From positions 205,587-269,586 of the forward strand of contig NZ_LMJL01000008.1 of NCBI RefSeq assembly GCF_001429295.1: a stretch of 64,000 nucleotides of DNA, written 5' to 3'. Position 1 is the stretch's first letter; every line of letters begins with the position of its first letter. Below the pieces are notes generated by a model. The model made no database searches, was not told the origin of the DNA, and was given only the letters and a program-made list of their open reading frames with translations. Below are positions 1 through 64,000 of the stretch, piece by piece. Origin of the DNA: Flavobacterium sp. Root935 (GTDB lineage Bacteria > Bacteroidota > Bacteroidia > Flavobacteriales > Flavobacteriaceae). The translations under genes were made by a program, and so were the position numbers.

Positions 1-213
1 TTTCTACCGATGAGATGTTCCTAACGGAACATTTATGACTCTTTTATTTTTCTAAAATTCAATGAATTTTCTACTCTATTACTTACTTATAAAATAACAT
101 AAAAATCCAAACCATGTTCCGTTAGGAACATCTCATCGGTAGAAAAAATTATGTATCTAGTGTCGTCCCGTAGGGACGTTTGGAATTTAAAGAATTGGCT
201 CTTTAAAATTATG
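1..213. repeat. REP/BIME-like cassette, copy 1
   Basis: A 32-base sequence at 1-32 recurs as an exact inverted copy at 114-145. Each arm also contains its own small hairpin (ATGTTCC-GTTA-GGAACAT). A second palindrome, CGTCCC-GTA-GGGACG, lies at 164-178, and a third, ACGTTC...GAACGT, follows at 230-246. The whole unit is repeated about 270 bases downstream at 269-457, directly against the 3' end of the transposase gene. Paired palindromes next to a RAYT gene are the hallmark of REP/BIME elements, which such transposases are thought to mobilise. The palindromes are read directly from the sequence; the mobility is inferred. Confidence 0.8.
187..207 (-). pseudogene. remnant of a RAYT transposase 3' end
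   Basis: On the minus strand these bases encode F-K-E-P-I-L-stop, the same last six residues and stop as the intact transposase at 458-919, and they sit exactly 271 bases away in the first copy of the repeat cassette. Upstream codons soon diverge from the intact gene. This is best read as the tail of a second element copy lost by deletion or by tandem duplication of the element end. It is too short to be functional. Confidence 0.6.
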
Positions 214-268
214 CGATTGCGACAATCAAACGTTCCTACAGAACGTAAAATCAATACATTTATTTTTT

Positions 269-457
269 TTTCTACCGATGAGATGTTCCTAACGGAACAT
301 TTATGACTCTTTTATTTTTTTTAAATTCAATGAATTTTATACTCTATTTACTTACTTATAAAACAACATAAAAATCCAAACCATGTTCCGTTAGGAACAT
401 TTCATTGGTAGAAAAAATGTTTGTTTTTTTGTGTCGTCCCGTAGGGACGATTGGAAT
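269..457. repeat. REP/BIME-like cassette, copy 2
   Basis: This is a second copy of the unit at 1-213. The left arm at 269-300 is identical to 1-32, and the inverted arm at 383-414 differs from the first copy at two bases. The CGTCCC-GTA-GGGACG palindrome returns at 435-449. The intervening A+T-rich stretch is nearly the same in both copies. It runs straight into the stop codon of the transposase, so it is probably the right end of the element. Confidence 0.8.
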
Positions 458-919
458 TTAGAGAATTGGCTCTTTAAAAATATATTGGTTATCGTATTCA
501 ATTTCAAATGCTTTGAGTAATTTTTGATATTCTTCTAAAAAAGATTCTTTTTTATGATGCTCTTCTTGGTTTTGGATATAACGAATTACATTCAGCACAT
601 GACTTCTTGAATAAGAAAAAGCACCATAACCCTCTTGCCATGCAAAATTTGGAGACAGTTTTTCCTCTTTAATCCATTTGCAGGTTTCTGTTTTTAAATT
701 TTGAATAAGAGATGAAATAGATTGTGTTGGTCGCATCCCTATAAATATATGAATGTGATCTGGCATACTATTTATATAAAGCATTTTATGTTGATTTGAT
801 TGTACAATACCAGTTATGTATTGATGCAATCTGTCTTTCCATTCTTTTCCAATTAATCCTTTTCTAAATTTTACTGCAAAAACAAATTGTATGTGTATTT
901 GTGTATATGTATTTGCCAT
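458..919 (-). CDS. REP-associated tyrosine transposase (IS200-like, Y1 family)
   Basis: A 153-residue protein of the Y1/HUH single-strand transposase superfamily. Seen: the metal-binding HUH motif as H55-I-H57 in DHIHIFIG, and a candidate catalytic tyrosine Y114 in RYIQNQEEHH. The length fits the small IS200/RAYT group. I chose the ATG at 919 (MANTYTQIH) because family members begin there; the upstream in-frame ATG at 961 would add 14 residues coded by a degenerate REP sequence. Such enzymes nick and rejoin DNA at REP hairpins. The adjacent palindromic cassettes make it likely that this gene, or a recent ancestor, spread them. No disruption is visible, so it may be active. Confidence 0.9.
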   Translation of the reverse strand: MANTYTQIHIQFVFAVKFRKGLIGKEWKDRLHQYITGIVQSNQHKMLYINSMPDHIHIFIGMRPTQSISSLIQNLKTETCKWIKEEKLSPNFAWQEGYGAFSYSRSHVLNVIRYIQNQEEHHKKESFLEEYQKLLKAFEIEYDNQYIFKEPIL

Positions 920-923
920 ATGA

Positions 924-943
924 TTTCTACCGATTAATGTTCC
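924..943 (+). repeat. half REP site upstream of the transposase
   Basis: The 20 bases match the beginning of the REP arms at 1 and 269 (TTTCTACCGAT, then ATGTTCC) with a small change in the middle. They lie just 5' of the transposase start and probably mark the left end of the element. Confidence 0.55.
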
Positions 944-1082
944 TTTTGTACAAATTTCCAAAATGCTAAAAATCGATATATCTCATAGAAGTCATTAAAA
1001 TATCATTTTAAGCTAAATCTTAAAAAACACAGAAAAGCCGCAAGATAACTTGCGACTTTTGTAAATTATTGTTGGTTACTTT

Positions 1083-1556
1083 TCAAATCTCCTCCAAAAT
1101 CAATTCTGCAACTGCATCGATTGCTTGATTGATTATACTTTCAGGATTTCCTTCAAACTCAAAATGTCTGGCAATTTCTTTTTCTGCAATAATAATATGT
1201 ATAAAAATGGTTCCTACTGGTTTTTCTTCACTTTCGCTTCCGCCTGGAGTTGTAAGACCAGTGAGGGCAACACAGATATCTGAGCTAATATAACGACAAA
1301 AATTCTGTGCCATCAATTTAGTCACCTCGGCAGATTCTGCGCTGTATTTTTCTATTGTTCCCCAAGGAATATGCAGTAAATCTTCTTTCATAGAAGAATG
1401 GTAACTTACTATCCCTCCTATCAAGATTTTCCCTGAATTAAAAACTGTCGAAAATTCATAACACATTTTTCCAGCAGAAGCACTTTCTGCAAATGATATG
1501 GTCAAGTTTTTTTCTATTAGAGCTTGACAGCAAGCGGTCACTTTATGAGATGCCAT
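1083..1556 (-). CDS. CinA C-terminal domain family protein (PncC-like)
   Basis: A 157-residue single-domain protein like PncC, which deamidates nicotinamide mononucleotide to the acid form in NAD salvage. Seen: the N-terminal AES motif with the presumed catalytic serine S25; GGIVSYHSSMK; and TGLTTPGG...EEKPVGTIFI near residues 98-118, matching the family signature TGIAGPGG...KPVGTV. The usual AESCTGG is AESASAGK here and the AGP of the second motif is TTP, so both active-site loops are drifted. It may be a paralogue of altered activity rather than the main PncC. It stands alone on the minus strand, divergent from the gene at 1778. Confidence 0.75.
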   Translation of the reverse strand: MASHKVTACCQALIEKNLTISFAESASAGKMCYEFSTVFNSGKILIGGIVSYHSSMKEDLLHIPWGTIEKYSAESAEVTKLMAQNFCRYISSDICVALTGLTTPGGSESEEKPVGTIFIHIIIAEKEIARHFEFEGNPESIINQAIDAVAELILEEI

Positions 1557-1683
1557 AATTATTTAATTTTTAATTACTATTTCATATCAAAATTAGAATG
1601 TAAGTAACATGGTTATCTTACATAATTTCTTACACTTCTTATATTATAAGTAACTGTTAATTATGCAACTATAAATAATTTTC

Positions 1684-1719
1684 TTGTAAAGGCTTTTAGT
1701 TATCTGCTTGTTAAATTTG
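1684..1719 (+). promoter_or_regulatory. candidate Bacteroidota promoter for the acidic protein
   Basis: TAAATTTG at 1712-1719 fits the -7 consensus TAnnTTTG of the flavobacterial primary sigma factor. A TTG at 1684-1686 could be the -33 element, although the 25-base gap is longer than usual. It would give a leader of about 50 bases before 1778. Confidence 0.4.
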
Positions 1720-1777
1720 TAAAACCCTACTTTTTAAGTTTAAAAGTATTACGACAAAAAAATAAAAAAATAGTATT

Positions 1778-2266
1778 ATGGAAAAGCAACACAACCATGA
1801 TTATGGTCAATTCGACCCTGATTATATAGATCAAAATACTCTTGTAGACGGAACTTATTCAGTTGAAGATGAATATAAACAAGAGCTGAAAAAACACGAT
1901 GAACGCGAATTTGGTGAAAGTGATCCTGACATCATTGAGCAAAATACGCTAATTGATAATGACAATTACGCAAGGGATGAAGATCCGTATCAATATCAAG
2001 AAGAATTTGTAGAAGATCTATCTCATCCAGAACAAGATTTTGAAAAGAATACAAATGTAAGATCTGAGAACATTCCAAATCAAGAACGTATTATTAATGA
2101 AGATGATGCCATTACAAATGACGATACGGAAGACGACTTGAATGATGAGTATGATCCAGATCTAGATTTAGACAATGATTTGGAGAAAGATGATGACTTA
2201 GACAATGATGAAGAACTAGATGATTTTGATGCTGAACATTATCCAGAAAACCATCCTAGAGAATAA
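1778..2266 (+). CDS. acidic repeat protein of unknown function
   Basis: A 162-residue, very acidic, soluble-looking protein with no signal peptide. Two imperfect repeats are visible near residues 10-45 and 45-80, each with a core like DPDxIxQNTLxD. The C-terminal third is almost pure aspartate and glutamate with short LDND/DDLD repeats and is likely disordered. I recognise no family. It is followed closely by two further small genes on the same strand, a likely transcription unit. A charged scaffold or stress role is only speculation. Confidence 0.7.
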   Translation: MEKQHNHDYGQFDPDYIDQNTLVDGTYSVEDEYKQELKKHDEREFGESDPDIIEQNTLIDNDNYARDEDPYQYQEEFVEDLSHPEQDFEKNTNVRSENIPNQERIINEDDAITNDDTEDDLNDEYDPDLDLDNDLEKDDDLDNDEELDDFDAEHYPENHPRE

Positions 2267-2296
2267 CCATTTATCATAGCTTCAAAACAATTGTTT

Positions 2297-2689
2297 ATGA
2301 CTATAGTAACACAAATTGTCTGGCTATTTATTTTAGCAATTCCAATTGCCTGTATAAGCTGGACTGTAACGCACGAAGAGATATTTAGAGAACCACATGA
2401 ATGGTGTGTCAGACGTTCTAAAAATGACCGATTGTTAGTATCGAGGAAATTTTTCTACCTCTTTACGTGTGAATATTGTTTTAGCCATTATGTCACAATT
2501 GCATTTTTAATTCTTTGTGATTATAAACTTTTGTTAAATGATTGGCGAGGCTATATTTTGGCAGGGTTTTCTCTGGTTTTTACAGCAAATGTCTATATGA
2601 GTCTTTTTGCATTGCTCCGTCAGGCGATCAAAAAAGAAAAAGTTGAAATCGAAAAAATCGAAAGTGAAACTGACTCTGAAAAAGAATAA
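2297..2689 (+). CDS. small membrane protein with a CxxC motif, unknown function
   Basis: A protein of about 130 residues with three probable membrane segments (near residues 3-22, 55-75 and 82-105) and a charged C-terminal tail. A CEYCFSHY motif sits at the start of the second hydrophobic stretch, reminiscent of the CxxC in DUF1360-type small membrane proteins; this link is tentative. I place the start at the ATG at 2297; an in-frame TTG two codons upstream is less likely. It lies between the acidic protein and another small protein and is probably co-transcribed. Confidence 0.65.
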   Translation: MTIVTQIVWLFILAIPIACISWTVTHEEIFREPHEWCVRRSKNDRLLVSRKFFYLFTCEYCFSHYVTIAFLILCDYKLLLNDWRGYILAGFSLVFTANVYMSLFALLRQAIKKEKVEIEKIESETDSEKE

Positions 2690-2727
2690 AAATTAAAAAA
2701 ATAAGTATAACTAAACAAATTATTGTC

Positions 2728-3000
2728 ATGGAGAATTTAAATTTCATAGATCCATTATTACACGGAATTACCCCACAGAATAAATCAATTAATCTTTCGG
2801 TTAAACAAATGGTATGCGCAGGAGTTGGTGCACTTTTGGCTTCTGCAGTTTTGAAAAAAACAGGACATCCAAAAGCTAGTGCTGTTGTTGGAAGTATTGC
2901 ACTGCCAATTTTAGCTTCGGCTTGTTATAAAAAGTATAGTGAAGTTACTAAAGAAAAAATCGACGCTAAAACAAGCAGCGGTATCGAATACAATCATTAA
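2728..3000 (+). CDS. small hypothetical protein
   Basis: A 90-residue protein with a central weakly hydrophobic alanine- and glycine-rich stretch (residues about 28-68, two possible helices) and a charged C-terminus. No motif recognised. It is the last gene before a strong terminator and probably belongs with the two genes before it. Confidence 0.65.
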   Translation: MENLNFIDPLLHGITPQNKSINLSVKQMVCAGVGALLASAVLKKTGHPKASAVVGSIALPILASACYKKYSEVTKEKIDAKTSSGIEYNH

Positions 3001-3024
3001 TCATCATTTGTGATAAAATCTAAA

Positions 3025-3057
3025 AAGCCTATAATTAATTTTATAGGCTTTCTTTTT
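3025..3057 (+). terminator. intrinsic terminator after the small-gene cluster
   Basis: A perfect 10-bp stem AAGCCTATAA / TTATAGGCTT (3025-3034 / 3041-3050) with a 6-base loop, followed by TCTTTTT. It closes the 1778-3000 unit. Confidence 0.85.
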
Positions 3058-3143
3058 ATAATCTTCTCTATTGAGAACTATTTATTTTCCATTTTGAGTA
3101 GAAATTTTACAGTATTACTATTCAAAGGATGTGTTATGGGATC

Positions 3144-3518
3144 TTATTTTACCTCGATATTTCCTTCAACCCAATTTAAGGCTTTATTAAAATCTACTTT
3201 TTTAAAACCTTTAAATTCTCCTGGAACAATATAACTAAATCCGTTTGTGAACGAAATAATTTCTTCAGTATCTGTAATGATTGCTGCTCTATTCCATTTT
3301 CCTAGATGTTTTAATCCTAAGAGTGCGTCTTCCAGCCACGCTCCAGCAGTAAAGTTTTTAATATCTGTATCGAGGACCAATAAAAAATTAATTTCGTTGG
3401 TTTGTTTCACTAAATGTTCAACCGCAGGCACTACTGCTGTTAAAAAATCTTCTTTGGTTACTTCTGCTAATGCTCTAAATGCAACTATGTTATCGGTAGT
3501 GTCAATTTGATGTATCAT
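3144..3518 (-). CDS. SpoIIAA-like (STAS-fold) protein
   Basis: A 124-residue protein resembling the SpoIIAA-like family (DUF3478), a STAS-type alpha/beta fold often found in stress or lipid-related settings. Seen: alternation of strands and helices, with FLLVLDTDIKNFTAGAWLEDALLGLKH in the middle and AIITDTEE...FSYIVPGEFKGF towards the end, typical for this group. No phosphorylatable serine can be assigned with confidence. It is convergent with the small-gene cluster and separated from it by the 3025 terminator. Open frames on the opposite strand here look like shadows. Confidence 0.75.
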   Translation of the reverse strand: MIHQIDTTDNIVAFRALAEVTKEDFLTAVVPAVEHLVKQTNEINFLLVLDTDIKNFTAGAWLEDALLGLKHLGKWNRAAIITDTEEIISFTNGFSYIVPGEFKGFKKVDFNKALNWVEGNIEVK

Positions 3519-3670
3519 GATTTTTACACTTTTTTTGAGTTATTAATTTGAGTTTTTATTTCTTGATATTTTATAAGACGGTTGTATCCAAAATACCAAA
3601 TTCCACCTCAAATATACTGATTCAATGATAGTTAAACCTTATATTTTTTCATTTGATTATTATATATTTT

Positions 3671-3886
3671 GAAGGTTCTGAGGTGCTGAGAGGCTAAGAT
3701 TTTAAGTTTTTTCATTTGGCTGCATCCATAGATTAAATTGAAAATCAGTTTTTAAAATTAAATGGATATTCGTTGTGTAGACGCACTGCGGTGCGTCTCT
3801 ACAGAATACATATCCAATACAAAACCTGTGAACCTTTGCAACTTACAACCTTAGAACCTTAGCACCTTAGAACCTTAGAACCTTAA
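3671..3886. repeat. word-built inverted repeat with a central palindrome
   Basis: This is the main content of the 435-base gap 3519-3953. The left arm (3671-3712) is made of words such as AAGGTTCTGAGGTGCTGAG; the right arm (3829-3886) is a run of CTTAGAAC and CTTAGCAC words that are its approximate reverse complement. Between them is a tight palindrome at 3776-3803 with ACGCAC-TGCG-GTGCGT at its centre and TGTAG/CTACA at its ends, which resembles a dispersed REP-type sequence. No gene is seen in the gap. Confidence 0.65.
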
Positions 3887-3888
3887 AA

Positions 3889-3920
3889 AAAAAGCCTATC
3901 TCTTTCGAAACAGGCTTTTT
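3889..3920 (-). terminator. terminator of the susC/susD operon
   Basis: A 9-bp stem AAAAAGCCT / AGGCTTTTT (3889-3897 / 3912-3920) with an inner TTTCGAAA. On the minus strand a run of nine T follows. It lies 34 bases past the stop of the SusD gene. Confidence 0.8.
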
Positions 3921-3953
3921 GAAAAAAAATAAAAAATAAACTAACACACAAAC

Positions 3954-5723
3954 TTAATTGTATCCTTGGTTTTGTTTGAATTCTTTAGTCACATCTATTG
4001 TTGACTGCGGAATTGGAAATATTCTTCTAAATGGTTCTGAAGCAGGTTTTGCAGTTCCCGCTAAATCAAATTTTCCAAAACGGATCATTTGTGGTCTTCT
4101 TTGCAATTCCCAGTACAATTCAAATCCAATTTCTTTATATAAAATAGTTTGATCTATTGATGTTAATGGTTTTCCAGTTACACCTCCGTATAAAGATTCT
4201 CTTTTTCTGCTTGTACGCAATTTATTAAGATCATCCATTGCCAATCCTGTGCTTCCTTTTCTAAAATAAGCTTCGGCTCTCATAATGTAGATTCCTCCTA
4301 AACGAAATAATGGAATATCAACATTACTATTTCCGTTTCCTCCTTCAGGATCAAATTCGTATTTGAAAATACGAGCCCCTTGATTGATTTCGTTTTGAGC
4401 AAAAACAGATTGTGCAGGATTTTTAAAAGTCAAAGAAGGTGTAAAATCCATTCTTGTTGTTGTGCTTTTTTCCATATATAATGGAGAAACTTTGATACGG
4501 TTTCCTGTCATTTCCAAAGATCCTGAAGCTAGCAATATTGGTCCGTATTGTGGTCCGTATTGAATACCTCTGTTAAAGTGGAACCAAGGTAAATTAGCAC
4601 TTTTTGGTACGATATCAGTTGCTGGAACACTTACATCTGTACCATCGTTCATAAACCATGTACCATCTCCATATTGGTATTTTTGCTGAAATCTCGGATC
4701 ATCGTGGTTTCCATCCCATGTTGCAAAAAACTCTGGAGTTGTGCAAGCCGCATTTGTTCCTCTGTTTGCTGCAGAAGTTCTTTGGTTACGTTCCATACAT
4801 ACATAAGCGAAACTGTTTGAACCGTTACGGATGTAATCTATCTTTTGAGAAATCGCAAAAATAAGCTCTTTCCCATTTTCATTATCTCTTGCAAAGTTTT
4901 TGAAATAATCGCTTTCTAAACTGTATTTTCCAGAATTGATCAATAATGAGGTATAGTAAATTACACGATCCATATCTGTTCCTGTACCAGTTGCTGCAGC
5001 TTCATTAAAATTAAAATTTGAAGCTGTATTGTAACGATCTTTAAAAACAGCACGATTCAAATACATTGTACTTAACAAACCATAAGCAGCTTCTTTTGTA
5101 AATCTTCCGTGGTGTGTTCGCTGCTCTCCCATACTTGCCAAATCTGGAATTAAAGCCTCAACATCGGCAATTAAAATATCGATTTGTGTATCAGCTTTTA
5201 AAATCTGTAAAGGCGCATTCGGATTCATTGGATCTCTGTATGGCGCTTGTCCGTACAAATCTAATGTTGTATATAAATAATACGCTAAAAGTCCTTTAGC
5301 TTCTGCTAAAAACAATTTTTTCTCTGAAATTGAACTTTCTTCAATTGACTGAATTGCTGTTAAAGAACGAGTAATTCCATTAGTAAGTTTGTTCCAGTTA
5401 TCAACCACGATTGCATTATCAGACTTCCATGTAAATTCGTGCATGTCTCTCCATTTTCCGCCATCTCCCCAGTCACTTCCTCTAGTTGGCAAAATTGCCT
5501 CGTCTGTAGTGTATTCTTGCAGCGAAAAAATTCCACCGTGATCTACAAAAGTTCCGTCTCCCAATCGGTCATAAGCAGCAGCAAGCGCCCCTGCAGGGTT
5601 TGAAGCATCTTCTCCTAAAACCTCATCTAAAACCACTTCGTCAAGATTTGTACAGCTTGCAAAAAGCCAGATAAAAGAAAATAATGCTAATGTTTTAATA
5701 TTAAAAATAGTATTTGTCTTCAT
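3954..5723 (-). CDS. SusD/RagB-like outer-membrane glycan-binding lipoprotein
   Basis: A 589-residue lipoprotein: signal peptide with lipobox FASC (Cys24) and a typical SusD layout, with an N-terminal helical TPR-rich half (ALAAAYDRLGDG..., ...AKGLLAYYLYTTLDLYGQAPY) and a C-terminal half containing GGIYIMRAEAYFRKG and the closing FELYWELQRRPQMIRFGKF, both strong family signatures. SusD proteins form a lid on the partner SusC and hold oligosaccharides at the cell surface. The gene starts 6 bases after the SusC stop, so the two are co-translated. Neighbouring chitinase and beta-glucanases suggest a chitin or beta-1,3-glucan ligand; this is inference. Confidence 0.95.
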   Translation of the reverse strand: MKTNTIFNIKTLALFSFIWLFASCTNLDEVVLDEVLGEDASNPAGALAAAYDRLGDGTFVDHGGIFSLQEYTTDEAILPTRGSDWGDGGKWRDMHEFTWKSDNAIVVDNWNKLTNGITRSLTAIQSIEESSISEKKLFLAEAKGLLAYYLYTTLDLYGQAPYRDPMNPNAPLQILKADTQIDILIADVEALIPDLASMGEQRTHHGRFTKEAAYGLLSTMYLNRAVFKDRYNTASNFNFNEAAATGTGTDMDRVIYYTSLLINSGKYSLESDYFKNFARDNENGKELIFAISQKIDYIRNGSNSFAYVCMERNQRTSAANRGTNAACTTPEFFATWDGNHDDPRFQQKYQYGDGTWFMNDGTDVSVPATDIVPKSANLPWFHFNRGIQYGPQYGPILLASGSLEMTGNRIKVSPLYMEKSTTTRMDFTPSLTFKNPAQSVFAQNEINQGARIFKYEFDPEGGNGNSNVDIPLFRLGGIYIMRAEAYFRKGSTGLAMDDLNKLRTSRKRESLYGGVTGKPLTSIDQTILYKEIGFELYWELQRRPQMIRFGKFDLAGTAKPASEPFRRIFPIPQSTIDVTKEFKQNQGYN

Positions 5724-5729
5724 AATAAA

Positions 5730-8700
5730 TTATAGTTTTAAAGTTGCTCCAAAACTGAATGTTCTTGAAGTTGGATAACTTGCGTAATCGATACCAATAG
5801 ATTGGTTTCCTCCGTTTGATTTTGGGCTGTTGATTAACGGATCGTAACCTGTATAATTTGTAATCGTAATTAAGTTCTGACCTGTTACATATAGTGTTAA
5901 GCCGTTGATCCAGTTCAATCCTTTTAAGTCAAAATTGTATCCAATACGAGCGGTATTCAATCTAATGAAATCAGACTTTTCTAAGAAAAGCGTTGACAAA
6001 ATTGGTGAGTTTGTAGGGTTCGCGCCTGACTCGTAATACCCTGTTGCTACGTTACGATCTGATGCTAAGTTGTTTATATTTAAAGCATTCAAACCTGTAT
6101 TATTTAATAAATAACCTCCAGTTTGTCCGATGATAGAGAATGAGAATGTAAAGTTTTTATATCTCATATCACTGTTTAATCCGTAATAGAAAGTTGGAAG
6201 CGCACCTTCAATAATAATTCTATCACTGTTATCAATTTTACCGTCTCCGTTTTGATCTTTAAAAATATTAGCTCCATTAGCATCAAAACCAGTATGTTCT
6301 AACAAGTAGAAAGATCCTGCTGCGTAACCACTTTTATAGATATTTGCATTTACACCAGATTGTCCAGGTCCTGAAATTGTTCCTGTTAAGATTTCTGAAA
6401 CTGGCAGATCTTGAATTTTATTATTCAACGTCGCACCGTTCATGTCAACATTCCAAGTAAAATCTTTAGTATTTACTATCTTAGAACCTAACATAATTTC
6501 AAAACCTTTATTGATAATTTTACCGTCAATATTAGTCCAGATTGTAGTCGTTGGACTTAAAGCTTGTGATGGTACATTCAAAATCGCATCAGTAGTGGTT
6601 TTGTTGAAATAATCTAATGTTCCGTAAAACTTATCGTTCCATAAATTGAAATCTAAACCTAAGTTATATTGCGTTACAACTTCCCATTTTAAATCAGGAT
6701 TTGGTGTTCTGTTAACAGAAACTCCATTAACTAAATTTAAATCATCGTATAAATAATATCCGTCAGCTCCAGATAAAGAATAACTCGCCTGTGTAATTTT
6801 ATTTTCAACTTCTTGATTTCCTGTTTGTCCCCAGCTTGCTCTTAGTTTTAAATTGTTTAATGATGTCGAATCTTTGAAGAAACTTTCATTAGCAATATTC
6901 CAGCCTAAGGCAAAAGATGGAAAATAACCGTATTTATTATTTTTACCAAAACGAGTAGATCCGTCTCCTCTCATAGAAGCTGTTAAAAGATATCTGTTGT
7001 CGAAACTATAGTTTAATCTTCCAAAATAAGACTGTAATTCATTTTCCTGAGCATAACCAGTCGTTCCAGATTGTGTGCCTTTAAAGCCAGGATTAATTGA
7101 AGGAGGTACACCTTCACCTTGATTCGAAATTCCGTCAATACTGAAAGCTGTTCCAGATCTTTCAAATTTTTGATATGAAAATCCACCTAAAGCTTCAATT
7201 TTATGTTTATCTAAATTGAGATTGTAAGTCAAATAATGTTCAACCAAAGAGTTTTTAGAATCTAGATTATTCTGAACATATTTTCCTTTTGGATTTAAGT
7301 CTGTTAAGTTTGGAAAAATAGTAGTATTTCTCTCTGACATTGAGCGGTCGATACCAAGGTTTAATTTATATTCTAATCCGTCAATGATTCTTAAAGAAGT
7401 TTCAAAATTCCCTAACACTCTCAAAGTACGCGTTTGATCGGTATAAATACTTAATAAATACGCTGGATTGTAGTGCGCATTCATATTAAAATTGGTATAA
7501 TTACCATTTGCATCAAAAACTGATCTCGTTGGATTTGCCATTAATGTGTGAACCAGCAATTGTCCATTAGAGCCTCCGTCATCACTTGTAGGAACGCCAT
7601 CGTCTTTAGTTTCGCTGGCAGTAAGATTAAATTTTAATTTTAAACGTTTTTTATCCAAAAACGACTCAGCAGCATTAATTCTTCCTGTCAGACGTTTAAA
7701 ATCGCTGTTTCTAATAATACCTTCTTGATCTAATTGCGATACAGATGCATAGTAATTTCCAGACTCTGTTTGTTTAGAAAATGCCAGCGAATTACTTTTT
7801 GTAACAGCTTGTCTAAAAATAACATCCTGCCAGTCTGTATTACCTCCGTGATCAAAAGCTTTGTCTTTAATAGCGTTTCTGTATTCATCAGCACTCAAAA
7901 CATCTAATTTGTTGGCTACAGTAGAAATTCCTAAAGACGAATCAAAAGTTAAAGTTCCATCTCCTTTTGCTCCTTTTTTAGTCGTTACTAAAACAACTCC
8001 ATTAGATCCTCTTGCTCCGTAAATGGCAGATGCAGATGCATCTTTTAAAACTGTAATAGATTCGATATCGCTATTATTCAAAAAGTTTAATGGATTTTTA
8101 GCTTGAGAACTACCAAAACCAACATTCGTTCCAGATGGGCTCACATCATCATTAGACAATGGAATTCCGTCAACAACAAACAAAGGCGTACTTCCACTTC
8201 TAATAGATCCAACACCTCTAATTGTTACATTTACTCCAGCTCCTGGCTCACCGCTTGTACTAACCACACGAACACCAGCAACTTTTCCTTGAATTAAATT
8301 ATCTGGAGAAATGCTTACACCTTGCTTAAAGTTTGAAGCTTCCAATTGTGTAACTGCTCCAGTAACGTCTTTTTTAGATTGTTTACCGTACCCTACAATT
8401 AAAACCTCATTTAATTCTGCAGTAGTTGGTTCTAACTGAATAGTCATAAAACCAGTTTGTGCTGTAACCGTTTTGGTTTTGTAACCAACGTAAGACACAT
8501 CTATAGTTTTTCCTTCTCCAACAGAAAGTTCAAATACTCCGTCAAAATCAGTTACAGTAGAGTTAGAAGTACTTGTTTCGATTACAGTTGCACCTGGAAT
8601 TGGCACTTTGTTCTCGTCTACGATTTTTCCTTTAACTTTAATTCTATCAACCGCTTTTGTATTTACCGTTTTTGGCGCAGCTTTTTTCTGTATTAAAACT

Positions 8701-9014
8701 AATTTTCCGTTAATGTTGTAATTAAAATTGGCTTTTTTAGAAAGATCATTCAAAATTTCTGTAATAGATTCTCCGCTGTAATTTACCGCATACGCAGTAT
8801 TATCTGCTATTACAGCTTGCCCGTAACTGAATTTATAATCAGTCTGCTGCGTTAATTTTGAAAAAATAGAAACAAGAGTCGCTTTTTCTATTTTATTTTT
8901 TACATTTGGCTTTTCTAATAAATTTGTTCTACTATAACCGCTTTGAAAAGCCAGTAAAGCCAGAACTAAAAAGACAAAACTCTTTAGATTTAAATAAGAA
9001 GGTTTAAAATACAT
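5730..9014 (-). CDS. SusC-like TonB-dependent receptor with STN signalling domain
   Basis: A 1094-residue outer-membrane transporter. Order seen: signal peptide (about 1-28); STN domain (about 40-110, ATLVSIFSKLTQQTDYKFSYG...); carboxypeptidase-like beta-sandwich (about 125-205, VKGKIVDENKVPIPGATV); plug with the SusC signature LNEVLIVGYGKQSKKDVTGAV and SITVLKDASASAIYGARGSNGVV; then the beta-barrel ending in FSFGATLKL. The STN domain contacts an anti-sigma factor in the FecA paradigm, and a FecR and an ECF sigma gene lie just upstream, so uptake is probably coupled to induction of its own operon. It partners the SusD gene 6 bases downstream. The glycan is not shown by the sequence; a fungal-wall glycan is the contextual guess. 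Confidence 0.95.
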   Translation of the reverse strand: MYFKPSYLNLKSFVFLVLALLAFQSGYSRTNLLEKPNVKNKIEKATLVSIFSKLTQQTDYKFSYGQAVIADNTAYAVNYSGESITEILNDLSKKANFNYNINGKLVLIQKKAAPKTVNTKAVDRIKVKGKIVDENKVPIPGATVIETSTSNSTVTDFDGVFELSVGEGKTIDVSYVGYKTKTVTAQTGFMTIQLEPTTAELNEVLIVGYGKQSKKDVTGAVTQLEASNFKQGVSISPDNLIQGKVAGVRVVSTSGEPGAGVNVTIRGVGSIRSGSTPLFVVDGIPLSNDDVSPSGTNVGFGSSQAKNPLNFLNNSDIESITVLKDASASAIYGARGSNGVVLVTTKKGAKGDGTLTFDSSLGISTVANKLDVLSADEYRNAIKDKAFDHGGNTDWQDVIFRQAVTKSNSLAFSKQTESGNYYASVSQLDQEGIIRNSDFKRLTGRINAAESFLDKKRLKLKFNLTASETKDDGVPTSDDGGSNGQLLVHTLMANPTRSVFDANGNYTNFNMNAHYNPAYLLSIYTDQTRTLRVLGNFETSLRIIDGLEYKLNLGIDRSMSERNTTIFPNLTDLNPKGKYVQNNLDSKNSLVEHYLTYNLNLDKHKIEALGGFSYQKFERSGTAFSIDGISNQGEGVPPSINPGFKGTQSGTTGYAQENELQSYFGRLNYSFDNRYLLTASMRGDGSTRFGKNNKYGYFPSFALGWNIANESFFKDSTSLNNLKLRASWGQTGNQEVENKITQASYSLSGADGYYLYDDLNLVNGVSVNRTPNPDLKWEVVTQYNLGLDFNLWNDKFYGTLDYFNKTTTDAILNVPSQALSPTTTIWTNIDGKIINKGFEIMLGSKIVNTKDFTWNVDMNGATLNNKIQDLPVSEILTGTISGPGQSGVNANIYKSGYAAGSFYLLEHTGFDANGANIFKDQNGDGKIDNSDRIIIEGALPTFYYGLNSDMRYKNFTFSFSIIGQTGGYLLNNTGLNALNINNLASDRNVATGYYESGANPTNSPILSTLFLEKSDFIRLNTARIGYNFDLKGLNWINGLTLYVTGQNLITITNYTGYDPLINSPKSNGGNQSIGIDYASYPTSRTFSFGATLKL

Positions 9015-9054
9015 GATTTAAGTAATTGTTTTTACGATGCTTAATTTATTAATG

Positions 9055-9074
9055 GCAGTTGTTCCCGCAACTGC
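9055..9074 (-). other. hairpin between FecR and SusC genes
   Basis: Perfect 7-bp stem GCAGTTG / CAACTGC (9055-9061 / 9068-9074) with a 6-base loop, in the gap between the FecR stop and the SusC start. On the minus strand it is preceded by A residues and not followed by a T-run, so it is not a classical terminator for that strand. It may stabilise or process the SusC message. Confidence 0.4.
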
Positions 9075-9084
9075 TTTTTTGTTT

Positions 9085-10008
9085 TTAATCCACTTTTACT
9101 ATTTCGCCATAAACTTTGAATTTTAGGTTTGTGATATAATTTATTTGTTCCAAAACATTCTCTAATGTTGCGTCCTTCTTGATGAATACCGTTAACGGCG
9201 TTGCTAATACGTGTTCATTATTGTACTGAAATGAAACTCCGTATTTATATTGTAAAATTGTAATAACTTGTTTTAGCGTAGTTTGATCAAGTGTTACATC
9301 TTCATTGTACCAATTGACTAAAAAGGCTTTATCTGCCGAATGTTTGATTAGTTTTTCCGATTCAAATAAAGCTTCTTCATTCGGAACCAAATCGACACTT
9401 TGCCCTTTTCCAGAAACATTTACTTTTCCGGTCACGACAATAACCTTACAATTCAATTTCGATAATTGAATATGGAATGAAGTCCCGACAACTCTGGTTT
9501 TTATTTCACCAGAATAAATAACAAAAGGATGCTGTTTGTCTTTAGCAATTTCAAAAAAGGCATTTCCTTTTAATAAAGAAACCGTTCTTTGGTCGCCTTC
9601 AAATTTTTCAGGATACTGAAATGATGAGTTTGCTGCCAGATAAATTTTCGAACCGTCACTTAATTGGATAGACTGGGGAATCGATGACGTTTTAAATGTG
9701 ATTTGTTTTTGGTCTAAAACATTTGGTCTAAATAAAAATCCTAAACCAACTAGAAAAAGAATGCTGGCAGCAGCTATATATTTTAAATAAGGATTGAAGG
9801 TTTTCTTCTTTCCTATTCTAAGTTGAATTCCGTAGTAAATATTTTGAGAAGCGTCTTCTGGATTTCCCATTAAACCATTATCCCATTTTGAATTTTGATA
9901 TTCATTAAAAGCAAAATCATTTAGCAGATTTTCTTCAGCTGCTGAAGTTTTACTTCTTGAACTTTTATCAAGCAGGTATTCTAAACTATGTTTGATTCTT
10001 TTTATCAT
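9085..10008 (-). CDS. FecR-family anti-sigma factor
   Basis: A 307-residue inner-membrane protein. Seen: cytoplasmic N-terminus (about 1-70); one membrane span (about 72-95, YLKYIAAASILFLVGLGFLF); periplasmic FecR domain (about 105-215, with IQLSDGSKIYLAANSSFQYP and TRVVGTSFHIQ); and C-terminal DUF4974 domain (about 235-305, VTLDQTTLKQVITILQYKYGV), which usually contacts the STN domain of the partner receptor. It lies between the sigma factor gene and the STN-containing SusC gene, the standard Bacteroidota order, and should hold the sigma factor inactive until the receptor is loaded. Confidence 0.95.
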   Translation of the reverse strand: MIKRIKHSLEYLLDKSSRSKTSAAEENLLNDFAFNEYQNSKWDNGLMGNPEDASQNIYYGIQLRIGKKKTFNPYLKYIAAASILFLVGLGFLFRPNVLDQKQITFKTSSIPQSIQLSDGSKIYLAANSSFQYPEKFEGDQRTVSLLKGNAFFEIAKDKQHPFVIYSGEIKTRVVGTSFHIQLSKLNCKVIVVTGKVNVSGKGQSVDLVPNEEALFESEKLIKHSADKAFLVNWYNEDVTLDQTTLKQVITILQYKYGVSFQYNNEHVLATPLTVFIKKDATLENVLEQINYITNLKFKVYGEIVKVD

Positions 10009-10092
10009 AAATACTTATTGTTATGAATAAGTACCAGAATCTCGAAATCGTACTATCGCCAAATATTATGAAAACATCAAGCGAAAGTTATT

Positions 10093-10617
10093 TTAAAATT
10101 TTTGATTAAAAATAATAAATGGAGCCAGCCAAGCTAGATCTTTCAAGCCTTCACGAAGTTGTTTTACGGCAGATGAAATTTGGTTTTTTACCGTTTGTTT
10201 AGAAATTCCAAGTTCCTCTGCAATCTGATCGATTGTCATATCCTGAAATTTATACATCAATAAAACTTCTTTTCTTTTCTCAGGAAGTTTATCTAATAAA
10301 GAATAAAGCAGATCCATAACTTCTGGATCTATAGACGAAAAATTGTCAATAATGTAGTCTTCAAATTTTTCTTCTAAAATAGTCTTGTCAAAGCGATTGT
10401 TTTGGTAATGCTTAAAAACCTGATTTTTTACGGCACGAAATAAAAAAGGTTCGATTGCATTAATATTCAACTCTTCTTTGCGCTCCCATAAATCGACAAA
10501 AACATCTTGAACAATGTTCTGTGCCAAGTCTTTGTCCTGAGTCATCGTATAGGAAAACGCATTGAGTTTTTTCCAGTATTCGTTATACGTTTTTTCAAAA
10601 ATTTCAGGATTATTCAT
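10093..10617 (-). CDS. ECF RNA polymerase sigma factor (FecI-like)
   Basis: A 174-residue ECF sigma factor from the ATG at 10617 (MNNPEIFEKTYNEYWKKLNAFSY); an upstream in-frame start at 10683 would add 22 residues not typical of the family. Seen: region 2 (AFSYTMTQDKDLAQNIVQDVFVDLWERKEEL) and region 4 helix-turn-helix (LPEKRKEVLLMYKFQDMTIDQIAEELGISKQTVKNQISSAVKQLR). With the FecR gene 85 bases downstream and the STN-type SusC after it, it likely drives the locus when the glycan is sensed. Divergent from the PI-PLC-like gene at 10881. Confidence 0.95.
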   Translation of the reverse strand: MNNPEIFEKTYNEYWKKLNAFSYTMTQDKDLAQNIVQDVFVDLWERKEELNINAIEPFLFRAVKNQVFKHYQNNRFDKTILEEKFEDYIIDNFSSIDPEVMDLLYSLLDKLPEKRKEVLLMYKFQDMTIDQIAEELGISKQTVKNQISSAVKQLREGLKDLAWLAPFIIFNQKF

Positions 10618-10880
10618 AAGGCAATTACAGACTGATTTGTATCGTAAAATAATAAAATCAAAAGCCAATGTTTTTTGCGTCAAGGTTATCTTTAAATTAA
10701 GAAATGAAAACTTTTGATGTATAAATACTACTTTTTTAAGGACGAAGTACTAATGATTTTGCGATTTCTTTTTCTTTAACTAACAAACAAATCAAAGACT
10801 ACCTTTAACTTAGTCTTTTTAAAAATGTAATTTTCTTTTGATGCGTCCCAATCAAATAGTATCAATTCCATTTTAGAATC

Positions 10881-11945
10881 ATGAAACAAATTTTGTTCAC
10901 TTTATTTCTTGCCGGTGCTGTAAATTACAGCGTTCAGGCTCAAAACGAAAATCTTAAAATTAATCAGCTTCAAGTTATCGGTTCGCATAACAGCTATCGT
11001 CATGCTATTGAAACTGATTTATACAATCTTATTCAGGCCAAAGACACTTCGCGTTCCTTAAAAGGCTTACAATACACTCATATTAGTATTACAGATCAAT
11101 TAAACAAAGGTTTACGCAATCTTGAAATTGATATTTTTGCTGACGCTAAAGGCGGAAAATATGCACATCCGAAAGGCTTAGATGCTGTAAAATCTGAAGA
11201 AGCCTACGATCCAAAAGGATTAATGAAAAAACCTGGTTTTAAAGTTTTCCATATGCCAGATATCGATTTTAGAACTTCTTGCTACACTTTCAAAATCTGT
11301 CTTCAAGAATTAAAAAAATGGTCTGATGCTAATCCGAATCATGTTCCCGTTTTTATCACTTTAGAACCAAAAGACGGCGATGCTAATTTCTTCGGAACCA
11401 AACCAGAAGATTTTACTGCAGCTGTTTTTGATGAAATGGATAAAGTAATCAGAAAAGAATTAGGAAAAGACAAACTGATTACACCAGATATGGTAAGAGG
11501 AAAATACAAGACGCTCGAAGAAGCAGTTTTAAACAACAACTGGCCCACTTTAAAAGAAGCCAAAGGACGATTTCTATTTCTATTAGATAACAACGGCGCA
11601 AAAAGAGATTTGTACGCATTAAATCATCCGTCCCTTAAGGGACGCGCCGTTTTCATTAACGCCGAACCAGGAAAACCAGAAGCTGCAACTTTATTTAGAA
11701 ATAATTCTGAAGATCCACAAATTGAAGATTTAGTAAAAAAAGGCTACATCATAAGAACCCGTGCCGATTCTGATACCAAAGAAGCACGCGCCAACGATTA
11801 TTCTCATTTTGAAGCCGCAAAAAGATCAGGCGCACAAATCATCACAACCGATTATTATCTGCCTAGCACTTTCTTTAATTCACCGTATCAGATTAAGTAT
11901 GATGATGGAAGTTATGTTCGAAATAATCCTGTGACTGGAAAATAG
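10881..11945 (+). CDS. secreted PI-PLC-like (Ca2+-dependent phosphoinositide phospholipase C1-like) protein
   Basis: A 354-residue protein with a signal peptide (cleavage near residue 20, VQA-QN). Seen: TIM-barrel PI-PLC signatures, with GSHNSYR (H36 as a candidate catalytic histidine), GLRNLEIDIFAD, VFHMPDIDF, PVFITLEPKDGD and, near the end, RADSDTKEARANDYSHFEAAKRSGAQIITTDYYLP. These match the PI-PLC-C1-like family. The reaction would be cleavage of phosphoinositides or related phosphodiesters outside the cytoplasm. Divergent from the sigma gene and followed by a phosphoesterase, which suggests phosphate scavenging or attack on eukaryotic membranes or anchors; this role is inferred. Confidence 0.85.
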   Translation: MKQILFTLFLAGAVNYSVQAQNENLKINQLQVIGSHNSYRHAIETDLYNLIQAKDTSRSLKGLQYTHISITDQLNKGLRNLEIDIFADAKGGKYAHPKGLDAVKSEEAYDPKGLMKKPGFKVFHMPDIDFRTSCYTFKICLQELKKWSDANPNHVPVFITLEPKDGDANFFGTKPEDFTAAVFDEMDKVIRKELGKDKLITPDMVRGKYKTLEEAVLNNNWPTLKEAKGRFLFLLDNNGAKRDLYALNHPSLKGRAVFINAEPGKPEAATLFRNNSEDPQIEDLVKKGYIIRTRADSDTKEARANDYSHFEAAKRSGAQIITTDYYLPSTFFNSPYQIKYDDGSYVRNNPVTGK

Positions 11946-11959
11946 TTTTTTTGTTTCAG

Positions 11960-12008
11960 GTTTCAAGTTTCAAGTTATTGCTGGACCGAGAAACTTGAAA
12001 CTTGAAAC
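11960..12008. repeat. perfect 17-bp inverted repeat
   Basis: GTTTCAAGTTTCAAGTT at 11960-11976 is exactly inverted at 11992-12008 around a 15-base loop. Each arm is a tandem of the word GTTTCAA. It may act as a transcription barrier after the PI-PLC-like gene, but no T-run follows. Confidence 0.7.
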
Positions 12009-12016
12009 AATAATAA

Positions 12017-12150
12017 TTTTAACCGCAAAGAGCGCAAGTTCTTTTTAAGATTACGTTATAAACGCGAAGTTCACAAAGCTTTGCGATCTTGTTTATTTTA
12101 GAAACTTTGCGCCCTTTGCGAAAAACCTTAGCGGTCTTTGCGGTTAAAAA
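12017..12150. repeat. inverted repeat of the ACCGCAAAG word family
   Basis: TTTTAACCGCAAAG at 12017-12030 is exactly inverted at 12137-12150. Further inward both sides carry GCGCAAG / CTTTGCG words in imperfect register. It fills most of the gap before the phosphoesterase gene and supplies the spurious N-terminal extension of that open frame. Confidence 0.65.
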
Positions 12151-12172
12151 AACTCAAAAGTTAAAAACAATT

Positions 12173-14104
12173 ATGAATTCAAGATATACATTTTTACATA
12201 TACTGTTCTTTGTTGTTTTCTTCAACAATACTGCATCAGCACAAAAAGTAAAAAACCTCAACGGAACACAAATCGCATTTTTATCCGATGTGCATTTACA
12301 AGATTTATTTGGCAGCTTTTCAGATTCCGATTATAAAGGAGTTTTGAATCCGAAAACGGGACAGTATGTTTTAGTGCGAACCATGTCGTCTCAGCTTCAT
12401 TCCACTAGAATTTTCAATGAAAATTATTTTGCATTTATAGCAGCATTAGAAGATATCGCCAAACGAAAAATCAAATATGTTGCACTTCCAGGGGATTATA
12501 CAGATGATGGCCAGCCGATTCACGTTCGCGGATTAGCCTTAATATTAAAACAATACACCAAAAAATACGGAATAGAATTCTTCATCACCACAGGAAATCA
12601 TGATCCAGTCGGGCCGTTTGCGCAAGAATCTGGAAAAGAAGATTTCTTAGGAAAAGAAGGCAAAAGTCAGCCCATTTTTAGCAAAGAAGGCCTTTATAAG
12701 CCAAATTTAAACACCGAACAGCCAGTAGTTGTTACCGCCGACATTGCTAAAATGGGTTATTTAGGAATCACCGAACAGCTTCAGAATTTTGGTTTTCATC
12801 CAAATAAAAAATACAAATTCTGGGCAACGCCTTTTTCTAATTATACTAGTGAAAATTACTCGTTTGAAAAAGCAGCGGAAAGTGCTAAACTGGCAAACCG
12901 TGTGTATGAGGTAGCTCCAGGTTACGAAGTTCCAGATGTTAGTTATGTTGTAGAACCTATTGACGGACTTTGGCTAATGGCTATTGACGGAAATGTTTAT
13001 ATACCTAAAAAAAATGCTTCTACTGAAAAAGATTCTAAAAATTACAACGAAGCCAGTACGGGTTATAACAATGTGCTTTCCAATAAAAAACATCTAATAA
13101 AATGGGTTGAAACTATTTCGGCTGAAGCCAAGAAACAAAGGAAAACTTTAATAGCTTTCAGTCATTTCCCAATGATTGATTTTAATGATGACGCTTCTGC
13201 GGAAATAAAAGAGTTGCTTGGTCCAAACAAATGGCAGTTAAATCGTGTTCCAGTTGAAGAAGTAGCTCAAGTTTTTGCAGATGCAGGGTTGAAGATTCAT
13301 TTTGGAGGCCATATGCACATCAACGATACGGGAGTTCGGACTTCTGCAAAAGGAAATACTCTGGTTAATATTCAAACACCATCGCTTGCCGCATATATTC
13401 CCGCCTATAAATTATTGACTTTCAAAAAAGATAATCTTGTCGATATTCAAACCATTACTATTGATAATGTTCCGAGGTACAACGAACTTTTTGATTTATA
13501 TGAAATGGAATATCAGTTTTTAAAAAGCCAGAACGTCCAAGACATTTGGAATATTGATATTTTAAAAACAAAAAACTATCATGATTTTACCGATTTTCAT
13601 TTAAAAGAATTAGTTCGCCTTCGATTCTTAAAAGACGATTGGCCTTCTGTTTTTAAAGATTTCATTTTGAATGTTTCTGCAAAAGATTTACTGATTTTGG
13701 CCAATATGCAATCTGATAAAGATTTTGATTTTATACTAAAAAATAAAGAACAGTTTCAAACAAAATGGAAAGAAGCTGAAACTAAATCAGAAAAAATCCT
13801 AACTCAAAATAATCTCAAAAAAGAAAACTTCAATTGGACAGGTTATGATCTTTTAGTAGATTTTTATCGTTTCAGAAGTGCCGATGAATTGGCTCTAGCC
13901 GATGTTGGAATTCAAAGAGCAAAAGAATACAAAGTCTTATCCAATTTATTTTTAGAAGGTTCTAAAGCTGATCTTTCAAAAGACACTCCACTACAAAAAC
14001 AAATGAAGTTATTCCTGATCATCGTCAATAAATTTATGCACGAAGTTCCAGCAGATCATTTTACAGTTGATTTGAAAAATGGCGAAATTAAGAGTGTGAA
14101 GTAA
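12173..14104 (+). CDS. secreted calcineurin-like metallophosphoesterase
   Basis: A 643-residue protein from the ATG at 12173, which gives a clean signal peptide (cut near ASA-QK); the longer frame from 12089 runs through a repeat and is rejected. Seen: the full dinuclear metal site set, with SDVHL (D39, H41), PGDYTDDG, TGNHDPVG, FSHFPM and GGHMHIND, so the catalytic domain spans about residues 33-420. The last 220 residues are helical, without a motif I know. It would hydrolyse phosphomonoesters or diesters in the periplasm or outside. Following the PI-PLC-like gene on the same strand, it could act on the product of that enzyme; inference only. Confidence 0.85.
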   Translation: MNSRYTFLHILFFVVFFNNTASAQKVKNLNGTQIAFLSDVHLQDLFGSFSDSDYKGVLNPKTGQYVLVRTMSSQLHSTRIFNENYFAFIAALEDIAKRKIKYVALPGDYTDDGQPIHVRGLALILKQYTKKYGIEFFITTGNHDPVGPFAQESGKEDFLGKEGKSQPIFSKEGLYKPNLNTEQPVVVTADIAKMGYLGITEQLQNFGFHPNKKYKFWATPFSNYTSENYSFEKAAESAKLANRVYEVAPGYEVPDVSYVVEPIDGLWLMAIDGNVYIPKKNASTEKDSKNYNEASTGYNNVLSNKKHLIKWVETISAEAKKQRKTLIAFSHFPMIDFNDDASAEIKELLGPNKWQLNRVPVEEVAQVFADAGLKIHFGGHMHINDTGVRTSAKGNTLVNIQTPSLAAYIPAYKLLTFKKDNLVDIQTITIDNVPRYNELFDLYEMEYQFLKSQNVQDIWNIDILKTKNYHDFTDFHLKELVRLRFLKDDWPSVFKDFILNVSAKDLLILANMQSDKDFDFILKNKEQFQTKWKEAETKSEKILTQNNLKKENFNWTGYDLLVDFYRFRSADELALADVGIQRAKEYKVLSNLFLEGSKADLSKDTPLQKQMKLFLIIVNKFMHEVPADHFTVDLKNGEIKSVK

Positions 14105-14128
14105 TTTATTGTAAGAGACGTTTTTTTT

Positions 14129-14316
14129 ACCGCAAAGAACGCAAAGGTTACGCAAAGTTCACAAAGTTCACAAAGTTCACAAAGGATTTTGAGTATAATT
14201 TTATAAATTAAAGTTCGCAAAGCATTATGGGATTAGCTTTGCGAACTTTTCATTTTATAAATTTAGCTTAAAAAAAAACTTAGCGTTCTTTGCGTAACCT
14301 TTGCGTTCTTTGCGGT
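14129..14316. repeat. nested inverted repeats, outer arms 29 bp perfect
   Basis: The 29 bases at 14129-14157 (ACCGCAAAG, AACGCAAAGG, TTACGCAAAG) are exactly inverted at 14288-14316. Inside is a second perfect 14-bp pair, 14210-14223 and 14236-14249 (AAAGTTCGCAAAGC). Between them is a tandem run of TTCACAAAG. This occupies most of the 311-base gap 14105-14415, which has no gene. Confidence 0.85.
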
Positions 14317-14325
14317 TAAAACAAA

Positions 14326-14356
14326 AAAAGGCCGTCACAAAAAATGACAGCCTTTT
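14326..14356 (-). terminator. terminator of the GH18 gene
   Basis: AAAAGGCCGTCA / TGACAGCCTTTT (14326-14337 / 14345-14356). The single mismatch becomes a G-U wobble on the minus-strand RNA, and seven T follow on that strand, so it acts for the chitinase gene that ends at 14416. Confidence 0.8.
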
Positions 14357-14415
14357 CATCACATTAAAACCTAAAATTTAATGTATCTAAAACCATTATG
14401 GCAAATGGGTTAGGG

Positions 14416-16041
14416 TTATTTTTTAATAAAACGTCTTACCGTTTTGATTCCGTTTTTCTCTACCGAAATTAGATAAATTCCTGTTTTTAAAGTCGAAACA
14501 TCAATGCTGTTATTGTTTACGGTTTGAGAAAAAACAGTTGCACCACCTTCTGTATTGATGACATTTACATTTCCACCGGAAACCTCTGTGCTGAAGAAAA
14601 GCTGACTTTCAGTCGGATTCGGATAAATCTCCAAACTTGCAATTGATTGTTCTGAGTTTACAGAAGCAGATTTTGCGGTTGAACCCGATTTTGTAATTCT
14701 AAACCAGTTTATATTAAACCCTGTGTTTTGAACATATATCCCGAAATTGTACGTTCCAGCATTTACGTTTACAGTTTGAGTAATTGTCTGCCAGTTTTGC
14801 CATCCTCCTGTATTTGGCACATTTATAGCACCAAGCTGAATAGTTCCTGCATTTAAATCAGAGGATAATCTTCCGCCTGTAACAGCACTTGAAACACGAT
14901 ATTCTATTTGATAAGAACCAGAAGTTGGGAAATTAATATTATAATAAGCCATCCAGTCGCCTGTATCGCAATATCCTACATTTAATCCACCGCCTGTATC
15001 GGTTGTTGCTTCGGTTTGAACACCACTCATTGTATTGTAATTTTCGGCTTGAATTAAAGTTCCTGTTGCGGGAGGATTGCTTCCCGAAATTACCTGGTTA
15101 ATTGCTGTCAGTAAAGATTTAGTTCCTGTTGCATCCTGAGACAATTCCCAAATCATAACTCCCCCCGCATTTTGAATCGCAAAAGTCGTTTTTTGTTTGA
15201 TTGTTGGAATTCCGTTGTAATAAATAGTGTTTCCTACCTGATCTAGATTTTCAGCCCCCGGATATTGAGCTACAATATTAGCATACGAAATTCCTTGATT
15301 GGCAGAAGCACCAAAACCGTAGCCGTAAAAAGGAAGTCCGATGATGGCTTTACTTGCAGGCAATCCTCTTCCTGTCCAGTAATTAAACTGATTTACTGCC
15401 ATGCTGTAAGGCGAATGCTGTCCCGGACTATTTGGTGCCCAAGGCCCTGTTGCATCATAAGCCATGATATTAATCCAGTCGTAAGCTGCAAAAGTAGATG
15501 AAGGTACATTGGCACCTCCATATCCTTCTGAAAGCGCCGCCGAAATCAATTTACCATTGGCATGCAGTTTATTGGCAAGAGCAATAACAAATCCGCCGTA
15601 ATCTCCATTAATTGCTGGGCCTTCCAAATCAACATCTACTCCATCAAAATTATGAGCTACCACATAATCATAGATTTTTTGAATAAAAGCCGTTCTGTTG
15701 GCTGGTGTAATCAAATTGAAGTAATTATCACGAATAGGGCCTCCTTCTGAAACTGAACCTCCTCCAAGCGAAACAAACACTTTTACATTTTGGGCATGTG
15801 CCGCATTTATTATGGCATTACTTCCTGAATTAAAACTCAAATATCCGTTGGCATCAGGATTTTCAAAAGCAATATTAATGTGCGTTAATTTACTGTATTG
15901 AACAGTGCTTGAAAAAGCGTTCAAATCAATCCAGTTCGGAATGTAAGCAATGACTTTTTTCTGAGCTGTCGCTAAGTTAAAAGCGCCCAAGACTAAAATA
16001 ATCATGCATTTCTGCAGCATTCTTTTGTAATTGTTTTTCAT
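14416..16041 (-). CDS. secreted chitinase: GH18 + CBM6 + T9SS sorting domain
   Basis: A 541-residue exported enzyme. Order: signal peptide (about 1-26); GH18 domain (about 28-315) with SLGGGS and the catalytic DGVDVDLEG (residues 133-141, acid E140), plus MAYDATGPW and GVMIWELSQD; CBM6-type carbohydrate-binding module (about 326-450); and C-terminal type A sorting domain (about 472-541, YPNPTESQL...KTGIYLISVEKNG...RRFIKK) for T9SS. GH18 enzymes with this motif cut chitin or related N-acetylglucosamine polymers. Its CBM6 and tail closely resemble those of the next gene upstream (GH64), so these parts were probably shared by duplication. An endo-N-acetylglucosaminidase role cannot be excluded. 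Confidence 0.9.
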   Translation of the reverse strand: MKNNYKRMLQKCMIILVLGAFNLATAQKKVIAYIPNWIDLNAFSSTVQYSKLTHINIAFENPDANGYLSFNSGSNAIINAAHAQNVKVFVSLGGGSVSEGGPIRDNYFNLITPANRTAFIQKIYDYVVAHNFDGVDVDLEGPAINGDYGGFVIALANKLHANGKLISAALSEGYGGANVPSSTFAAYDWINIMAYDATGPWAPNSPGQHSPYSMAVNQFNYWTGRGLPASKAIIGLPFYGYGFGASANQGISYANIVAQYPGAENLDQVGNTIYYNGIPTIKQKTTFAIQNAGGVMIWELSQDATGTKSLLTAINQVISGSNPPATGTLIQAENYNTMSGVQTEATTDTGGGLNVGYCDTGDWMAYYNINFPTSGSYQIEYRVSSAVTGGRLSSDLNAGTIQLGAINVPNTGGWQNWQTITQTVNVNAGTYNFGIYVQNTGFNINWFRITKSGSTAKSASVNSEQSIASLEIYPNPTESQLFFSTEVSGGNVNVINTEGGATVFSQTVNNNSIDVSTLKTGIYLISVEKNGIKTVRRFIKK

Positions 16042-16122
16042 AATAATTGTTTTAATAGATTAATAAACTCGTAAACATGGGACGGTTATTTGAGTTGCAT
16101 TTTTTTATTTTTAGATTTCAGA

Positions 16123-16206
16123 CTTTAGATTTTAGATTTGATTTAAAATCTAATTTCGTAGAACTAACACTACCTAATTTATTATCTAAATCTAAAGCCT
16201 GAGATC
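16123..16206. repeat. imperfect inverted repeat of AGATTT words
   Basis: The stretch at about 16121-16148 (AGATTTCAGACTTTAGATTTTAGAT) is approximately inverted at 16182-16206 (ATCTAAATCTAAAGCCTGAGATC). It fills the gap between the GH64 stop and the GH18 start on the minus strand, where it could partly separate the two genes. Confidence 0.55.
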
Positions 16207-16217
16207 ACTTTTTAAAA

Positions 16218-18872
16218 CTATTTTTTTATGAAACGTTTGATCGTTTGTTTGCCCTCTTTTTCGAAAACTATAAAATAGATTCCTTTTCTGAGATGTGAAA
16301 CATCAAAACTATTGTTGTTGATTTTTTGAGACGCTACAGTAGATCCTGTTTGAGAATCTACAATTTTTACGCTTCCTCCAGAAAGATCTGTTGTTACATA
16401 AAGTGTGCTTTCAACTGGACTTGGATAAACATTTAAAATTGTTTCGGCTGGTTCTTCAATTGTTTCAACTGAAGCCATTCGTGCTGTTCCTCCCGCTGTT
16501 TTTGTAATTTTAATCCAGTTGATATTCATTCCTGTATTCTGAATGTAGATTCCGAAATTGTAAGTACCTGCATTTACATTTACGGTTTGAGAAACGGTCT
16601 GCCAGTTCTGCCATCCTCCAGTATTTGGAATATCGACAGTTCCTAAAACAATAGCTCCTGCATTTAAATCAGATGATAATTTACCGCCTGTAACGCCGCT
16701 CGCTACTCTGTATTCAATTAAGTAAGAACCTGTTGTTGGAAAATTAATGCTATTATATGCTAACCAGTCGCCAGTTTCTGTATAACCAACATTTGAACCT
16801 CCTCCAGTATCTGTTGTTGCTTCAACCTGAATACCGCTCATCGCTGAATAATCTTCTGCTTGAATCAAAACTGAAGTTTGAGAACTGGTTGCTGGAACTA
16901 ATTTCCATTGCCCGCAAGTCTGGTTGTTATTATCCCATTGCTGCACAATTGCTCCAGAAGCTGTACTTGCTCCTGCCACCTCAACAATTCTTCCGCTATG
17001 ACGGGCAACAATTTTATAATAGCCATCACCAGTTGAAACCAAAATAAACTGCTGGTTTGTCGTTGCATTGTATGGATATTGCTCCACTCTTGCGCCATTG
17101 GCTTTATTGAAATTATTGATATCCATTGACATTCCACTATGGTTGGCAATGATTTTGTACATTCCGTCTCCTAAATGCGTGAAAGTAAATTTCTGATTGT
17201 TACCAGAATTCAAAGCCCCTTGATTGATTCCTGCTCCGTTTGACATGCTGGAATTCCAAACGTCCATGTACAAACCGCTATTTCTGTTTTGAAGAAAGAA
17301 AGTTTGGTTTCCTAAAGTCGTTGTTCCGTTTGCAATAACTCTAATCGAACTTACTTTATCATTCCAAGTGGCATTCAAACAAGTATTGTCAGAATTAATT
17401 ACGGTTGAGGCACCTCCAAAATTATCATCTTGATATAAAATTGCCTGATAACCTTGAGTGATTTTTAGCGAAGAAATATCATCATTTAAAACACCTAAAG
17501 AATTTAAACGAGCTAGATTGTAATCACCAATTGTCAATCCGCCAGAGAAACCAGTGTAATTGCAATCTTTGTAAACTGTTATTACATCTGTTGTAGCTGG
17601 AACTGAAGGCGTAGTAAGTCCGTAATAACCTCCAAATGTTGCGATAACTTTTGTTGGCTGTGGCGAATGAAGCGATGGCGACTGATCGGCAACATCATCA
17701 TACGCAAACCCATAAGCCAAATTATCGATATTAATTCCCGGTAAATGCCAGAATTTAGAATAATGATTGGTTGGATTTACTTGATAATATTTCGATGCAT
17801 CGTACCAATTCTGCTGTCCAGGATTTGTCGTTGTTGTATTTACCACATGTCGATTAATCGCAGCTGTTAATTGCGCCTGAATTACAAGATCTAAATCTCC
17901 GTCCACCAATCTTCTGTCCAAAACGCCTTTTCCTTCAAGGGCTTCCTGCGTTGTTGGTCGGTTTTGTACACGTCCTGTTCTTCCAACAAAAGCGCCAGAT
18001 TGCCCAACCATTTCTAATTGTTCTCCAATAACTCTTCCTTTAAAAACTCCCGCATCTCCTGCATAAAAAATCAAATCTTCATTTTTGTATTTATTCCAAA
18101 TTGCGTCGATATATGATTTTAAATAGTTTGCGTATGGCCCTGATCCTTCGGCATAAGCTGCAGTTTTAGACGGCGCTGTAATTTCTCCAGTTGCATCATT
18201 GACACAGCCTTGAAATTCTGCTGGAACATTCGCTTTAAAAGCAGCAACAATATCAGCGTGCTTTTTCAAGTCTCCCACTTTCTTTTGATAACCGTTAGCA
18301 CCAAACAACTCCAATCCCATTGGATATTTGTATGAATCTACTCTTGTTGGATTTCCGAAGAAACCATATTGATTATTGGTCAATTCGATCATTTCATACA
18401 AAATGCCCTGATTTGGATCTGTAGCATTCTGCGGATTTGGCGAAGCATATCCTGACGGAGCTCCGTTAGCACCAAAAAAGTAAAAATACAACTGTGAACC
18501 TTTAGAAATAAAAACCCTGCATCCTGCAATTAATGGTAACGTGAAGGTCTTATTTGGAATTTCACTCAGCTTAGTAAAACAAGCCGCATATTTGGAGTTT
18601 TGTCCTGGTCCTGTATTTCCGCCATAAGTGGGTCCTGTAACTGTGTTGTAAGAAGCACTCATTGGTAAAACCTGACTTGTTTTGGCATTTACCCAAACGT
18701 GATTTCCTGTAGTATAATCGATTCCTACAATGGCAACATATAAATCGCTGTCGGCAAACGTCGAATTATTACTAATCGTAAATGGTACAGGCCCTTGAGC
18801 ATGCATTAGGCTTGAAAACACTAAAAAAAGTGTAATCAAAAAAGAAAATTTTTGAAGTCTAATTTTATTCAT
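16218..18872 (-). CDS. secreted beta-1,3-glucanase: GH64 + beta/gamma-crystallin + ricin-type lectin + CBM6 + T9SS tail
   Basis: An 884-residue exported protein. Order: signal peptide (about 1-25); GH64-like thaumatin-fold catalytic region (about 27-425), as judged from the opening VPFTISNNSTFADSDLYVAIVG, the GILYEMIELT stretch and the HYSKFWHLPGINIDNLAYGFAYDD end; beta/gamma-crystallin-like domain (about 429-520, VITVYKDCNYTGFSGGL, AILYQDDNFGG); ricin-type trefoil lectin (about 521-665); CBM6 (about 668-793); sorting domain (about 813-884). GH64 enzymes release laminaripentaose from beta-1,3-glucan. Together with the flanking GH18 and GH16 it points to fungal-type walls or laminarin. GH64 assignment is by overall resemblance; the catalytic acids were not assigned. 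Confidence 0.8.
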   Translation of the reverse strand: MNKIRLQKFSFLITLFLVFSSLMHAQGPVPFTISNNSTFADSDLYVAIVGIDYTTGNHVWVNAKTSQVLPMSASYNTVTGPTYGGNTGPGQNSKYAACFTKLSEIPNKTFTLPLIAGCRVFISKGSQLYFYFFGANGAPSGYASPNPQNATDPNQGILYEMIELTNNQYGFFGNPTRVDSYKYPMGLELFGANGYQKKVGDLKKHADIVAAFKANVPAEFQGCVNDATGEITAPSKTAAYAEGSGPYANYLKSYIDAIWNKYKNEDLIFYAGDAGVFKGRVIGEQLEMVGQSGAFVGRTGRVQNRPTTQEALEGKGVLDRRLVDGDLDLVIQAQLTAAINRHVVNTTTTNPGQQNWYDASKYYQVNPTNHYSKFWHLPGINIDNLAYGFAYDDVADQSPSLHSPQPTKVIATFGGYYGLTTPSVPATTDVITVYKDCNYTGFSGGLTIGDYNLARLNSLGVLNDDISSLKITQGYQAILYQDDNFGGASTVINSDNTCLNATWNDKVSSIRVIANGTTTLGNQTFFLQNRNSGLYMDVWNSSMSNGAGINQGALNSGNNQKFTFTHLGDGMYKIIANHSGMSMDINNFNKANGARVEQYPYNATTNQQFILVSTGDGYYKIVARHSGRIVEVAGASTASGAIVQQWDNNNQTCGQWKLVPATSSQTSVLIQAEDYSAMSGIQVEATTDTGGGSNVGYTETGDWLAYNSINFPTTGSYLIEYRVASGVTGGKLSSDLNAGAIVLGTVDIPNTGGWQNWQTVSQTVNVNAGTYNFGIYIQNTGMNINWIKITKTAGGTARMASVETIEEPAETILNVYPSPVESTLYVTTDLSGGSVKIVDSQTGSTVASQKINNNSFDVSHLRKGIYFIVFEKEGKQTIKRFIKK

Positions 18873-18915
18873 ATCTAAATAGTTTTGGGGTTAATAAATA
18901 GATTCTAAAACCAAA

Positions 18916-18993
18916 GTCATTTTCAAATAAATGACTAACTAAATCCGTCAGGTACAACTGGTATGCCCTCCTTGAATTGCACCCAACGGATTT
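18916..18993 (-). other. structured intergenic element between GH16 and GH64
   Basis: In the 126-base gap, AAATCCGT at 18941-18948 is exactly inverted at 18986-18993 around 37 bases, and a second hairpin GTCATTT / AAATGAC lies at 18916-18935. Neither has a T-run, so they do not look like terminators. They may mark a processing or leader structure for the GH64 message on the minus strand. Confidence 0.4.
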
Positions 18994-18998
18994 AAAAA

Positions 18999-21900
18999 TT
19001 ATTTCTTAATTAACTTCTTACTCCAGCTTTTTTGATCTGATTTGAAGTTCAGAATATAGATTCCTCTGCGAAGTTTGCTCACGTCAATTACGCTTTCATT
19101 TCCTTGAGGCTTGTTTTGCAAAATTAAAGTCCCAGAATTATCATAAATCGTAATGACTTTATTGTCTAGGTTTTCAGGAGATGAAACTTGAACATAATTT
19201 GTGGTCGGATTTGGATACACTGCAAAAACAGGTTCTTCAGCCAAAGGTTCTTCAGCAACATTCAAAGCCATTCTAGCTGTTGACGAAGATCCGTAAGCTT
19301 CAATTTCATACAATGAATATCCGTAAGGAGCCAAAGCTTTTGCTGTACATAAAATGCGAAGATATCTTCCCGTTCCGCTTACCGCTAAATCATCCGTTCC
19401 GCCATCGCTTGCCGTTTGTGTACTGATTGTTTCATTTTCTGTAAAAACATTATCTGTAGAAAGCTGTACTTTATATTGAGTCGCGTAAGCTGCTTCCCAT
19501 TTTAACACTACTCTATTAAGCGTATAATTACTTCCTAAATCGACGTAAATCCATTCTGTTGCATTGGCAAAAGAACTTGCCCATCTTGATGCTGTGCCGT
19601 CTCCGTCAGTTGCTTTATTTGCTGAAAGTGTTGTATTTTCTTCGGTAGACGCAGTTGCTGTTTTGCCTAAAGCTAAATTGACATTTGGGTTTGATGTAAT
19701 AGTACGAACTATAACATCGCTGAAAACCCCTGTTGCTAAAGTTCCATTCGCGTGAGATGTAACTGCCATTCCCACATAAATCGTATTGGCCATTACTATG
19801 GTTTTGGGAGTTCCAACTTGTGTCCATGTCGTTCCATTATCAGATGAATAAGAAGTGAATGTGTTTCCAGATCTTACGATACGAATCCATTTTGGGGCTG
19901 TTCCTGCCACAACTTGGGCTGTTGTTACTCCAGAAGTTGCTTCTCTAGATAAAAATTCTATACCAGCTGCAGTACTTACGTCTGTCATGGCATGTTTAGA
20001 AGTCGTCGTAAGCGTTTCACGGAACATTACTCCAGCTTTTGCATACGTATTGGTATTCGTTAACGAATTTACTTTAGCAATAATTTCAGCATCTCCTGTA
20101 ATAGACTGATTTACAAATTGAAATTGATCTATTGTTTCCCAAATATCATTTCCTGAACCTTTAATTGTAAAAGTTCCGTTAGAATGTGATGCTTCTCCCG
20201 CAGGGGTAACAGCTCCTAAATCTGTGCTAATCCAAGGTGAAGGCAATCCTGCTGGTGTTTCTGTAGAAACTAAATTTAAAGCTCTGATATTATCAAAATA
20301 ATAGGTATTTCCAGAATTCGTTCCCGGTTCAAATAAAAATACAAAGCGGTTTACTTCACTATCTAAAGTCGAAGCATCGGGCGTACTTACATATGTAAAA
20401 GTAATGGTGTGCCATGTATTGGTTTGTTTGACAACGCCTTGATAAATACTGTGTCTGCCAACAGGATAATTTGCAGGAACCGAAGCACTGCTTTCTGCCT
20501 GCCAAGAAATTATAGAGCCAACCGGCGCAGATGTGTAAACATCCATGGCGAATTTTTTAGTGCCTGCTTTAAAATCTCCAATATTGTTTAAAGTAGTATT
20601 GAAAGAGAAATTGTCATACATTTCAGTGGACTTACGAACGTATTTTCCAACATTCGAAGAAGTATTAATTCCCGATGCATTCGGATTTGCTATATTTGGT
20701 GTATACGTTCCGATAGCGTCTCTAAAAGTAATGTTATGGGTATTTTGATAATCTTCGTAAACAACTCCTGGTGTAAAAGTATCAGGTAGTTTGGTTGAAC
20801 CAATTCTGATATTATCAAAATAATACGTATCGTTTGTATAAGAACCTGAATTAAACAATAAAACCATTTGATTCACAGCCAGATTCGAAGTTCCAGCATC
20901 CGGACTTGAATTGTAATAGAAAGTCAGTGTTTCCCATTGATTTTGTTTGGTTGTAATGGCTACGTAACTGCTATTTCTTCCCGTTGGATAATTGGCTGGA
21001 AGCGATGTTGCACTATTTTCAAAATTCATACTTACAACCGTTCCAATTGGCGCCGTTGTATAGACATCTATCATAATTTTATTAGTCTGACTTTTAAATA
21101 AACCAGCATCTTCGATCGAAGTTTGTGTATTAAAGAAAAGCACATCATACTGTTCTGAAGCATTTCGAACATACCTCGCCACATTTGCAGATGAATTAAC
21201 AGAATTTGATCCCGGATTTGCCACAACAGAATACGTTCCCGTTGTCGTTCCTTTAATAATTTTATTGATGCCGTCGTAGTTTTGCAGAACATCTGTAGCA
21301 ATAATTGGTTTTTCTGGTGCTGCTTTTGTCAATAAATTATCAAAATAATAGGTCGCTCCAGAATTTGAATTCGATTCAAAAAGGAAAGCAATATTATTGA
21401 TTGTCAAAGCACTTGTGTTTGGATCTATTATTTTTTCAAACTCAAATTCAATAGTTTCCCATTTGTTTTGAACTGTAGTAGTCGCTTTATAACCGCTGTG
21501 TCTTCCGGACGGATAATTAGTGGCTGTGGTTACCAAACTATTTTCAAGCTGCATCGAAATTTTAGTTCCAACCGGAGCCGAAGTATAAATGTCAAAAGAA
21601 ATTCTTTTTCTTCCGTACACATAATCATTAGCATTACTGATGACTACATTTTTAATATTGAAAACATCGTACAATTCAGATGAATTACGGACATATTTTC
21701 CTACCAAAGCCGAAGGATTAATTCCTGTTGCAGAAGGATTAGCAACCGCTTCTGTCAAAACTCCAGTTTTGTTGCCGTAAACAATATTTCTGTTGGATTG
21801 AAAATCTTCCTGAATTTTCTCTACAGGAATTACCGGTTCTGTTACAACTGCTAGCTTATATGTATTTGCCATACAGCCGGAAGTGGTCGCTGTTACCGAA

Positions 21901-22949
21901 ACATCTCCGCCTGTAGTTCCCCAATTTACCGTAACAGCATTTGTTCCCTGTCCCGCAGTAATCGTCGCACCTGCAGGAACCGTCCAGTTATAAGAGGCAC
22001 CAGTTATAGCGTTTATAGAATAAGTTTTGCTGCTTTCATTTTGATATACTTTTGCGTCTCCTGCAACTCCATATTTATAACTTCCGTCATAAACACGAAC
22101 GTAATCTACCTGCAATTTTGCTGGAAAATCAGCAGGAAGCGGCGGTACCCCAGCTCCATTTACACTAGTATATGGAGTTCCGGCACTACCAACAGCCAGA
22201 TTTAAAATAATATAAAACTGATTATCATTAAAAGGCCATCCGCCATTAACTGTTGTATTTGGAGTTGCTGTATGAAATAATACATCATCAACAAACCATT
22301 TTATAAAGTTTGGTCCCCATTCTACCGCATAAACATGAAAATCAGAAGATAAATCTGTTGGAGAACTATAGCTCCTTCCTGTAAAATGATATCCGTTTCC
22401 ATCATAATGAATAGTGCCATCTACAGATTGCGGATTTCTGTGTTTGGCTTCCATAATATCAATTTCACCAGTATACGGCCAATTTCCATTTACGGGAAGC
22501 ATCCAAAAAGCAGGCCACGCTCCCTGGCCATTAGATAACTTCATTCTAGCTTCAACTCTTCCGTATTTTAAAGCGTACTTCCCTTCTGTTGTTAATTTAG
22601 AAGAAGCATAAGGCTGATCTGGAAACTGTGACGTTGGCTGATATTTAGCCTCAATGTTCAAGTAACTATTCGTTCCTTCTTTTACAATTGTTGCCTGATT
22701 CGGTTCGTAACGCTGTGCTTCGGCATTTCCAAATCCGCAGAGCGATGGACAGCCGTTTCCTGAGATGCTTTGCCATTTGGTTAAATCGACTGTCGTGCCA
22801 TTAAATTCATCAGACCAAACAAGCGTATTACATTGAGCTTGGGCTTTCAGAAATGGCAGCAGTAGAAATAAAACTGCAACACAAAATTGTTTTAATAAAT
22901 AAGAATTGCTTTTCGGTGGTCGGCCGAAAAAAAAGTCATTTTGCTTCAT
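18999..22949 (-). CDS. secreted laminarinase-like GH16 enzyme with triplicated module, discoidin-type domain and T9SS tail
   Basis: A 1316-residue exported enzyme. Order: signal peptide (about 1-39); GH16 domain (about 40-292) with GEIDIMEAKH at 161-170, giving nucleophile E162 and acid/base E167, and FWMLP/AVEWGP around it; PKD-like domain (about 297-370); three copies of a module of about 165 residues (about 378-548, 549-722, 723-898), each with GKYVRxSxExYD, a DIYTSAPVG-like strand, NYPxGRxSxY and YYFDN; a DUF1349-like sandwich (about 905-1085); F5/8 type C (CBM32-like) domain (about 1090-1220); sorting domain (about 1245-1316). GH16 of this type cuts beta-1,3(-1,4)-glucans. It is the first of three minus-strand hydrolases and lies next to the sensor gene at 23167. 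Confidence 0.9.
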   Translation of the reverse strand: MKQNDFFFGRPPKSNSYLLKQFCVAVLFLLLPFLKAQAQCNTLVWSDEFNGTTVDLTKWQSISGNGCPSLCGFGNAEAQRYEPNQATIVKEGTNSYLNIEAKYQPTSQFPDQPYASSKLTTEGKYALKYGRVEARMKLSNGQGAWPAFWMLPVNGNWPYTGEIDIMEAKHRNPQSVDGTIHYDGNGYHFTGRSYSSPTDLSSDFHVYAVEWGPNFIKWFVDDVLFHTATPNTTVNGGWPFNDNQFYIILNLAVGSAGTPYTSVNGAGVPPLPADFPAKLQVDYVRVYDGSYKYGVAGDAKVYQNESSKTYSINAITGASYNWTVPAGATITAGQGTNAVTVNWGTTGGDVSVTATTSGCMANTYKLAVVTEPVIPVEKIQEDFQSNRNIVYGNKTGVLTEAVANPSATGINPSALVGKYVRNSSELYDVFNIKNVVISNANDYVYGRKRISFDIYTSAPVGTKISMQLENSLVTTATNYPSGRHSGYKATTTVQNKWETIEFEFEKIIDPNTSALTINNIAFLFESNSNSGATYYFDNLLTKAAPEKPIIATDVLQNYDGINKIIKGTTTGTYSVVANPGSNSVNSSANVARYVRNASEQYDVLFFNTQTSIEDAGLFKSQTNKIMIDVYTTAPIGTVVSMNFENSATSLPANYPTGRNSSYVAITTKQNQWETLTFYYNSSPDAGTSNLAVNQMVLLFNSGSYTNDTYYFDNIRIGSTKLPDTFTPGVVYEDYQNTHNITFRDAIGTYTPNIANPNASGINTSSNVGKYVRKSTEMYDNFSFNTTLNNIGDFKAGTKKFAMDVYTSAPVGSIISWQAESSASVPANYPVGRHSIYQGVVKQTNTWHTITFTYVSTPDASTLDSEVNRFVFLFEPGTNSGNTYYFDNIRALNLVSTETPAGLPSPWISTDLGAVTPAGEASHSNGTFTIKGSGNDIWETIDQFQFVNQSITGDAEIIAKVNSLTNTNTYAKAGVMFRETLTTTSKHAMTDVSTAAGIEFLSREATSGVTTAQVVAGTAPKWIRIVRSGNTFTSYSSDNGTTWTQVGTPKTIVMANTIYVGMAVTSHANGTLATGVFSDVIVRTITSNPNVNLALGKTATASTEENTTLSANKATDGDGTASRWASSFANATEWIYVDLGSNYTLNRVVLKWEAAYATQYKVQLSTDNVFTENETISTQTASDGGTDDLAVSGTGRYLRILCTAKALAPYGYSLYEIEAYGSSSTARMALNVAEEPLAEEPVFAVYPNPTTNYVQVSSPENLDNKVITIYDNSGTLILQNKPQGNESVIDVSKLRRGIYILNFKSDQKSWSKKLIKK

Positions 22950-23077
22950 TTTAAATAGGTTTTTAGTTAGTAAATGTTATTTCTTCAATAAATGCCATTT
23001 AAAAAAAATAGTTTGTATTTTCCGACAATAACAACGCAATATTAACTAAAAAATCAGGCAAGACTTACATTTTAGAG

Positions 23078-23094
23078 TACGGTTTGACTACGGT
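23078..23094. promoter_or_regulatory. direct repeat, candidate regulator site upstream of GH16
   Basis: TACGGT occurs twice (23078-23083 and 23089-23094), one helical turn apart, in the gap between the sensor gene and the GH16 gene. It is followed by GTACTATCG (23093-23101), a 9-mer also present at 10050-10058 between the sigma and FecR genes. It could bind the adjacent HTH sensor; this is a guess. Confidence 0.3.
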
Positions 23095-23166
23095 ACTATC
23101 GAAGAAATGTACAAATCATCGATGAAAAGCATAAAATCACTTAAAATTTCACTTAAATGAGAAAAA

Positions 23167-26094
23167 TTAAAAATTGAGAATAAATTCGGTAATGTTTGTA
23201 TCTGATGGAAGCTGTAGTTTTTTTCTAATGCGATATCTGGTATCTTCCACACCTCTTACAGAAATTCCTAAAAGCGGTGCAATTTCCTTCGTATTGAAAT
23301 TCATTCGCAAATACGCACACAATCGCATATCGCGCGGCGTCAATTCAGGATAACTTGTTTTGAGTCTCTGCATAAAATTATCGTGCAGCTGATTGAAAAT
23401 TTCCTCAAACTCATTCCAATGTTTATCGCCCTGCAATTCATGATCGATCAATTTATTTATTTTGGTTAATAAACTGAAGTTGACATTAGGATCATTTTTC
23501 TTATCCATTTGTCCGATGAGTTCTTTTATAGAAAGTAGAATTTCATTTAAATGAATAAGATTGACAGTGTTTGAAGCTACTTTAGCATTTTTGAGATTAA
23601 TCGTTGTTTCAAGATTCTCCCGCATTATTACCATATTTTCTTGTTCTAATGCCAATTTTTGTTCATTAAGTTCTGCGCGGTTCTGCAGTAATTCTTTTTC
23701 CTGATTCAAAATCAATTGCTGGCGGTCACGTTCAGCAAGATTTTTTTGGTATTTGATAATCGTATAAATCAAAACACCAAAGAGAATTAAATATAAAATA
23801 TAAGCCCAAATCGTTCTGTACCAAGGCGGTAAAATTTCAAAGCGAAAGACAGCTTCTTCGCTTACAACATCATAAATATTTTTTGCCCTTACATGAAACA
23901 CATATTCATTTTCAGGTAAATTGGTATATTCCTTTTCGGTTTGAAGACTGTATTCCGACCATTTTGGTTCAAAACCTTCCAGCCAGTATTCATATTTTGT
24001 AGCATCGGCTTCATCATAAAAAAGGGAAGAAAAAGAAAAATGAACAGCATTATTGGAATACGATAAAACTCTTGAAATTTCTTTTTCCGCAGATTTCGTT
24101 TTATTCGGAAGCACATCGTAACGACTTGAAAACAGCAGACTGTCTTTTGGAAAAATACATTTAACTTCTGAAATTACAGCTTTGTATTTGGTTTGGTATT
24201 TCTTGTTTTTGACTGAATTGTAATGAATTAATCCATCTTGTGTTCCAAAAAAGACATCGCCCTTTGTTGTTGGCTGAATATTTTCGAAACCTGGAACATA
24301 TAAATATCTAAGTTTTCTAAACGGAAGTTCTTCAACATCAAAACTGCCATTTGCTTTTTTGGTCATTTTCCCAGTATTTTCTCCAGAAACGTACCAAATA
24401 TTATTCTGATTATCCTCTTTTAATAACCGAATATGATTTTCCATTCCCAGATATTTTTTAAATATTGCATCTGGAATCATTTTGTTTGAAGATGTATTTT
24501 GTTTGTAAACCCCTTTCGTAGTTCCAAAAAAGATCTGATTATCAATTTTAAAAGTATTCAAAAATAAACTCGACGGAAAACCATCTTCTTGATTATAAAA
24601 CTGCACATTAGAAACAGAGTCGAATGCGGTATTAAATTGAAGTTTAAAAATTCCTTTGTAACCGTGAGCAATCCAGAAATTGCCGTTCTTGTCCGTTTCA
24701 ATTATACGGCTGCTTTCCTGAAAACCTTTTATTTTATGCTGATACACCCAAGAATTATTTATTTTTTTTAGAAGATACAAACCGCTGTAACCACCTGCAA
24801 GCAGTAAATCTGGATGGTTTGGAACTAAAATCCCTTTCCAAGCGCCGTCTACTTTTGCTAGTATTTTTGCCGAATTACCAGACACTTCATATATTCCGTT
24901 TTTTTCAAAAGCCAAAAGAGAATTTCCAAAAACGCCAATATTCCAAACATTTTCAGACATGCCAGAAATATGCTGAAAGTTGGCATTTTCACGTTTTCCG
25001 TTTTTATAAGCTTCCCAATCGAGCGAGAATAAACCGTTATCTGTAGCGATGTATAACTTGTTTTGATAAATTTGACTGCAGTATATTTTGGTTTCTGAAT
25101 TTGATTTATCCAAAATCTTAGACAAAGGCGAAGAAATTTGAATCATCGAAATACCTTCTTTAAGCGTAACCCATAAATTTCCCTCCTTATCAGTTTTAAG
25201 ATTTGTTACATAATCATTTTGCAAACCTATTTGTTTGTTGATATGCTGAATCAAATTTCCTGAACCATCTATAACTATCAATCCTGTTTGGCGGGTTCCA
25301 ATTCCGAAATATCCATCTGAAAGCTGAATTCCAGTAGAGATTTGATTTTGCTTTAATAAATAATCAACTTCCGTTACAAAAGGTTTTATCTGATTATCAG
25401 AATAGATAAAAAGTCCATTCTTTTGTGTGCATAATAAAAGTTCTTTTTTTGTTTTAAAGATCTTTCTAATCTTCATGCCGGCAAATTTCTGAGCATTTGA
25501 AATTGCAATTAATGAGTCGTTTTTTAATTTCAATAATCCTCTTTCATTATCTAAAACATAAATCTCTTTATTGACTTCAAAAAAATCATCAAAACTAGAA
25601 TTTGATTTTAAAACCTTGATTTTATTATTCTTATAAATAAATATTCCTTCGTAAGAGAAAAAGATTACATTCCCATTTTGAATAGTAGTGTGAAGTACAT
25701 CGCCAAAATTTCGAGCTGAAACAGGAAGTAATTTAACCAGCGAAGTGTATCGATATTGGCCATTAGGCAATTGCGTTGTAAAACCATAGTCGCCTTGTGC
25801 TCCAACATAAATTTTATCGTTTTTATCGATTGCCAGCGAACGAACCATACTTCTGTTTTCAGGCTGTGTAACAATACTCCATCGTACACCGTCGAACTGC
25901 ATGATTCCAAAGTGGTTCGCAAAAAACATCATCCCTTTAGAATCTTGTACGACATCTCCGTTTTCGGAAGCTGCTTTATATGTTTTCGGATTATAATTGG
26001 TTATAAAAGGAACACCAATCTTTTTAATCTGGGCTTCGATTGAAGAAACGAGTAATAGTGATAGAACTAAAATTCTAATTATAAATTTCGTCAT
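23167..26094 (-). CDS. membrane sensor-regulator: beta-propeller, Y_Y_Y domain, LuxR-type HTH
   Basis: A 975-residue one-component sensor from the ATG at 26094, which opens with a normal signal peptide (MTKFIIRILVLSLLLVSSIEAQ); the longer frame from 26139 adds 15 residues without support. Order: periplasmic beta-propeller repeats (about 25-665); Y_Y_Y-type sandwich (about 690-755, ...YWLEGFEPKWSEYSLQTEKEYTNLPENEYVFHVRAKN); one membrane span (about 765-785); coiled coil (about 790-850); and C-terminal LuxR-type HTH (about 910-975, LTPRDMRLCAYLRMNFNTKEIAPLLGISVRGVEDTRYRIRKKL). It lacks kinase and receiver domains, so the ligand signal would pass directly to DNA. Adjacent to the GH16 gene, it probably regulates that hydrolase group. 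Confidence 0.85.
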   Translation of the reverse strand: MTKFIIRILVLSLLLVSSIEAQIKKIGVPFITNYNPKTYKAASENGDVVQDSKGMMFFANHFGIMQFDGVRWSIVTQPENRSMVRSLAIDKNDKIYVGAQGDYGFTTQLPNGQYRYTSLVKLLPVSARNFGDVLHTTIQNGNVIFFSYEGIFIYKNNKIKVLKSNSSFDDFFEVNKEIYVLDNERGLLKLKNDSLIAISNAQKFAGMKIRKIFKTKKELLLCTQKNGLFIYSDNQIKPFVTEVDYLLKQNQISTGIQLSDGYFGIGTRQTGLIVIDGSGNLIQHINKQIGLQNDYVTNLKTDKEGNLWVTLKEGISMIQISSPLSKILDKSNSETKIYCSQIYQNKLYIATDNGLFSLDWEAYKNGKRENANFQHISGMSENVWNIGVFGNSLLAFEKNGIYEVSGNSAKILAKVDGAWKGILVPNHPDLLLAGGYSGLYLLKKINNSWVYQHKIKGFQESSRIIETDKNGNFWIAHGYKGIFKLQFNTAFDSVSNVQFYNQEDGFPSSLFLNTFKIDNQIFFGTTKGVYKQNTSSNKMIPDAIFKKYLGMENHIRLLKEDNQNNIWYVSGENTGKMTKKANGSFDVEELPFRKLRYLYVPGFENIQPTTKGDVFFGTQDGLIHYNSVKNKKYQTKYKAVISEVKCIFPKDSLLFSSRYDVLPNKTKSAEKEISRVLSYSNNAVHFSFSSLFYDEADATKYEYWLEGFEPKWSEYSLQTEKEYTNLPENEYVFHVRAKNIYDVVSEEAVFRFEILPPWYRTIWAYILYLILFGVLIYTIIKYQKNLAERDRQQLILNQEKELLQNRAELNEQKLALEQENMVIMRENLETTINLKNAKVASNTVNLIHLNEILLSIKELIGQMDKKNDPNVNFSLLTKINKLIDHELQGDKHWNEFEEIFNQLHDNFMQRLKTSYPELTPRDMRLCAYLRMNFNTKEIAPLLGISVRGVEDTRYRIRKKLQLPSDTNITEFILNF

Positions 26095-26255
26095 TTTGTC
26101 TGTCTGTAGGTTAATTGCATGTGACTTTTGGGAAATCACATTCTAAAGAATGACTCTTTGGGAAAAGTCTTTTTCTAGCTAAATCATCCGATTTTTCTAA
26201 TGAAGCATTACAAATTCACCATAAAAAACGCATTAAAAAAACGAATGTACAAACT

Positions 26256-26299
26256 CAAATATATGAAATTTAATTTTAATGTAACAAATTACATTTGTT
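26256..26299 (-). promoter_or_regulatory. promoter and dyad of the sensor gene
   Basis: On the minus strand TATATTTG (26263-26256) fits TAnnTTTG, with a TTG (26287-26285) 21 bases upstream, a good flavobacterial promoter with a leader of about 150 bases. The -33 region is overlapped by a perfect dyad AACAAAT-TAC-ATTTGTT (26283-26299), a possible operator. It lies within the 322-base gap 26140-26461. Confidence 0.55.
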
Positions 26300-26368
26300 T
26301 TTAAGAATATGGAAATTAGAAAAAATCTAAATTTGAATTAGATTTAAGATTATACTTGACGTTTCCTC

Positions 26369-26458
26369 CGACTTCGCTCAGGATAACATCTAAAACCTAT
26401 TTACTGTCAGGCTGAGCGAAGTCGAAGTCCTCAGAACCTGAAACCTGAAACCTGAAAC
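26369..26458. repeat. inverted repeat plus CCTGAAA tandem
   Basis: CGACTTCGCTCAG at 26369-26381 is exactly inverted at 26412-26424. Just after it, CCTGAAA occurs three times in tandem (26437-26457). The remainder of the gap holds the sensor promoter and no gene. Confidence 0.7.
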
Positions 26459-26461
26459 AAA

Positions 26462-27100
26462 TCAAACTCCAAGAATATCACTCAGTTCCTCATAAGTATA
26501 AAAAAGCATTGCACCTTCTTCTTCCAAATCTGAGTTGTTATAACCATTGGCAAGTCCAAATACTCTAAATCCGCCATCTATTCCAGCTTTCACTCCTGCT
26601 TTACTGTCTTCCAGAACTATACAGTCACTTACCTCAAAACCCATTTCATTTGCGGCATACAAAAATATTCCAGGATCTGGTTTCCAGCTGTTAATTTGAT
26701 AGGAACTGTAAATCTTATTTTCAAACTTATCCAATAAACCAGATGCCTCAAGATTTAATCTGATTTTTTCAACAGGTCCGCTTGACGCCACACAATAGGC
26801 AATATTCAATTTTTCTATAAATGACACTACGCCTTCCATGGGCTTTACTTGTGTTTTAAAAGCTTTGAAACTTTTTTCGCGATATTCTGCTTCAAAAGAT
26901 TCCGGCAGTTTTGCTCCGATAGCATCTTCGATATGAAGAAAACAATCTTTTAAATTTCGACCGTTAAAATTTCGGTATGCATCTTCAATTTCCATTTCAA
27001 AACCATACTCAGCTGCCATTTCAAGCAGTATCCCATTCCCAATTTTTTCTGTATCTACCAAAACTCCATCGCAGTCGAAAATAATACACTTCACATCCAT
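26462..27100 (-). CDS. HAD-superfamily sugar phosphatase / phosphoglucomutase-like protein
   Basis: A 212-residue HAD subfamily IA hydrolase. Seen: motif I FDCDGVLVDT with the nucleophile D9 and D11; helical cap (about 15-85); motif II around VASSGP; lysine in WKPDPGIFLYAA; and motif IV in CIVLEDSKAGVKAG. The pattern is closest to the beta-phosphoglucomutase or sugar phosphatase (YfbT/YniC-type) group, acting on small phosphorylated sugars in the cytoplasm. It is on the minus strand after the Nudix gene (90-base gap), with no clear pathway link. Confidence 0.85.
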   Translation of the reverse strand: MDVKCIIFDCDGVLVDTEKIGNGILLEMAAEYGFEMEIEDAYRNFNGRNLKDCFLHIEDAIGAKLPESFEAEYREKSFKAFKTQVKPMEGVVSFIEKLNIAYCVASSGPVEKIRLNLEASGLLDKFENKIYSSYQINSWKPDPGIFLYAANEMGFEVSDCIVLEDSKAGVKAGIDGGFRVFGLANGYNNSDLEEEGAMLFYTYEELSDILGV

Positions 27101-27189
27101 ATTCTTATTTCATTTTAATTAATCTGATAAATGATTCAGATGATAAGAATGTAAATTACAAAAATTATCTCATTAAGAAAACAAAGAAA

Positions 27190-27654
27190 TTAAAGTGAAG
27201 CCGAAATTTTAGAAATCATTTGAACGATAAAATCGGCTTGAGCAGGATTTATTTTTTTTAAGGCATCGTGCGTTTGAAACCACTCTCCTCTGTCGACTTC
27301 AGGGAAATTTGCTAGTTTTCCAGATTTTGGAGGCCATTCCATTTCAAAATCATTGCTTTTTAGCAGCGTTTCATCAAATTCAAATTCAACCGCCCAAGCA
27401 TGAACAACTTTACCAGATTTCAATTTTACATATTCTAGTTTTATGAAATCGCCATCGACCTCGAAACCCGTTTCTTCTTTAAATTCACGAATTGCAGCAT
27501 CAAGCGGATCTTCGTCATCTGTAAACTCTCCTTTGGGAATCGACCAAGATTCTAAATCTTTGTTTTTCCAAAATGGTCCGCCTGGATGAACTAGAAAGAA
27601 GAATACTGTTTTATCAATGAATTTATAGGCTAATATGCCGGCGCTTTGTTTCAT
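27190..27654 (-). CDS. Nudix hydrolase
   Basis: A 154-residue protein with a complete Nudix box near residues 42-64 (GEFTDDEDPLDAAIREFKEETGF, matching Gx5Ex7REUxEExGU). Seen ahead of it is SAGILAYKF...FFFLVHPGGPFWKNKDLESWSIPKGE, typical for the ADP-ribose or dinucleoside polyphosphate pyrophosphatase branch (MutT/Ap4A-like). It would hydrolyse a nucleoside diphosphate linked to another group; the substrate cannot be assigned. It may share a transcript with the HAD gene. Confidence 0.9.
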   Translation of the reverse strand: MKQSAGILAYKFIDKTVFFFLVHPGGPFWKNKDLESWSIPKGEFTDDEDPLDAAIREFKEETGFEVDGDFIKLEYVKLKSGKVVHAWAVEFEFDETLLKSNDFEMEWPPKSGKLANFPEVDRGEWFQTHDALKKINPAQADFIVQMISKISASL

Positions 27655-27809
27655 TTTATCTTTATTTTAATATTTAAAGATAAGTTTAAATTATTAACTT
27701 TCTTGCGACTTACTCTCACTATCAATAATTTGTACATATTTACTCCAATAGTGTATTTCTGTTTGCTTTTTGATTTGTATTTTTATGAAATAAAAAAGCA
27801 GCATACAAA

Positions 27810-28979
27810 ATGAAAAAATATCTTTTACTTACCGCAATTCTGGCAGCGAACTGTACAGTTCAATCTCAAAACAAAACAATTACAATTATCAATAATTTGC
27901 CTGTAAACCGAGAATTTGAAACAGTTGAATTAACTAAAAAAACGCTGGGATTAAAAGCAGATGCTAAACTTGAAAATTATGCTGTAAAAGAAATTAGCAG
28001 CAATTCATTTCTAGAAACCCAGACTGTAGACAATGACGGCGACGGAATTATGGATGTTCTTTTGTTTCAGCCCAAAATAAAAGCTTCTTCAAAGCAAGAT
28101 TTTGAGATTTTAGTCGGTACAAATCCTTCTGCGTCCAAAGTCGTTAGCTGTTATTCACGATTTGTTCCAGAAAGAACAGATGATTACGCTTGGGAAAACA
28201 ACAAAGTCGCTTTTAGAACTTACGGTCCTGTGGCTCAAAAAATGGTGGAAGAAAATATTCCAGGCGGAACATTAACCAGCGGAATCGATGCCTGGCTAAA
28301 AAGAGTAGAATATCCAATTATTAATAAATGGTATGAAAAAACCACAAACGGAACTGGAACGTATCATAAAGATACTGGAGAAGGTCTAGATAATTTTCAG
28401 GTTGGTCCCAGCCGAGGTATTGGCGGAATTGCTGTAAATGTGGATGGTAAATATTATTTTTCTAAAAATTTCATCAGTTGGAAAACTATTACAAATGGTC
28501 CGATTCGAACGAGCTTTGTTTTAACCTATGCTGATTGGGATGCGAAAGGCAATAGAATAACCGAATCTAAATTGATCAGTTTGGATTATGGAAGCCAGCT
28601 TTCTCGCTTCGAAATCAATGTTACTGGAACTAAAACTATTGCTGCTGGTTTGACACTTCATGATAAAAAAGGAACTACAGGAACAAACTTAGAAAAAGGC
28701 TGGCTGAGTTACTGGGAGCCTATTGATGATTCTGAAATTGGAATGGGTTTAGTAGCGCCAAAAGGTTCTTTAATTAGCTTTGATAATCATGTTACCGATG
28801 AAAAAGATTTAAGCAATCTTTATGGAAATATCTCTGTAAAAAATAATAAAGCAATTTATTATGCTGGTTTTGGATGGAAAAAAGGAAGTCCGTTTCAAAC
28901 TAAACAAGAATGGGAAACTTATTTGAGTGCTTTTGCTGAGAAGATTAATAATCCTTTGATGGTGAAGGTTAAAAAATAG
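27810..28979 (+). CDS. secreted DUF4861 protein
   Basis: A 389-residue protein with a signal peptide (about 1-19, TVQS-QN). The region 20-385 fits the DUF4861 family, with NNLPVNREFETVEL, VDNDGDGIMDVLLFQP, AWENNKVAFRTYGP, VKRVEYPIINKWYEK-like and FGWKKGSPFQTKQEWETYL near the end. DUF4861 proteins are usually found in loci for uronate-rich polysaccharides such as pectin, but their reaction is unknown to me. It is divergent from the Nudix gene and convergent with the LacI-type gene, so it likely belongs to the uronate locus that follows. Confidence 0.8.
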   Translation: MKKYLLLTAILAANCTVQSQNKTITIINNLPVNREFETVELTKKTLGLKADAKLENYAVKEISSNSFLETQTVDNDGDGIMDVLLFQPKIKASSKQDFEILVGTNPSASKVVSCYSRFVPERTDDYAWENNKVAFRTYGPVAQKMVEENIPGGTLTSGIDAWLKRVEYPIINKWYEKTTNGTGTYHKDTGEGLDNFQVGPSRGIGGIAVNVDGKYYFSKNFISWKTITNGPIRTSFVLTYADWDAKGNRITESKLISLDYGSQLSRFEINVTGTKTIAAGLTLHDKKGTTGTNLEKGWLSYWEPIDDSEIGMGLVAPKGSLISFDNHVTDEKDLSNLYGNISVKNNKAIYYAGFGWKKGSPFQTKQEWETYLSAFAEKINNPLMVKVKK

Positions 28980-29000
28980 ATTTTATTCTCATTTTTGTCA

Positions 29001-29092
29001 TTTCGACGGAGGAGAAATCTCCGTAAGAAGCTCCCCAAAGAAAGTCACCAAACTTTGTAGAGTCGCTTGTGAAGATTTCTCCTCCGTCGAAA
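29001..29092. repeat. perfect 20-bp inverted repeat
   Basis: TTTCGACGGAGGAGAAATCT at 29001-29020 is exactly inverted at 29073-29092. The arms extend imperfectly outward with TTTTGTCA / TAACAAAA. It lies between the convergent DUF4861 and LacI-type genes and may work as a two-way transcription barrier. Confidence 0.8.
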
Positions 29093-29122
29093 TAACAAAA
29101 TAGCGTATCACGCGTATTTAAA

Positions 29123-30145
29123 TCATTTCCTAACAGGAAAATAATTCTCTTTCAAAATAATTTCTAACGGAATATAATGTGTACGTTCAACATCTTCCTG
29201 AAGAACTAGTTTTTTATACAAATAATTAATCCCCATATAACCTTGGTCTTCTGGTCTTTGATTGATTAAAAAATCGATTATTCCTTTGTTTAAATATTCG
29301 ATATTTTCTTTCAACAAATCAAAACCAATAATACGGACACCTTTTATATTATTTTTTTCTAAAAATCCAGCGACAATATACGCTCTGGAATTTGGCACAA
29401 AAATGCTGCTTACGCCAGAGAACATTTCCAAATTCAACTGATCTATTTTGGAATCTTTTAAGGTGACTTCTGAAAATTTAAAATTCGTCAGTTCGTTATG
29501 ATCTTTAAAATAAGAATAAAAGCCATCGATACGCTGTAAGTATACCGAAGTACTTTCAATTTCTCTCGTAATTTTAAAAATCAAAACTTGTCTCTCATTT
29601 TTTACTGCAAAACTGATTAATCTTCCCGCTAAATAACCGCTTTGAAAAGCATCTTGCCCTACGTACGCATGTTCATTTCCTTCAGAAATATTAGAATCAA
29701 TCATTACAACTGGAATATTTTTCCTTTGATATTCTTTTAAAAACTGAACAGAATCTTCATAAAATATAGGGGCAAATAATAAACCGTCACAATCAAACTG
29801 CATAACTTTTTGAACAGTTTCTTGAAATGAGATCAGATTGTAATCGTAGAAAAAATAATCCAACACAATTCCAAATTTGCTAAACTCTAAAGCCGCTTTT
29901 TCAATTCCCTCAACCTGACTTTTCCAATACTCCAAGGTTTCAGACTTTGGAAGAAAAACTGCAAAATGAAATTTTTTATTTAACGCCAGGTTACTTGCCA
30001 GTATATTTCGCTTATAACCAAATTCTTCAATTATAACATTAACCTTATCCACAGTTTCCTGCGCGACTTGTCCGCGCTTGTGTATAATTCTGTCGACTGT
30101 TCCCGGCGAAACATTCGCTAATTCCGCAATTTTCTTAATTGTTAT
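29123..30145 (-). CDS. LacI-family transcriptional regulator with no canonical start codon
   Basis: The ligand-binding part (periplasmic-binding-protein fold, FHFAVFLPKSETLEYW..., ending in IPLEIILKENY) is obvious. A GTG at 30052 would start the protein inside the DNA-binding domain. Reading upstream in the same frame gives a complete LacI HTH: TIKKIAELANVSPGTVDRIIHKRGQV (30142-30065). The frame is open back to about 30200, but there is no ATG, GTG or TTG. I set the 5' end at an ATA (30145); ATC (30154, 30148) or ATT (30139) are equally possible. The codon where relatives have ATG before AAA-AGA is TTA (30163-30161). Either a rare start codon is used or the start has been lost. It probably represses the operon starting at 30357. 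Confidence 0.85.
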   Translation of the reverse strand: MTIKKIAELANVSPGTVDRIIHKRGQVAQETVDKVNVIIEEFGYKRNILASNLALNKKFHFAVFLPKSETLEYWKSQVEGIEKAALEFSKFGIVLDYFFYDYNLISFQETVQKVMQFDCDGLLFAPIFYEDSVQFLKEYQRKNIPVVMIDSNISEGNEHAYVGQDAFQSGYLAGRLISFAVKNERQVLIFKITREIESTSVYLQRIDGFYSYFKDHNELTNFKFSEVTLKDSKIDQLNLEMFSGVSSIFVPNSRAYIVAGFLEKNNIKGVRIIGFDLLKENIEYLNKGIIDFLINQRPEDQGYMGINYLYKKLVLQEDVERTHYIPLEIILKENYFPVRK

Positions 30146-30216
30146 GATATTGATTCTTTTTAAGTTAAAAAAATAAAAGCAGTGCAGTAAATTTAATTTA
30201 TTTTATTAAAAATAAG

Positions 30217-30246
30217 TTGTTTTACACTTCATTTTACATACATTTG
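30217..30246 (+). promoter_or_regulatory. promoter of the uronate catabolic operon
   Basis: TTG at 30217-30219 and TACATTTG at 30239-30246 (fits TAnnTTTG) with a 19-base gap, a close match to the flavobacterial consensus. It gives a leader of about 105 bases to the start at 30357. Confidence 0.65.
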
Positions 30247-30254
30247 TAAAATAC

Positions 30255-30268
30255 CGTGTACGCACACG
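30255..30268. promoter_or_regulatory. candidate LacI-type operator
   Basis: CGTGT-ACGC-ACACG is a dyad with perfect 5-base arms, 8 bases downstream of the -7 element, where a repressor would cover the start of transcription. It sits between the LacI-type gene and the operon it faces. Its form resembles known LacI operators with a central CG step. Confidence 0.55.
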
Positions 30269-30356
30269 CAAATATACACATAACATTAAAAAAACAATTC
30301 TTTTTTCTGTTAATCAACTAAAATAGACGATTAAAAACTAAATAATTTCTAACCAA

Positions 30357-30806
30357 ATGATAGTAGATTCACTACACAACGCAACAAAATATTACGGTCT
30401 GCATCCCAATTTTAAAAAAGCATTCGATTATGTAAATCAAAATGATATTGACAATTTGGAAGAGGGGGCTTTTGAAATTGGCGAAGGTTTAAAACTAATT
30501 GTAATTGTCGGACAAGGAAATACGAAAGAAGAAGCCGTTAAAGGTTTTGAATGCCACGACAAAAACATAGACATTCAGATTTCAATAAAAGGACCAGAAA
30601 CTTTTGCTTGGAAACCCAGAGAAAAATGCGTAAACCCAAATGGCGATTACAGCGACGAAAGAGATGTTCGATTTTTTCATGATGCCCCAGACACTTTCTT
30701 TCAATTGCAGGAAAAACAATTTGCCATATTATTTCCTGAAGATGTACACACCGCAATGATTGGAGAAGGTGAATTGAAAAAAATTGTAATTAAAGTAAAA
30801 ATATAA
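30357..30806 (+). CDS. YhcH/YjgK/YiaL-family cupin protein
   Basis: A 149-residue single-domain protein of the YhcH/YjgK/YiaL family (DUF386, related to EbgC). Seen: MIVDSLHNATKYYGLHPNFKKAFDYV at the start; ECHDKNIDIQISIKGPETFAW, with the family histidine and glutamate that bind metal; and FAILFPEDVHTAMIGEGELKKIVIKV near the end. Members are linked to sugar acid and sialic acid catabolism, possibly as anomerases or isomerases; the exact reaction is unsettled. First gene of the operon; the next gene starts 3 bases after its stop. Confidence 0.9.
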   Translation: MIVDSLHNATKYYGLHPNFKKAFDYVNQNDIDNLEEGAFEIGEGLKLIVIVGQGNTKEEAVKGFECHDKNIDIQISIKGPETFAWKPREKCVNPNGDYSDERDVRFFHDAPDTFFQLQEKQFAILFPEDVHTAMIGEGELKKIVIKVKI

Positions 30807-30809
30807 GCC

Positions 30810-31472
30810 ATGAGTACTATTCAGAATTCTATTGATGTGATTCTAAAACAAGGAATGCTTCCTTTATATTTTAATGCTGACGAAAATAAAAGTATTGCTG
30901 TTTTAAAAACACTTTACAACGTGGGAGTTAGAGCCGTGGAATATACCAGCAGAGGCCCTGAAGCTCTTTCTAATTTTAAGAAATTAATTGAAATTAGAAA
31001 CGCCGAAATGCCTGGAATGCTTTTAGGAATTGGTACTATTAAAAACTTAGAACAGGCAGAAACTTATTTCTTGGCTGGAGCTGATTTTTTTATAAGTCCG
31101 GGTTTTGTTCCTGAAGTAGCTTCATTTTTAATTGGTAAAGAGGTTTTATACGCGCCTGGCTGCATGACTCCAACTGAAATTATTGCTGCTGAAAATGCCG
31201 GAGTTCAATTCATCAAACTTTTCCCTGGAAATATTTTAGGGCCAGACTTTATGAGTGCTATCAAAGATGTTTTTCCAAACTTAATTTTTATGCCGACTGG
31301 AGGCGTTGACACTACTCGTCAAAGTATTGAAACTTGGTTTAATGCTGGTGTTTCTGCTGTGGGAATGGGAAGTAAATTAATCAGTAAAAATGTTATGGAA
31401 TACGAAGCTTACGATACAATCGAAAATGAGACTAAAAGAGTATTAGAACTGATTGGAGCAATAAGAGGTTAA
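30810..31472 (+). CDS. eda: KDPG/KHG aldolase
   Basis: A 220-residue class I aldolase that splits 2-keto-3-deoxy-6-phosphogluconate into pyruvate and glyceraldehyde 3-phosphate (and can act on 4-hydroxy-2-oxoglutarate). Seen: Schiff-base lysine K136 in QFIKLFPG, the acid/base glutamate E44 in AVEYTSRG, and phosphate-binding FMPTGGVD and VGMGSKL. The length is normal. It completes the uronate route that runs through the SDR and UxuA encoded next. Confidence 0.93.
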   Translation: MSTIQNSIDVILKQGMLPLYFNADENKSIAVLKTLYNVGVRAVEYTSRGPEALSNFKKLIEIRNAEMPGMLLGIGTIKNLEQAETYFLAGADFFISPGFVPEVASFLIGKEVLYAPGCMTPTEIIAAENAGVQFIKLFPGNILGPDFMSAIKDVFPNLIFMPTGGVDTTRQSIETWFNAGVSAVGMGSKLISKNVMEYEAYDTIENETKRVLELIGAIRG

Positions 31473-31578
31473 ATTTAAAATTCCAATTTTTGAAATACCA
31501 AATTCCAATTAAGAACTTAAAAATTAAACTAAATATTTATCATACTTTATCTTTCAAATTGAAATTTGGAATTTAAAC
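31471..31578. repeat. imperfect inverted repeat of AATTCCAA words
   Basis: TTTAAAATTCCAATTTTTGAAA-type words (31474-31519) are approximately inverted at 31550-31578 (TTTCAAATTGAAATTTGGAATTTAAAC). It occupies the gap between eda and the SDR gene, and thus sits inside a probable operon. Confidence 0.5.
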
Positions 31579-31603
31579 TATTGATTTTTTAAATAACTAA
31601 ATA

Positions 31604-32416
31604 ATGGATTCAATATTCAATCTAAAAGGTAAAATTGCACTTATAACAGGTGGTGCTGGAGTATTAGGAAGCAACTTTGCAAACGTTCTGGCTAAACAAG
31701 GTGTTGTTGTTGGAATCGTTTCTCAATCGCTGGAAAAAGCGGAGAAAACGGTACAAAACATAGAAGCAAATGGCGGCCAGGCATTTGCCATTCAGGCGAA
31801 TGTTCTAAACAAAGAAGAATTAGAAAAGGCAAAAGATTTTATCGTAGAAAAATACGGTCGTCTGGATATTCTAATTAACGCTGCAGGAGGAAATATGCCG
31901 GGTGCGACAATTCAGCCCGACCAAGCTGTTTATGATATGAAAACAGATGATTTGCAAAAGGTTGTCGATTTGAATATTATTGGAACTATGCTTCCATCTC
32001 AGGTTTTTGCGGCGCTTTTTGCTAAGCAGAAATCAGGAAATATCATTAATATTTCGTCAGCATCGGCACAAAGACCTTTAACTAGAGTTGTAGGTTATTC
32101 GGCATCAAAAGCGGCAATTGATAACTTCACACAATGGATGGCAGTTGAACTGGCTCAAAAATATGGCGAAGGAATTCGTGTAAACGCTATTTCTCCTGGG
32201 TTCTTTATTGGCGAACAAAACCGCGCTTTATTATTAACTCCAGAAGGAAAACTGACTCCGCGCGGCGAAAAAATTATCGATCACACGCCAATGGGAAGAT
32301 TTGGAACTCCAGAAGATATTGACGGTGCTTTGTTGTTCCTATGCAGCGATATGTCAAAATTCGTAACTGGAACAATCTTAAAAGTCGACGGAGGTTTTGC
32401 TGCTACAAGCATTTAA
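31604..32416 (+). CDS. SDR oxidoreductase, probable fructuronate reductase (UxuB-like)
   Basis: A 270-residue short-chain dehydrogenase. Seen: NAD(P)-binding TGGAGVLG (residues 15-22), NAAGG, and the catalytic set S152, Y165 and K169 in YSASK; the ending SKFVTGTILKVDGGFAATSI is typical. SDRs of this type, coded next to mannonate dehydratase, reduce D-fructuronate to D-mannonate. The function is assigned from position (between eda and uxuA) and general resemblance. A related gluconate-type reductase cannot be excluded. Confidence 0.85.
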   Translation: MDSIFNLKGKIALITGGAGVLGSNFANVLAKQGVVVGIVSQSLEKAEKTVQNIEANGGQAFAIQANVLNKEELEKAKDFIVEKYGRLDILINAAGGNMPGATIQPDQAVYDMKTDDLQKVVDLNIIGTMLPSQVFAALFAKQKSGNIINISSASAQRPLTRVVGYSASKAAIDNFTQWMAVELAQKYGEGIRVNAISPGFFIGEQNRALLLTPEGKLTPRGEKIIDHTPMGRFGTPEDIDGALLFLCSDMSKFVTGTILKVDGGFAATSI

Positions 32417-32429
32417 GATTTCTCACGTC

Positions 32430-32514
32430 CTGCAAGGTTTCTAAAACCTTGTGGGTTTAAATTAACATCTCTATAAACAAAAAACATACCTACAAGGTTT
32501 TGGAAACCTTGCAG
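32430..32514. repeat. 27-base inverted repeat, each arm itself palindromic
   Basis: The 27 bases at 32430-32456 match the inverse of 32488-32514 at 25 positions. Each arm contains its own AAGGTTT...AAACCTT hairpin, so the gap could fold as one long stem or two short ones. It separates the SDR gene and uxuA. Confidence 0.75.
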
Positions 32515-32538
32515 TAATCAAAACAAAAAAAATCAAAC

Positions 32539-33723
32539 ATGGAACAAACATTAAGATGGTTCGGACCAAATGACCCTGTTTCTTTACAAGATATTGCACA
32601 AACTGGAGCAACTGGAATTGTAACCGCATTACATCATATTCCAAATGGAGAAGTTTGGAGCATCGACGAAATCATTAAACGAAAAGTTGAAATTGAACAC
32701 GAAAACGGTGATCCTAAAAAAGGGGCTTCTGGTTTAACTTGGTCGGTTGTGGAGAGTATTCCGGTTCATGAAGACATTAAAAAACAAACTGGAAATTACC
32801 TTCAATACATTGAAAATTATAAAGAAAGCATTCGAAATCTGGCTTTATGCGGCATCACATGTGTCTGTTATAATTTCATGCCCGTTTTAGACTGGTCAAG
32901 AACCGATTTATCTTATACGGTTGAAGACGGTTCTAAAGCGCTTCGTTTTGACATTAATGCTTTTGCTGCTTTTGAATTGTTTATTTTAAAAAGACCAGGC
33001 GCAGAAAAAGAATATTCTGAAACTCAAATTCAAAAAGCAAAAAGCTATTTTGAAGCCATGACAGATGAAGATAAAGTAAAATTACAACGTAATATTCTAG
33101 CTGGACTTCCAGGTGCCGAAGAAGCTTATACGGTTGAAGATTTCTTATTTACTTTAAGCGCTTACAATCATATTGACCGACAGGCTTTAAAAGATAATTT
33201 ATTTTACTTTTTACAGCAGATTATTCCAGTTGCCGAAAGTAAAGGTGTCTTAATGGCTATTCACCCAGACGATCCTCCCTACCCTATTTTAGGTTTGCCT
33301 AGAGTGGTAAGTACGGAAGAAGATTTAGTGGAATTAATGAATGCAGCACCTTCTCCATCAAACGGATTTACCATGTGTACAGGTTCTTATGGCGTTAGAG
33401 CCGATAATGATTTACCTGGAATTGTAAGACGTCATGGCGATAAAATGAATTTTATTCACTTAAGAAGTACGCAGAGAGATGAAGAAGGAAGTTTCTACGA
33501 AGCCAATCACCTTGAAGGTGATGTTGATATGTACGAAGTGGTAAAAGCAATTCTAGAAGTCGAAAAAAGAAATAACAGCAAATTACCAATGCGTCCAGAT
33601 CACGGTCACCAAATGCTGGACGATTTAAAGAAAAAAACAAATCCGGGTTATTCTGCGATTGGCCGTTTAAGAGGCTTGGCAGAATTGCGAGGACTTGAAT
33701 TGGGGATCAAACGATCTTTATAA
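32539..33723 (+). CDS. uxuA: mannonate dehydratase
   Basis: A 394-residue TIM-barrel enzyme that removes water from D-mannonate to give 2-keto-3-deoxygluconate. Seen: the family opening [36 protein letters not shown], the metal-site histidine in [60 protein letters not shown] and MRPDHGHQM. The length is normal. It follows the SDR gene and feeds the KDPG aldolase after phosphorylation by a KDG kinase that is not in this window. Confidence 0.95.
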
Positions 33724-33728
33724 TTTGC

Positions 33729-33918
33729 TTGCCACAAAGGCGCTGGGTTGCGATTTATTCTAAGCCACAGATTAAAAGAATTAAGGAGATTTTTTCACGC
33801 AGATTTGGCAGATTTAAGAAGATTATTTTTGAATAAATTAACTGCTTAAATCTGCTCAAATCTTTTTAAAATCTGTGTGAAACAAAAAACTTCGCATCTT
33901 AGCGCATTCGTGGCAAAC
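33729..33918. repeat. nested inverted repeats with two word families
   Basis: Outer arms, GCCACAAAGGCGCTGGGTTGCGA (33731-33753) and TTCGCATCTTAGCGCATTCGTGGC (33891-33914), match imperfectly. The inner arms are built of CGCAGATTT-type words (33795-33819 and 33846-33882) ending in TTCAC / GTGAA. No gene is seen in the 229-base gap before 33953. Confidence 0.65.
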
Positions 33919-33952
33919 AAAAAAACTAACTAACCACACAACCACAAAAACC

Positions 33953-35581
33953 ATGATTCGTCCAGCCATAACTATCTTTTGCAGCCTTGTTGTAAATATT
34001 ACAATGGCGCAGGAATTACCAAAAATTCTATCTCATAAAACCAATTACCTGCCAGATTTTAGCTATGCAGGTTATCATTTTGGAGAAAGCAAACTTCCAG
34101 AAACCGAAGGAAAAATTATTAACGCCGCTGATTTTGGCGTAAAAGTAAATGACAATCTAGACGACTCAAAAGCATTCCTCAAAGCTTTAAAAGCAGCAAA
34201 CGCAGTCGATGGAAATGTAATTTTACAATTACCTGCAGGCCGAATTATTCTAAGCGATATTCTCTACATCGAAAGAAGCAATTTTGTACTTCGCGGTGCA
34301 GGTTCTGGTGAAAACGGAACTGAAATCTACTGCCCAAGACCAATGATGTATCTTAAAGATCCTGAATCTCTTGCGGAACTTAGAGAATACCTAACCTCTT
34401 TTGATAAAAGACAACGCGAACCCGAAAATAATATTGACTTGCCTTTTTCGCAATATGCATGGTCGGGAGGATTTATCTGGACACAGATTCCCAATGAACG
34501 TGTGAAATCTTATTTGGATAAATATGAACCCGAACCTAATGTGTTAGCAAAAGTCAGTTCTGGAAAAATGGGTGAATTTGTCATTAATATTTCCGAAGTA
34601 AAAAATTTAAAAGTCGGCGATATTGCCGAATTGCAGTTGTTTAATAAGGATGGCGAAAACGGCGAAATTATAAAAGATTTATATCAAGGGGCAAAAGTCA
34701 AGCCTGGTTCGCATCATTGGAAATTTCCAAAACTTCCAATTGTAAGACAGCAAGTTGAAATCGCTAAAATATCTGGTTCTAAAATTACCTTAAAAACACC
34801 TTTAACTATTTCAATAAAGCCAAGTTACCAAGCACAACTCGTTGAATGGAAACATTTAAATGAAGTCGGAATAGAACATCTTCGGTTTACTTTTCCAGAT
34901 ATTCCGAGAGTGGCGCATCACGTTGAACCCGGAAATAATGCAATTTTCTTAACGCGCCTTTTTAACAGCTGGGTAAAAGACGTCAAAATTACCAATGCCG
35001 ACAGCGGTATTCTAGCCGAAGAAGTTTCTAATGTAACCGTTCAGGATATCATTACCGATGGTCCTCATTTATCGCATTATACCGTAACTTTAGGAGGCGT
35101 TCATAATGTTTTAGTCAAGAACTTAAAAATCTACAATAAAGCAGTTCACCCGTTGAGCTTCAATACCTTTTCTACTAAAAATGTGTATCAAAATTGTGAG
35201 ATTTTTGAAGACGCTCTTTTAGACCAGCATTCAGGAGCAAATCATCAAAATTTGTTTGATAATATTACGGTTCATATTACTGCTGATAAAAATAACAGCT
35301 ATTACCTATTTGGCGGCGGCGGTGCTGATTACTGGAAACCTTCGCACGGACCTTTCAGTACTTTTTGGAACTTAAATGTTCAAGTTTCAAACCCAGATCA
35401 GACTAAACCTGTTTTATTATACGGAATGAAAGACGGTGCTTTCGCCAGAATCATTGGCGTTCATGGAAATACTAAATTTGAAATCAAATACGATGTTGAT
35501 CCTTATATTGAGTTTTTGAATACGGAAATAGAAAAAATTCCGTCTTTGTACGATTATCAATTAAAAAAGCGATTGAAGTAA
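33953..35581 (+). CDS. secreted right-handed beta-helix protein, candidate polysaccharide lyase
   Basis: A 542-residue protein with a signal peptide (about 1-19, TMA-QE). Seen: a pectate-lyase-3-like opening (residues about 54-105, IINAADFGVKVNDNLDDSKAFLKALKAAN...LPAGRIILSDILYIERSNFVLRGAGSG) and repeating strand-turn pattern from about 275 to 480 (VEWKHLNEVGIEHLRF, NAIFLTRLFNSWVKDVKITNADSGI, NVTVQDIITDG, LVKNLKIYN), typical of a parallel beta-helix. Between them is an inserted 130-residue domain. I cannot assign catalytic residues. The locus carries GH88, which needs a lyase product, and this is the only lyase-like gene in it, so a lyase role is a reasonable guess. A glycoside hydrolase or an epimerase is also possible. 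Confidence 0.7.
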   Translation: MIRPAITIFCSLVVNITMAQELPKILSHKTNYLPDFSYAGYHFGESKLPETEGKIINAADFGVKVNDNLDDSKAFLKALKAANAVDGNVILQLPAGRIILSDILYIERSNFVLRGAGSGENGTEIYCPRPMMYLKDPESLAELREYLTSFDKRQREPENNIDLPFSQYAWSGGFIWTQIPNERVKSYLDKYEPEPNVLAKVSSGKMGEFVINISEVKNLKVGDIAELQLFNKDGENGEIIKDLYQGAKVKPGSHHWKFPKLPIVRQQVEIAKISGSKITLKTPLTISIKPSYQAQLVEWKHLNEVGIEHLRFTFPDIPRVAHHVEPGNNAIFLTRLFNSWVKDVKITNADSGILAEEVSNVTVQDIITDGPHLSHYTVTLGGVHNVLVKNLKIYNKAVHPLSFNTFSTKNVYQNCEIFEDALLDQHSGANHQNLFDNITVHITADKNNSYYLFGGGGADYWKPSHGPFSTFWNLNVQVSNPDQTKPVLLYGMKDGAFARIIGVHGNTKFEIKYDVDPYIEFLNTEIEKIPSLYDYQLKKRLK

Positions 35582-35594
35582 AGTTCTTATTTAA

Positions 35595-35676
35595 TCTCGC
35601 AAAGTCGCTAAGACGCAAAGAGAAAATTTAAAAAAACTTAAAAAAGAAAACTTTGCGACTCTGCGACTTTGCGAGA
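35595..35676. repeat. inverted repeat of CGCAAAG words
   Basis: TCTCGCAAAGTCGCTAAGAC plus GCAAAG (35595-35620) matches the inverse of 35651-35676 at 23 of 26 positions. It sits right before the hybrid sensor gene. Confidence 0.75.
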
Positions 35677-35705
35677 ATTCAATTCACAATATAAAACTAC
35701 GCGCT

Positions 35706-38700
35706 ATGAAATTCAAAATAGCTCTCTTGTTTATCGTATTTATCAGCGGAAATTTGTTTTCCCAAAATAAATACCGTCTTAAAAACATCTCTACGACCGA
35801 CGGGCTTTCGCAGAGTTCTGTCATTGCCATCCATCAGGATAAATTTGGGCAGATGTGGTTTGGTACACGAGACGGATTGAATAAATATGACGGCAGCAGA
35901 TTTACTATTTTTAGAAATGATACTAATGATAAATCTTCTATCAGCAACAATGATATTCTGGCAATTGAAGAAGATAACTCTGGTAAAATTTGGGTGGGAA
36001 CTTACAATGGCTTGAACTGTTATAATCCTGTTTTGAATAAATTTACAAGATATCTGCATACCAAAGCCAATCACACCATAAGTAATAACGCCGTTTGGAG
36101 CATTAAGGAAATTGGAAGTGAAATGTGGTTCGGAACTTCAAAAGGATTAACGATTTATAATAAAAAATCTGGATTATTTACTTCGGTTTTCCATTCAGAT
36201 GATGATGCTTCTACCCTTCCAAGCAATAATATTCTAAGCATTCTAAAAACCAAAAAAGGCGAAATCTGGATTGGAACCACAAAAGGTTTATGTCACTTAA
36301 TTAGTCGAAAAAACGGTAAATTTCAGTTTAAAAATTATCCGCTGAATAATTTTGATTTATTGAATGTGCAGTCGGTTATAGAAGATAAAAATGGTAATTT
36401 ATGGGTTGGAACAAAAAATAAAGGTCTTTTAAAATTCGATCAAAAACAGAAATCTTATGTTTCTTTTTTGGACAATGAAAAGTTCAGAGAAATTAATACA
36501 GACATTCGATCTTTAGTAATTGACAATCAAGGTTCTTTATGGATTGGAGCTTATGACGGAATCTATATTTTAGGTTTGGATAAAAGTCTGCAGAAAATAA
36601 ACAACAGCAATAACAGTAACGGAATCGACAAAGTTAAGTCACTTTTTAAAGACAAAAAAGGTTCTATTTGGATTGGCTGTTATTACAAAGGCGTGAATCT
36701 TTGGGACGTTTCCAATGTCAATTTTTCTAATTACAATCAAAATTCAAAAAAGATTCCGATGAGTTTTGATGTCGTAAGTTCGATTATTGCAGATAAAAAC
36801 CAGAACATTTATTTTGGAACAGAAGGCGGCGGCATTACGATTTATAATAAAAGTACAGAAACCACAAGCTACATCAACAGCAAAACTGGGCAGACAAATA
36901 AAAATGACATCAAATCGATGTGTCTTTCTGACGATCGTATTTTATGGATTGGTACTTTTTCTAAAGGATTATCTGCCTACAATACGATTACGAAAAGAAT
37001 TCAAGACAATCGAATTGCTTCTGATTTAACGGATTTACTGAAAGAAACCGGTGTATATTCTCTTAAAACAGAAGGCAGTATTTTATGGATTGGAACTTTT
37101 GGAAAGGGATTAATTCGCTATAATACAACAGATAAAACTTTCCAGCTAATTGGAAACGACAATACAAAATCTGTTTTTCTGACCAATAATATTATCCGAA
37201 CTATTTTAGTCGACAAACATAATTTTCTTTGGGTTGGAACTCAAAACGGACTGAACCGCATTCCTTTACGAAATTTTAATCCGAAGCAATATGCAATTCA
37301 GCATTTCTTTTACGATCATTCCTCTTTATCAGGCGATGATATTTTGACTTTGTTTCAGGATTCTCAAAACAAAATCTGGGTCGGAACAAAAGCAAAAGGA
37401 CTTCATTATTTTGATGGAAAAAAATTCAACCGCATCAATCTCAGAATTGGAAATACTATAATAACTTCTATACATTCTATTTTAGAAGATGATGATAAAA
37501 ACCTATGGATCAGCACCAATCAGGGAATTATCAAATACAATACAAATCAAAAAAACATTGTCATTTACGATCAAAAAGATGGATTAGCAAGTAATGAATT
37601 CAATGACAATTCGGCTTTAAAATTAAGTTCAAATCAATTTTATTTTGGAAGCCCGTCTGGTGCGACTTATTTTGATGCATCGAAAATTTCCTTAAATCAA
37701 TATGCGCCGCAGGTTTTAATTACTGATTTAAAAATTAAAAATGAAACCATAAATCCAGGCGATTCAGCCGAAATTTTAGAGAAAAGCATTGGTTTTACGC
37801 AGACTATTACATTAGATTATGACAAAGCCAATTTCTCTATAAACTTTGCAATTCCAAATTACATTAGATCCAAAAACAATCAATACAGCTATCGCTTAAC
37901 GGGTTTGGAAAACAACTGGACCACTACAAAAAATTCAGAAGCCAATTTTGCTATTCAAAATCCAGGAACTTACACTTTTGAAGTCCGCGGTGCCAATAAC
38001 GACGGCATTTGGAACAAAACTCCAACGACACTTACCGTAATTGTAAATCCGGCTCCTTGGCGCAGTATTTGGGCATTTTTGTTGTACGGAATCATAATTG
38101 GGTTAGGATTATACGGTTTGATCTGGATTATGAAATCGAAAGCCAGATTGAAACAAAAACTCGAATTGGAATATCTGGAAAGTAAACGTGTGGAAGAAAA
38201 CAACCGTGCTAAACTGGATTTCTTTACCAATATCTCGCATGAATTCAGAACACCTTTAACATTGATTTTAGGTCCGTTACAGCAAATTCTGGCTGACTAT
38301 AACGGAACGAACGAAATGTATAAAAAGCTTTTAGTAATTGAAGGTAGCGCGAATCATTTGCTAAGCTTAATTAACAGATTAATGGATTTTAGAAAACTCG
38401 AAAACGATCAGGCAACGCTGGAATCTGCAAACGGAAACATTGTAAAATTCACCAGGGAAATCTTTTTATCGTTTATAGAATATGCCAAAGACGGCGGTTA
38501 CGAGTATACTTTTGAAACTGATGATGAAGAAATTCTGGTTTATTTTGACCGATACAAACTCGAACGTGTTTTTTATAATTTGATTTCCAATGCGTTTCGA
38601 TACACACCAAAAGGCGGTTCAATCAACATTAAAATAAATCACGATCAAGAAAATCTTTTTATTGCTGTTGAAGATTCTGGAGTTGGTATTTCGGAAGAAC

Positions 38701-39794
38701 ACATCGATAAAATTTTTGATTTGTTTTTTGAAATTCCGATGCACAATCAAGTTCAAAAAAACTACAATAAAGGAACTGGAATTGGACTTTCGATTGTAAA
38801 AAACATTGTAAAACTGCACAAAGGAAACATTGATGTTAAGAACAAACCAACAGGCGGTGTTATTTTTAAGGTTACACTTCCGCTTGGGCGAAACCATCTT
38901 TTAGACAGCGAAATTATTCCCGATTTTAAAATTAGTGATGATATTGCACAATATACCGCACAATTAGAACCATCGGAAGTAATCGAAAACGAAGACATCG
39001 AAGATTTAATTGTAAACGACGAAAAACAAACGATTTTAATTGTTGAAGATCACAAGGTTTTGAGAAAGTTCATGAAAAACCTGCTCAAAAAAGATTATAA
39101 TATAATTGAGGCCGAAAACGGAAAAATTGCTTTTGAAAAAGCACTAAAATTTGTTCCAAATTTGATTATCAGTGATGTTATTATGCCAGAAATGGTTGGA
39201 ACAGAACTTTGTTCGAAAATAAAAGAAAACCTTAAAACCAGTCATATTCCTGTTATTTTATTGACTTCGAGATCTTCATTGGTTTATAAATTTGAAGGAT
39301 TGGAAAGCGGTGCCGATGATTATATCAGCAAACCATTCAATTTAATGGAATTCAGACTTCGCGTTAAAAACATTTTAAACACTACTGAACGTTTAAAAAT
39401 CAAATTTTCAAGCGAAGACAGTTTTATTCCATCAGAAATCACAGTTTCTTCTTTGGATGAAGAATTATTGAAAAAAGCATTCAAGATTGTAGAAGAAAAC
39501 ATTTCAAACGAACAATTTGACATTCCGTTCTTCTGTTCAGAATTAGGTGTCAGCCGTACCATGTTATTTCTAAAAATCAAAGCTTGGACCAATTGCACAC
39601 CAAACGAATTTATTCACGAAATCAGATTAAAACGCGCCGCTCAATTATTAGAACAAAACAAACTAAATGTTTCAGAAGTGAGCTATAAAGTCGGTTTTAA
39701 CAATCCGAAATACTTCAGCAAATGCTTTCAAAAAAAATACGGAGAAACGCCGTCGCAATACGCAGACAAATTTTATAAAAAGTGTGAGATGTAA
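35706..39794 (+). CDS. hybrid two-component system regulator (HTCS)
   Basis: A 1362-residue sensor-regulator in one chain. Order: signal peptide (about 1-20); about a dozen periplasmic two-component propeller repeats (to about 680, each with WxGT and GL motifs); Y_Y_Y domain (about 690-780); membrane span (about 788-810); HisKA with phospho-accepting histidine in NISHEFRTPLTLILGP (about 838); HATPase (about 950-1065, NLISNAFRYTPKGG, GTGIGLSIVKNIV); receiver domain (about 1108-1220, ISDVIMPEM); AraC-type HTH (about 1265-1362, FNNPKYFSKCFQKKYGETPSQYADKF). HTCS proteins bind oligosaccharides in the periplasm and switch on the adjacent susC/susD genes. Here it should control the operon beginning near 40042, on the same strand. 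Confidence 0.95.
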   Translation: MKFKIALLFIVFISGNLFSQNKYRLKNISTTDGLSQSSVIAIHQDKFGQMWFGTRDGLNKYDGSRFTIFRNDTNDKSSISNNDILAIEEDNSGKIWVGTYNGLNCYNPVLNKFTRYLHTKANHTISNNAVWSIKEIGSEMWFGTSKGLTIYNKKSGLFTSVFHSDDDASTLPSNNILSILKTKKGEIWIGTTKGLCHLISRKNGKFQFKNYPLNNFDLLNVQSVIEDKNGNLWVGTKNKGLLKFDQKQKSYVSFLDNEKFREINTDIRSLVIDNQGSLWIGAYDGIYILGLDKSLQKINNSNNSNGIDKVKSLFKDKKGSIWIGCYYKGVNLWDVSNVNFSNYNQNSKKIPMSFDVVSSIIADKNQNIYFGTEGGGITIYNKSTETTSYINSKTGQTNKNDIKSMCLSDDRILWIGTFSKGLSAYNTITKRIQDNRIASDLTDLLKETGVYSLKTEGSILWIGTFGKGLIRYNTTDKTFQLIGNDNTKSVFLTNNIIRTILVDKHNFLWVGTQNGLNRIPLRNFNPKQYAIQHFFYDHSSLSGDDILTLFQDSQNKIWVGTKAKGLHYFDGKKFNRINLRIGNTIITSIHSILEDDDKNLWISTNQGIIKYNTNQKNIVIYDQKDGLASNEFNDNSALKLSSNQFYFGSPSGATYFDASKISLNQYAPQVLITDLKIKNETINPGDSAEILEKSIGFTQTITLDYDKANFSINFAIPNYIRSKNNQYSYRLTGLENNWTTTKNSEANFAIQNPGTYTFEVRGANNDGIWNKTPTTLTVIVNPAPWRSIWAFLLYGIIIGLGLYGLIWIMKSKARLKQKLELEYLESKRVEENNRAKLDFFTNISHEFRTPLTLILGPLQQILADYNGTNEMYKKLLVIEGSANHLLSLINRLMDFRKLENDQATLESANGNIVKFTREIFLSFIEYAKDGGYEYTFETDDEEILVYFDRYKLERVFYNLISNAFRYTPKGGSINIKINHDQENLFIAVEDSGVGISEEHIDKIFDLFFEIPMHNQVQKNYNKGTGIGLSIVKNIVKLHKGNIDVKNKPTGGVIFKVTLPLGRNHLLDSEIIPDFKISDDIAQYTAQLEPSEVIENEDIEDLIVNDEKQTILIVEDHKVLRKFMKNLLKKDYNIIEAENGKIAFEKALKFVPNLIISDVIMPEMVGTELCSKIKENLKTSHIPVILLTSRSSLVYKFEGLESGADDYISKPFNLMEFRLRVKNILNTTERLKIKFSSEDSFIPSEITVSSLDEELLKKAFKIVEENISNEQFDIPFFCSELGVSRTMLFLKIKAWTNCTPNEFIHEIRLKRAAQLLEQNKLNVSEVSYKVGFNNPKYFSKCFQKKYGETPSQYADKFYKKCEM

Positions 39795-39804
39795 AGTGTG
39801 AAAT

Positions 39805-39901
39805 GTGAAAAGTGAAATGTTAGATGTGAAAATTTGAATTGCTAAATGTGACATCTTTTACTTCTTACTTTTCTTTTTACATCTAACATTTCACTTTTCA
39901 C
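39805..39901. repeat. perfect 23-bp inverted repeat of GTGAAATG words
   Basis: The 23 bases at 39805-39827 are exactly inverted at 39879-39901. Beyond the perfect core, both arms continue with more TGTGAAA / TTTCACA words (about 39782-39836 and 39865-39952), so the arms consist of one word repeated with changes. It follows the HTCS stop by 10 bases. Confidence 0.85.
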
Positions 39902-39980
39902 TTTTCACATTTCACATTCTCACATTTCACATTCCCACATTTTCACACCTTACTTAAACAATCCGCATTTTTAAAGGCTT

Positions 39981-40016
39981 AAAAAAGGGTATCTGTATTT
40001 TTAGATACCCTTTTTT
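39981..40016 (+). terminator. strong intrinsic terminator after the HTCS gene
   Basis: A perfect 14-bp stem AAAAAAGGGTATCT / AGATACCCTTTTTT (39981-39994 / 40003-40016) with an 8-base loop. It separates the regulator gene from the SusC operon. Confidence 0.9.
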
Positions 40017-40041
40017 GTATTTCTATTTCTTTTTTGGCTTC

Positions 40042-40049
40042 TACATTTG
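40042..40049 (+). promoter_or_regulatory. candidate promoter of the second susC operon
   Basis: TACATTTG fits the TAnnTTTG -7 element; a TTG at 40015-40017 lies 24 bases upstream, slightly far, as expected if an activator such as the HTCS is needed. The predicted transcript starts near 40055, giving SusC a leader of about 120 bases. Confidence 0.5.
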
Positions 40050-40053
40050 CCAT

Positions 40054-40146
40054 ATGAAAATCAAAAAAACAAACTTCTTATTACTACAGATTCTGTTTGT
40101 CATCGTGATAATTGGAATGAGTTTATTGCTTTTCTACTTTATCTAA
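40054..40146 (+). CDS. possible 30-residue single-span membrane peptide
   Basis: A short open frame, ATG to TAA: a basic start (MKIKKTN) and one hydrophobic helix (FLLLQILFVIVIIGMSLLLFYFI). It ends 27 bases before the SusC start. If the promoter at 40042 is right, its ATG falls at the transcript start, so it would be leaderless or not translated. Too short for homology from memory; it could be chance in an A+T-rich leader. Confidence 0.35.
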   Translation: MKIKKTNFLLLQILFVIVIIGMSLLLFYFI

Positions 40147-40173
40147 CTTATTAACCTTAAAACCAAAAAATGA

Positions 40174-43100
40174 ATGTTTACAAACCAAAAAAACAAACCG
40201 TTTAAATGGTGTTTACTGGTATCTTTTTTACTGGTAAATTTCATGATGAATGCGCAGGAAAGAAAAGTAACTGGAAAAGTTACTTCGAGCGAAGATTTTC
40301 TCGGACTTCCTGGGGCGAATGTCTATATTAAAAATTCATCTGTAGGCGCATCTGCAGATATGGACGGGAATTATACTGTTATTGTTTCAGAAAAAAATGC
40401 TGTTTTAGTTTTCAATTTTGTCGGATTTCAAACTGTAGAAATTCCAGTTGGAAACAAAACCGTAATCAACGTAAGTTTAAAACCGGATACAAAAGCCCTT
40501 GACGAAGTAATCGTAGTAGGTTACGGAACGCGTAAAAAGAGCGACATCACTGGTTCTGTATCTTCTGTAACTGCAAAAGAATTAACCGCGTTTCCACTTT
40601 TAAATGCAGAACAAGCTTTGCAAGGCCGTGCTGCGGGTGTTTCTGTAATGACTAATAATGGTGGTGAACCTGGTGCTCCCGTAAAAATCAGGGTGCGTGG
40701 CGGAACTTCGATTAATGCCAGCGGTGATGCACTTATTGTCGTTGATGGTTTTGCAGGAGTTTCGATGCCGGCACCTCAGGATATTGCTTCTATTGAGGTT
40801 TTAAAAGATGCTTCGGCTACTGCAATTTACGGATCTCGAGGTTCAAACGGGGTTATTATGGTAACGACTAAAAAAGGAAAACCAGGAAAACCTGTTATTG
40901 AATTTAGTAATTCTACTTCGATACAATCAGTAAATAACAAATTACATTTATTAAATGCTGATCAGTTTGCAGCATACAGACAAAGTTTTACAACGCACAC
41001 ACAAGGTCCTGCGAATACAGACTGGCAGGATGTTATTTACCGAGATGGAATGATTTCGAATACACAATTGTCTTTTTCTGGCGGATCTGACAATGTGAGA
41101 TATTATGTGTCTGGAACGTATTTCAACCAAGATGGAGTTGTAATTAATTCAGGAATTGATAAATACACGATCGTAGGAAATCTTGAAGCTGATTTATCTC
41201 CAAAATTCAAAGTTGGCTTAAATACTTTTACAAGTAAACAAAACAAAGAAGGAATTATCAGCCAGACAGGAGCTGGAGGAACTGGCGCTGCAGGTGTAAT
41301 TGCAGCTGCGTACAGATTTATGCCCGACAAAGGAATTTACAATGCTGACGGAACTTATACCACAACAGCTCCAATTGGGGATGATATTGACAATCCGTAC
41401 GCTACGGCAATGGAAAATATTCTGGAAACAGTTTCTATTGTAAACAGAAGCAATTTCTTTGCCCAGTATCAAATTACAAAAGATCTTGATTTTAAAACCA
41501 CTTTAGGTTTAACCGATAATAATTCGCAGACGGGAAGATTTATTCCATCAACTTTAATTGCTGGAAAAAATATTAAAGGAGAAGCTTCTGTAAACAACAC
41601 CAGATTTTCTTCTTTTTTAACAGAAAACTACCTGACTTTCAAACGTGAAATTATTGAAAAGGGAATTTTAACTGTTCTTGGCGGCTATTCATACCAAAAA
41701 AATAAAAATGAAAGTTCATATGCTGCTTCAAGAGGATTTTTAACCAATACCAATTCGTATAGAAATTTAGGCGCTGGAACTGTATTTTTAAAACCAGATT
41801 CTAATTTATCTGAAACGGAATTGATTTCTGCTTTCGGAAGGTTGAATTTTGATTATGACGATAAGTATTTACTAACTTTTACAGCCAGACGAGACGGTTC
41901 TTCAAGCTTTAGTAAAAACTACAAATACGGAACCTTCCCTTCGGGTGCAATTGGATGGAACATAGGGAAAGAGAATTTCCTAAAAGATAGCAAAACGGTC
42001 TCAAATCTAAAATTAAGAGCGAGTTATGGAGCAACAGGAAACCCTTCAATTGGCGCCTACTCTACTTTATCGCGATTCTCTGAAATTTATGACGTGAGCG
42101 GTGACGTAATCGTAAATGCGGTGCAATTAACTTCTTTGGATAATCCGAATTTGAAATGGGAAACTTCTTATCAGCAGGATTACGGAATTGATTTAGGTTT
42201 ATTTGATAACCGAATCAGTATTACGGCAGATTATTATAAAACAATTACTAAAGATCTATTGTTTAACAGACCATTACCTGGGATTTCAGGAATTGCTTCG
42301 CAGCTGCAAAACGTTGGGGAGTTAGAAAATAAAGGATGGGAATTAGGAATTAATACCAAAAACTTCATTGGTGCCGATTTTACTTGGTCAACAAACTTTA
42401 ATATTTCTTCCAACAAAAATAAAGTACTAAAACTAGCTGATAATAAAGATCTTTTGATCAACTCTGCTCCAGGTCACTTTTTGGCAACAGAGTCTCAAAT
42501 ATTGCGAGTTGGCCAGCCTGTTGGTTCGTTCTTCGGATTTATTTATGATGGTGTAATTCAGCAGGGAGAACCAGTTTTACCTGGGAATTTTGAAACTATC
42601 GCAGGTGGAGAAAAATTCAGAGATGTAAATGGCGACGGTAAATTAGATTCTCAAGATAAAACAATCATCGGAAATCCAAATCCAGATTTCATCTTTGGAT
42701 TCAACAATGATTTCACTTATAAAAATCTGGATTTGAATATTTTCTTTCAAGGTTCACAAGGCAATCAAATCTTAAACTATACTTTGATGGAACTGGCTTC
42801 TGGAAATAACAATGCTACAACGGAGGTTTTAGATGCTTGGACACCAACAAATACAAATACAAATGTTCCTGCAAATGCTGCCAGAACCAAAAGAATCACT
42901 TCTAGATTTGTGTATGATGGAAGTTACATTCGTTTGAAAAACATCTCTTTAGGATATAGTTTAGATGAAAAAATTGTTTCGAAAATGGGATTAAGTAAAG
43001 TTCGTTTTTACATCAGTGCACAAAACCTTTGGACGATTACAGATTATCCTGGTTCAGATCCTGAAACAAATTACTTAAACGACACCAATTCAAGAAGTAA

Positions 43101-43176
43101 TACCAATTTAGGATTGGATTATGGAGGATATCCGAACGTGAGAACATTTACAGCAGGATTTAATGTGAAATTTTAA
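40174..43176 (+). CDS. SusC-like TonB-dependent receptor (no STN domain)
   Basis: A 1000-residue outer-membrane glycan transporter. Order: signal peptide (about 1-27); carboxypeptidase-like domain (about 30-108, KVTGKVTSSEDFLGLPGANVYIKNSSVGASADMDGNY); plug with DEVIVVGYGTRKKSDITGSV and SIEVLKDASATAIYGSRGSNGVIMVTTKKG; barrel ending FTAGFNVKF. Unlike the SusC at 5730 it lacks an STN domain, as is usual when an HTCS rather than an anti-sigma factor controls the locus. Next gene is SusD, 12 bases on. Substrate is likely a glucuronate-bearing oligosaccharide, by neighbours. Confidence 0.95.
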   Translation: MFTNQKNKPFKWCLLVSFLLVNFMMNAQERKVTGKVTSSEDFLGLPGANVYIKNSSVGASADMDGNYTVIVSEKNAVLVFNFVGFQTVEIPVGNKTVINVSLKPDTKALDEVIVVGYGTRKKSDITGSVSSVTAKELTAFPLLNAEQALQGRAAGVSVMTNNGGEPGAPVKIRVRGGTSINASGDALIVVDGFAGVSMPAPQDIASIEVLKDASATAIYGSRGSNGVIMVTTKKGKPGKPVIEFSNSTSIQSVNNKLHLLNADQFAAYRQSFTTHTQGPANTDWQDVIYRDGMISNTQLSFSGGSDNVRYYVSGTYFNQDGVVINSGIDKYTIVGNLEADLSPKFKVGLNTFTSKQNKEGIISQTGAGGTGAAGVIAAAYRFMPDKGIYNADGTYTTTAPIGDDIDNPYATAMENILETVSIVNRSNFFAQYQITKDLDFKTTLGLTDNNSQTGRFIPSTLIAGKNIKGEASVNNTRFSSFLTENYLTFKREIIEKGILTVLGGYSYQKNKNESSYAASRGFLTNTNSYRNLGAGTVFLKPDSNLSETELISAFGRLNFDYDDKYLLTFTARRDGSSSFSKNYKYGTFPSGAIGWNIGKENFLKDSKTVSNLKLRASYGATGNPSIGAYSTLSRFSEIYDVSGDVIVNAVQLTSLDNPNLKWETSYQQDYGIDLGLFDNRISITADYYKTITKDLLFNRPLPGISGIASQLQNVGELENKGWELGINTKNFIGADFTWSTNFNISSNKNKVLKLADNKDLLINSAPGHFLATESQILRVGQPVGSFFGFIYDGVIQQGEPVLPGNFETIAGGEKFRDVNGDGKLDSQDKTIIGNPNPDFIFGFNNDFTYKNLDLNIFFQGSQGNQILNYTLMELASGNNNATTEVLDAWTPTNTNTNVPANAARTKRITSRFVYDGSYIRLKNISLGYSLDEKIVSKMGLSKVRFYISAQNLWTITDYPGSDPETNYLNDTNSRSNTNLGLDYGGYPNVRTFTAGFNVKF

Positions 43177-43188
43177 TCTAAAACCACT

Positions 43189-44709
43189 ATGAAAAAATAT
43201 ATAGCTCTTCTTTGCTTAGGAACAATGAATTTCTTCAGTTGTTCTGATCTGGAAGAAAAACCAGTAGGAATTATTCGTCCAGATAACTTTTTTAACAATA
43301 CAGACGATTTACAAGCCGCTGTAAACGGTGCTTTTGCCAATATTGCCCACAATAACTATTGGGGAAGAGAATTTACAATTGCCTTAATGCTTCGCGATGA
43401 TATGGCAGATATTGGCGACAGAACTACTCAGGCCGCGCGTATCGATGTAAATGATATGAGTATGAACGATACTAATGCGCTTGTTGCAAACTTTTGGCCG
43501 CAGTCGTACGTAATAATTACCGCAGCCAATCAAGCTATTGAAGGCGCTAAGAAAACACCTGGCGATCCTGCAAAAGTAAATGCAATTGTGGCTCAGGCTT
43601 ATTTTGCAAGAGCTTTTACGTACTATCATTTGGTTCGCCTTTTTGGAGATATTCCGTATGTTGATTTTGTTGTAAATGATGTGGCGCAGGTAAACTCTTT
43701 AAGTAAAACCAAAGAAGCAGATGTTTACCCAAAAATAATTGCCGATTTAGAATTTGCAAAACAATGGCTGGATGATAAACCAAAAGTAAAAGCAGTGCCA
43801 GGAAAAGGTACAGCAGCCGGTTATTTAGCATCTGTTTATCTGACTTTAGGCAATTACCAAAAAGCCTATGATGAAGCCAAATATGTAATTACAAACGAAG
43901 CCAAATTTGGTTTAGGTTTAGATGCTGATTTTCAAGATTTATTCAATGCCACAAAAACAGCTTCACTTAAAGAACCATTATTTACAGTTGATTTTAACAA
44001 CTTAACATCTGGAAACTACGGTCAGGATTATACAGCATTTTTTACAGGATCTTTAAAAGATGACAGTTACAGCTACGGACAAGGGTTTTCTGTTGCCGTT
44101 CCATCTTTAAAAGTATTTCAAACTTGGGATCAAAGAGATTATAGAAGAGCAGTAAGCTTTGATACGATTATCAGAAAGAAAACTGGTCCAGGCGGTTCAC
44201 TGCAAGTTTATCCTTCAAGCGATAATGAGAAAGCGCCTCGTCCGCACATTGCTAAATATTTCCGCTTTCCAGGAAAAGCAGGTGCTAACGGAAGAACTTC
44301 GCAGCACAATTACATTACAATGCGTTTTGCAGAAGTTCTACTAACGGCTGCTGAAGCTTTAAACGAAATCAATCCCGGAACAACAGAAGCTGACGGCTAT
44401 GTAAACCGTGTTCGTGCAAGAGCGAGAAACAAAGCTGGAAAACTGGTTTCTTTTCCTGCAAACGTAACACCTGGATTGTCTCAGACAGATTTCAGAAAAA
44501 TGGTTATTGATGAAAGAAGATTAGAATTGGCATTCGAATACATTAGATGGTACGATATTAAGAGACTAAAAAATGGTCCTGAAGTATTTGGTCCGAATGG
44601 TCTTGAACCTCATCCAAATTTTGATCCAAACAGAGATTATTTATGGCCATTGCCTGGAACAGAATTGGCAATCAATCCGAATTTAAAACCAAATAATCCT
44701 GGGTATTAA
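43189..44709 (+). CDS. SusD/RagB-like glycan-binding lipoprotein
   Basis: A 506-residue lipoprotein with lipobox FFSC (Cys18). Seen: SusD signatures DLQAAVNGAFANIA, AQAYFARAFTYYHLVRLFGDIPYV, YITMRFAEVLLTAAEALNEIN, and RRLELAFEYIRWYDIKRL, ending in LWPLPGTELAINPNLKPNNPGY. It pairs with the preceding SusC at the cell surface and would bind the target glycan. Confidence 0.95.
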   Translation: MKKYIALLCLGTMNFFSCSDLEEKPVGIIRPDNFFNNTDDLQAAVNGAFANIAHNNYWGREFTIALMLRDDMADIGDRTTQAARIDVNDMSMNDTNALVANFWPQSYVIITAANQAIEGAKKTPGDPAKVNAIVAQAYFARAFTYYHLVRLFGDIPYVDFVVNDVAQVNSLSKTKEADVYPKIIADLEFAKQWLDDKPKVKAVPGKGTAAGYLASVYLTLGNYQKAYDEAKYVITNEAKFGLGLDADFQDLFNATKTASLKEPLFTVDFNNLTSGNYGQDYTAFFTGSLKDDSYSYGQGFSVAVPSLKVFQTWDQRDYRRAVSFDTIIRKKTGPGGSLQVYPSSDNEKAPRPHIAKYFRFPGKAGANGRTSQHNYITMRFAEVLLTAAEALNEINPGTTEADGYVNRVRARARNKAGKLVSFPANVTPGLSQTDFRKMVIDERRLELAFEYIRWYDIKRLKNGPEVFGPNGLEPHPNFDPNRDYLWPLPGTELAINPNLKPNNPGY

Positions 44710-44713
44710 TTAA

Positions 44714-44936
44714 ACGCAGATGAAACGGATTTGCTATCGCAAAAACGCTGATTTTGCACGGATTTTTTCTCTCGCAGATCTCACAGATTTGGCTGATTTT
44801 TACTTCACGCAGATTAAATTGCTTTTTAATTTAATTTGCTCAATCTGTAAAATCTGCGGAAACAATTATTCGTGGCGTAATAAAAAAATCCGTATAAATC
44901 CGCGTTTTCGCGATAGCGAATCTGTCAAATCCGCGT
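44714..44936. repeat. long nested inverted repeat upstream of GH88
   Basis: About 55 bases at 44714-44768 (with ACGGATTTGCTATCGCAAAA at the core) match the inverse of 44882-44936 with only scattered differences. A second pair of CGCAGATT / AATCTG words is nested inside (44806-44818 and 44841-44860). It fills the 256-base gap between SusD and GH88 and makes the spurious N-terminal extension of the latter frame. Confidence 0.75.
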
Positions 44937-44965
44937 CTAAAAATTACGATTACAAAATATTTAAT

Positions 44966-46159
44966 ATGAAGAATGTCAGTTTCATTTCTTTAATTCTTGG
45001 GTTTGCATCGTTGGTAACAGCGTGCAAGCCCGGAATTAATCCTCAAGCAAAAACAACCTCAACAAGTACACAAAAATTGGAAACGCGATACAAAATGCTG
45101 CTCGATTATCCAGTAGATTCTATGTCGATGCCGAGAAGTATGAATGTAAAATCTCTTGAAATTCGCAAAGTGCCGTCGAGAGATTGGACAAGCGGTTTTT
45201 TTGCTGGAAATCTTTGGCAATTGTACCGACTTACAGGCGATTCAAAATATAAAGAACAAGCTCAAAAATGGACTCGTTTCAGCAAAAAAGAAAGTGTCAA
45301 CAGTAATTCGCATGACGTAGGTTTTAAAGTGTTTTGCAGTTTTGGAGAAGCTCTAAAAGTGGAAAACAAAAAAGAATACGAAGAGGTAATTATTAAAGGC
45401 GCTGAAACTTTGTGTACAAGGTTCAATCCAAAAGTGGGTTCGATTCGTTCTTGGGATTTCAACAAGGAAATTTGGGATTATCCTGTAATCATCGACAATA
45501 TGATGAATCTGGAATTGCTTTTTGAAGCTTCAAAATTATCTGGAAACAATAAATACCGTGATGTCGCTATCAAACATGCCAATACAACCTTAAAAAACCA
45601 GTTTAGAGCAGATAACTCTTGTTATCACGTTATCGATTATAATCCAAATACAGGCGAAGTGAGAAAGAAAACTACGCTTCAAGGTTATAATGACGATTCG
45701 GTTTGGGCACGTGGGCAAGCTTGGGCAGTATACGGATTTACGATGTCCTATCGATATACAAAAGATCCTGCCTATTTAAAACAAGCTGAAGCGACAGCAA
45801 AGTTTTTTATGACAAATAAAAACCTGCCAGAAGATGGAATTCCGTATTGGGATTTTAAAGATCCGAGTATTCCAAATGCAGCTCGTGATGTTTCTGCAGC
45901 AATGGTAATGGCATCAGCATTATATGAGCTGTATGGTTATACTAAAAATGATACTTATTTGGCTTTCGCTGATAAAATGATGGCTTCGGTACAAACCGAT
46001 AAATACATTTTAGACACCACAATTAAAGCGCCTTTTCTTTTTGACCACAGTACAGGAAACTGGCCTAAACACGATGAAATTGATGAACCAATAATCTACG
46101 CCGATTATTATTTTCTAGAAGCATTAATAAAGGTACAAAGGCTCAAAGGTTCAAAGTAA
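44966..46159 (+). CDS. GH88 unsaturated glucuronyl hydrolase (lipoprotein)
   Basis: A 397-residue enzyme from the ATG at 44966, which gives a lipoprotein signal (TAC, Cys20); the longer frame from 44720 runs through a repeat. Seen: the (alpha/alpha)6 barrel motifs DWTSGFFAGNLWQLYRLTG, D117 in NSHDVGF and D177 in VIIDNMMNLELL (equivalents of the two catalytic aspartates of UGL), and SVWARGQAWAVYGF. GH88 removes the 4,5-unsaturated glucuronate left at non-reducing ends by polysaccharide lyases. Its presence implies a lyase in the pathway. Its last residues (KVQRLKGSK) are coded by the arm of an inverted repeat. Confidence 0.9.
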   Translation: MKNVSFISLILGFASLVTACKPGINPQAKTTSTSTQKLETRYKMLLDYPVDSMSMPRSMNVKSLEIRKVPSRDWTSGFFAGNLWQLYRLTGDSKYKEQAQKWTRFSKKESVNSNSHDVGFKVFCSFGEALKVENKKEYEEVIIKGAETLCTRFNPKVGSIRSWDFNKEIWDYPVIIDNMMNLELLFEASKLSGNNKYRDVAIKHANTTLKNQFRADNSCYHVIDYNPNTGEVRKKTTLQGYNDDSVWARGQAWAVYGFTMSYRYTKDPAYLKQAEATAKFFMTNKNLPEDGIPYWDFKDPSIPNAARDVSAAMVMASALYELYGYTKNDTYLAFADKMMASVQTDKYILDTTIKAPFLFDHSTGNWPKHDEIDEPIIYADYYFLEALIKVQRLKGSK

Positions 46160-46190
46160 CAAAGGTTTTGAATCTTTGAATCTTTGAGCC
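46140..46190. repeat. inverted repeat overlapping the GH88 stop
   Basis: GGCTCAAAGGTTCAAAG (46140-46156) is inverted at 46174-46190 with one mismatch. The left arm is the 3' end of the GH88 coding sequence; the TAA stop follows at 46157. Related AACCTTTG words follow to 46230. Confidence 0.75.
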
Positions 46191-46231
46191 AGAAAAGCTT
46201 TAAACCTTTGTAACTATGAACCTTTGTAACT

Positions 46232-48640
46232 ATGAATAAACCGAATAAAACTTTTTCAATTTTTGCGCTTTTTGTTTTGTTTCAAATTTGTCTGAGCAGT
46301 TTTGCTCAGACAAAAAGAAACATTAATGACAACTGGCTTTATTTAGAAAATCATACAACAAACCTCAGCGAAGCCGAAAAAGCTTCAAACTGGATTTCTC
46401 TTAATTTACCACATACCTGGAACGCCGAAGATGCAACCGATTTATATCCGGGTTACAGACGCGATGCCAGCTGGTATCAGAAGAAACTAGACATTCCGCA
46501 AATCGATAACAACCGTGTTTATTCCTTATATTTTGAAGGTTCAAATGTTACCACAAAAGTATATGTAAACGGAAAAGAAGCTGGTTCGCACATTGGCGGA
46601 TATATTGGCTTTTCAATTGACATTACCAACTTTATTAAAGAAGGAAACAACGATATTTTTGTTCGAGTTGATAATAGTTACGACATCGAAATTATCCCGT
46701 CTCAAAAGAGTGATTTCTTTATTTATGGCGGAATCACGCGCGATGTATGGCTGGTTTCGAAATACAAAAATCATATCGAAAATATAAAAATTACAACTCC
46801 TGAAGTTTCTACCAAAAAAGCTTCGGTGCAAATCGTTTCTACTTTTGTAAATCCAGATAATTCAAAAGATTTATCATTAACCATAACACTCAAAAATCCG
46901 AAAGGAAAAAAAGTGGCAAGTAAAACAATTCCTGTTACCGATAAAACTTCGACAGTCACTTTCGAAAATATCAAAAATCCAGAACTTTGGGATACCGAAA
47001 AACCTAATTTATATAAACTAAGTGCTGTTTTATCAGAAAAAAATCAAATTAAGGACAGTGTTCCTGAAAAAGTAGGTTTTAGATGGTTTGAATTTAAAGA
47101 TCATGGTCCGTTTTACCTTAACGGAAAACGTTTGCTAATTCGCGGTACACATCGTCATGAAGAGCAAGCTGGAGTTGGCGCTGCTATGAGCAACGAACAG
47201 CATTGGGCCGATATGAAATCAATCAAAGAAATGGGTGCTAATTTTGTTCGCTTAGCACATTATCCGCAAGATCCTGAAATATATAAAGCTTGTGATGAAC
47301 TTGGCCTTTTGGTTTGGGATGAACTGCCTTGGTGCCGTGGCGGAATTGGTAACGATGTCTGGAAAACGACTACCAAAAACATGCTTGAGGAAATCATTAC
47401 TCAAAACTATAATCATCCGAGCATTATTATCTGGTCTCTTGGAAACGAAATCAATTGGCTTCCAGACTTCCCTGATGGAGATAATGCAGATAAAACCAAC
47501 GTTTTTTTAAATGAACTAAACGAAATTGCTCATAAACTGGATCCAACTAGAAAAACGGCAATTAGAAAATATTACGAAGGATCGCATATTGTGGATGTTT
47601 TCTCACCTTCGATTTGGTCGGGCTGGTATTCTGGAAGTTATAAAAGCTACCAAAAAGCAATTGATGTTTACAAAAAAGAATACAAACATTTCATTCACGC
47701 TGAATATGGCGGAGACAGTCATGTTGGCCGTCATAGCGAAAATCCAATTACAGGCGAAAATGTAATAAAAGCTGAAGGATGGGAAGAAGCCATTGTACAG
47801 ACTAAAATCGCTAACATTGCGCAAATTGGAGATTGGAGCGAGAATTATATAGTTGATTTGTTTGACTGGCATTTGCATATATCCGAGAATGATCCAGCGT
47901 TTGTGGGAAATGTTCAATGGGCATTTAAGGATTTTGCAACGCCATTGCGTCCAGAAGATGATATTCCGTACATGAACCAAAAAGGATTAACTGACCGAAA
48001 CGGAATTCCAAAAGATGCGTATTATGTTTTTAAAAGCTATTGGGCAAAAGAACCTTTTGCTTACATAGAATCGCATACGTGGACAGAAAGACAAGGTCCA
48101 GAAAATACTCCGAGAACGATCAGTGTTTTTAGTAACTGCGAGAAAGTGACTTTACTTCATAACGGAAAATCTCTTGGCGAAAAACAAAGAAATCTTTCGC
48201 TATATCCAGCAAATGGTTTAACTTGGGATGTCAATTTTAAAAAAGGAGAAAATATCCTAATTGCTATTGGTAAAAATAAAGATGGCAAAACGGTTTCTGA
48301 TACCATAAAAGTTAATTATCGTTTCAATAAAAATGATACGGCTTCTTCTTTGCAATTATCTTCAGAAAAACTGAAAAACGGTAATTATTTAGTAACAGCA
48401 ATTGCAATTGACAATAACAATTTACGCTGTCTGGATTATGAAGCAAGTGTTTATTTTCAATGTATGAAAGGCGGTAAAACGTTAAAAAATCAAGGAACGC
48501 CAACGGGAAGTGAATCTATAAGAATGGCAAACGGAAAGGCTTCTATTGAAGTTGTTCCAGACGGTTCAGGCAATCCGATTGAAATGACGGCATTGAATCA
48601 GAGTTTTAAAGGGGAATATTTAAAGATTTCTGTTGAGTAA
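46232..48640 (+). CDS. GH2 glycoside hydrolase (802 residues)
   Basis: An exported GH2 enzyme with a signal peptide (about 1-25, SSFA-QT). Order: sugar-binding jelly roll (about 30-195, LPHTWNAEDA, GGITRDVWL), immunoglobulin-like domain (about 200-300), TIM barrel (about 305-600) with acid/base E406 in SLGNEINW and nucleophile E491 in HAEYGGD, then C-terminal domains (about 620-802). An N-Q-K triplet at N582-K584 is in the place where some uronate-acting GH2 enzymes carry NxK, but galactosidases can show similar residues. Substrate: beta-galactoside or beta-uronide, undecided. Follows GH88. Confidence 0.88.
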   Translation: MNKPNKTFSIFALFVLFQICLSSFAQTKRNINDNWLYLENHTTNLSEAEKASNWISLNLPHTWNAEDATDLYPGYRRDASWYQKKLDIPQIDNNRVYSLYFEGSNVTTKVYVNGKEAGSHIGGYIGFSIDITNFIKEGNNDIFVRVDNSYDIEIIPSQKSDFFIYGGITRDVWLVSKYKNHIENIKITTPEVSTKKASVQIVSTFVNPDNSKDLSLTITLKNPKGKKVASKTIPVTDKTSTVTFENIKNPELWDTEKPNLYKLSAVLSEKNQIKDSVPEKVGFRWFEFKDHGPFYLNGKRLLIRGTHRHEEQAGVGAAMSNEQHWADMKSIKEMGANFVRLAHYPQDPEIYKACDELGLLVWDELPWCRGGIGNDVWKTTTKNMLEEIITQNYNHPSIIIWSLGNEINWLPDFPDGDNADKTNVFLNELNEIAHKLDPTRKTAIRKYYEGSHIVDVFSPSIWSGWYSGSYKSYQKAIDVYKKEYKHFIHAEYGGDSHVGRHSENPITGENVIKAEGWEEAIVQTKIANIAQIGDWSENYIVDLFDWHLHISENDPAFVGNVQWAFKDFATPLRPEDDIPYMNQKGLTDRNGIPKDAYYVFKSYWAKEPFAYIESHTWTERQGPENTPRTISVFSNCEKVTLLHNGKSLGEKQRNLSLYPANGLTWDVNFKKGENILIAIGKNKDGKTVSDTIKVNYRFNKNDTASSLQLSSEKLKNGNYLVTAIAIDNNNLRCLDYEASVYFQCMKGGKTLKNQGTPTGSESIRMANGKASIEVVPDGSGNPIEMTALNQSFKGEYLKISVE

Positions 48641-48649
48641 AAAGATTCT

Positions 48650-48752
48650 GAGATGCTAAGGCACTAAGATTCTAAGTTTTTTTTAGTCTAGTTGTCATCC
48701 TGACAAAAAAATAGTAAAAAAACTTCGTGCCTTAGCGTCTTCGTGGCAAAAC
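48650..48752. repeat. imperfect inverted repeat of CTAAGGCAC words
   Basis: AGATGCTAAGGCACTAAGATTC (48651-48672) is imperfectly inverted at about 48721-48752 (AACTTCGTGCCTTAGCGTCTTCGTGGC). It forms the gap between the two GH2 genes. Confidence 0.55.
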
Positions 48753-48778
48753 ACAATTACAAAACAAATTATAATACA

Positions 48779-50575
48779 ATGAAAAGACTATTAACCACAT
48801 TACTCCTTACCTATTCCTTTCTGGGATTTGCACAAAATTTAATCTCAAACGTTCCAAACCGAAATACGACTTCTTTAAACGGCGTTTGGAATTACATTAT
48901 AGATCCTTATCAAACGGGATTTTACAGCTTTCACCTTGATCAGTACGACAAACAGGAAAAACCAGCAAAAGGCGCATTTTTCACTAATTACCATGCTCAA
49001 AACAAACAGGAGCTGGTAGAATATGATTTTGATAAATCGCCAACTATTACTATTCCTGGCGATTGGAATTCGCAGGTTACGGAACTGAAATATTATGAAG
49101 GAAATGTTTGGTTTAAAAAGTCTTTCGATTACAATTTAGCAGCTAACAAACGTCTGTTTTTATATTTGGGCGCCATCAACTACAAAGCTGATGTTTATTT
49201 AAACGGAAAGAAACTAGGAACTCACGAAGGCGGTTTTACGCCGTTTAATTACGAAGTGACTTCGATTGTTCAGCCAAAAGACAATTATTTAGTTATAAAA
49301 GTGGATAATACGCGCCATAAAGAAGATGTTCCAACTGTAAATACCGATTGGTGGAATTATGGCGGAATTACTCGCGATGTCACTTTAATTGAAGAAGAAT
49401 CTTCATTTGTAGAAGATTATAACATTCAGCTGAAAAAAGGGAATGCAAATGTTATTTCGGGGTTTATCAAGATCAACAATTTAGATGCGTCAAAAAATCA
49501 GATTTCGATTTCTATTCCTGAATTAAAAATCAGTTACAAAGGAAAAGCGGATAACAGCGGAATTTTAAACTTTGAAATCCCAGCCAAAAAAATCTCTTAT
49601 TGGTCACCTGAAAATCCGAAATTATATGATGTTACCATTGACTTTAATGGAAAAAAATTAAACGATCAAATTGGTTTTAGAACAATTGAAACCCAAGGAG
49701 ACAAAATCTTATTAAATGGAAAACCAGTCTTTTTAAGAGGAATTTCTATTCATGAAGAAAATGCAAAAGGCGGACGTGCTAATTCTGAAGAAGATGCTTT
49801 ACGTTTATTGAATTGGGCAAAAGAACTAGGCTGTAATTATGTTCGTCTGGCACATTATCCGCATAACGAAAACATGGTCAGAGAAGCTGATAAAATGGGT
49901 CTAATGGTTTGGGAAGAAATTCCGGTTTACTGGACTGTGGAATTTACTAATAAAAATACGTATCAAAATGCCCAAGATCAGTTAACGGCTGCAATTACAA
50001 GAGATAAAAACAGAGCAAGTATTGTAATTTGGTCAATGGCGAATGAAACACCAATCTCAGATGCGAGAAATACATTTATCACAAATTTGGCCGCACATAC
50101 AAGAGTACTAGATAATACGAGATTAATCAGCGCGGCTTTATTAACTAAAAAAGAAACAATTGATGACCCAATTGGAGAAATATTGGATGTTGTGGCTTTT
50201 AATCAATATTTAGGCTGGTACGGCGGTAATCTTGAAGATGCTGAAAAAATAACATGGAAATCGAAATATAATAAGCCTATTATTGTTTCTGAATTTGGAG
50301 GAGATGCCAAGCAAGGTTTTCACGGAGAAAAGAACGAACGCTGGACAGAAGAATATCAGGAATATTTATACATTCAGAACTTAAAAATGATCGAAAAAAT
50401 TCCCCACTTAAGCGGATTAAGTCCATGGATTTTAGTTGATTTTAGATCTCCAAAACGTCTTCTTCCCGGTATTCAGGATGGATACAATCGTAAAGGATTA
50501 ATTTCAAACGATGGTAATAAAAAGAAAGCTTTTTACATTATGAAGGACTGGTACGCCAAAAAGAAAAACGAATAA
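48779..50575 (+). CDS. GH2 enzyme, probable beta-glucuronidase
   Basis: A 598-residue exported GH2 from the ATG at 48779 (signal peptide to about residue 18; the longer frame from 48743 begins in a repeat). Seen: jelly-roll domain (NYGGITRDVTLIEE), acid/base E423 in SMANETP, nucleophile E505 in VSEFGGD, and N570-R-K572 in DGYNRKGLISNDGNKKKA. The N-x-K pair corresponds to N566/K568 of E. coli GusA, which bind the glucuronate carboxylate, and the length is also that of GusA. It would release glucuronate from oligosaccharides after GH88 action, feeding the UxuB-UxuA-Eda route coded upstream. Confidence 0.88.
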   Translation: MKRLLTTLLLTYSFLGFAQNLISNVPNRNTTSLNGVWNYIIDPYQTGFYSFHLDQYDKQEKPAKGAFFTNYHAQNKQELVEYDFDKSPTITIPGDWNSQVTELKYYEGNVWFKKSFDYNLAANKRLFLYLGAINYKADVYLNGKKLGTHEGGFTPFNYEVTSIVQPKDNYLVIKVDNTRHKEDVPTVNTDWWNYGGITRDVTLIEEESSFVEDYNIQLKKGNANVISGFIKINNLDASKNQISISIPELKISYKGKADNSGILNFEIPAKKISYWSPENPKLYDVTIDFNGKKLNDQIGFRTIETQGDKILLNGKPVFLRGISIHEENAKGGRANSEEDALRLLNWAKELGCNYVRLAHYPHNENMVREADKMGLMVWEEIPVYWTVEFTNKNTYQNAQDQLTAAITRDKNRASIVIWSMANETPISDARNTFITNLAAHTRVLDNTRLISAALLTKKETIDDPIGEILDVVAFNQYLGWYGGNLEDAEKITWKSKYNKPIIVSEFGGDAKQGFHGEKNERWTEEYQEYLYIQNLKMIEKIPHLSGLSPWILVDFRSPKRLLPGIQDGYNRKGLISNDGNKKKAFYIMKDWYAKKKNE

Positions 50576-50707
50576 GAAAAAACTATTCATATCATTTCAA
50601 TCAGAAATAAAAACTGTTATCAATTCATTAACAAAAAACAAACTGTAATTATATGATTTTTCTTCATTATTAACTTACTTTGTAGTTATTCTAAAAATTG
50701 TAATCCT

Positions 50708-51271
50708 ATGAAAAAATTAAGTTTACTGGCAGTTACTTTATTTGCTGCCTTCACAGTTCAAGCTCAAGACATAGTAAAGTTTGCTCCACTTGATGCGAGT
50801 CCGGTTGACATTTCTTATTTCCCAAACAAAGCAGTAAAATTCAAAAAAACAGATAATCCAAATCCAGTTGTCAAAGTTATTTACGCTAGACCTTCTGTAA
50901 AAGGACGTACAATTTTTGGAGATATTGTGAAATTTGGAGAGATTTGGAGAGTTGGTGCTAATGAAAATACAGAGGTAAAATTCTACAAAGCAGTAACAAT
51001 TGGCGGTAAAAATATTCCAGCAGGAACTTACAGCTTATTTGCTATTCCTGAAAAAGATAAATGGACTATCATTATCAACAAAGAATTGGATTTATGGGGC
51101 GCTTATGCTTATGACCAAAGTAAAGATGTTGTAAGAGTTTCAGTTCCTGTTAAACCAGTATCTGATGTAATCGAAGCTTTATCAATCGCTTTTACTACAC
51201 AGGGTTCTGTTGCCAACTTAGTTATAGGATGGGATAAAACAACGGTTGAATTGCCAATTACGATTAAATAA
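50708..51271 (+). CDS. secreted DUF2911 protein
   Basis: A 187-residue protein with a signal peptide (about 1-19, TVQA-QD). The rest fits DUF2911 (ARPSVKGRTIFGDIVKFGEIWRVGANENTEVKFYKAVTIGGKNIPAGTYSLFAIP...WTIIINKELDLWGAYAYDQSKDV), a beta-rich domain common in Bacteroidota and of unknown role. It has its own 130-base upstream gap and a strong terminator, so it is probably a single-gene unit. Confidence 0.9.
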   Translation: MKKLSLLAVTLFAAFTVQAQDIVKFAPLDASPVDISYFPNKAVKFKKTDNPNPVVKVIYARPSVKGRTIFGDIVKFGEIWRVGANENTEVKFYKAVTIGGKNIPAGTYSLFAIPEKDKWTIIINKELDLWGAYAYDQSKDVVRVSVPVKPVSDVIEALSIAFTTQGSVANLVIGWDKTTVELPITIK

Positions 51272-51291
51272 TTAATCGTTTATTAGATATA

Positions 51292-51325
51292 AAAAAAAGA
51301 GACATTTTACGATGTCTCTTTTTTT
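51292..51325 (+). terminator. bidirectional terminator
   Basis: A perfect 14-bp stem AAAAAAAGAGACAT / ATGTCTCTTTTTTT (51292-51305 / 51312-51325) between two convergent genes. A near copy with the same stem lies at 51908-51941. Confidence 0.9.
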
Positions 51326-51332
51326 ACATTAG

Positions 51333-51782
51333 CTAATTGCCTATCTGCCAAAACAATTCATTAAAAGGTTCATTAACAAACTCTTTTGTTAGTGAATATC
51401 CATAGGGATAAATACCATCTTCTAAACCATTTTCTACTCTCTTCATAGTTTTTTGCGCAGGAAAACAAACCGTTTGATTTGGAAGTTTAACTGAGAAATT
51501 TATTTCTCCTTTAGGATCAGTGTCATCTGTAATCAATATAGAATTTGGAACATTCCGTATTAAAGTTTTTGCTACATAACTGGAGACAGCAAAAATAATA
51601 CTTCCCAAATTTTCACTTAGTCTCCCGTTAGGTTTTGGTTTATTGCTAATAAGATTATTTTGAAAAAATCTATCAATTTCAATTAAACTATTAATAGAAT
51701 AATCTAAATTGTAATTATCAGCTTTAAAGGCATTCACTACCCAAGCAGCATATTCATTGATGTCTTCAGCTAAATTTGCCAT
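51333..51782 (-). CDS. orphan hypothetical protein
   Basis: A 149-residue soluble protein with no signal peptide. It starts MANLAEDINEYAAWVVNAFK; a helical N-terminal half with LSENLGSIIFAVSSYVAKTLI and a C-terminal half with FSVKLPNQTVCFPAQKTMKRVENGLEDGIYPYGY. I do not recognise the family. It stands alone on the minus strand, bracketed by two hairpins with the same 14-bp stem, as though inserted as a small cassette. Confidence 0.65.
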   Translation of the reverse strand: MANLAEDINEYAAWVVNAFKADNYNLDYSINSLIEIDRFFQNNLISNKPKPNGRLSENLGSIIFAVSSYVAKTLIRNVPNSILITDDTDPKGEINFSVKLPNQTVCFPAQKTMKRVENGLEDGIYPYGYSLTKEFVNEPFNELFWQIGN

Positions 51783-51907
51783 AAAAAATTTCTCTTAAAT
51801 TTATTGCAAAAATATATTTCACAGAATAATATTAAATCCTTGAAAAGTTTTAAAACTAACACTTTAAGCTTAGATTTTCCATCAAAATCTAAAAATAATA
51901 AATATTA

Positions 51908-51941
51908 AAAAAAAGAGACATTTTTCAATGTCTCTTTTTTT
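51908..51941 (-). terminator. terminator of the molybdenum hydroxylase operon
   Basis: Stem AAAAAAAGAGACAT / ATGTCTCTTTTTTT (51908-51921 / 51928-51941), with a 6-base loop. It lies 4 bases past the stop of the PaoC-like gene on the minus strand and repeats the stem at 51292. Confidence 0.85.
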
Positions 51942-51944
51942 GTT

Positions 51945-54149
51945 TTAAACCTTTGCAGTTTCTATAATTTTATCGAGCGTTATTGGTAAATCTCTTACTC
52001 GCTTTCCAGTGGCGTTAAAAACAGCATTTGCAATTGCAGGCGCCATTCCTACCAAAGCGGTTTCTCCAAGACCTTTTGTTCCCATTGGATTACTGATTGG
52101 GTCTTTTTTATTGACGAAGAAAACTTCCTGTTTTTCAATATCAGCATTTACTGGAACATGATAATCAGCGAAATTATTATTGATTGGCCTTCCGAAACGA
52201 TGATCGATTTCGAGAGCTTCCATTAATCCCATTCCGATTCCTCCTACCGCACCGCCGTACATTTGCCCAGCCGATGTTTTTTGGTTGATAACCGTTCCAA
52301 TATCGGCACAGGAAACAACATGCGCCAATCGTATTTTACCCAAATTCGGATTCACTAGTACTTTTACAAAATGCACTGAAAATGAGTAAATAGAGTATTT
52401 CTTAGCTTCCTCTGTACCTTTCGACTGGTTTTCAACTTCTATTCCTTCTAATTTATTAGCAGCAAGTAAGGAAGTTAAATCAACTTTTTTGGAACTATCT
52501 TTTTTAGAAGAAATCACACCATTTGAAAAAGTCAAATCTGTGATCGGAATTCCTTTTAAAGATGGATTTTCACTTGCCAATCCAAGTACTTTACTTATTA
52601 ATAAATTACAAGAATCATGAACTGCAGAACCTACAGATGAAGTTGTTGCAGAACCTCCCTGTGTGGGGCCTTTTGGCAGTCCGCTTTTTCCCATTTCAAT
52701 AATAACATTTTCTGCCGGTACTCCGGTAATTTCAGCACCAATTGCAGTCATCATCGTTGCCGTTCCTGGTCCCATATCATTGACACTGCATTGAAGCACC
52801 AAATTTCCGTCTGCTAAAAATTTAGCTTTTACAGCTGTTGGGTTTCTGTAACTTCCAAAAGTTCCAGTTCCCATTCCGTAGCCCACAAGCCACTCACCTT
52901 CTTTCACAGATCCGGGTTTGTTTTTACGGTTTTTCCAGCCAATACGTTCCATACCGCCTTCGTAACATTCTAAAAGATATTTACTGCTCCACGGTTTATT
53001 TTGTTCCAGATCTTTTTCGGCATAATTCAGTTTTCGAAACTCAATTGGATCCAGATTTAATTTATGCGCCATTTCATCCATAGCAGATTCTAATGCAAAA
53101 GAACCCGTTGCCTCGCCTGGACCTCGCATCCAAATTGGTGTACAAGTATCCAAAGGCACAATTCGATAACGCGTAGAAACACTCGCACAATCATAAATAA
53201 ATCGGGACATGTTTACGGTTCCTTCCATAAAATCCTCATAGCTGGAAGTCATTGCAACGGCTTCGTGTGTTAAGCCAGTCAGTTTGCCTTCTTTGGTTGC
53301 GCCTAAGCCCATTTTCTGGATGGTATAAGGCCTGAATCCAACATTGGTAAACATCTGCTCACGGTGCAGAACTAATTTTACTGGACGATTTAGTTTTTTT
53401 GCTCCAATTAAAGCTGCGATTTCATATGGCCAAGTGTGTAATCCCATTCCAAATGCACCTCCAAGATATTCAGAATGCACCTCAACATCTTCAATTGGTA
53501 CTCCAAAAACTCCGGCAACACTTTTACGAGTTCCTTCAACACCTTGACTTTTAGTATATAAAATAGGTTTATTTCCATCCCATTTTGCGATAATATTGGC
53601 AAGTTCCATCGGGTTATGAACTTCGGTTGGGATGGTATATTCTGCTTCTAAAACAACCTCTCCATTTTTATATCCGTCATGCTCACCGCGATGATAGTCA
53701 TTTCCTTTATCAGTTTCAACTTTTTTCTCTTTGTCGGCAGCTTTTTTAAGTTCGGTCGAATGTTCTTCTTTGAGATAATCTGCTTTAATTAAACTTGCTG
53801 CATACTGCATACGCTCGAAAGTATCGGCAATAACCAATGCAATCGGCTGATCGTAGTACAAAACCGAATCATCTTTAAAAATCTGAAGCGGCTGACCGAA
53901 ATTATGTTTGTCTTTTGCTTTTTGATATCCAACAGGTTTATCCACATTTAAATGTGTAATGACAGCCAAAACTCCAGGAGCCCATTCTGCTTTTTTAGTA
54001 TCAATGCTTTTGATTCTTCCTTTTGCGATCGTACTTCCAACCAAACACGCATATACAACACCAGGCGTTTTATATTCGGCAGAATATGTTGCAGAACCTG
54101 TTACTTTAGCAAATCCGTCAACTCTATTAATATTACTTGTCTTGCTCAT
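51945..54149 (-). CDS. molybdenum-binding subunit of periplasmic xanthine/aldehyde oxidoreductase (PaoC-like)
   Basis: A 734-residue large subunit of the xanthine dehydrogenase family. Seen: opening NRVDGFAKVTGSATYSAEY, the Mo-cofactor loops GGAFGMGLHTWPYE and GPGEATGSFALESAMDEMAHKL, QGGSATTSSVG, and the catalytic glutamate E696 in KGLGETALVG (E692 in E. coli PaoC). It would hydroxylate aldehydes or purine-like compounds; the substrate is unknown. No signal peptide of its own: it likely travels with the Tat-bearing small subunit. Gene order small-FAD-large on the minus strand, with an 8-base gap to the FAD subunit. Confidence 0.93.
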   Translation of the reverse strand: MSKTSNINRVDGFAKVTGSATYSAEYKTPGVVYACLVGSTIAKGRIKSIDTKKAEWAPGVLAVITHLNVDKPVGYQKAKDKHNFGQPLQIFKDDSVLYYDQPIALVIADTFERMQYAASLIKADYLKEEHSTELKKAADKEKKVETDKGNDYHRGEHDGYKNGEVVLEAEYTIPTEVHNPMELANIIAKWDGNKPILYTKSQGVEGTRKSVAGVFGVPIEDVEVHSEYLGGAFGMGLHTWPYEIAALIGAKKLNRPVKLVLHREQMFTNVGFRPYTIQKMGLGATKEGKLTGLTHEAVAMTSSYEDFMEGTVNMSRFIYDCASVSTRYRIVPLDTCTPIWMRGPGEATGSFALESAMDEMAHKLNLDPIEFRKLNYAEKDLEQNKPWSSKYLLECYEGGMERIGWKNRKNKPGSVKEGEWLVGYGMGTGTFGSYRNPTAVKAKFLADGNLVLQCSVNDMGPGTATMMTAIGAEITGVPAENVIIEMGKSGLPKGPTQGGSATTSSVGSAVHDSCNLLISKVLGLASENPSLKGIPITDLTFSNGVISSKKDSSKKVDLTSLLAANKLEGIEVENQSKGTEEAKKYSIYSFSVHFVKVLVNPNLGKIRLAHVVSCADIGTVINQKTSAGQMYGGAVGGIGMGLMEALEIDHRFGRPINNNFADYHVPVNADIEKQEVFFVNKKDPISNPMGTKGLGETALVGMAPAIANAVFNATGKRVRDLPITLDKIIETAKV

Positions 54150-54156
54150 AATCTAA

Positions 54157-55137
54157 TTATTTTGATGCTGCTATTGTAAGTGCTTCTGTTATGGCATTGG
54201 CTCCGAGTGTTAATTTAAAATCATTATCGCCGTAACCTCTGGCGCCTCTCATTGCTAAATCTGCTGCCTGTTTAAAAATCCCTTCTGAAATTGTTTTCCC
54301 TTTCAGAAATTCTTCTGCCTCAGTTAATCGCCACGGTTTATGTGCCACACCGCCCATAGCAAGTCTGACATCATTAATTTTATCATTTTTAAGATCTAAA
54401 GCCACAGCAACAGAAACTAATGCAAATGCATAACTGCTTCGGTCACGTACTTTTAGATAATGTACATTTTTAGTGAAATTATTATCCGGAATTTCGATTG
54501 AAGTAATCAATTCTTTATCTTCCAAAGTATTGTCTTTTTCTGGCGTATTTCCCGGCAGACGATGAAAATCTGTGAATTTAATTTGTCTTTTCCCTTTTGG
54601 ACCTTCTACCAAAACATTAGCGTCTAATGCTGCCAACGCCACGCACATATCGCTTGGATGAACGGCAATGCAGCTTTCTGAAGCTCCAAAAATTGCGTGC
54701 ATTCTATTTACACCACCGATAGCGCCGCAGCCGCTTTTAGGAACACGTTTGTTACAAGGCATATCCGTATTGTAAAAATACGAACAGCGAGTACGCTGTA
54801 ACATATTACCGCCTACTGTTGCCATATGTCTTATTTGTTGTGAAGCTCCTGCTGCCAAAGCCTGAGCCAACAAAGGATGTTTTTCTTTAATGGATGCATC
54901 TTCCGCAACCTGACTGTTTTTGGCTAATGCTCCTATGGAAACTTTTCCTTTTAAAAATTCAATCTGTTTTAAATCTAAAGCTGTAATATCTACCAGTTTA
55001 TCTGGAGCCACTACATTCTTTTTCATTAAATCAACCAAGTTTGTACCGCCGGCAATAAACATCGCCTCTTTTTCTTTCTTGATATTTGAAACAGCAGATG
55101 CTGCTGACAATGCTCTTATGATCTGAAAATTTTTCAT
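54157..55137 (-). CDS. FAD-binding subunit (PaoB-like)
   Basis: A 326-residue medium subunit. Seen: FAD motifs AGGTNLVDLMKKN (residues 29-41), TVGGNMLQRTRC (108-118), and a cysteine cluster C118, C128 and C137 in the segment that, in E. coli PaoB, carries an extra 4Fe-4S cluster, a mark of the YagS/PaoB branch. It passes electrons between the 2Fe-2S clusters and an acceptor. Overlaps the small-subunit gene by 4 bases (ATGA). Confidence 0.93.
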   Translation of the reverse strand: MKNFQIIRALSAASAVSNIKKEKEAMFIAGGTNLVDLMKKNVVAPDKLVDITALDLKQIEFLKGKVSIGALAKNSQVAEDASIKEKHPLLAQALAAGASQQIRHMATVGGNMLQRTRCSYFYNTDMPCNKRVPKSGCGAIGGVNRMHAIFGASESCIAVHPSDMCVALAALDANVLVEGPKGKRQIKFTDFHRLPGNTPEKDNTLEDKELITSIEIPDNNFTKNVHYLKVRDRSSYAFALVSVAVALDLKNDKINDVRLAMGGVAHKPWRLTEAEEFLKGKTISEGIFKQAADLAMRGARGYGDNDFKLTLGANAITEALTIAASK

Positions 55138-55772
55138 ATCTCCTTTCCTCCTTCCTTCACTTCAGTTATAGCATCAACAATATTGTGGTAAGCACCGCAT
55201 CTGCAGATATTACCACTCATATATTCTCTGATTTCCTCCCTGCTGTTAGCATGGCCTTCTTTGATGCAGGCAATTCCAGACATAATTTGTCCTGGCGTAC
55301 AGTAACCGCATTGAAAACCATCATTTTTGATGAAAGCTTCCTGCATCGGATGTAGTTTTTTTCCGTTTGAAAGACCTTCGATTGTAGTAACCTGTGCATT
55401 TTGCTGCATCGAAGCCAAAGATAAACACGACAAAATTCGGGTTCCGTTTACGTGAACCGTACATGCACCGCATTGTCCGTGATCGCATCCTTTTTTAGTT
55501 CCGGTAAGCTGCAATTGTTCTCTTAACAAATCTAGCAAAGTGGTTCTTGGTTCGATATTAAGATTGTGTTTTTTGCCATTTACTTCGATAGAAAGCGGTA
55601 CTGTCTCCAAATATTCCGCTATTTTTTCGTCCCATTTATTCTCGGATGCCATTACCAATGAAGGCGGTGTCAAGGCGAGAGCGGTAAAAAGTCCTGATTT
55701 TTTTATAAAGTCTCGGCGGGAATTGGAGTCTTCCACACTTACTTTATTCGGATTTGTTTTTTTTGAAGCCAT
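55134..55772 (-). CDS. 2Fe-2S subunit with Tat signal (PaoA-like)
   Basis: A 212-residue small subunit. Seen: twin-arginine signal (SRRDFIKKSG, R19-R20) then a hydrophobic stretch; plant-type 2Fe-2S cysteines C96, C101, C104 and C116; second cluster cysteines C155, C158, C190 and C192 (CGYC, CRC). The Tat signal places the complex in the periplasm, as for E. coli PaoABC. First gene of the operon, followed by the FAD subunit with overlap. Confidence 0.95.
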   Translation of the reverse strand: MASKKTNPNKVSVEDSNSRRDFIKKSGLFTALALTPPSLVMASENKWDEKIAEYLETVPLSIEVNGKKHNLNIEPRTTLLDLLREQLQLTGTKKGCDHGQCGACTVHVNGTRILSCLSLASMQQNAQVTTIEGLSNGKKLHPMQEAFIKNDGFQCGYCTPGQIMSGIACIKEGHANSREEIREYMSGNICRCGAYHNIVDAITEVKEGGKEI

Positions 55773-55815
55773 TCAGTCTATCTTTAAATTAGCAAAATCA
55801 CTTTAGGTATTCTAA

Positions 55816-55850
55816 CAAATTTAACAATCTTAATTCACAAAAAGTTACAA
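55816..55850 (-). promoter_or_regulatory. candidate promoter of the molybdenum hydroxylase operon
   Basis: On the minus strand TAAATTTG (55823-55816) fits the -7 element; the nearest suitable TTG (55850-55848) is 24 bases upstream, slightly long. Transcription would begin about 35 bases before the PaoA-like start. Confidence 0.4.
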
Positions 55851-55899
55851 AATTCAAACATTGAGCTTATTTAGAATAATTACAGTTTCTTATAAAAAT

Positions 55900-56047
55900 T
55901 AACCGCAAAGAACGCTAAGTTTTTTTGATATAGATTGTTTTAAAAAAACGCTAAGTCCGCAAAGCTTCATGGATTCCTGCTTTGTGAACTTTGTATTTTA
56001 TAAACCTCTCTACTTATTAAACCTTTGCGAACTTTGCGTTAAAAAAA
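55900..56047. repeat. weak inverted repeat of the AACCGCAAAG family
   Basis: TTAACCGCAAAGAACGCTAAG (55899-55919) and a second ACGCTAAGTCCGCAAAG (55948-55964) face TTTGTGAACTTTG (55980-55992) and CCTTTGCGAACTTTGCGTTAA (56022-56042). The 351-base gap 55773-56123 holds this and the candidate promoter, and no gene. Confidence 0.5.
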
Positions 56048-56123
56048 CAGAAAAATAGATTTATACATTTTTTTAATTTTAGGAATTTTCAAAATTGTAT
56101 TTTTACGACACTAAGTCAAAATT

Positions 56124-57266
56124 ATGTTTCAAAACCAAAATATTTATCTGGATAATAATGCTACAACTCGAGTTGATGAACGAGTTCTAAAAGCTATGCT
56201 TCCTTATTTTACAGATTTATATGCCAACTCGACTAGTCAGCATATTGCGGGATTAACCGTTAAAGAAGTCGTGGAAAATGCTGCCTGGCAGACTGCTGAT
56301 TTAATTAATGCAGATGCAGAAGAAATCATTTTTACTTCTGGAGCAACAGAAGCAATTAATTTAGCGATAAAAGGTCTAGCCGATCAGGATCGAAAACACA
56401 TTGTTACAATTGCTACTGAACACAAAGCCGTACTTGAAACTTGTGCTTTTAGGGAAAATATAGGTTTTACAGTAACGTATTTACAAACTAGTTCTGACGG
56501 CATTCTAGATATTAAACTTTTAGAAGAAATACTAACCGATAAAACACTGGTTTTCATTGGAATGTTTTCTAATAATGAAACAGGTGTTATTCAAAACATT
56601 GCTGAAATTTCTAAGATTCTGAAAGCTAAAAATGTGCTGTTTTTTTGTGATGCTACTCAGGCCATCGGGAAAATCCAGATTGATGTTAAATCTTTGGGAA
56701 TTGATCTTTTAGCACTATCGGCGCATAAGTTTTATGGTCCAAAAGGAGTTGGTGCGTTGTATATTTCGGCGAAAGCCAAACTAAAATTAACTTCACAGAT
56801 ACTTGGCGGCGGCCAGCAGCGTAAATTACGAAGTGGAACGCTAAATGTCCCTGGAATTATTGGTTTAGGTAAAGCGTGTGAAATAGCTGTAAATGAATTA
56901 GAAGAAGATCAATATAGAATTGAATTATTACGTAATAAATTAGAATCAGGATTACTTCAATTTGAAGGTTCTTTTGTAAATGGAAATACTCAAAATCGCA
57001 TTTGTAATACTTCAAATTTATGTTTTCCAGGTGTCAATTCAGAACAACTGATTATGGCTTTAGGTACTATTTCGGTTTCAAACGGAGCATCTTGTTCGGC
57101 AGTAACTTCTGAGCCTTCTCATGTTTTAAAAGCAATGGGATTATCGGATGAAGAAGCTTTGAGTTCGATTCGGTTTAGTTTGGGAAGATTTACTACCGAA
57201 GAAGAAATTGATATTGTTATTGATCGTGTGCTTTTTTTGGTTCGTGAACTTTACTCGAAAACATAA
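56124..57266 (+). CDS. NifS/IscS-type cysteine desulfurase
   Basis: A 380-residue PLP enzyme that takes sulfur from cysteine. Seen: YLDNNATTRVD, SGATEAINLAI, SNNETGVIQNI, PLP lysine K202 in SAHKFYGPKG, and catalytic cysteine C324 in NGASCSAVTSEPSHVL. It lies between the molybdenum hydroxylase genes and their XdhC/MocA maturation genes. XdhC-type factors need a desulfurase to place the terminal sulfur on the cofactor, so a dedicated role there is likely; a general Fe-S role cannot be excluded. It has no adjacent iscU or sufE. Confidence 0.9.
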   Translation: MFQNQNIYLDNNATTRVDERVLKAMLPYFTDLYANSTSQHIAGLTVKEVVENAAWQTADLINADAEEIIFTSGATEAINLAIKGLADQDRKHIVTIATEHKAVLETCAFRENIGFTVTYLQTSSDGILDIKLLEEILTDKTLVFIGMFSNNETGVIQNIAEISKILKAKNVLFFCDATQAIGKIQIDVKSLGIDLLALSAHKFYGPKGVGALYISAKAKLKLTSQILGGGQQRKLRSGTLNVPGIIGLGKACEIAVNELEEDQYRIELLRNKLESGLLQFEGSFVNGNTQNRICNTSNLCFPGVNSEQLIMALGTISVSNGASCSAVTSEPSHVLKAMGLSDEEALSSIRFSLGRFTTEEEIDIVIDRVLFLVRELYSKT

Positions 57267-57375
57267 GAAAGTATTTTTTTTGTCTCGCAGATCTTGCAGA
57301 TTAAGCAGATTTTAATCTTTTATTCAATCCATAAAAAACTTTGCACCTTTGCACCTTTGAGCCTCTGCAACTAAA

Positions 57376-57978
57376 TCACCGAATCAACTTATCGTAATCT
57401 TCTTCGGTATCAATATCAATATTTCCTTTTTCGAAGATAATGGAAGACGTATCTTCAACATGCTTTTTAATGATTTTTTTTGCGCCTTCCTGTCCTTTCA
57501 ATTCCAATAATTCAGGAAAGTATTTTTTATGGAATAAGACTGGCGTTCCTAAAGTTTTGGAATAGGCAGAAGCAACAATTGCTTTTCCTGTTTTATCATG
57601 TTCGTTTATAAGGTTTTCAAATATTGAAGTCGTTACAAAAGGCTGATCGCAGACTGCAAAAATACATTGCTCACAATCGGGATTTAAAAGCAGTATTTCG
57701 TTTAAACCTTTTACAATTGAAGACGACATTCCTGTTTCCCAATCTAGATTGAAGCAAGTAGTTATTTCAGCAGAAATAAGCTCTTTTAAAACACTTTCAC
57801 TATTTGCGCCTGTTACCACAACCACAAACGAATTTTGAACTTTAGAAGCTTCTAAAATTGTATTATTTAAAAGCGTTGTCTCTTTGTACTGCAATAATTG
57901 CTTTGGCCGTCCTAATCTGGAAGAACTTCCTGCAGCCAAAATTACAATGCCCGTTTTATTTTGGAATTTATTTTCCAT
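57376..57978 (-). CDS. MocA-like molybdenum cofactor nucleotidyltransferase
   Basis: A 200-residue NTP transferase from the ATG at 57978; two upstream ATG codons lie inside the XdhC gene. Seen: GIVILAAGSSSRLGRPKQLLQYKETTLL, the signature of the MobA-like fold, and VCDQPFVT for metal binding. MocA adds CMP to the molybdenum cofactor, giving the dinucleotide form used by xanthine dehydrogenase-type enzymes such as the PaoABC-like complex. It overlaps the XdhC gene end by 11 bases, so they are co-translated. Confidence 0.9.
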   Translation of the reverse strand: MENKFQNKTGIVILAAGSSSRLGRPKQLLQYKETTLLNNTILEASKVQNSFVVVVTGANSESVLKELISAEITTCFNLDWETGMSSSIVKGLNEILLLNPDCEQCIFAVCDQPFVTTSIFENLINEHDKTGKAIVASAYSKTLGTPVLFHKKYFPELLELKGQEGAKKIIKKHVEDTSSIIFEKGNIDIDTEEDYDKLIR

Positions 57979-59092
57979 AATGAATTTCATCATGAATTTT
58001 ACCTGACTTATATTTTAAAGAAGCTCCCTGTCTTTCGGTAGAAAACGCTTTAATTTCAGAGACAATAGAAAGCGCAATTTCTTCTGCTGTTTCAGAACCA
58101 ATATCTAGTCCGATTGGACTGTAAATTCTATTAAGCTGTTCTTCATTTAGAAAAACACCTTCTTTTTCGAGATCATCCAGCATTCGGTTCAACTTTGATT
58201 TTGGACCTAAAATACCAATGTACTGGCAGTTTGTTTCTAGTAATAATTTTAGAATTCCCAGATCATATTTGTAATTGTGCGTCATTAAAACGAAATACGT
58301 TTGATCGTCAATACTAATATGCTCTAAAAATTGTTCGGGCTTTGTAACAAAAACCTGATCTGCTTTTGGGAAACGTTTTTGTACGGCATGAGTGGCACGG
58401 CCTTCGGCAACGGTAATTTTCCATCCTAGAATCGAAACCATTTCTACTAACGGCTGTACATCATTTCCTGCGCCTGCAATAACTAGAGAAATTGGAGGTT
58501 TTATATATTCAATTAAAGCTTCACCATCATTTTTTTCCTGAAGTTTTTTAACTACCGAGGTTTTGGTTTCAAGAACTTCTTTTACATCCGAAATTAAACT
58601 CAAAACTTCATCATTATGATTTAAAATAGGACTGTCTTTTCTGAAAAATAATGTGGTTCCAATCTGAGAAGCATTTCTTTTTAAAGAAAAAACAGTAACA
58701 ATAACAGCTTCTTTCCTTTCTAATTCTAATTGCTGTAAAAGCTGAATTGAATTATTCTGAGCATCATCGTCAATGTATTCAAAAAGAATATGTACTATTC
58801 CGTTACAACCAAGCTGTAGACCAACTTCGGCATCATTTTCATTACTTGTGTTATAAGTGACTAGTTTATTTTGTTTTTGATTAATCGAGAGAAGTGCTTT
58901 TCGTAAAGCATCTCCTTCCAGGCATCCGCCGCTTATTGCGCCGGTCAGCAAACCATCTTCTGTAACCAACATTCTTGCGCCTGCCTGCCTGTATGAAGAT
59001 CCTTCGACTTTAACTACAGTAGCCAGGGCTGTTTTTTTTCCTTCGGATTTTGCTCGAGAATATGCTTTTAGTATTTCGCTGATTTCTTTCAT
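57968..59092 (-). CDS. XdhC/CoxI-family cofactor maturation protein
   Basis: A 374-residue protein from the ATG at 59092. Seen: XdhC_CoxI domain (about 10-80, GSSYRQAGARMLVTEDGLLTGAISGGCLEGD, with the cysteine in SGGCLE); C-terminal Rossmann-type domain (about 185-345, PPISLVIAGAGNDVQPLVEMVSILGW...). XdhC proteins bind the molybdenum cofactor, protect it during sulfuration and hand it to the hydroxylase. The gene lies upstream of and overlaps the MocA gene, as in PaoD/XdhC modules. Confidence 0.92.
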   Translation of the reverse strand: MKEISEILKAYSRAKSEGKKTALATVVKVEGSSYRQAGARMLVTEDGLLTGAISGGCLEGDALRKALLSINQKQNKLVTYNTSNENDAEVGLQLGCNGIVHILFEYIDDDAQNNSIQLLQQLELERKEAVIVTVFSLKRNASQIGTTLFFRKDSPILNHNDEVLSLISDVKEVLETKTSVVKKLQEKNDGEALIEYIKPPISLVIAGAGNDVQPLVEMVSILGWKITVAEGRATHAVQKRFPKADQVFVTKPEQFLEHISIDDQTYFVLMTHNYKYDLGILKLLLETNCQYIGILGPKSKLNRMLDDLEKEGVFLNEEQLNRIYSPIGLDIGSETAEEIALSIVSEIKAFSTERQGASLKYKSGKIHDEIHYGK

Positions 59093-59162
59093 ATAAATAT
59101 TCGCCAACAAAATTTACGTGACGTCTTTTGAACAAGTGATTATAAAAATACAAATTAAAAAT

Positions 59163-59939
59163 TTAAAGCGAAATAATTCCCATAACAAAAGCCGTCTGCA
59201 CTGCCTCTGCCGTATTGGTTACTTTTAGTTTTTCAATAATATTCTGTCTATGACGACGAACTGTATATACGGAGATATGCATTTCTGAAGCGATCTGCTC
59301 GCTTTTGTTTCCTTTTGCAACGCTGTTTAAAACTTCTATTTCTCTTTTTGAAAGAATATTTTCAACCTGATTTTTATACTTCTCAGATTCTATTACTTCG
59401 CCCGTTTGTATATTGATAATTTTTCCATCGATTCCTGTTCGGGGCTGTAGATCTGTTGAAGGTAAATATAAACATAAGGCCAAAGAAATACTGCCGTTGC
59501 TGAATGTTTTGAGATAAATAGTGCGATGATTGATATACGAACATTTTTCTACAGAATCTCTCATTCTTAAACGACTGAAAGTACTGTAATTACTATATTC
59601 TTCTTGTGGAATTCCTTTTAAAAACTGATAAAAATTGAGTTCTAAAACATGACGTTCGACTAAATCATCTGGATTTATTTTGGTAAAAATACATTCTTCA
59701 AAAGCCGAATCAATTACCGAATTTGCATCTGGAAGTCCGAATACAGCACCGAAACTTCCCGCATAGATATAACTGCAATCTGACTGATAATCGGATAGAA
59801 CTGCCACACATTGTTCAATCTTTACATAATTGCTCACAAATTGTTTGTACATTTCAATATCATTTGATTCTCCAATATCAAATTTTTGTTCTAAAAATGT
59901 AGTAATTAATTGGTTTTCGATTGAAAGCTTCTGTGGCAT
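59163..59939 (-). CDS. LuxR-family transcriptional regulator
   Basis: A 258-residue protein. The N-terminal 180 residues look like a PAS-type sensory domain (IYAGSFGAVFGLPDANSVIDSAFEECIFTKINPDDL); the C-terminal LuxR-type HTH spans about 192-250 (LSKREIEVLNSVAKGNKSEQIASEMHISVYTVRRHRQNIIEKLKV). No receiver domain. It lies 70 bases upstream of XdhC on the same strand and may regulate the maturation genes or the hydroxylase; this is inferred from position only. Confidence 0.85.
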   Translation of the reverse strand: MPQKLSIENQLITTFLEQKFDIGESNDIEMYKQFVSNYVKIEQCVAVLSDYQSDCSYIYAGSFGAVFGLPDANSVIDSAFEECIFTKINPDDLVERHVLELNFYQFLKGIPQEEYSNYSTFSRLRMRDSVEKCSYINHRTIYLKTFSNGSISLALCLYLPSTDLQPRTGIDGKIINIQTGEVIESEKYKNQVENILSKREIEVLNSVAKGNKSEQIASEMHISVYTVRRHRQNIIEKLKVTNTAEAVQTAFVMGIISL

Positions 59940-60040
59940 TTAAAAGAGGAATTGGTTAATTTTACGTATTGCCCTTCTTGAAAAGCAATTTTAATTTTGG
60001 AAAACTAAAAATATCATTTAATATCCCAAAAAAGACCATT

Positions 60041-60790
60041 ATGAAAACATTTTTTTACAAGACATTCATTATTTCAAGCCTTTCTATATTTCTAAGCTGT
60101 AATTCTAAAAATGAAACTACAAAAGCGACAACTGCAGAAGAAACCAAAAAAGATTCAGCATTTGTAAATGGTTCACCTTGTGATATTAAATTATCTGCCA
60201 TACATTTTACAAAAGCAGTTAACGGTGCAGATACTTTAATTAAAACTGAAAAAGACGAAAAAATTATATTTAAAGCAGGCGAAAAATCAGATTACTTTTC
60301 AGATCCTGATGGAAAATTATCCAATAACACTGCTCCAATGCTTTTGTCTAAAGTCGATAACACGAAACCTTTTACACTTACAGCAAAAGTAACTCCAGAA
60401 TTTACCGAAAAAGGATTATATAATGCTGGTGTTTTATACATTTATGTAAATGATAGTTTCTACCAAAAATTTTGTTTTGAACAAGACGAAAGAGGAAATC
60501 ACAGAGTTGTAACGGTACGCACAATGGGTACTTCTGATGATAACAATCATGATGTTGTAAAACAGCCGTCTATTTACATGAAAATTTCTTCGGATACCAA
60601 AACGGTTGCCAGCTATTATTCTCTTGATAAGAAAAACTGGCAGATGGTTCGATTGTATAAAAATAATTATCCAAAAGAAATCTGGGCTGGAATTAGTACG
60701 CAGTGCCCCGTAGATAAAGGAACTCAAAGCACATTTGATCAAATTAACTTGGAAGAAAAAAGTGTATCTGATTTTCGTTTAGGGATTTAA
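60041..60790 (+). CDS. DUF1349-domain lipoprotein
   Basis: A 249-residue lipoprotein from the ATG at 60041, with lipobox FLSC (Cys20); the longer frame from 59969 lacks support. The mature part (about 45-249) fits DUF1349, a concanavalin-like sandwich: FTLTAKVTPEFTEKGLYNAGVLYIYVNDSFYQKFCFEQDERGNHRVVTVRT...SWYYSLDKKNWQMVRL-type strands and AGISTQCPVDKGTQSTFDQI. Similar domains bind or cut carbohydrates, but many are uncharacterised. A single gene, divergent from the LuxR regulator. Confidence 0.8.
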   Translation: MKTFFYKTFIISSLSIFLSCNSKNETTKATTAEETKKDSAFVNGSPCDIKLSAIHFTKAVNGADTLIKTEKDEKIIFKAGEKSDYFSDPDGKLSNNTAPMLLSKVDNTKPFTLTAKVTPEFTEKGLYNAGVLYIYVNDSFYQKFCFEQDERGNHRVVTVRTMGTSDDNNHDVVKQPSIYMKISSDTKTVASYYSLDKKNWQMVRLYKNNYPKEIWAGISTQCPVDKGTQSTFDQINLEEKSVSDFRLGI

Positions 60791-60924
60791 TTTCAATTTT
60801 TACGATACCTTTTTTATTGTTTAGGTAATCATTTTTTAAAATGATTGTATGATTTATAGGACTAAGTTTTGTATTTTTATATTTATCAAAAATAAAATAT
60901 TACCTAACTTTAATAAAAAACTAC

Positions 60925-61257
60925 ATGGGAAAATTTGTAATTACTAAAAGAACCAACGGTGAATTTCAATTTAATTTGAAAGCTGGAAATGGCCAGACAA
61001 TTTTGAGCAGCGAAGGTTACTCTACAAAAGCAGGTGCTGAAAACGGAATCGAATCTGTAAAAACAAACTCGCAGGATGATTCTCGTTACAACAAAGAAGA
61101 ATCCAAAAGTGGTAAACCGTATTTTACATTAAAAGCTGGAAACGGACAGATAATTGGTTCTAGCGAAATGTATGAAAGTACTTCTGCAAGAGATAATGGA
61201 ATTGCATCTGTAAAATCAAATGCTCCAGACGCAGTAATTGACGATCAAACAGTATAA
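60925..61257 (+). CDS. YegP-like protein, two DUF1508 repeats
   Basis: A 110-residue protein with two copies of the DUF1508 motif: GEFQFNLKAGNGQTILSSEGY...GIESVKTNS (about 11-49) and PYFTLKAGNGQIIGSSEMYES...GIASVKSNA (about 63-102). Small cytoplasmic proteins of this kind occur widely; no reaction is known. It ends at a strong terminator. Confidence 0.92.
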   Translation: MGKFVITKRTNGEFQFNLKAGNGQTILSSEGYSTKAGAENGIESVKTNSQDDSRYNKEESKSGKPYFTLKAGNGQIIGSSEMYESTSARDNGIASVKSNAPDAVIDDQTV

Positions 61258-61278
61258 TATAAACTTTTTCAAACATAA

Positions 61279-61304
61279 AAAAAGCGAGGCATGCCTCGCT
61301 TTTT
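61279..61304. terminator. bidirectional terminator
   Basis: A near-perfect palindrome AAAAAGCGAGGC-AT-GCCTCGCTTTTT between the convergent YegP-like and LutC genes. Confidence 0.9.
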
Positions 61305-61324
61305 CTTTATCTCTATATTTTATT

Positions 61325-61912
61325 TTAATCCAATAAAAACACAATCAATCCTCTGGCTCCATGAGCACCTAGAACCAAAGACTGCTCGATATCTGCGGTT
61401 TTTGACGGACCTGCGATAAAAGTTCCGAAACCGTATTCCATGTTTCCAATTCTATTATACGCTTGCTGCATAGTTGGTAAAATGTCTTTTTTGTGAACCA
61501 CAATTGCTAAATACTGCGCAATAAAAGGTGCCACGCGTTGTCCTAAAATATCATCTGTTACCCAAAGTCCGCTGTTTTCTGCTACGCCAAAATGTGCTTT
61601 TATAACTGTTAATTCAACATTCTGCAGTGAATGCGGATCGACCGTTTTCCAGTCTAAAGAAGCAATTTCAGAAAGTTCTGGAAGCGTTGTAATGAGCCTT
61701 TTTTCTAAGTTATAATTCGATTTGATGTAATTGATGATTTCATTATAATCAGCAACTTCAACTAGGTCGCCACCAATTCCTTTTAAAACTGTTTTATACG
61801 TTTCCAGCACATCAAATTGTTCTGAACCTAAAAGACTTAAATCTGGCAGATCAGCAACCAAATCAGGCTGATTCAGTTTTATTCTATTTAAAATTTCTGC
61901 TTTACTACTCAT
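61325..61912 (-). CDS. lutC: lactate utilization protein C (LUD domain)
   Basis: A 195-residue LUD-domain protein, subunit of the LutABC complex that oxidises L-lactate to pyruvate. Seen: the C-terminal FIAGPSKTADIEQSLVLGAHGARGLIVFLLD, a very conserved family end, and VELTVIKAHFGVAENSGLWVTD. It overlaps the end of the LutB gene by 8 bases. Confidence 0.93.
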   Translation of the reverse strand: MSSKAEILNRIKLNQPDLVADLPDLSLLGSEQFDVLETYKTVLKGIGGDLVEVADYNEIINYIKSNYNLEKRLITTLPELSEIASLDWKTVDPHSLQNVELTVIKAHFGVAENSGLWVTDDILGQRVAPFIAQYLAIVVHKKDILPTMQQAYNRIGNMEYGFGTFIAGPSKTADIEQSLVLGAHGARGLIVFLLD

Positions 61913-63305
61913 TCTTTTTATCTTTAGATTCTCTTGAATTTTTCTTGTACCATTCTCTAAACGATTCTTCTGGAACGTCTGGCATTTCGCGTTGATCGTA
62001 CCATTTATTCATCTTATTATTGACCATTCCAGGAATATTTTTCATTACAAATCGGCCTGATTTTCCAGCAATATTAAAGATTGTCGGATTGGCCAAAACT
62101 TTTGCCATCGTTTTCATAGCAACGGTTTTTGCTGTTGGCGTATAACCGTCTTTCACCAAAACCTGACGCCATTTGTACAATTGATCGTGAATATCAATCT
62201 TAACAGGACAAACGTTTGTACAAGAGCCGCAAAGCGTACTTGCAAATGGCAAATCGGCATTTTTGCTCATGTCTAAATTGGGTGCTAAAATAGAACCAAT
62301 TGGACCTGCAACTGCATTGTGATAACTATGTCCGCCGCTTCGTCTGTAAACTGGGCAGGTATTCATACAAGCGCCGCAGCGAATACATTTCAAAGAATTT
62401 CTAAAATCTTCTCTGCCTAACTGCTTGCTTCTTCCGTTATCTACAATTACAATGTGCATTTCCTGACCGTCTCTTGGCTTTTTGAAATGACTAGAAAAAG
62501 TTGTTATAGGCTGACCCGTTGCGCTTCTTGCCAATAATCTCAGAAAAACACCTAAATGTTCTCTTTTCGGAACTAGTTTTTCAAATCCCATACACGCGAT
62601 GTGGACGTCTGCAAGATGCGCGCCCATATCCGCATTTCCTTCATTCGTACAAACTACAAATTCACCCGTTTCTGCGACAGCAAAATTTACTCCAGTTAGC
62701 GCCACTTTTCTAGTCAGGAAAGTATTTCTTAAACTATGACGCGCTGATTCTGTTAAATACTGCGGATTGAAATTTCCTTTTTCGGTACCTAAATGTTCGT
62801 GAAAAGTTTCGCTTACATCTTCTTTCTTTAAGTGAATCGCCGGAAGTACAATGTGGCTCGGCGGTTCTTTTCGAAGCTGGACGATATATTCACCTAAATC
62901 AGAATCGATAACTTCAATTCCTTTTTCGGCTAAATAATCATTTAAATGGCATTCTTCTGTAAGCATCGATTTGGATTTCACCATTTGCTTTACATCATGT
63001 TTTGCCATGATCGAATGCACTATTTCGTTATGCTCTTTGGCATCTGCTGCCCAATGCACAATTATTCCGTTTCGCTGAGCATTAGCTTCAAATTCAACTA
63101 AATAGTCATGAATATTGGAGAGTACATTATTTTTGATTTTGGAAGCGGTTTCCCGAAGCAGTTCCCAATCGGCAATTTGATGAGCAGATTTATCACGTTT
63201 CGCACGCACAAACCAAAGTGTTTCATCATGCCAATTGACACGCTCTACATCTTTGTTGAATTTGGTTGCGGCTTCGCTGTGCGGTATTATTTTTTCTGAT
63301 GACAT
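61905..63305 (-). CDS. lutB: lactate utilization iron-sulfur protein B
   Basis: A 466-residue protein: LUD domain (about 65-300, with VNFAVAETGEFVVCTNEGNAD) and two 4Fe-4S motifs, C307-x2-C310-x2-C313-x3-C317 (CIRCGACMNTC) and C359-x2-C362-x3-C366 (CGSCTNVC). It is the electron-carrying subunit of the lactate-oxidising complex. Co-transcribed with lutC; the gap to lutA upstream (171 bases) holds an inverted repeat. Confidence 0.94.
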   Translation of the reverse strand: MSSEKIIPHSEAATKFNKDVERVNWHDETLWFVRAKRDKSAHQIADWELLRETASKIKNNVLSNIHDYLVEFEANAQRNGIIVHWAADAKEHNEIVHSIMAKHDVKQMVKSKSMLTEECHLNDYLAEKGIEVIDSDLGEYIVQLRKEPPSHIVLPAIHLKKEDVSETFHEHLGTEKGNFNPQYLTESARHSLRNTFLTRKVALTGVNFAVAETGEFVVCTNEGNADMGAHLADVHIACMGFEKLVPKREHLGVFLRLLARSATGQPITTFSSHFKKPRDGQEMHIVIVDNGRSKQLGREDFRNSLKCIRCGACMNTCPVYRRSGGHSYHNAVAGPIGSILAPNLDMSKNADLPFASTLCGSCTNVCPVKIDIHDQLYKWRQVLVKDGYTPTAKTVAMKTMAKVLANPTIFNIAGKSGRFVMKNIPGMVNNKMNKWYDQREMPDVPEESFREWYKKNSRESKDKKNE

Positions 63306-63356
63306 TTTTAATTATTTAAAAGTCAATTTTGAAATCTTTATTATTGGTATGTTCTA

Positions 63357-63456
63357 TTTAACCGCCAAGTTCGCAAGGTTTTACGCAAGGTTCACAAAGC
63401 TAATTTTTAATCTTAGCGTGCTTTGCGTATTTTTCTTTGCGAACTTTGCGGTTAAA
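63357..63456. repeat. inverted repeat of the AACCGC-AAG family inside the lut genes
   Basis: TTTAACCGCCAAGTTCGCAAGG and following bases (63357-63390) match the inverse of 63420-63456 (...CTTTGCGAACTTTGCGGTTAAA) with few differences. It separates lutA and lutB and resembles the arms at 12017 and 14129. Confidence 0.7.
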
Positions 63457-63476
63457 AAATACACTCAACATTTATT

Positions 63477-64000
63477 TTAATTTTCGAGTGAATTTAATAT
63501 TTCAGCAATATGAATCGTTTTGATCTTGCTTTTTTGTCTTTTTAAAATACCTTCTAAATGCATTAAGCAAGACATATCGCCTCCAGTGATATAATCCACA
63601 TCATGGCTTTCGTGATCTTTAATACGGTCTTGTCCCATTTTCACAGAAACCGCTTCTTCAGTAACACAAAATGTACCTCCAAAACCACAGCATTCGTCTT
63701 TTCTGGTTAAAGCAACCAAATCAAGACCTTCAATATTATGTAATAATTGTTCTGGTTTAGAGAAAAAAGGTGCATTTAATTCAGACATCTGCGAAAGCTT
63801 TAATCCACGCTGACCGTGACAGCTTACGTGCATTCCAACTTTATAAGGAAATCTTCCGTCGATATGGTCGATTTTTAAAATGTCGGTTATAAATTCTGTT
63901 AGTTCGTAAACCGTATTTCGAATTGCTGCTGCTTTATCTTCTTGGTTTTCGTCGTGCAAATGGTCTTTTACATGCAAAACACAACTTCCGGAAGGACAGA
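63477..64000 (-). CDS. lutA: lactate utilization Fe-S protein A, 5' end cut by the window
   Basis: The C-terminal 174 residues of a protein of about 245. Seen: CPSGSCVLHVKD (the frame continues through the window end, so the apparent start near 63977 is not real), VSCHGQRGL, ECCGFGGTFCV and the closing GDMSCLMHLEGILKR, the cysteine-rich CCG domain of LutA (YkgE). It works with LutB and LutC in lactate oxidation. The N-terminal part lies beyond 64000. Confidence 0.93.
   Translation of the reverse strand, partial: CPSGSCVLHVKDHLHDENQEDKAAAIRNTVYELTEFITDILKIDHIDGRFPYKVGMHVSCHGQRGLKLSQMSELNAPFFSKPEQLLHNIEGLDLVALTRKDECCGFGGTFCVTEEAVSVKMGQDRIKDHESHDVDYITGGDMSCLMHLEGILKRQKSKIKTIHIAEILNSLEN

Follow-up and report, generated by a model that had tools for sequence, protein, structure and literature searches.

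Intergenic foldback repeats built from family-specific word arrays in Flavobacterium sp. Root935, and inversion of their loops between two strains

Several described systems resemble parts of what is reported here. REP, BIME and REPIN elements with their RAYTs are, like the present repeats, dispersed intergenic palindromes that are patchy between species; as described, REP dimers and REPINs likewise often consist of two facing units, possibly forming one long stem-loop, and some families are inserted in other palindromes (PMC3733652, PMC6006769). Stem-loop sequence families from systematic scans of bacterial genomes are also intergenic and stem-loop-forming, a likeness drawn from their description only (PMC2267715, PMC1590033), and the Beggiatoaceae carry short tandem words such as TAACTGA in their gaps (PMC4679880). 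In chloroplasts, minute inversions are described at hairpins such as that of trnH-psbA, where inverted repeats of 18 bp or more enclose a 25-27 bp loop whose orientation flips within species (PMC2903610). Template-switch mutations are described as creating and maintaining RNA hairpins and predict both loop inversion and multi-base rewriting of one arm from the opposite arm; such patterns are reported in rRNA genes, with loops mostly of 4 bases and some of 7-8 (PMC8794818).

Here, we analyzed a window of 64,000 nucleotides from Flavobacterium sp. Root935, together with the adjoining 200 kb (264 kb in all). A first-pass annotation of the window had claimed that many gaps between genes hold two facing arms made of short tandem words, some word sets recurring at several sites. 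Both claims were borne out. In 14/14 named gaps, each taken with 20 nt on either side, the best inverted local match exceeded all 200 dinucleotide-preserving shuffles of that stretch (z 5.0 to 18.9), so that shuffles of equal composition never gave such matched arms (0/200 per gap). Across the 264 kb, 29 inverted repeats reached a score of at least 16, 27 of them intergenic, as against 0.2 per round in five rounds of shuffling 138 gaps. The foldbacks are thus far above chance. Inverted repeats with a score of at least 14 were also present in the adjoining 200 kb and in stretches of 13/13 relatives sampled, a count in which ordinary hairpins may be included. Rfam covariance models gave no match in the window at gathering score. 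The matching of arms within a site is real, but its perfection had been overstated, since arms are often imperfect.

The first foldback (3671..3886) is made of CTAAG/CCTTAG words with a hairpin nested around GACGCACTGCGGTGCGTC; beside it lies a terminator-like hairpin (3886-3920) of the minus-strand gene 3954-5723. GTTTCAA words form the foldback at 11951..12010, whose right arm alone is one 7-base word shorter in the same-species genome G230. Words of the AACCGCAAAG type recur near 12017, 14124, 55900 and 63357, in foldbacks at 12017..12149, 14124..14321, 55900..56040 (a predicted fold in a divergent gap, below the score-14 list and outside the shuffle set) and 63357..63456 (where G230 differs in the left arm and loop). 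A weaker foldback of CAGACTTTAGAT words occupies 16114..16206, and arms of GACTTCGCTCAG and CTGAGCGAAGTC face each other at 26369..26424. At 28993..29100 the arms consist of GTCATTTCGACGGAGGAGAAATC, and the G230 gap holds an unrelated short palindrome instead. The gene uxuA is preceded by a foldback with CTGCAAGGTTT-AAACCTTGTAGG arms (32430..32514) and followed by an outer foldback of GCCACNAAG-type words (33731..33914), in which CACAGATTA and CGCAGATTT words are nested and an inner inverted repeat spans 33801-33863. Further foldbacks are made of TCTCGCAAAGTCGC words (35595..35676); GTGAAATG words (39783..39924), with a left arm starting inside the 3'-terminal codons of a gene that ends at 39794; CGCTATCGC and CGGATTT words (44728..44922), with CGCAGATT words, which recur at 33795 and 44806, in the loop; CAAAGGTT words (46144..46226), with a left arm that takes in the stop codon of a gene that ends at 46159; and, weakly (score 12), GCTAAGGCACTAAG words (48651..48740).

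Across sister species, one and the same gap may hold different families or be empty, and empty and filled orthologous gaps were both observed; for example, an insert of the 39783..39924 type is absent from the same gap in G006, G015, G008 and G054. In the gap after uxuA, all 28 genomes (28/28) with GCCAC arms on both sides hold motifs of another family inside. Mobility is read from this patchy presence only, because neither a transposase nor an excision event was observed.

Comparison of this genome (G000) with G230 shows how the arms change. Arm substitutions amount to 2.6 and 2.8%, as against 2.5% in flanks and 2.5% in coding sequence. Among the 927 arm base pairs compared, 44 of the 46 changed pairs were altered on one arm only, with pairing lost in 31 of these, gained in 11 and left as it was in 2; the double changes left one pair paired and one unpaired. 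This count excludes compact hairpins, 21 gapped pairs and five foldbacks (two at edges, two with an aligned identity of 0.65 and one over length). When arms were re-paired between genomes, 522.8 of 572 positions matched, compared with 535 for own arms (p=0.0002), and complementarity was 0.913 for arms of different genomes vs 0.935 for own arms. Because re-pairing costs so few matches, the family consensus accounts for most of the arm match, and the arms probably match since each family keeps a single word pattern in both. The 4-mers at the centre were identical in 12/22 own pairs vs 6.0/22 re-paired ones (p=0.002).

Of the 34 gaps containing an inverted repeat, three (at 32457-32487, 14224-14234 and one held-out site) have a foldback whose loop stands in situ in opposite orientation in the two strains, whereas the same search in 68 gaps without inverted repeats and 400 coding blocks found none; 45 of 147 gaps were set aside as not comparable. 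The claim that loops flip rests on these three inversions in two public assemblies rather than reads, that of G000 being in 11 contigs. The innermost loop of the 14124 foldback (14224..14234) is the exact reverse complement of its counterpart in G230, and the loop of the 32430 foldback (32457..32487) has an identity with G230 of 0.90 when inverted and 0.48 when read forward. A possible fourth inversion, asymmetric, was seen by eye at 191415 in the combined 264 kb. A/T-only runs in the scan, at 51360, 33833 and 84655 (5-7 bases) and at 51825 (13 bases), were taken as noise. Of 20 other loops compared with the orientations in G000 and G230, three were G000-like, three G230-like and 14 neither (p<=0.05, a single-test value across 20 tests with 200 shuffles per loop), and in the other species where it could be called, the orientation of the 32457 loop did not follow kinship. 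In addition, the right arm at 14124..14321 appears rewritten to the left-arm form: in gap sequences compared by eye at this one site, it has both a deletion and a substitution in which it agrees with this genome's left arm, and the other right-arm form is common to G230 and two outgroups (G006, G049).

We consider it probable that these elements are dispersed foldback repeats consisting of two inverted copies of a family-specific word array (words of about 7-10 bases), with arms matched probably by a kept word pattern and with occasional template switching at replication likely flipping a loop or rewriting an arm. Replication would now and then switch template between the arms, which would leave a flipped loop or a rewritten arm. 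We infer template switches rather than recombination between arms for the flips and the rewrite; recombination would give the same loop flip. The families may spread by a transposition-like step independent of any RAYT, the loops of older foldbacks could be tolerated landing sites, and the word skeleton might be held by a selected interaction such as protection of mRNA 3' ends or a binding factor.

That RNA-level selection alone explains the repeats, as hairpins in 3' UTRs protecting mRNA ends or setting expression within operons and kept paired by compensatory selection, seems unlikely. In its favor, both CTGCAAGGTTT-AAACCTTGTAGG arms of the element before uxuA were found in 22/56 genomes by a search confined to 190 nt before the gene, and over these 22 genomes the arms are kept (0.91-0.92 identity) while the loops decay (0.68; shuffled loops 0.60; uxuA DNA 0.87). 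Moreover, the stems lack U-tracts, like plastid 3' inverted repeats, which are described as stabilizing rather than terminating. However, selection on the RNA alone does not predict that a loop inverts in place or that several bases of one arm are rewritten together, and 31 of the single-arm changes between strains break pairs. As for gene ends, the 264 kb contain 21 tandem, 7 convergent and 3 divergent cases vs 21.5, 5.0 and 4.5 expected by length, and in the 21 tandem cases the upstream stop lies at a median of 17 nt and the next start at 51 nt (p=0.13). A tie to gene ends therefore did not reach significance in this sample, and a strong 3'-end bias was not retained.

Continual copying or correction of the arms at every site, which would keep them matched while words differ between sites, is very unlikely. 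The first-pass annotation had proposed that arms are copied or corrected against each other, for instance by template switching, and had named independent drift of the arms in a sister strain as an observation that would speak against it; such drift is what G230 shows. Continuous correction fails because arm divergence is at the background level and almost all changed pairs (44/46) differ on a single side. What stands of the proposal is copying between arms in episodes, as evidenced by the three loop flips and the one arm rewrite. Variable letters in a family with a GCCAC consensus bear on both sides. Taking as a pair a plus match followed by a minus match within about 300 bp, dropping three pairs (in G015, G008 and G049) with letters identical to listed pairs as presumed orthologues, and choosing one partner for arms with two possible ones (G040, G042, G052), we found among the matches listed that 87/165 variable letters agree between arms, no better than for re-paired arms (about 81 on average, obtained by adding up the computed expectation; p=0.17), whereas 7/33 pairs, again among the matches listed, are identical at all five variable letters vs 1.4 expected. 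GCCAC arms thus mostly drift freely, with whole-arm copying now and then. Free letters likewise match in 97/370 cases vs 111 at random in 74 genome elements, with no excess, while those of ACCAC-GAG arms in viral contigs match in 252/380 vs 176.5 at random. It follows that matching arms need not imply continuous correction.

It is highly improbable that the repeats are REP/REPIN-type elements moved by RAYTs (Y1_Tnp) that the genome encodes. One of its two Y1_Tnp genes does lie in the window (458-961), beside a palindrome cluster of its own (1-417), and the paired palindromic arms resemble REP dimers; the cluster, however, differs in sequence from the foldbacks. Further, G054 has 24 GCCAC matches and no Y1_Tnp match, on which RAYT mobilization of the GCCAC family was rejected, and 0-1 GCCAC matches were counted in each of seven genomes that carry at least three Y1_Tnp. 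The correlation of GCCAC copy number with Y1_Tnp number (rho 0.43) falls to 0.22 (p=0.09) with genome size held.

Although some foldbacks begin at most 20 nt from a stop codon, the idea of ordinary intrinsic terminators is extremely improbable and was rejected on U-tract counts, which agree with the earlier impression that most sites lack a T-run and are not simple terminators: a U-tract on the strand of the gene ending there was found in 3/31 long foldbacks (9/31 on either strand) vs 5/5 compact hairpins, and canonical terminators adjoin some foldbacks (e.g., 39981-40016).

The GCCAC pattern extends beyond the genus. The GCCACNAAGNCACNAAGNCACNAAG pattern, a skeleton of 20 positions that is conserved with every fourth base free, occurs in at least 118 stretches, 74/118 with an inverted partner, and the 80 listed record titles span about 16 phyla, mostly as metagenome bins. 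By crude ORF calls, 7/74 of the genome loci with genes called on both sides are in a divergent context, and 18 more of the 118 loci lie within a called ORF. The pattern is also found in predicted phage contigs. Two word families there depart from free drift, which speaks against the main reading: GCCAC-AAG arms avoid pairing at the free positions, and ACCAC-GAG arms match at them. The mismatch survived grouping by homologous flanks, but as a general rule it failed in two other viral word families and in genomes, and it is retained as a side observation only. Clustering by free letters chained nearly everything together and was discarded, and wobble asymmetry at CAC/CGC letters was uninformative because the transcribed strand was not fixed. 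Six exact 15-base strings of the pattern or its CGC variant were absent from the open-access literature, the body of papers covered, and no description was met in titles, abstract openings and available passages. We tentatively raise the possibility, itself doubtful, that the GCCAC-N-AAG-N-CAC-N-AAG foldback is an undescribed class of mobile or regulatory element common to bacteria of about 16 phyla and to their phages, namely a ladder hairpin with a fixed 3-base/3-base skeleton alternating with free bases at every fourth position and a putative recognizing factor, of which phage copies would keep the free positions mismatched on purpose and other hosts would flip or re-perfect the hairpin by template switching. 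If it is one class, a conserved and widespread noncoding sequence built on a strict 4-base rhythm is still without a name.

The first-pass annotation knew of no described family that explains these repeats. This holds for the word families, which were nowhere found described in the source passages available, and does not hold for dispersed palindromic repeats, hairpin-loop inversions or hairpin upkeep by template switching, all of which are described. As in REPINs, predicted folds place two inverted units in one stem-loop. Unlike REP/REPIN units as described, which are single and of 20-40 bp, the foldback arms here are word arrays with loops that flip; the GCCAC consensus lacks a GTAG or CGTC tag (judged by eye for the GCCACNAAG consensus at the unit end), its copies exist without a Y1_Tnp match, as in G054, and GTAG does stand at the inner ends of CTGCAAGG...CCTTGTAGG arms. 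The Beggiatoaceae TAACTGA repeats are direct, whereas the arms here face each other (PMC4679880). As in plastid minute inversions, the loop is inverted within a species and the arms are retained, at three sites between G000 and G230; the trnH-psbA case, however, concerns one plastid locus (PMC2903610), and the present one many unrelated word families on a bacterial chromosome. A polarized multi-base arm change equal to the complement of the other arm, as expected of a template switch, was found at 14124 only. In contrast to the hairpins for which template switching has been described (PMC8794818), the loops that flip here between strains of one species are intergenic and 11-31 bases long, and most arm changes are single-arm drift. 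This offers a bacterial system where hairpin template switching could be followed between strains, with loop orientation as a readable mark at several sites.

The window is part of contig C6 in a draft assembly of 5.08 Mb. Its gene content, together with matches to the GCCAC foldback pattern (see below) in named Flavobacterium records, suggests a Flavobacterium. In all 14 gaps for which the first-pass annotation had listed facing arms, the inverted match exceeded every one of 200 shuffles of the same gap, and these arms are thus real. The joined 264 kb stretch (the window plus the adjoining 200 kb) contains 29 inverted repeats at a score of ≥16, 27 of them intergenic, compared with 0.2 per shuffle round, so that shuffled gaps do not give as many long matched arms. 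Predicted folds of these foldbacks likewise contain long stems. Ten proteins near foldbacks were scanned, including uxuA, two GH2 enzymes, a GH18 enzyme, a phospholipase and a short-chain dehydrogenase. The remark that most foldbacks lack a T-run was borne out: only 3 of 31 long foldbacks have a U-tract on the strand of the gene ending there (9 of 31 on either strand). By comparison, all five compact hairpins carry a U-tract, which indicates that ordinary terminators are present in this genome besides the foldbacks. At 39783-39794 and 46144-46162, foldback arms reach the final codons of the genes upstream, and the stop codon therefore forms part of a repeat word.

A total of 188 inverted repeats, pooled from stretches of 14 genomes (score ≥14, loop ≥6, arm ≥16), group into recurring families, whose names rest on word reading because automatic clustering chained 104 of them into one group. 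Orthologous gaps in sister species hold different families. For example, this genome and G049 carry GTGAAATG-type words in the gap that follows 39794. G057 has CTGCAAGGTTT arms there and G052 one half of such arms, and no such insert was found in G006, G015, G008 or G054. Compared with the conspecific strain G230, the inner element of the gap after uxuA differs, as does the whole content of gap 28980-29122. Foldback families also nest. A regular-expression search placed arms of the GCCAC family (GCCAC-N-AAG-N-CAC-N-AAG, a fixed skeleton with every fourth base free) on both sides of the gap after uxuA in 28 of 56 genomes. All 28 have motifs from one or more other families between these arms, a count of motif presence rather than of folds, which were predicted for some of these gaps.

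Several further gaps show other arrangements. Gap 57267-57375 holds apparent half arms of two families that pair poorly (CGCAGAT words on the left, CTTTGCACC words on the right), and has one 8-base word fewer in G230. The AT-rich AAATTCCAA words at 31473-31603 are extended in G230 by 58 bases, mostly of the same words and on the left side only. In G079, the gap orthologous to 3519-3953 contains a nested GACGCACTGCTGTGCGTC hairpin block tandemly repeated several times, an expansion absent in four other strains shown. In distant relatives (such as L099, L096 and L100), the gap upstream of uxuA carries a longer element, CCCCGATAG..AGTGGAAATCCTTTTGTG ... CACAAAAGATTG..ACGGATAGCGGGA, placed inside the loop of, or beside, a CTGCAAGG foldback.

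The arms had been proposed to be continually copied or corrected against each other. Comparison with G230, labelled as the same species, does not support this (21 gapped pairs were set aside). The two arms show 2.6% and 2.8% substitutions, compared with 5.2% for loops and 2.5% each for flanks and coding sequence, and arms of orthologous gaps thus drift independently at the rate of their surroundings. Among 927 compared arm pairs there were 44 one-sided changes (31 breaking a pair, 11 making one, 2 neither) and two two-sided changes, one still paired and one unpaired. The arms are therefore not under continuous correction. At the 32430 element (32430-32514, upstream of uxuA), arms show 0.91-0.92 identity across 22 genomes, compared with 0.68 for loops (0.60 when shuffled) and 0.87 for uxuA. 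Arm complementarity is 0.935 with the own partner and 0.913 with the arm of another genome, and the arm match is mostly explained by a family consensus; the own-site excess is small (535 vs 522.8 of 572 cells, p=0.0002, uncorrected for kinship).

Copying between arms nevertheless stands as an occasional event, seen in three loop inversions and one arm rewrite. A scan of 102 comparable gaps against G230, with 45 further gaps left out, detected three inverted segments of ≥11 bases (inverted identity 0.90-1.00, forward 0.45-0.48): 32457-32487, 14224-14234 and a site 32 kb outside the window, the last from data fetched after the first flip had been noticed. Each of them lies in one of the 34 gaps that contain an inverted repeat, and no such segment was detected in the 68 gaps without one or in 400 coding blocks. 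The joined stretch shows a fourth inversion, with unequal arms, at position 191415. Three of the 31 bases of the 32457 loop differ from its reverse complement, so that the flip is not a mere misjoin of identical sequence. The orientation of this loop does not track kinship, being opposite in this genome and its conspecific G230, with G091 like the former and G079 like the latter; in 14 of the 20 other loops, divergence is too great for an orientation call. At 14124-14321, the right arm reads GCGTAAACCTTAGCG in G230 and the outgroups G006 and G049, and GCGTAACCTTTGCG in this genome, where both the deletion and the substitution match its own left arm; in G230 the left arm likewise agrees with the right. 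Loop flips together with arm rewrites are the marks expected from template switching between arms (PMC8794818); loops would also be flipped by recombination between arms.

Copies of the 17-base GCCAC pattern GCCRCNAAGNCRCNAAG number 0 to 49 per genome in the genus; 36 of 61 genomes have it, and its reversed control matched in none of the 61. Across the phylum, 68 of 296 genomes contain the pattern, and single matches there are at control level (control 0 or 1 in most genomes, 25 in one). The latter genome, G519, probably carries an unrelated repeat. Multi-copy genomes from other families include G614 (54), G485 (28, with a strong strand bias of 2 forward and 26 reverse), G592 (25) and G511 (20). 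Within the genus, arm pairs agree at 87/165 of the five variable letters, not above random (p=0.17), and 7 of 33 pairs are identical at all five vs 1.4 expected (p=0.00025). A stricter 25-base pattern matched at least 118 stretches in a genome collection; 80 titles among the matches listed come almost entirely from metagenome bins and cover about 16 names at phylum level, the only isolates among these matches being Flavobacterium and Desulfonema. In the 118 stretches listed, a partner within 300 nt (≥15 of 20 skeleton letters) was inverted in 74 and direct in 6. Inverted partner arms mismatch at 73% of free letters and about 8% of skeleton letters, the latter figure being depressed by the 15-of-20 cut, but the scores are bimodal, with one peak at 19-20. 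Free-letter GC tracks locus GC (rho 0.30; partner arms 0.44), in the found arms only at letters before AAG (0.33; after AAG 0.06, p=0.52). This GC pattern fits in part what drift of the free letters within each host, with a retained skeleton, would produce.

Predicted viral contigs also contain the 25-base pattern, in 72 stretches, and several of these contigs carry many copies. Eight proteins checked from three such stretches included members of tape-measure, tail-assembly, head-maturation and glycosyltransferase families, and two had no match; in L293, one foldback lies immediately upstream of a tape-measure gene. Free positions of GCCAC-AAG arms in the viral contigs (L231-L302) avoid Watson-Crick pairing (47/345 vs 105 by re-pairing; 69 distinct elements), and this holds with a single element from each homologous group (about 27 vs 72 of 235). 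Genome copies are near random after grouping. Such avoidance is not a feature of two related word families, as viral ACCAC-GAG arms match above random at free positions (252/380 vs 176.5) and ACCAC-AAG arms are neutral (95/230 vs 84.7).

The GCCAC family does not require a RAYT. A RAYT-like Y1_Tnp gene (458-961) is present in the window with its own palindrome cluster, ATGTTCC-TAAC-GGAACAT adjoining CTACCGAT, at 1-417; region 1-961 resembles the REP-and-RAYT arrangement and is unlike the word foldbacks.
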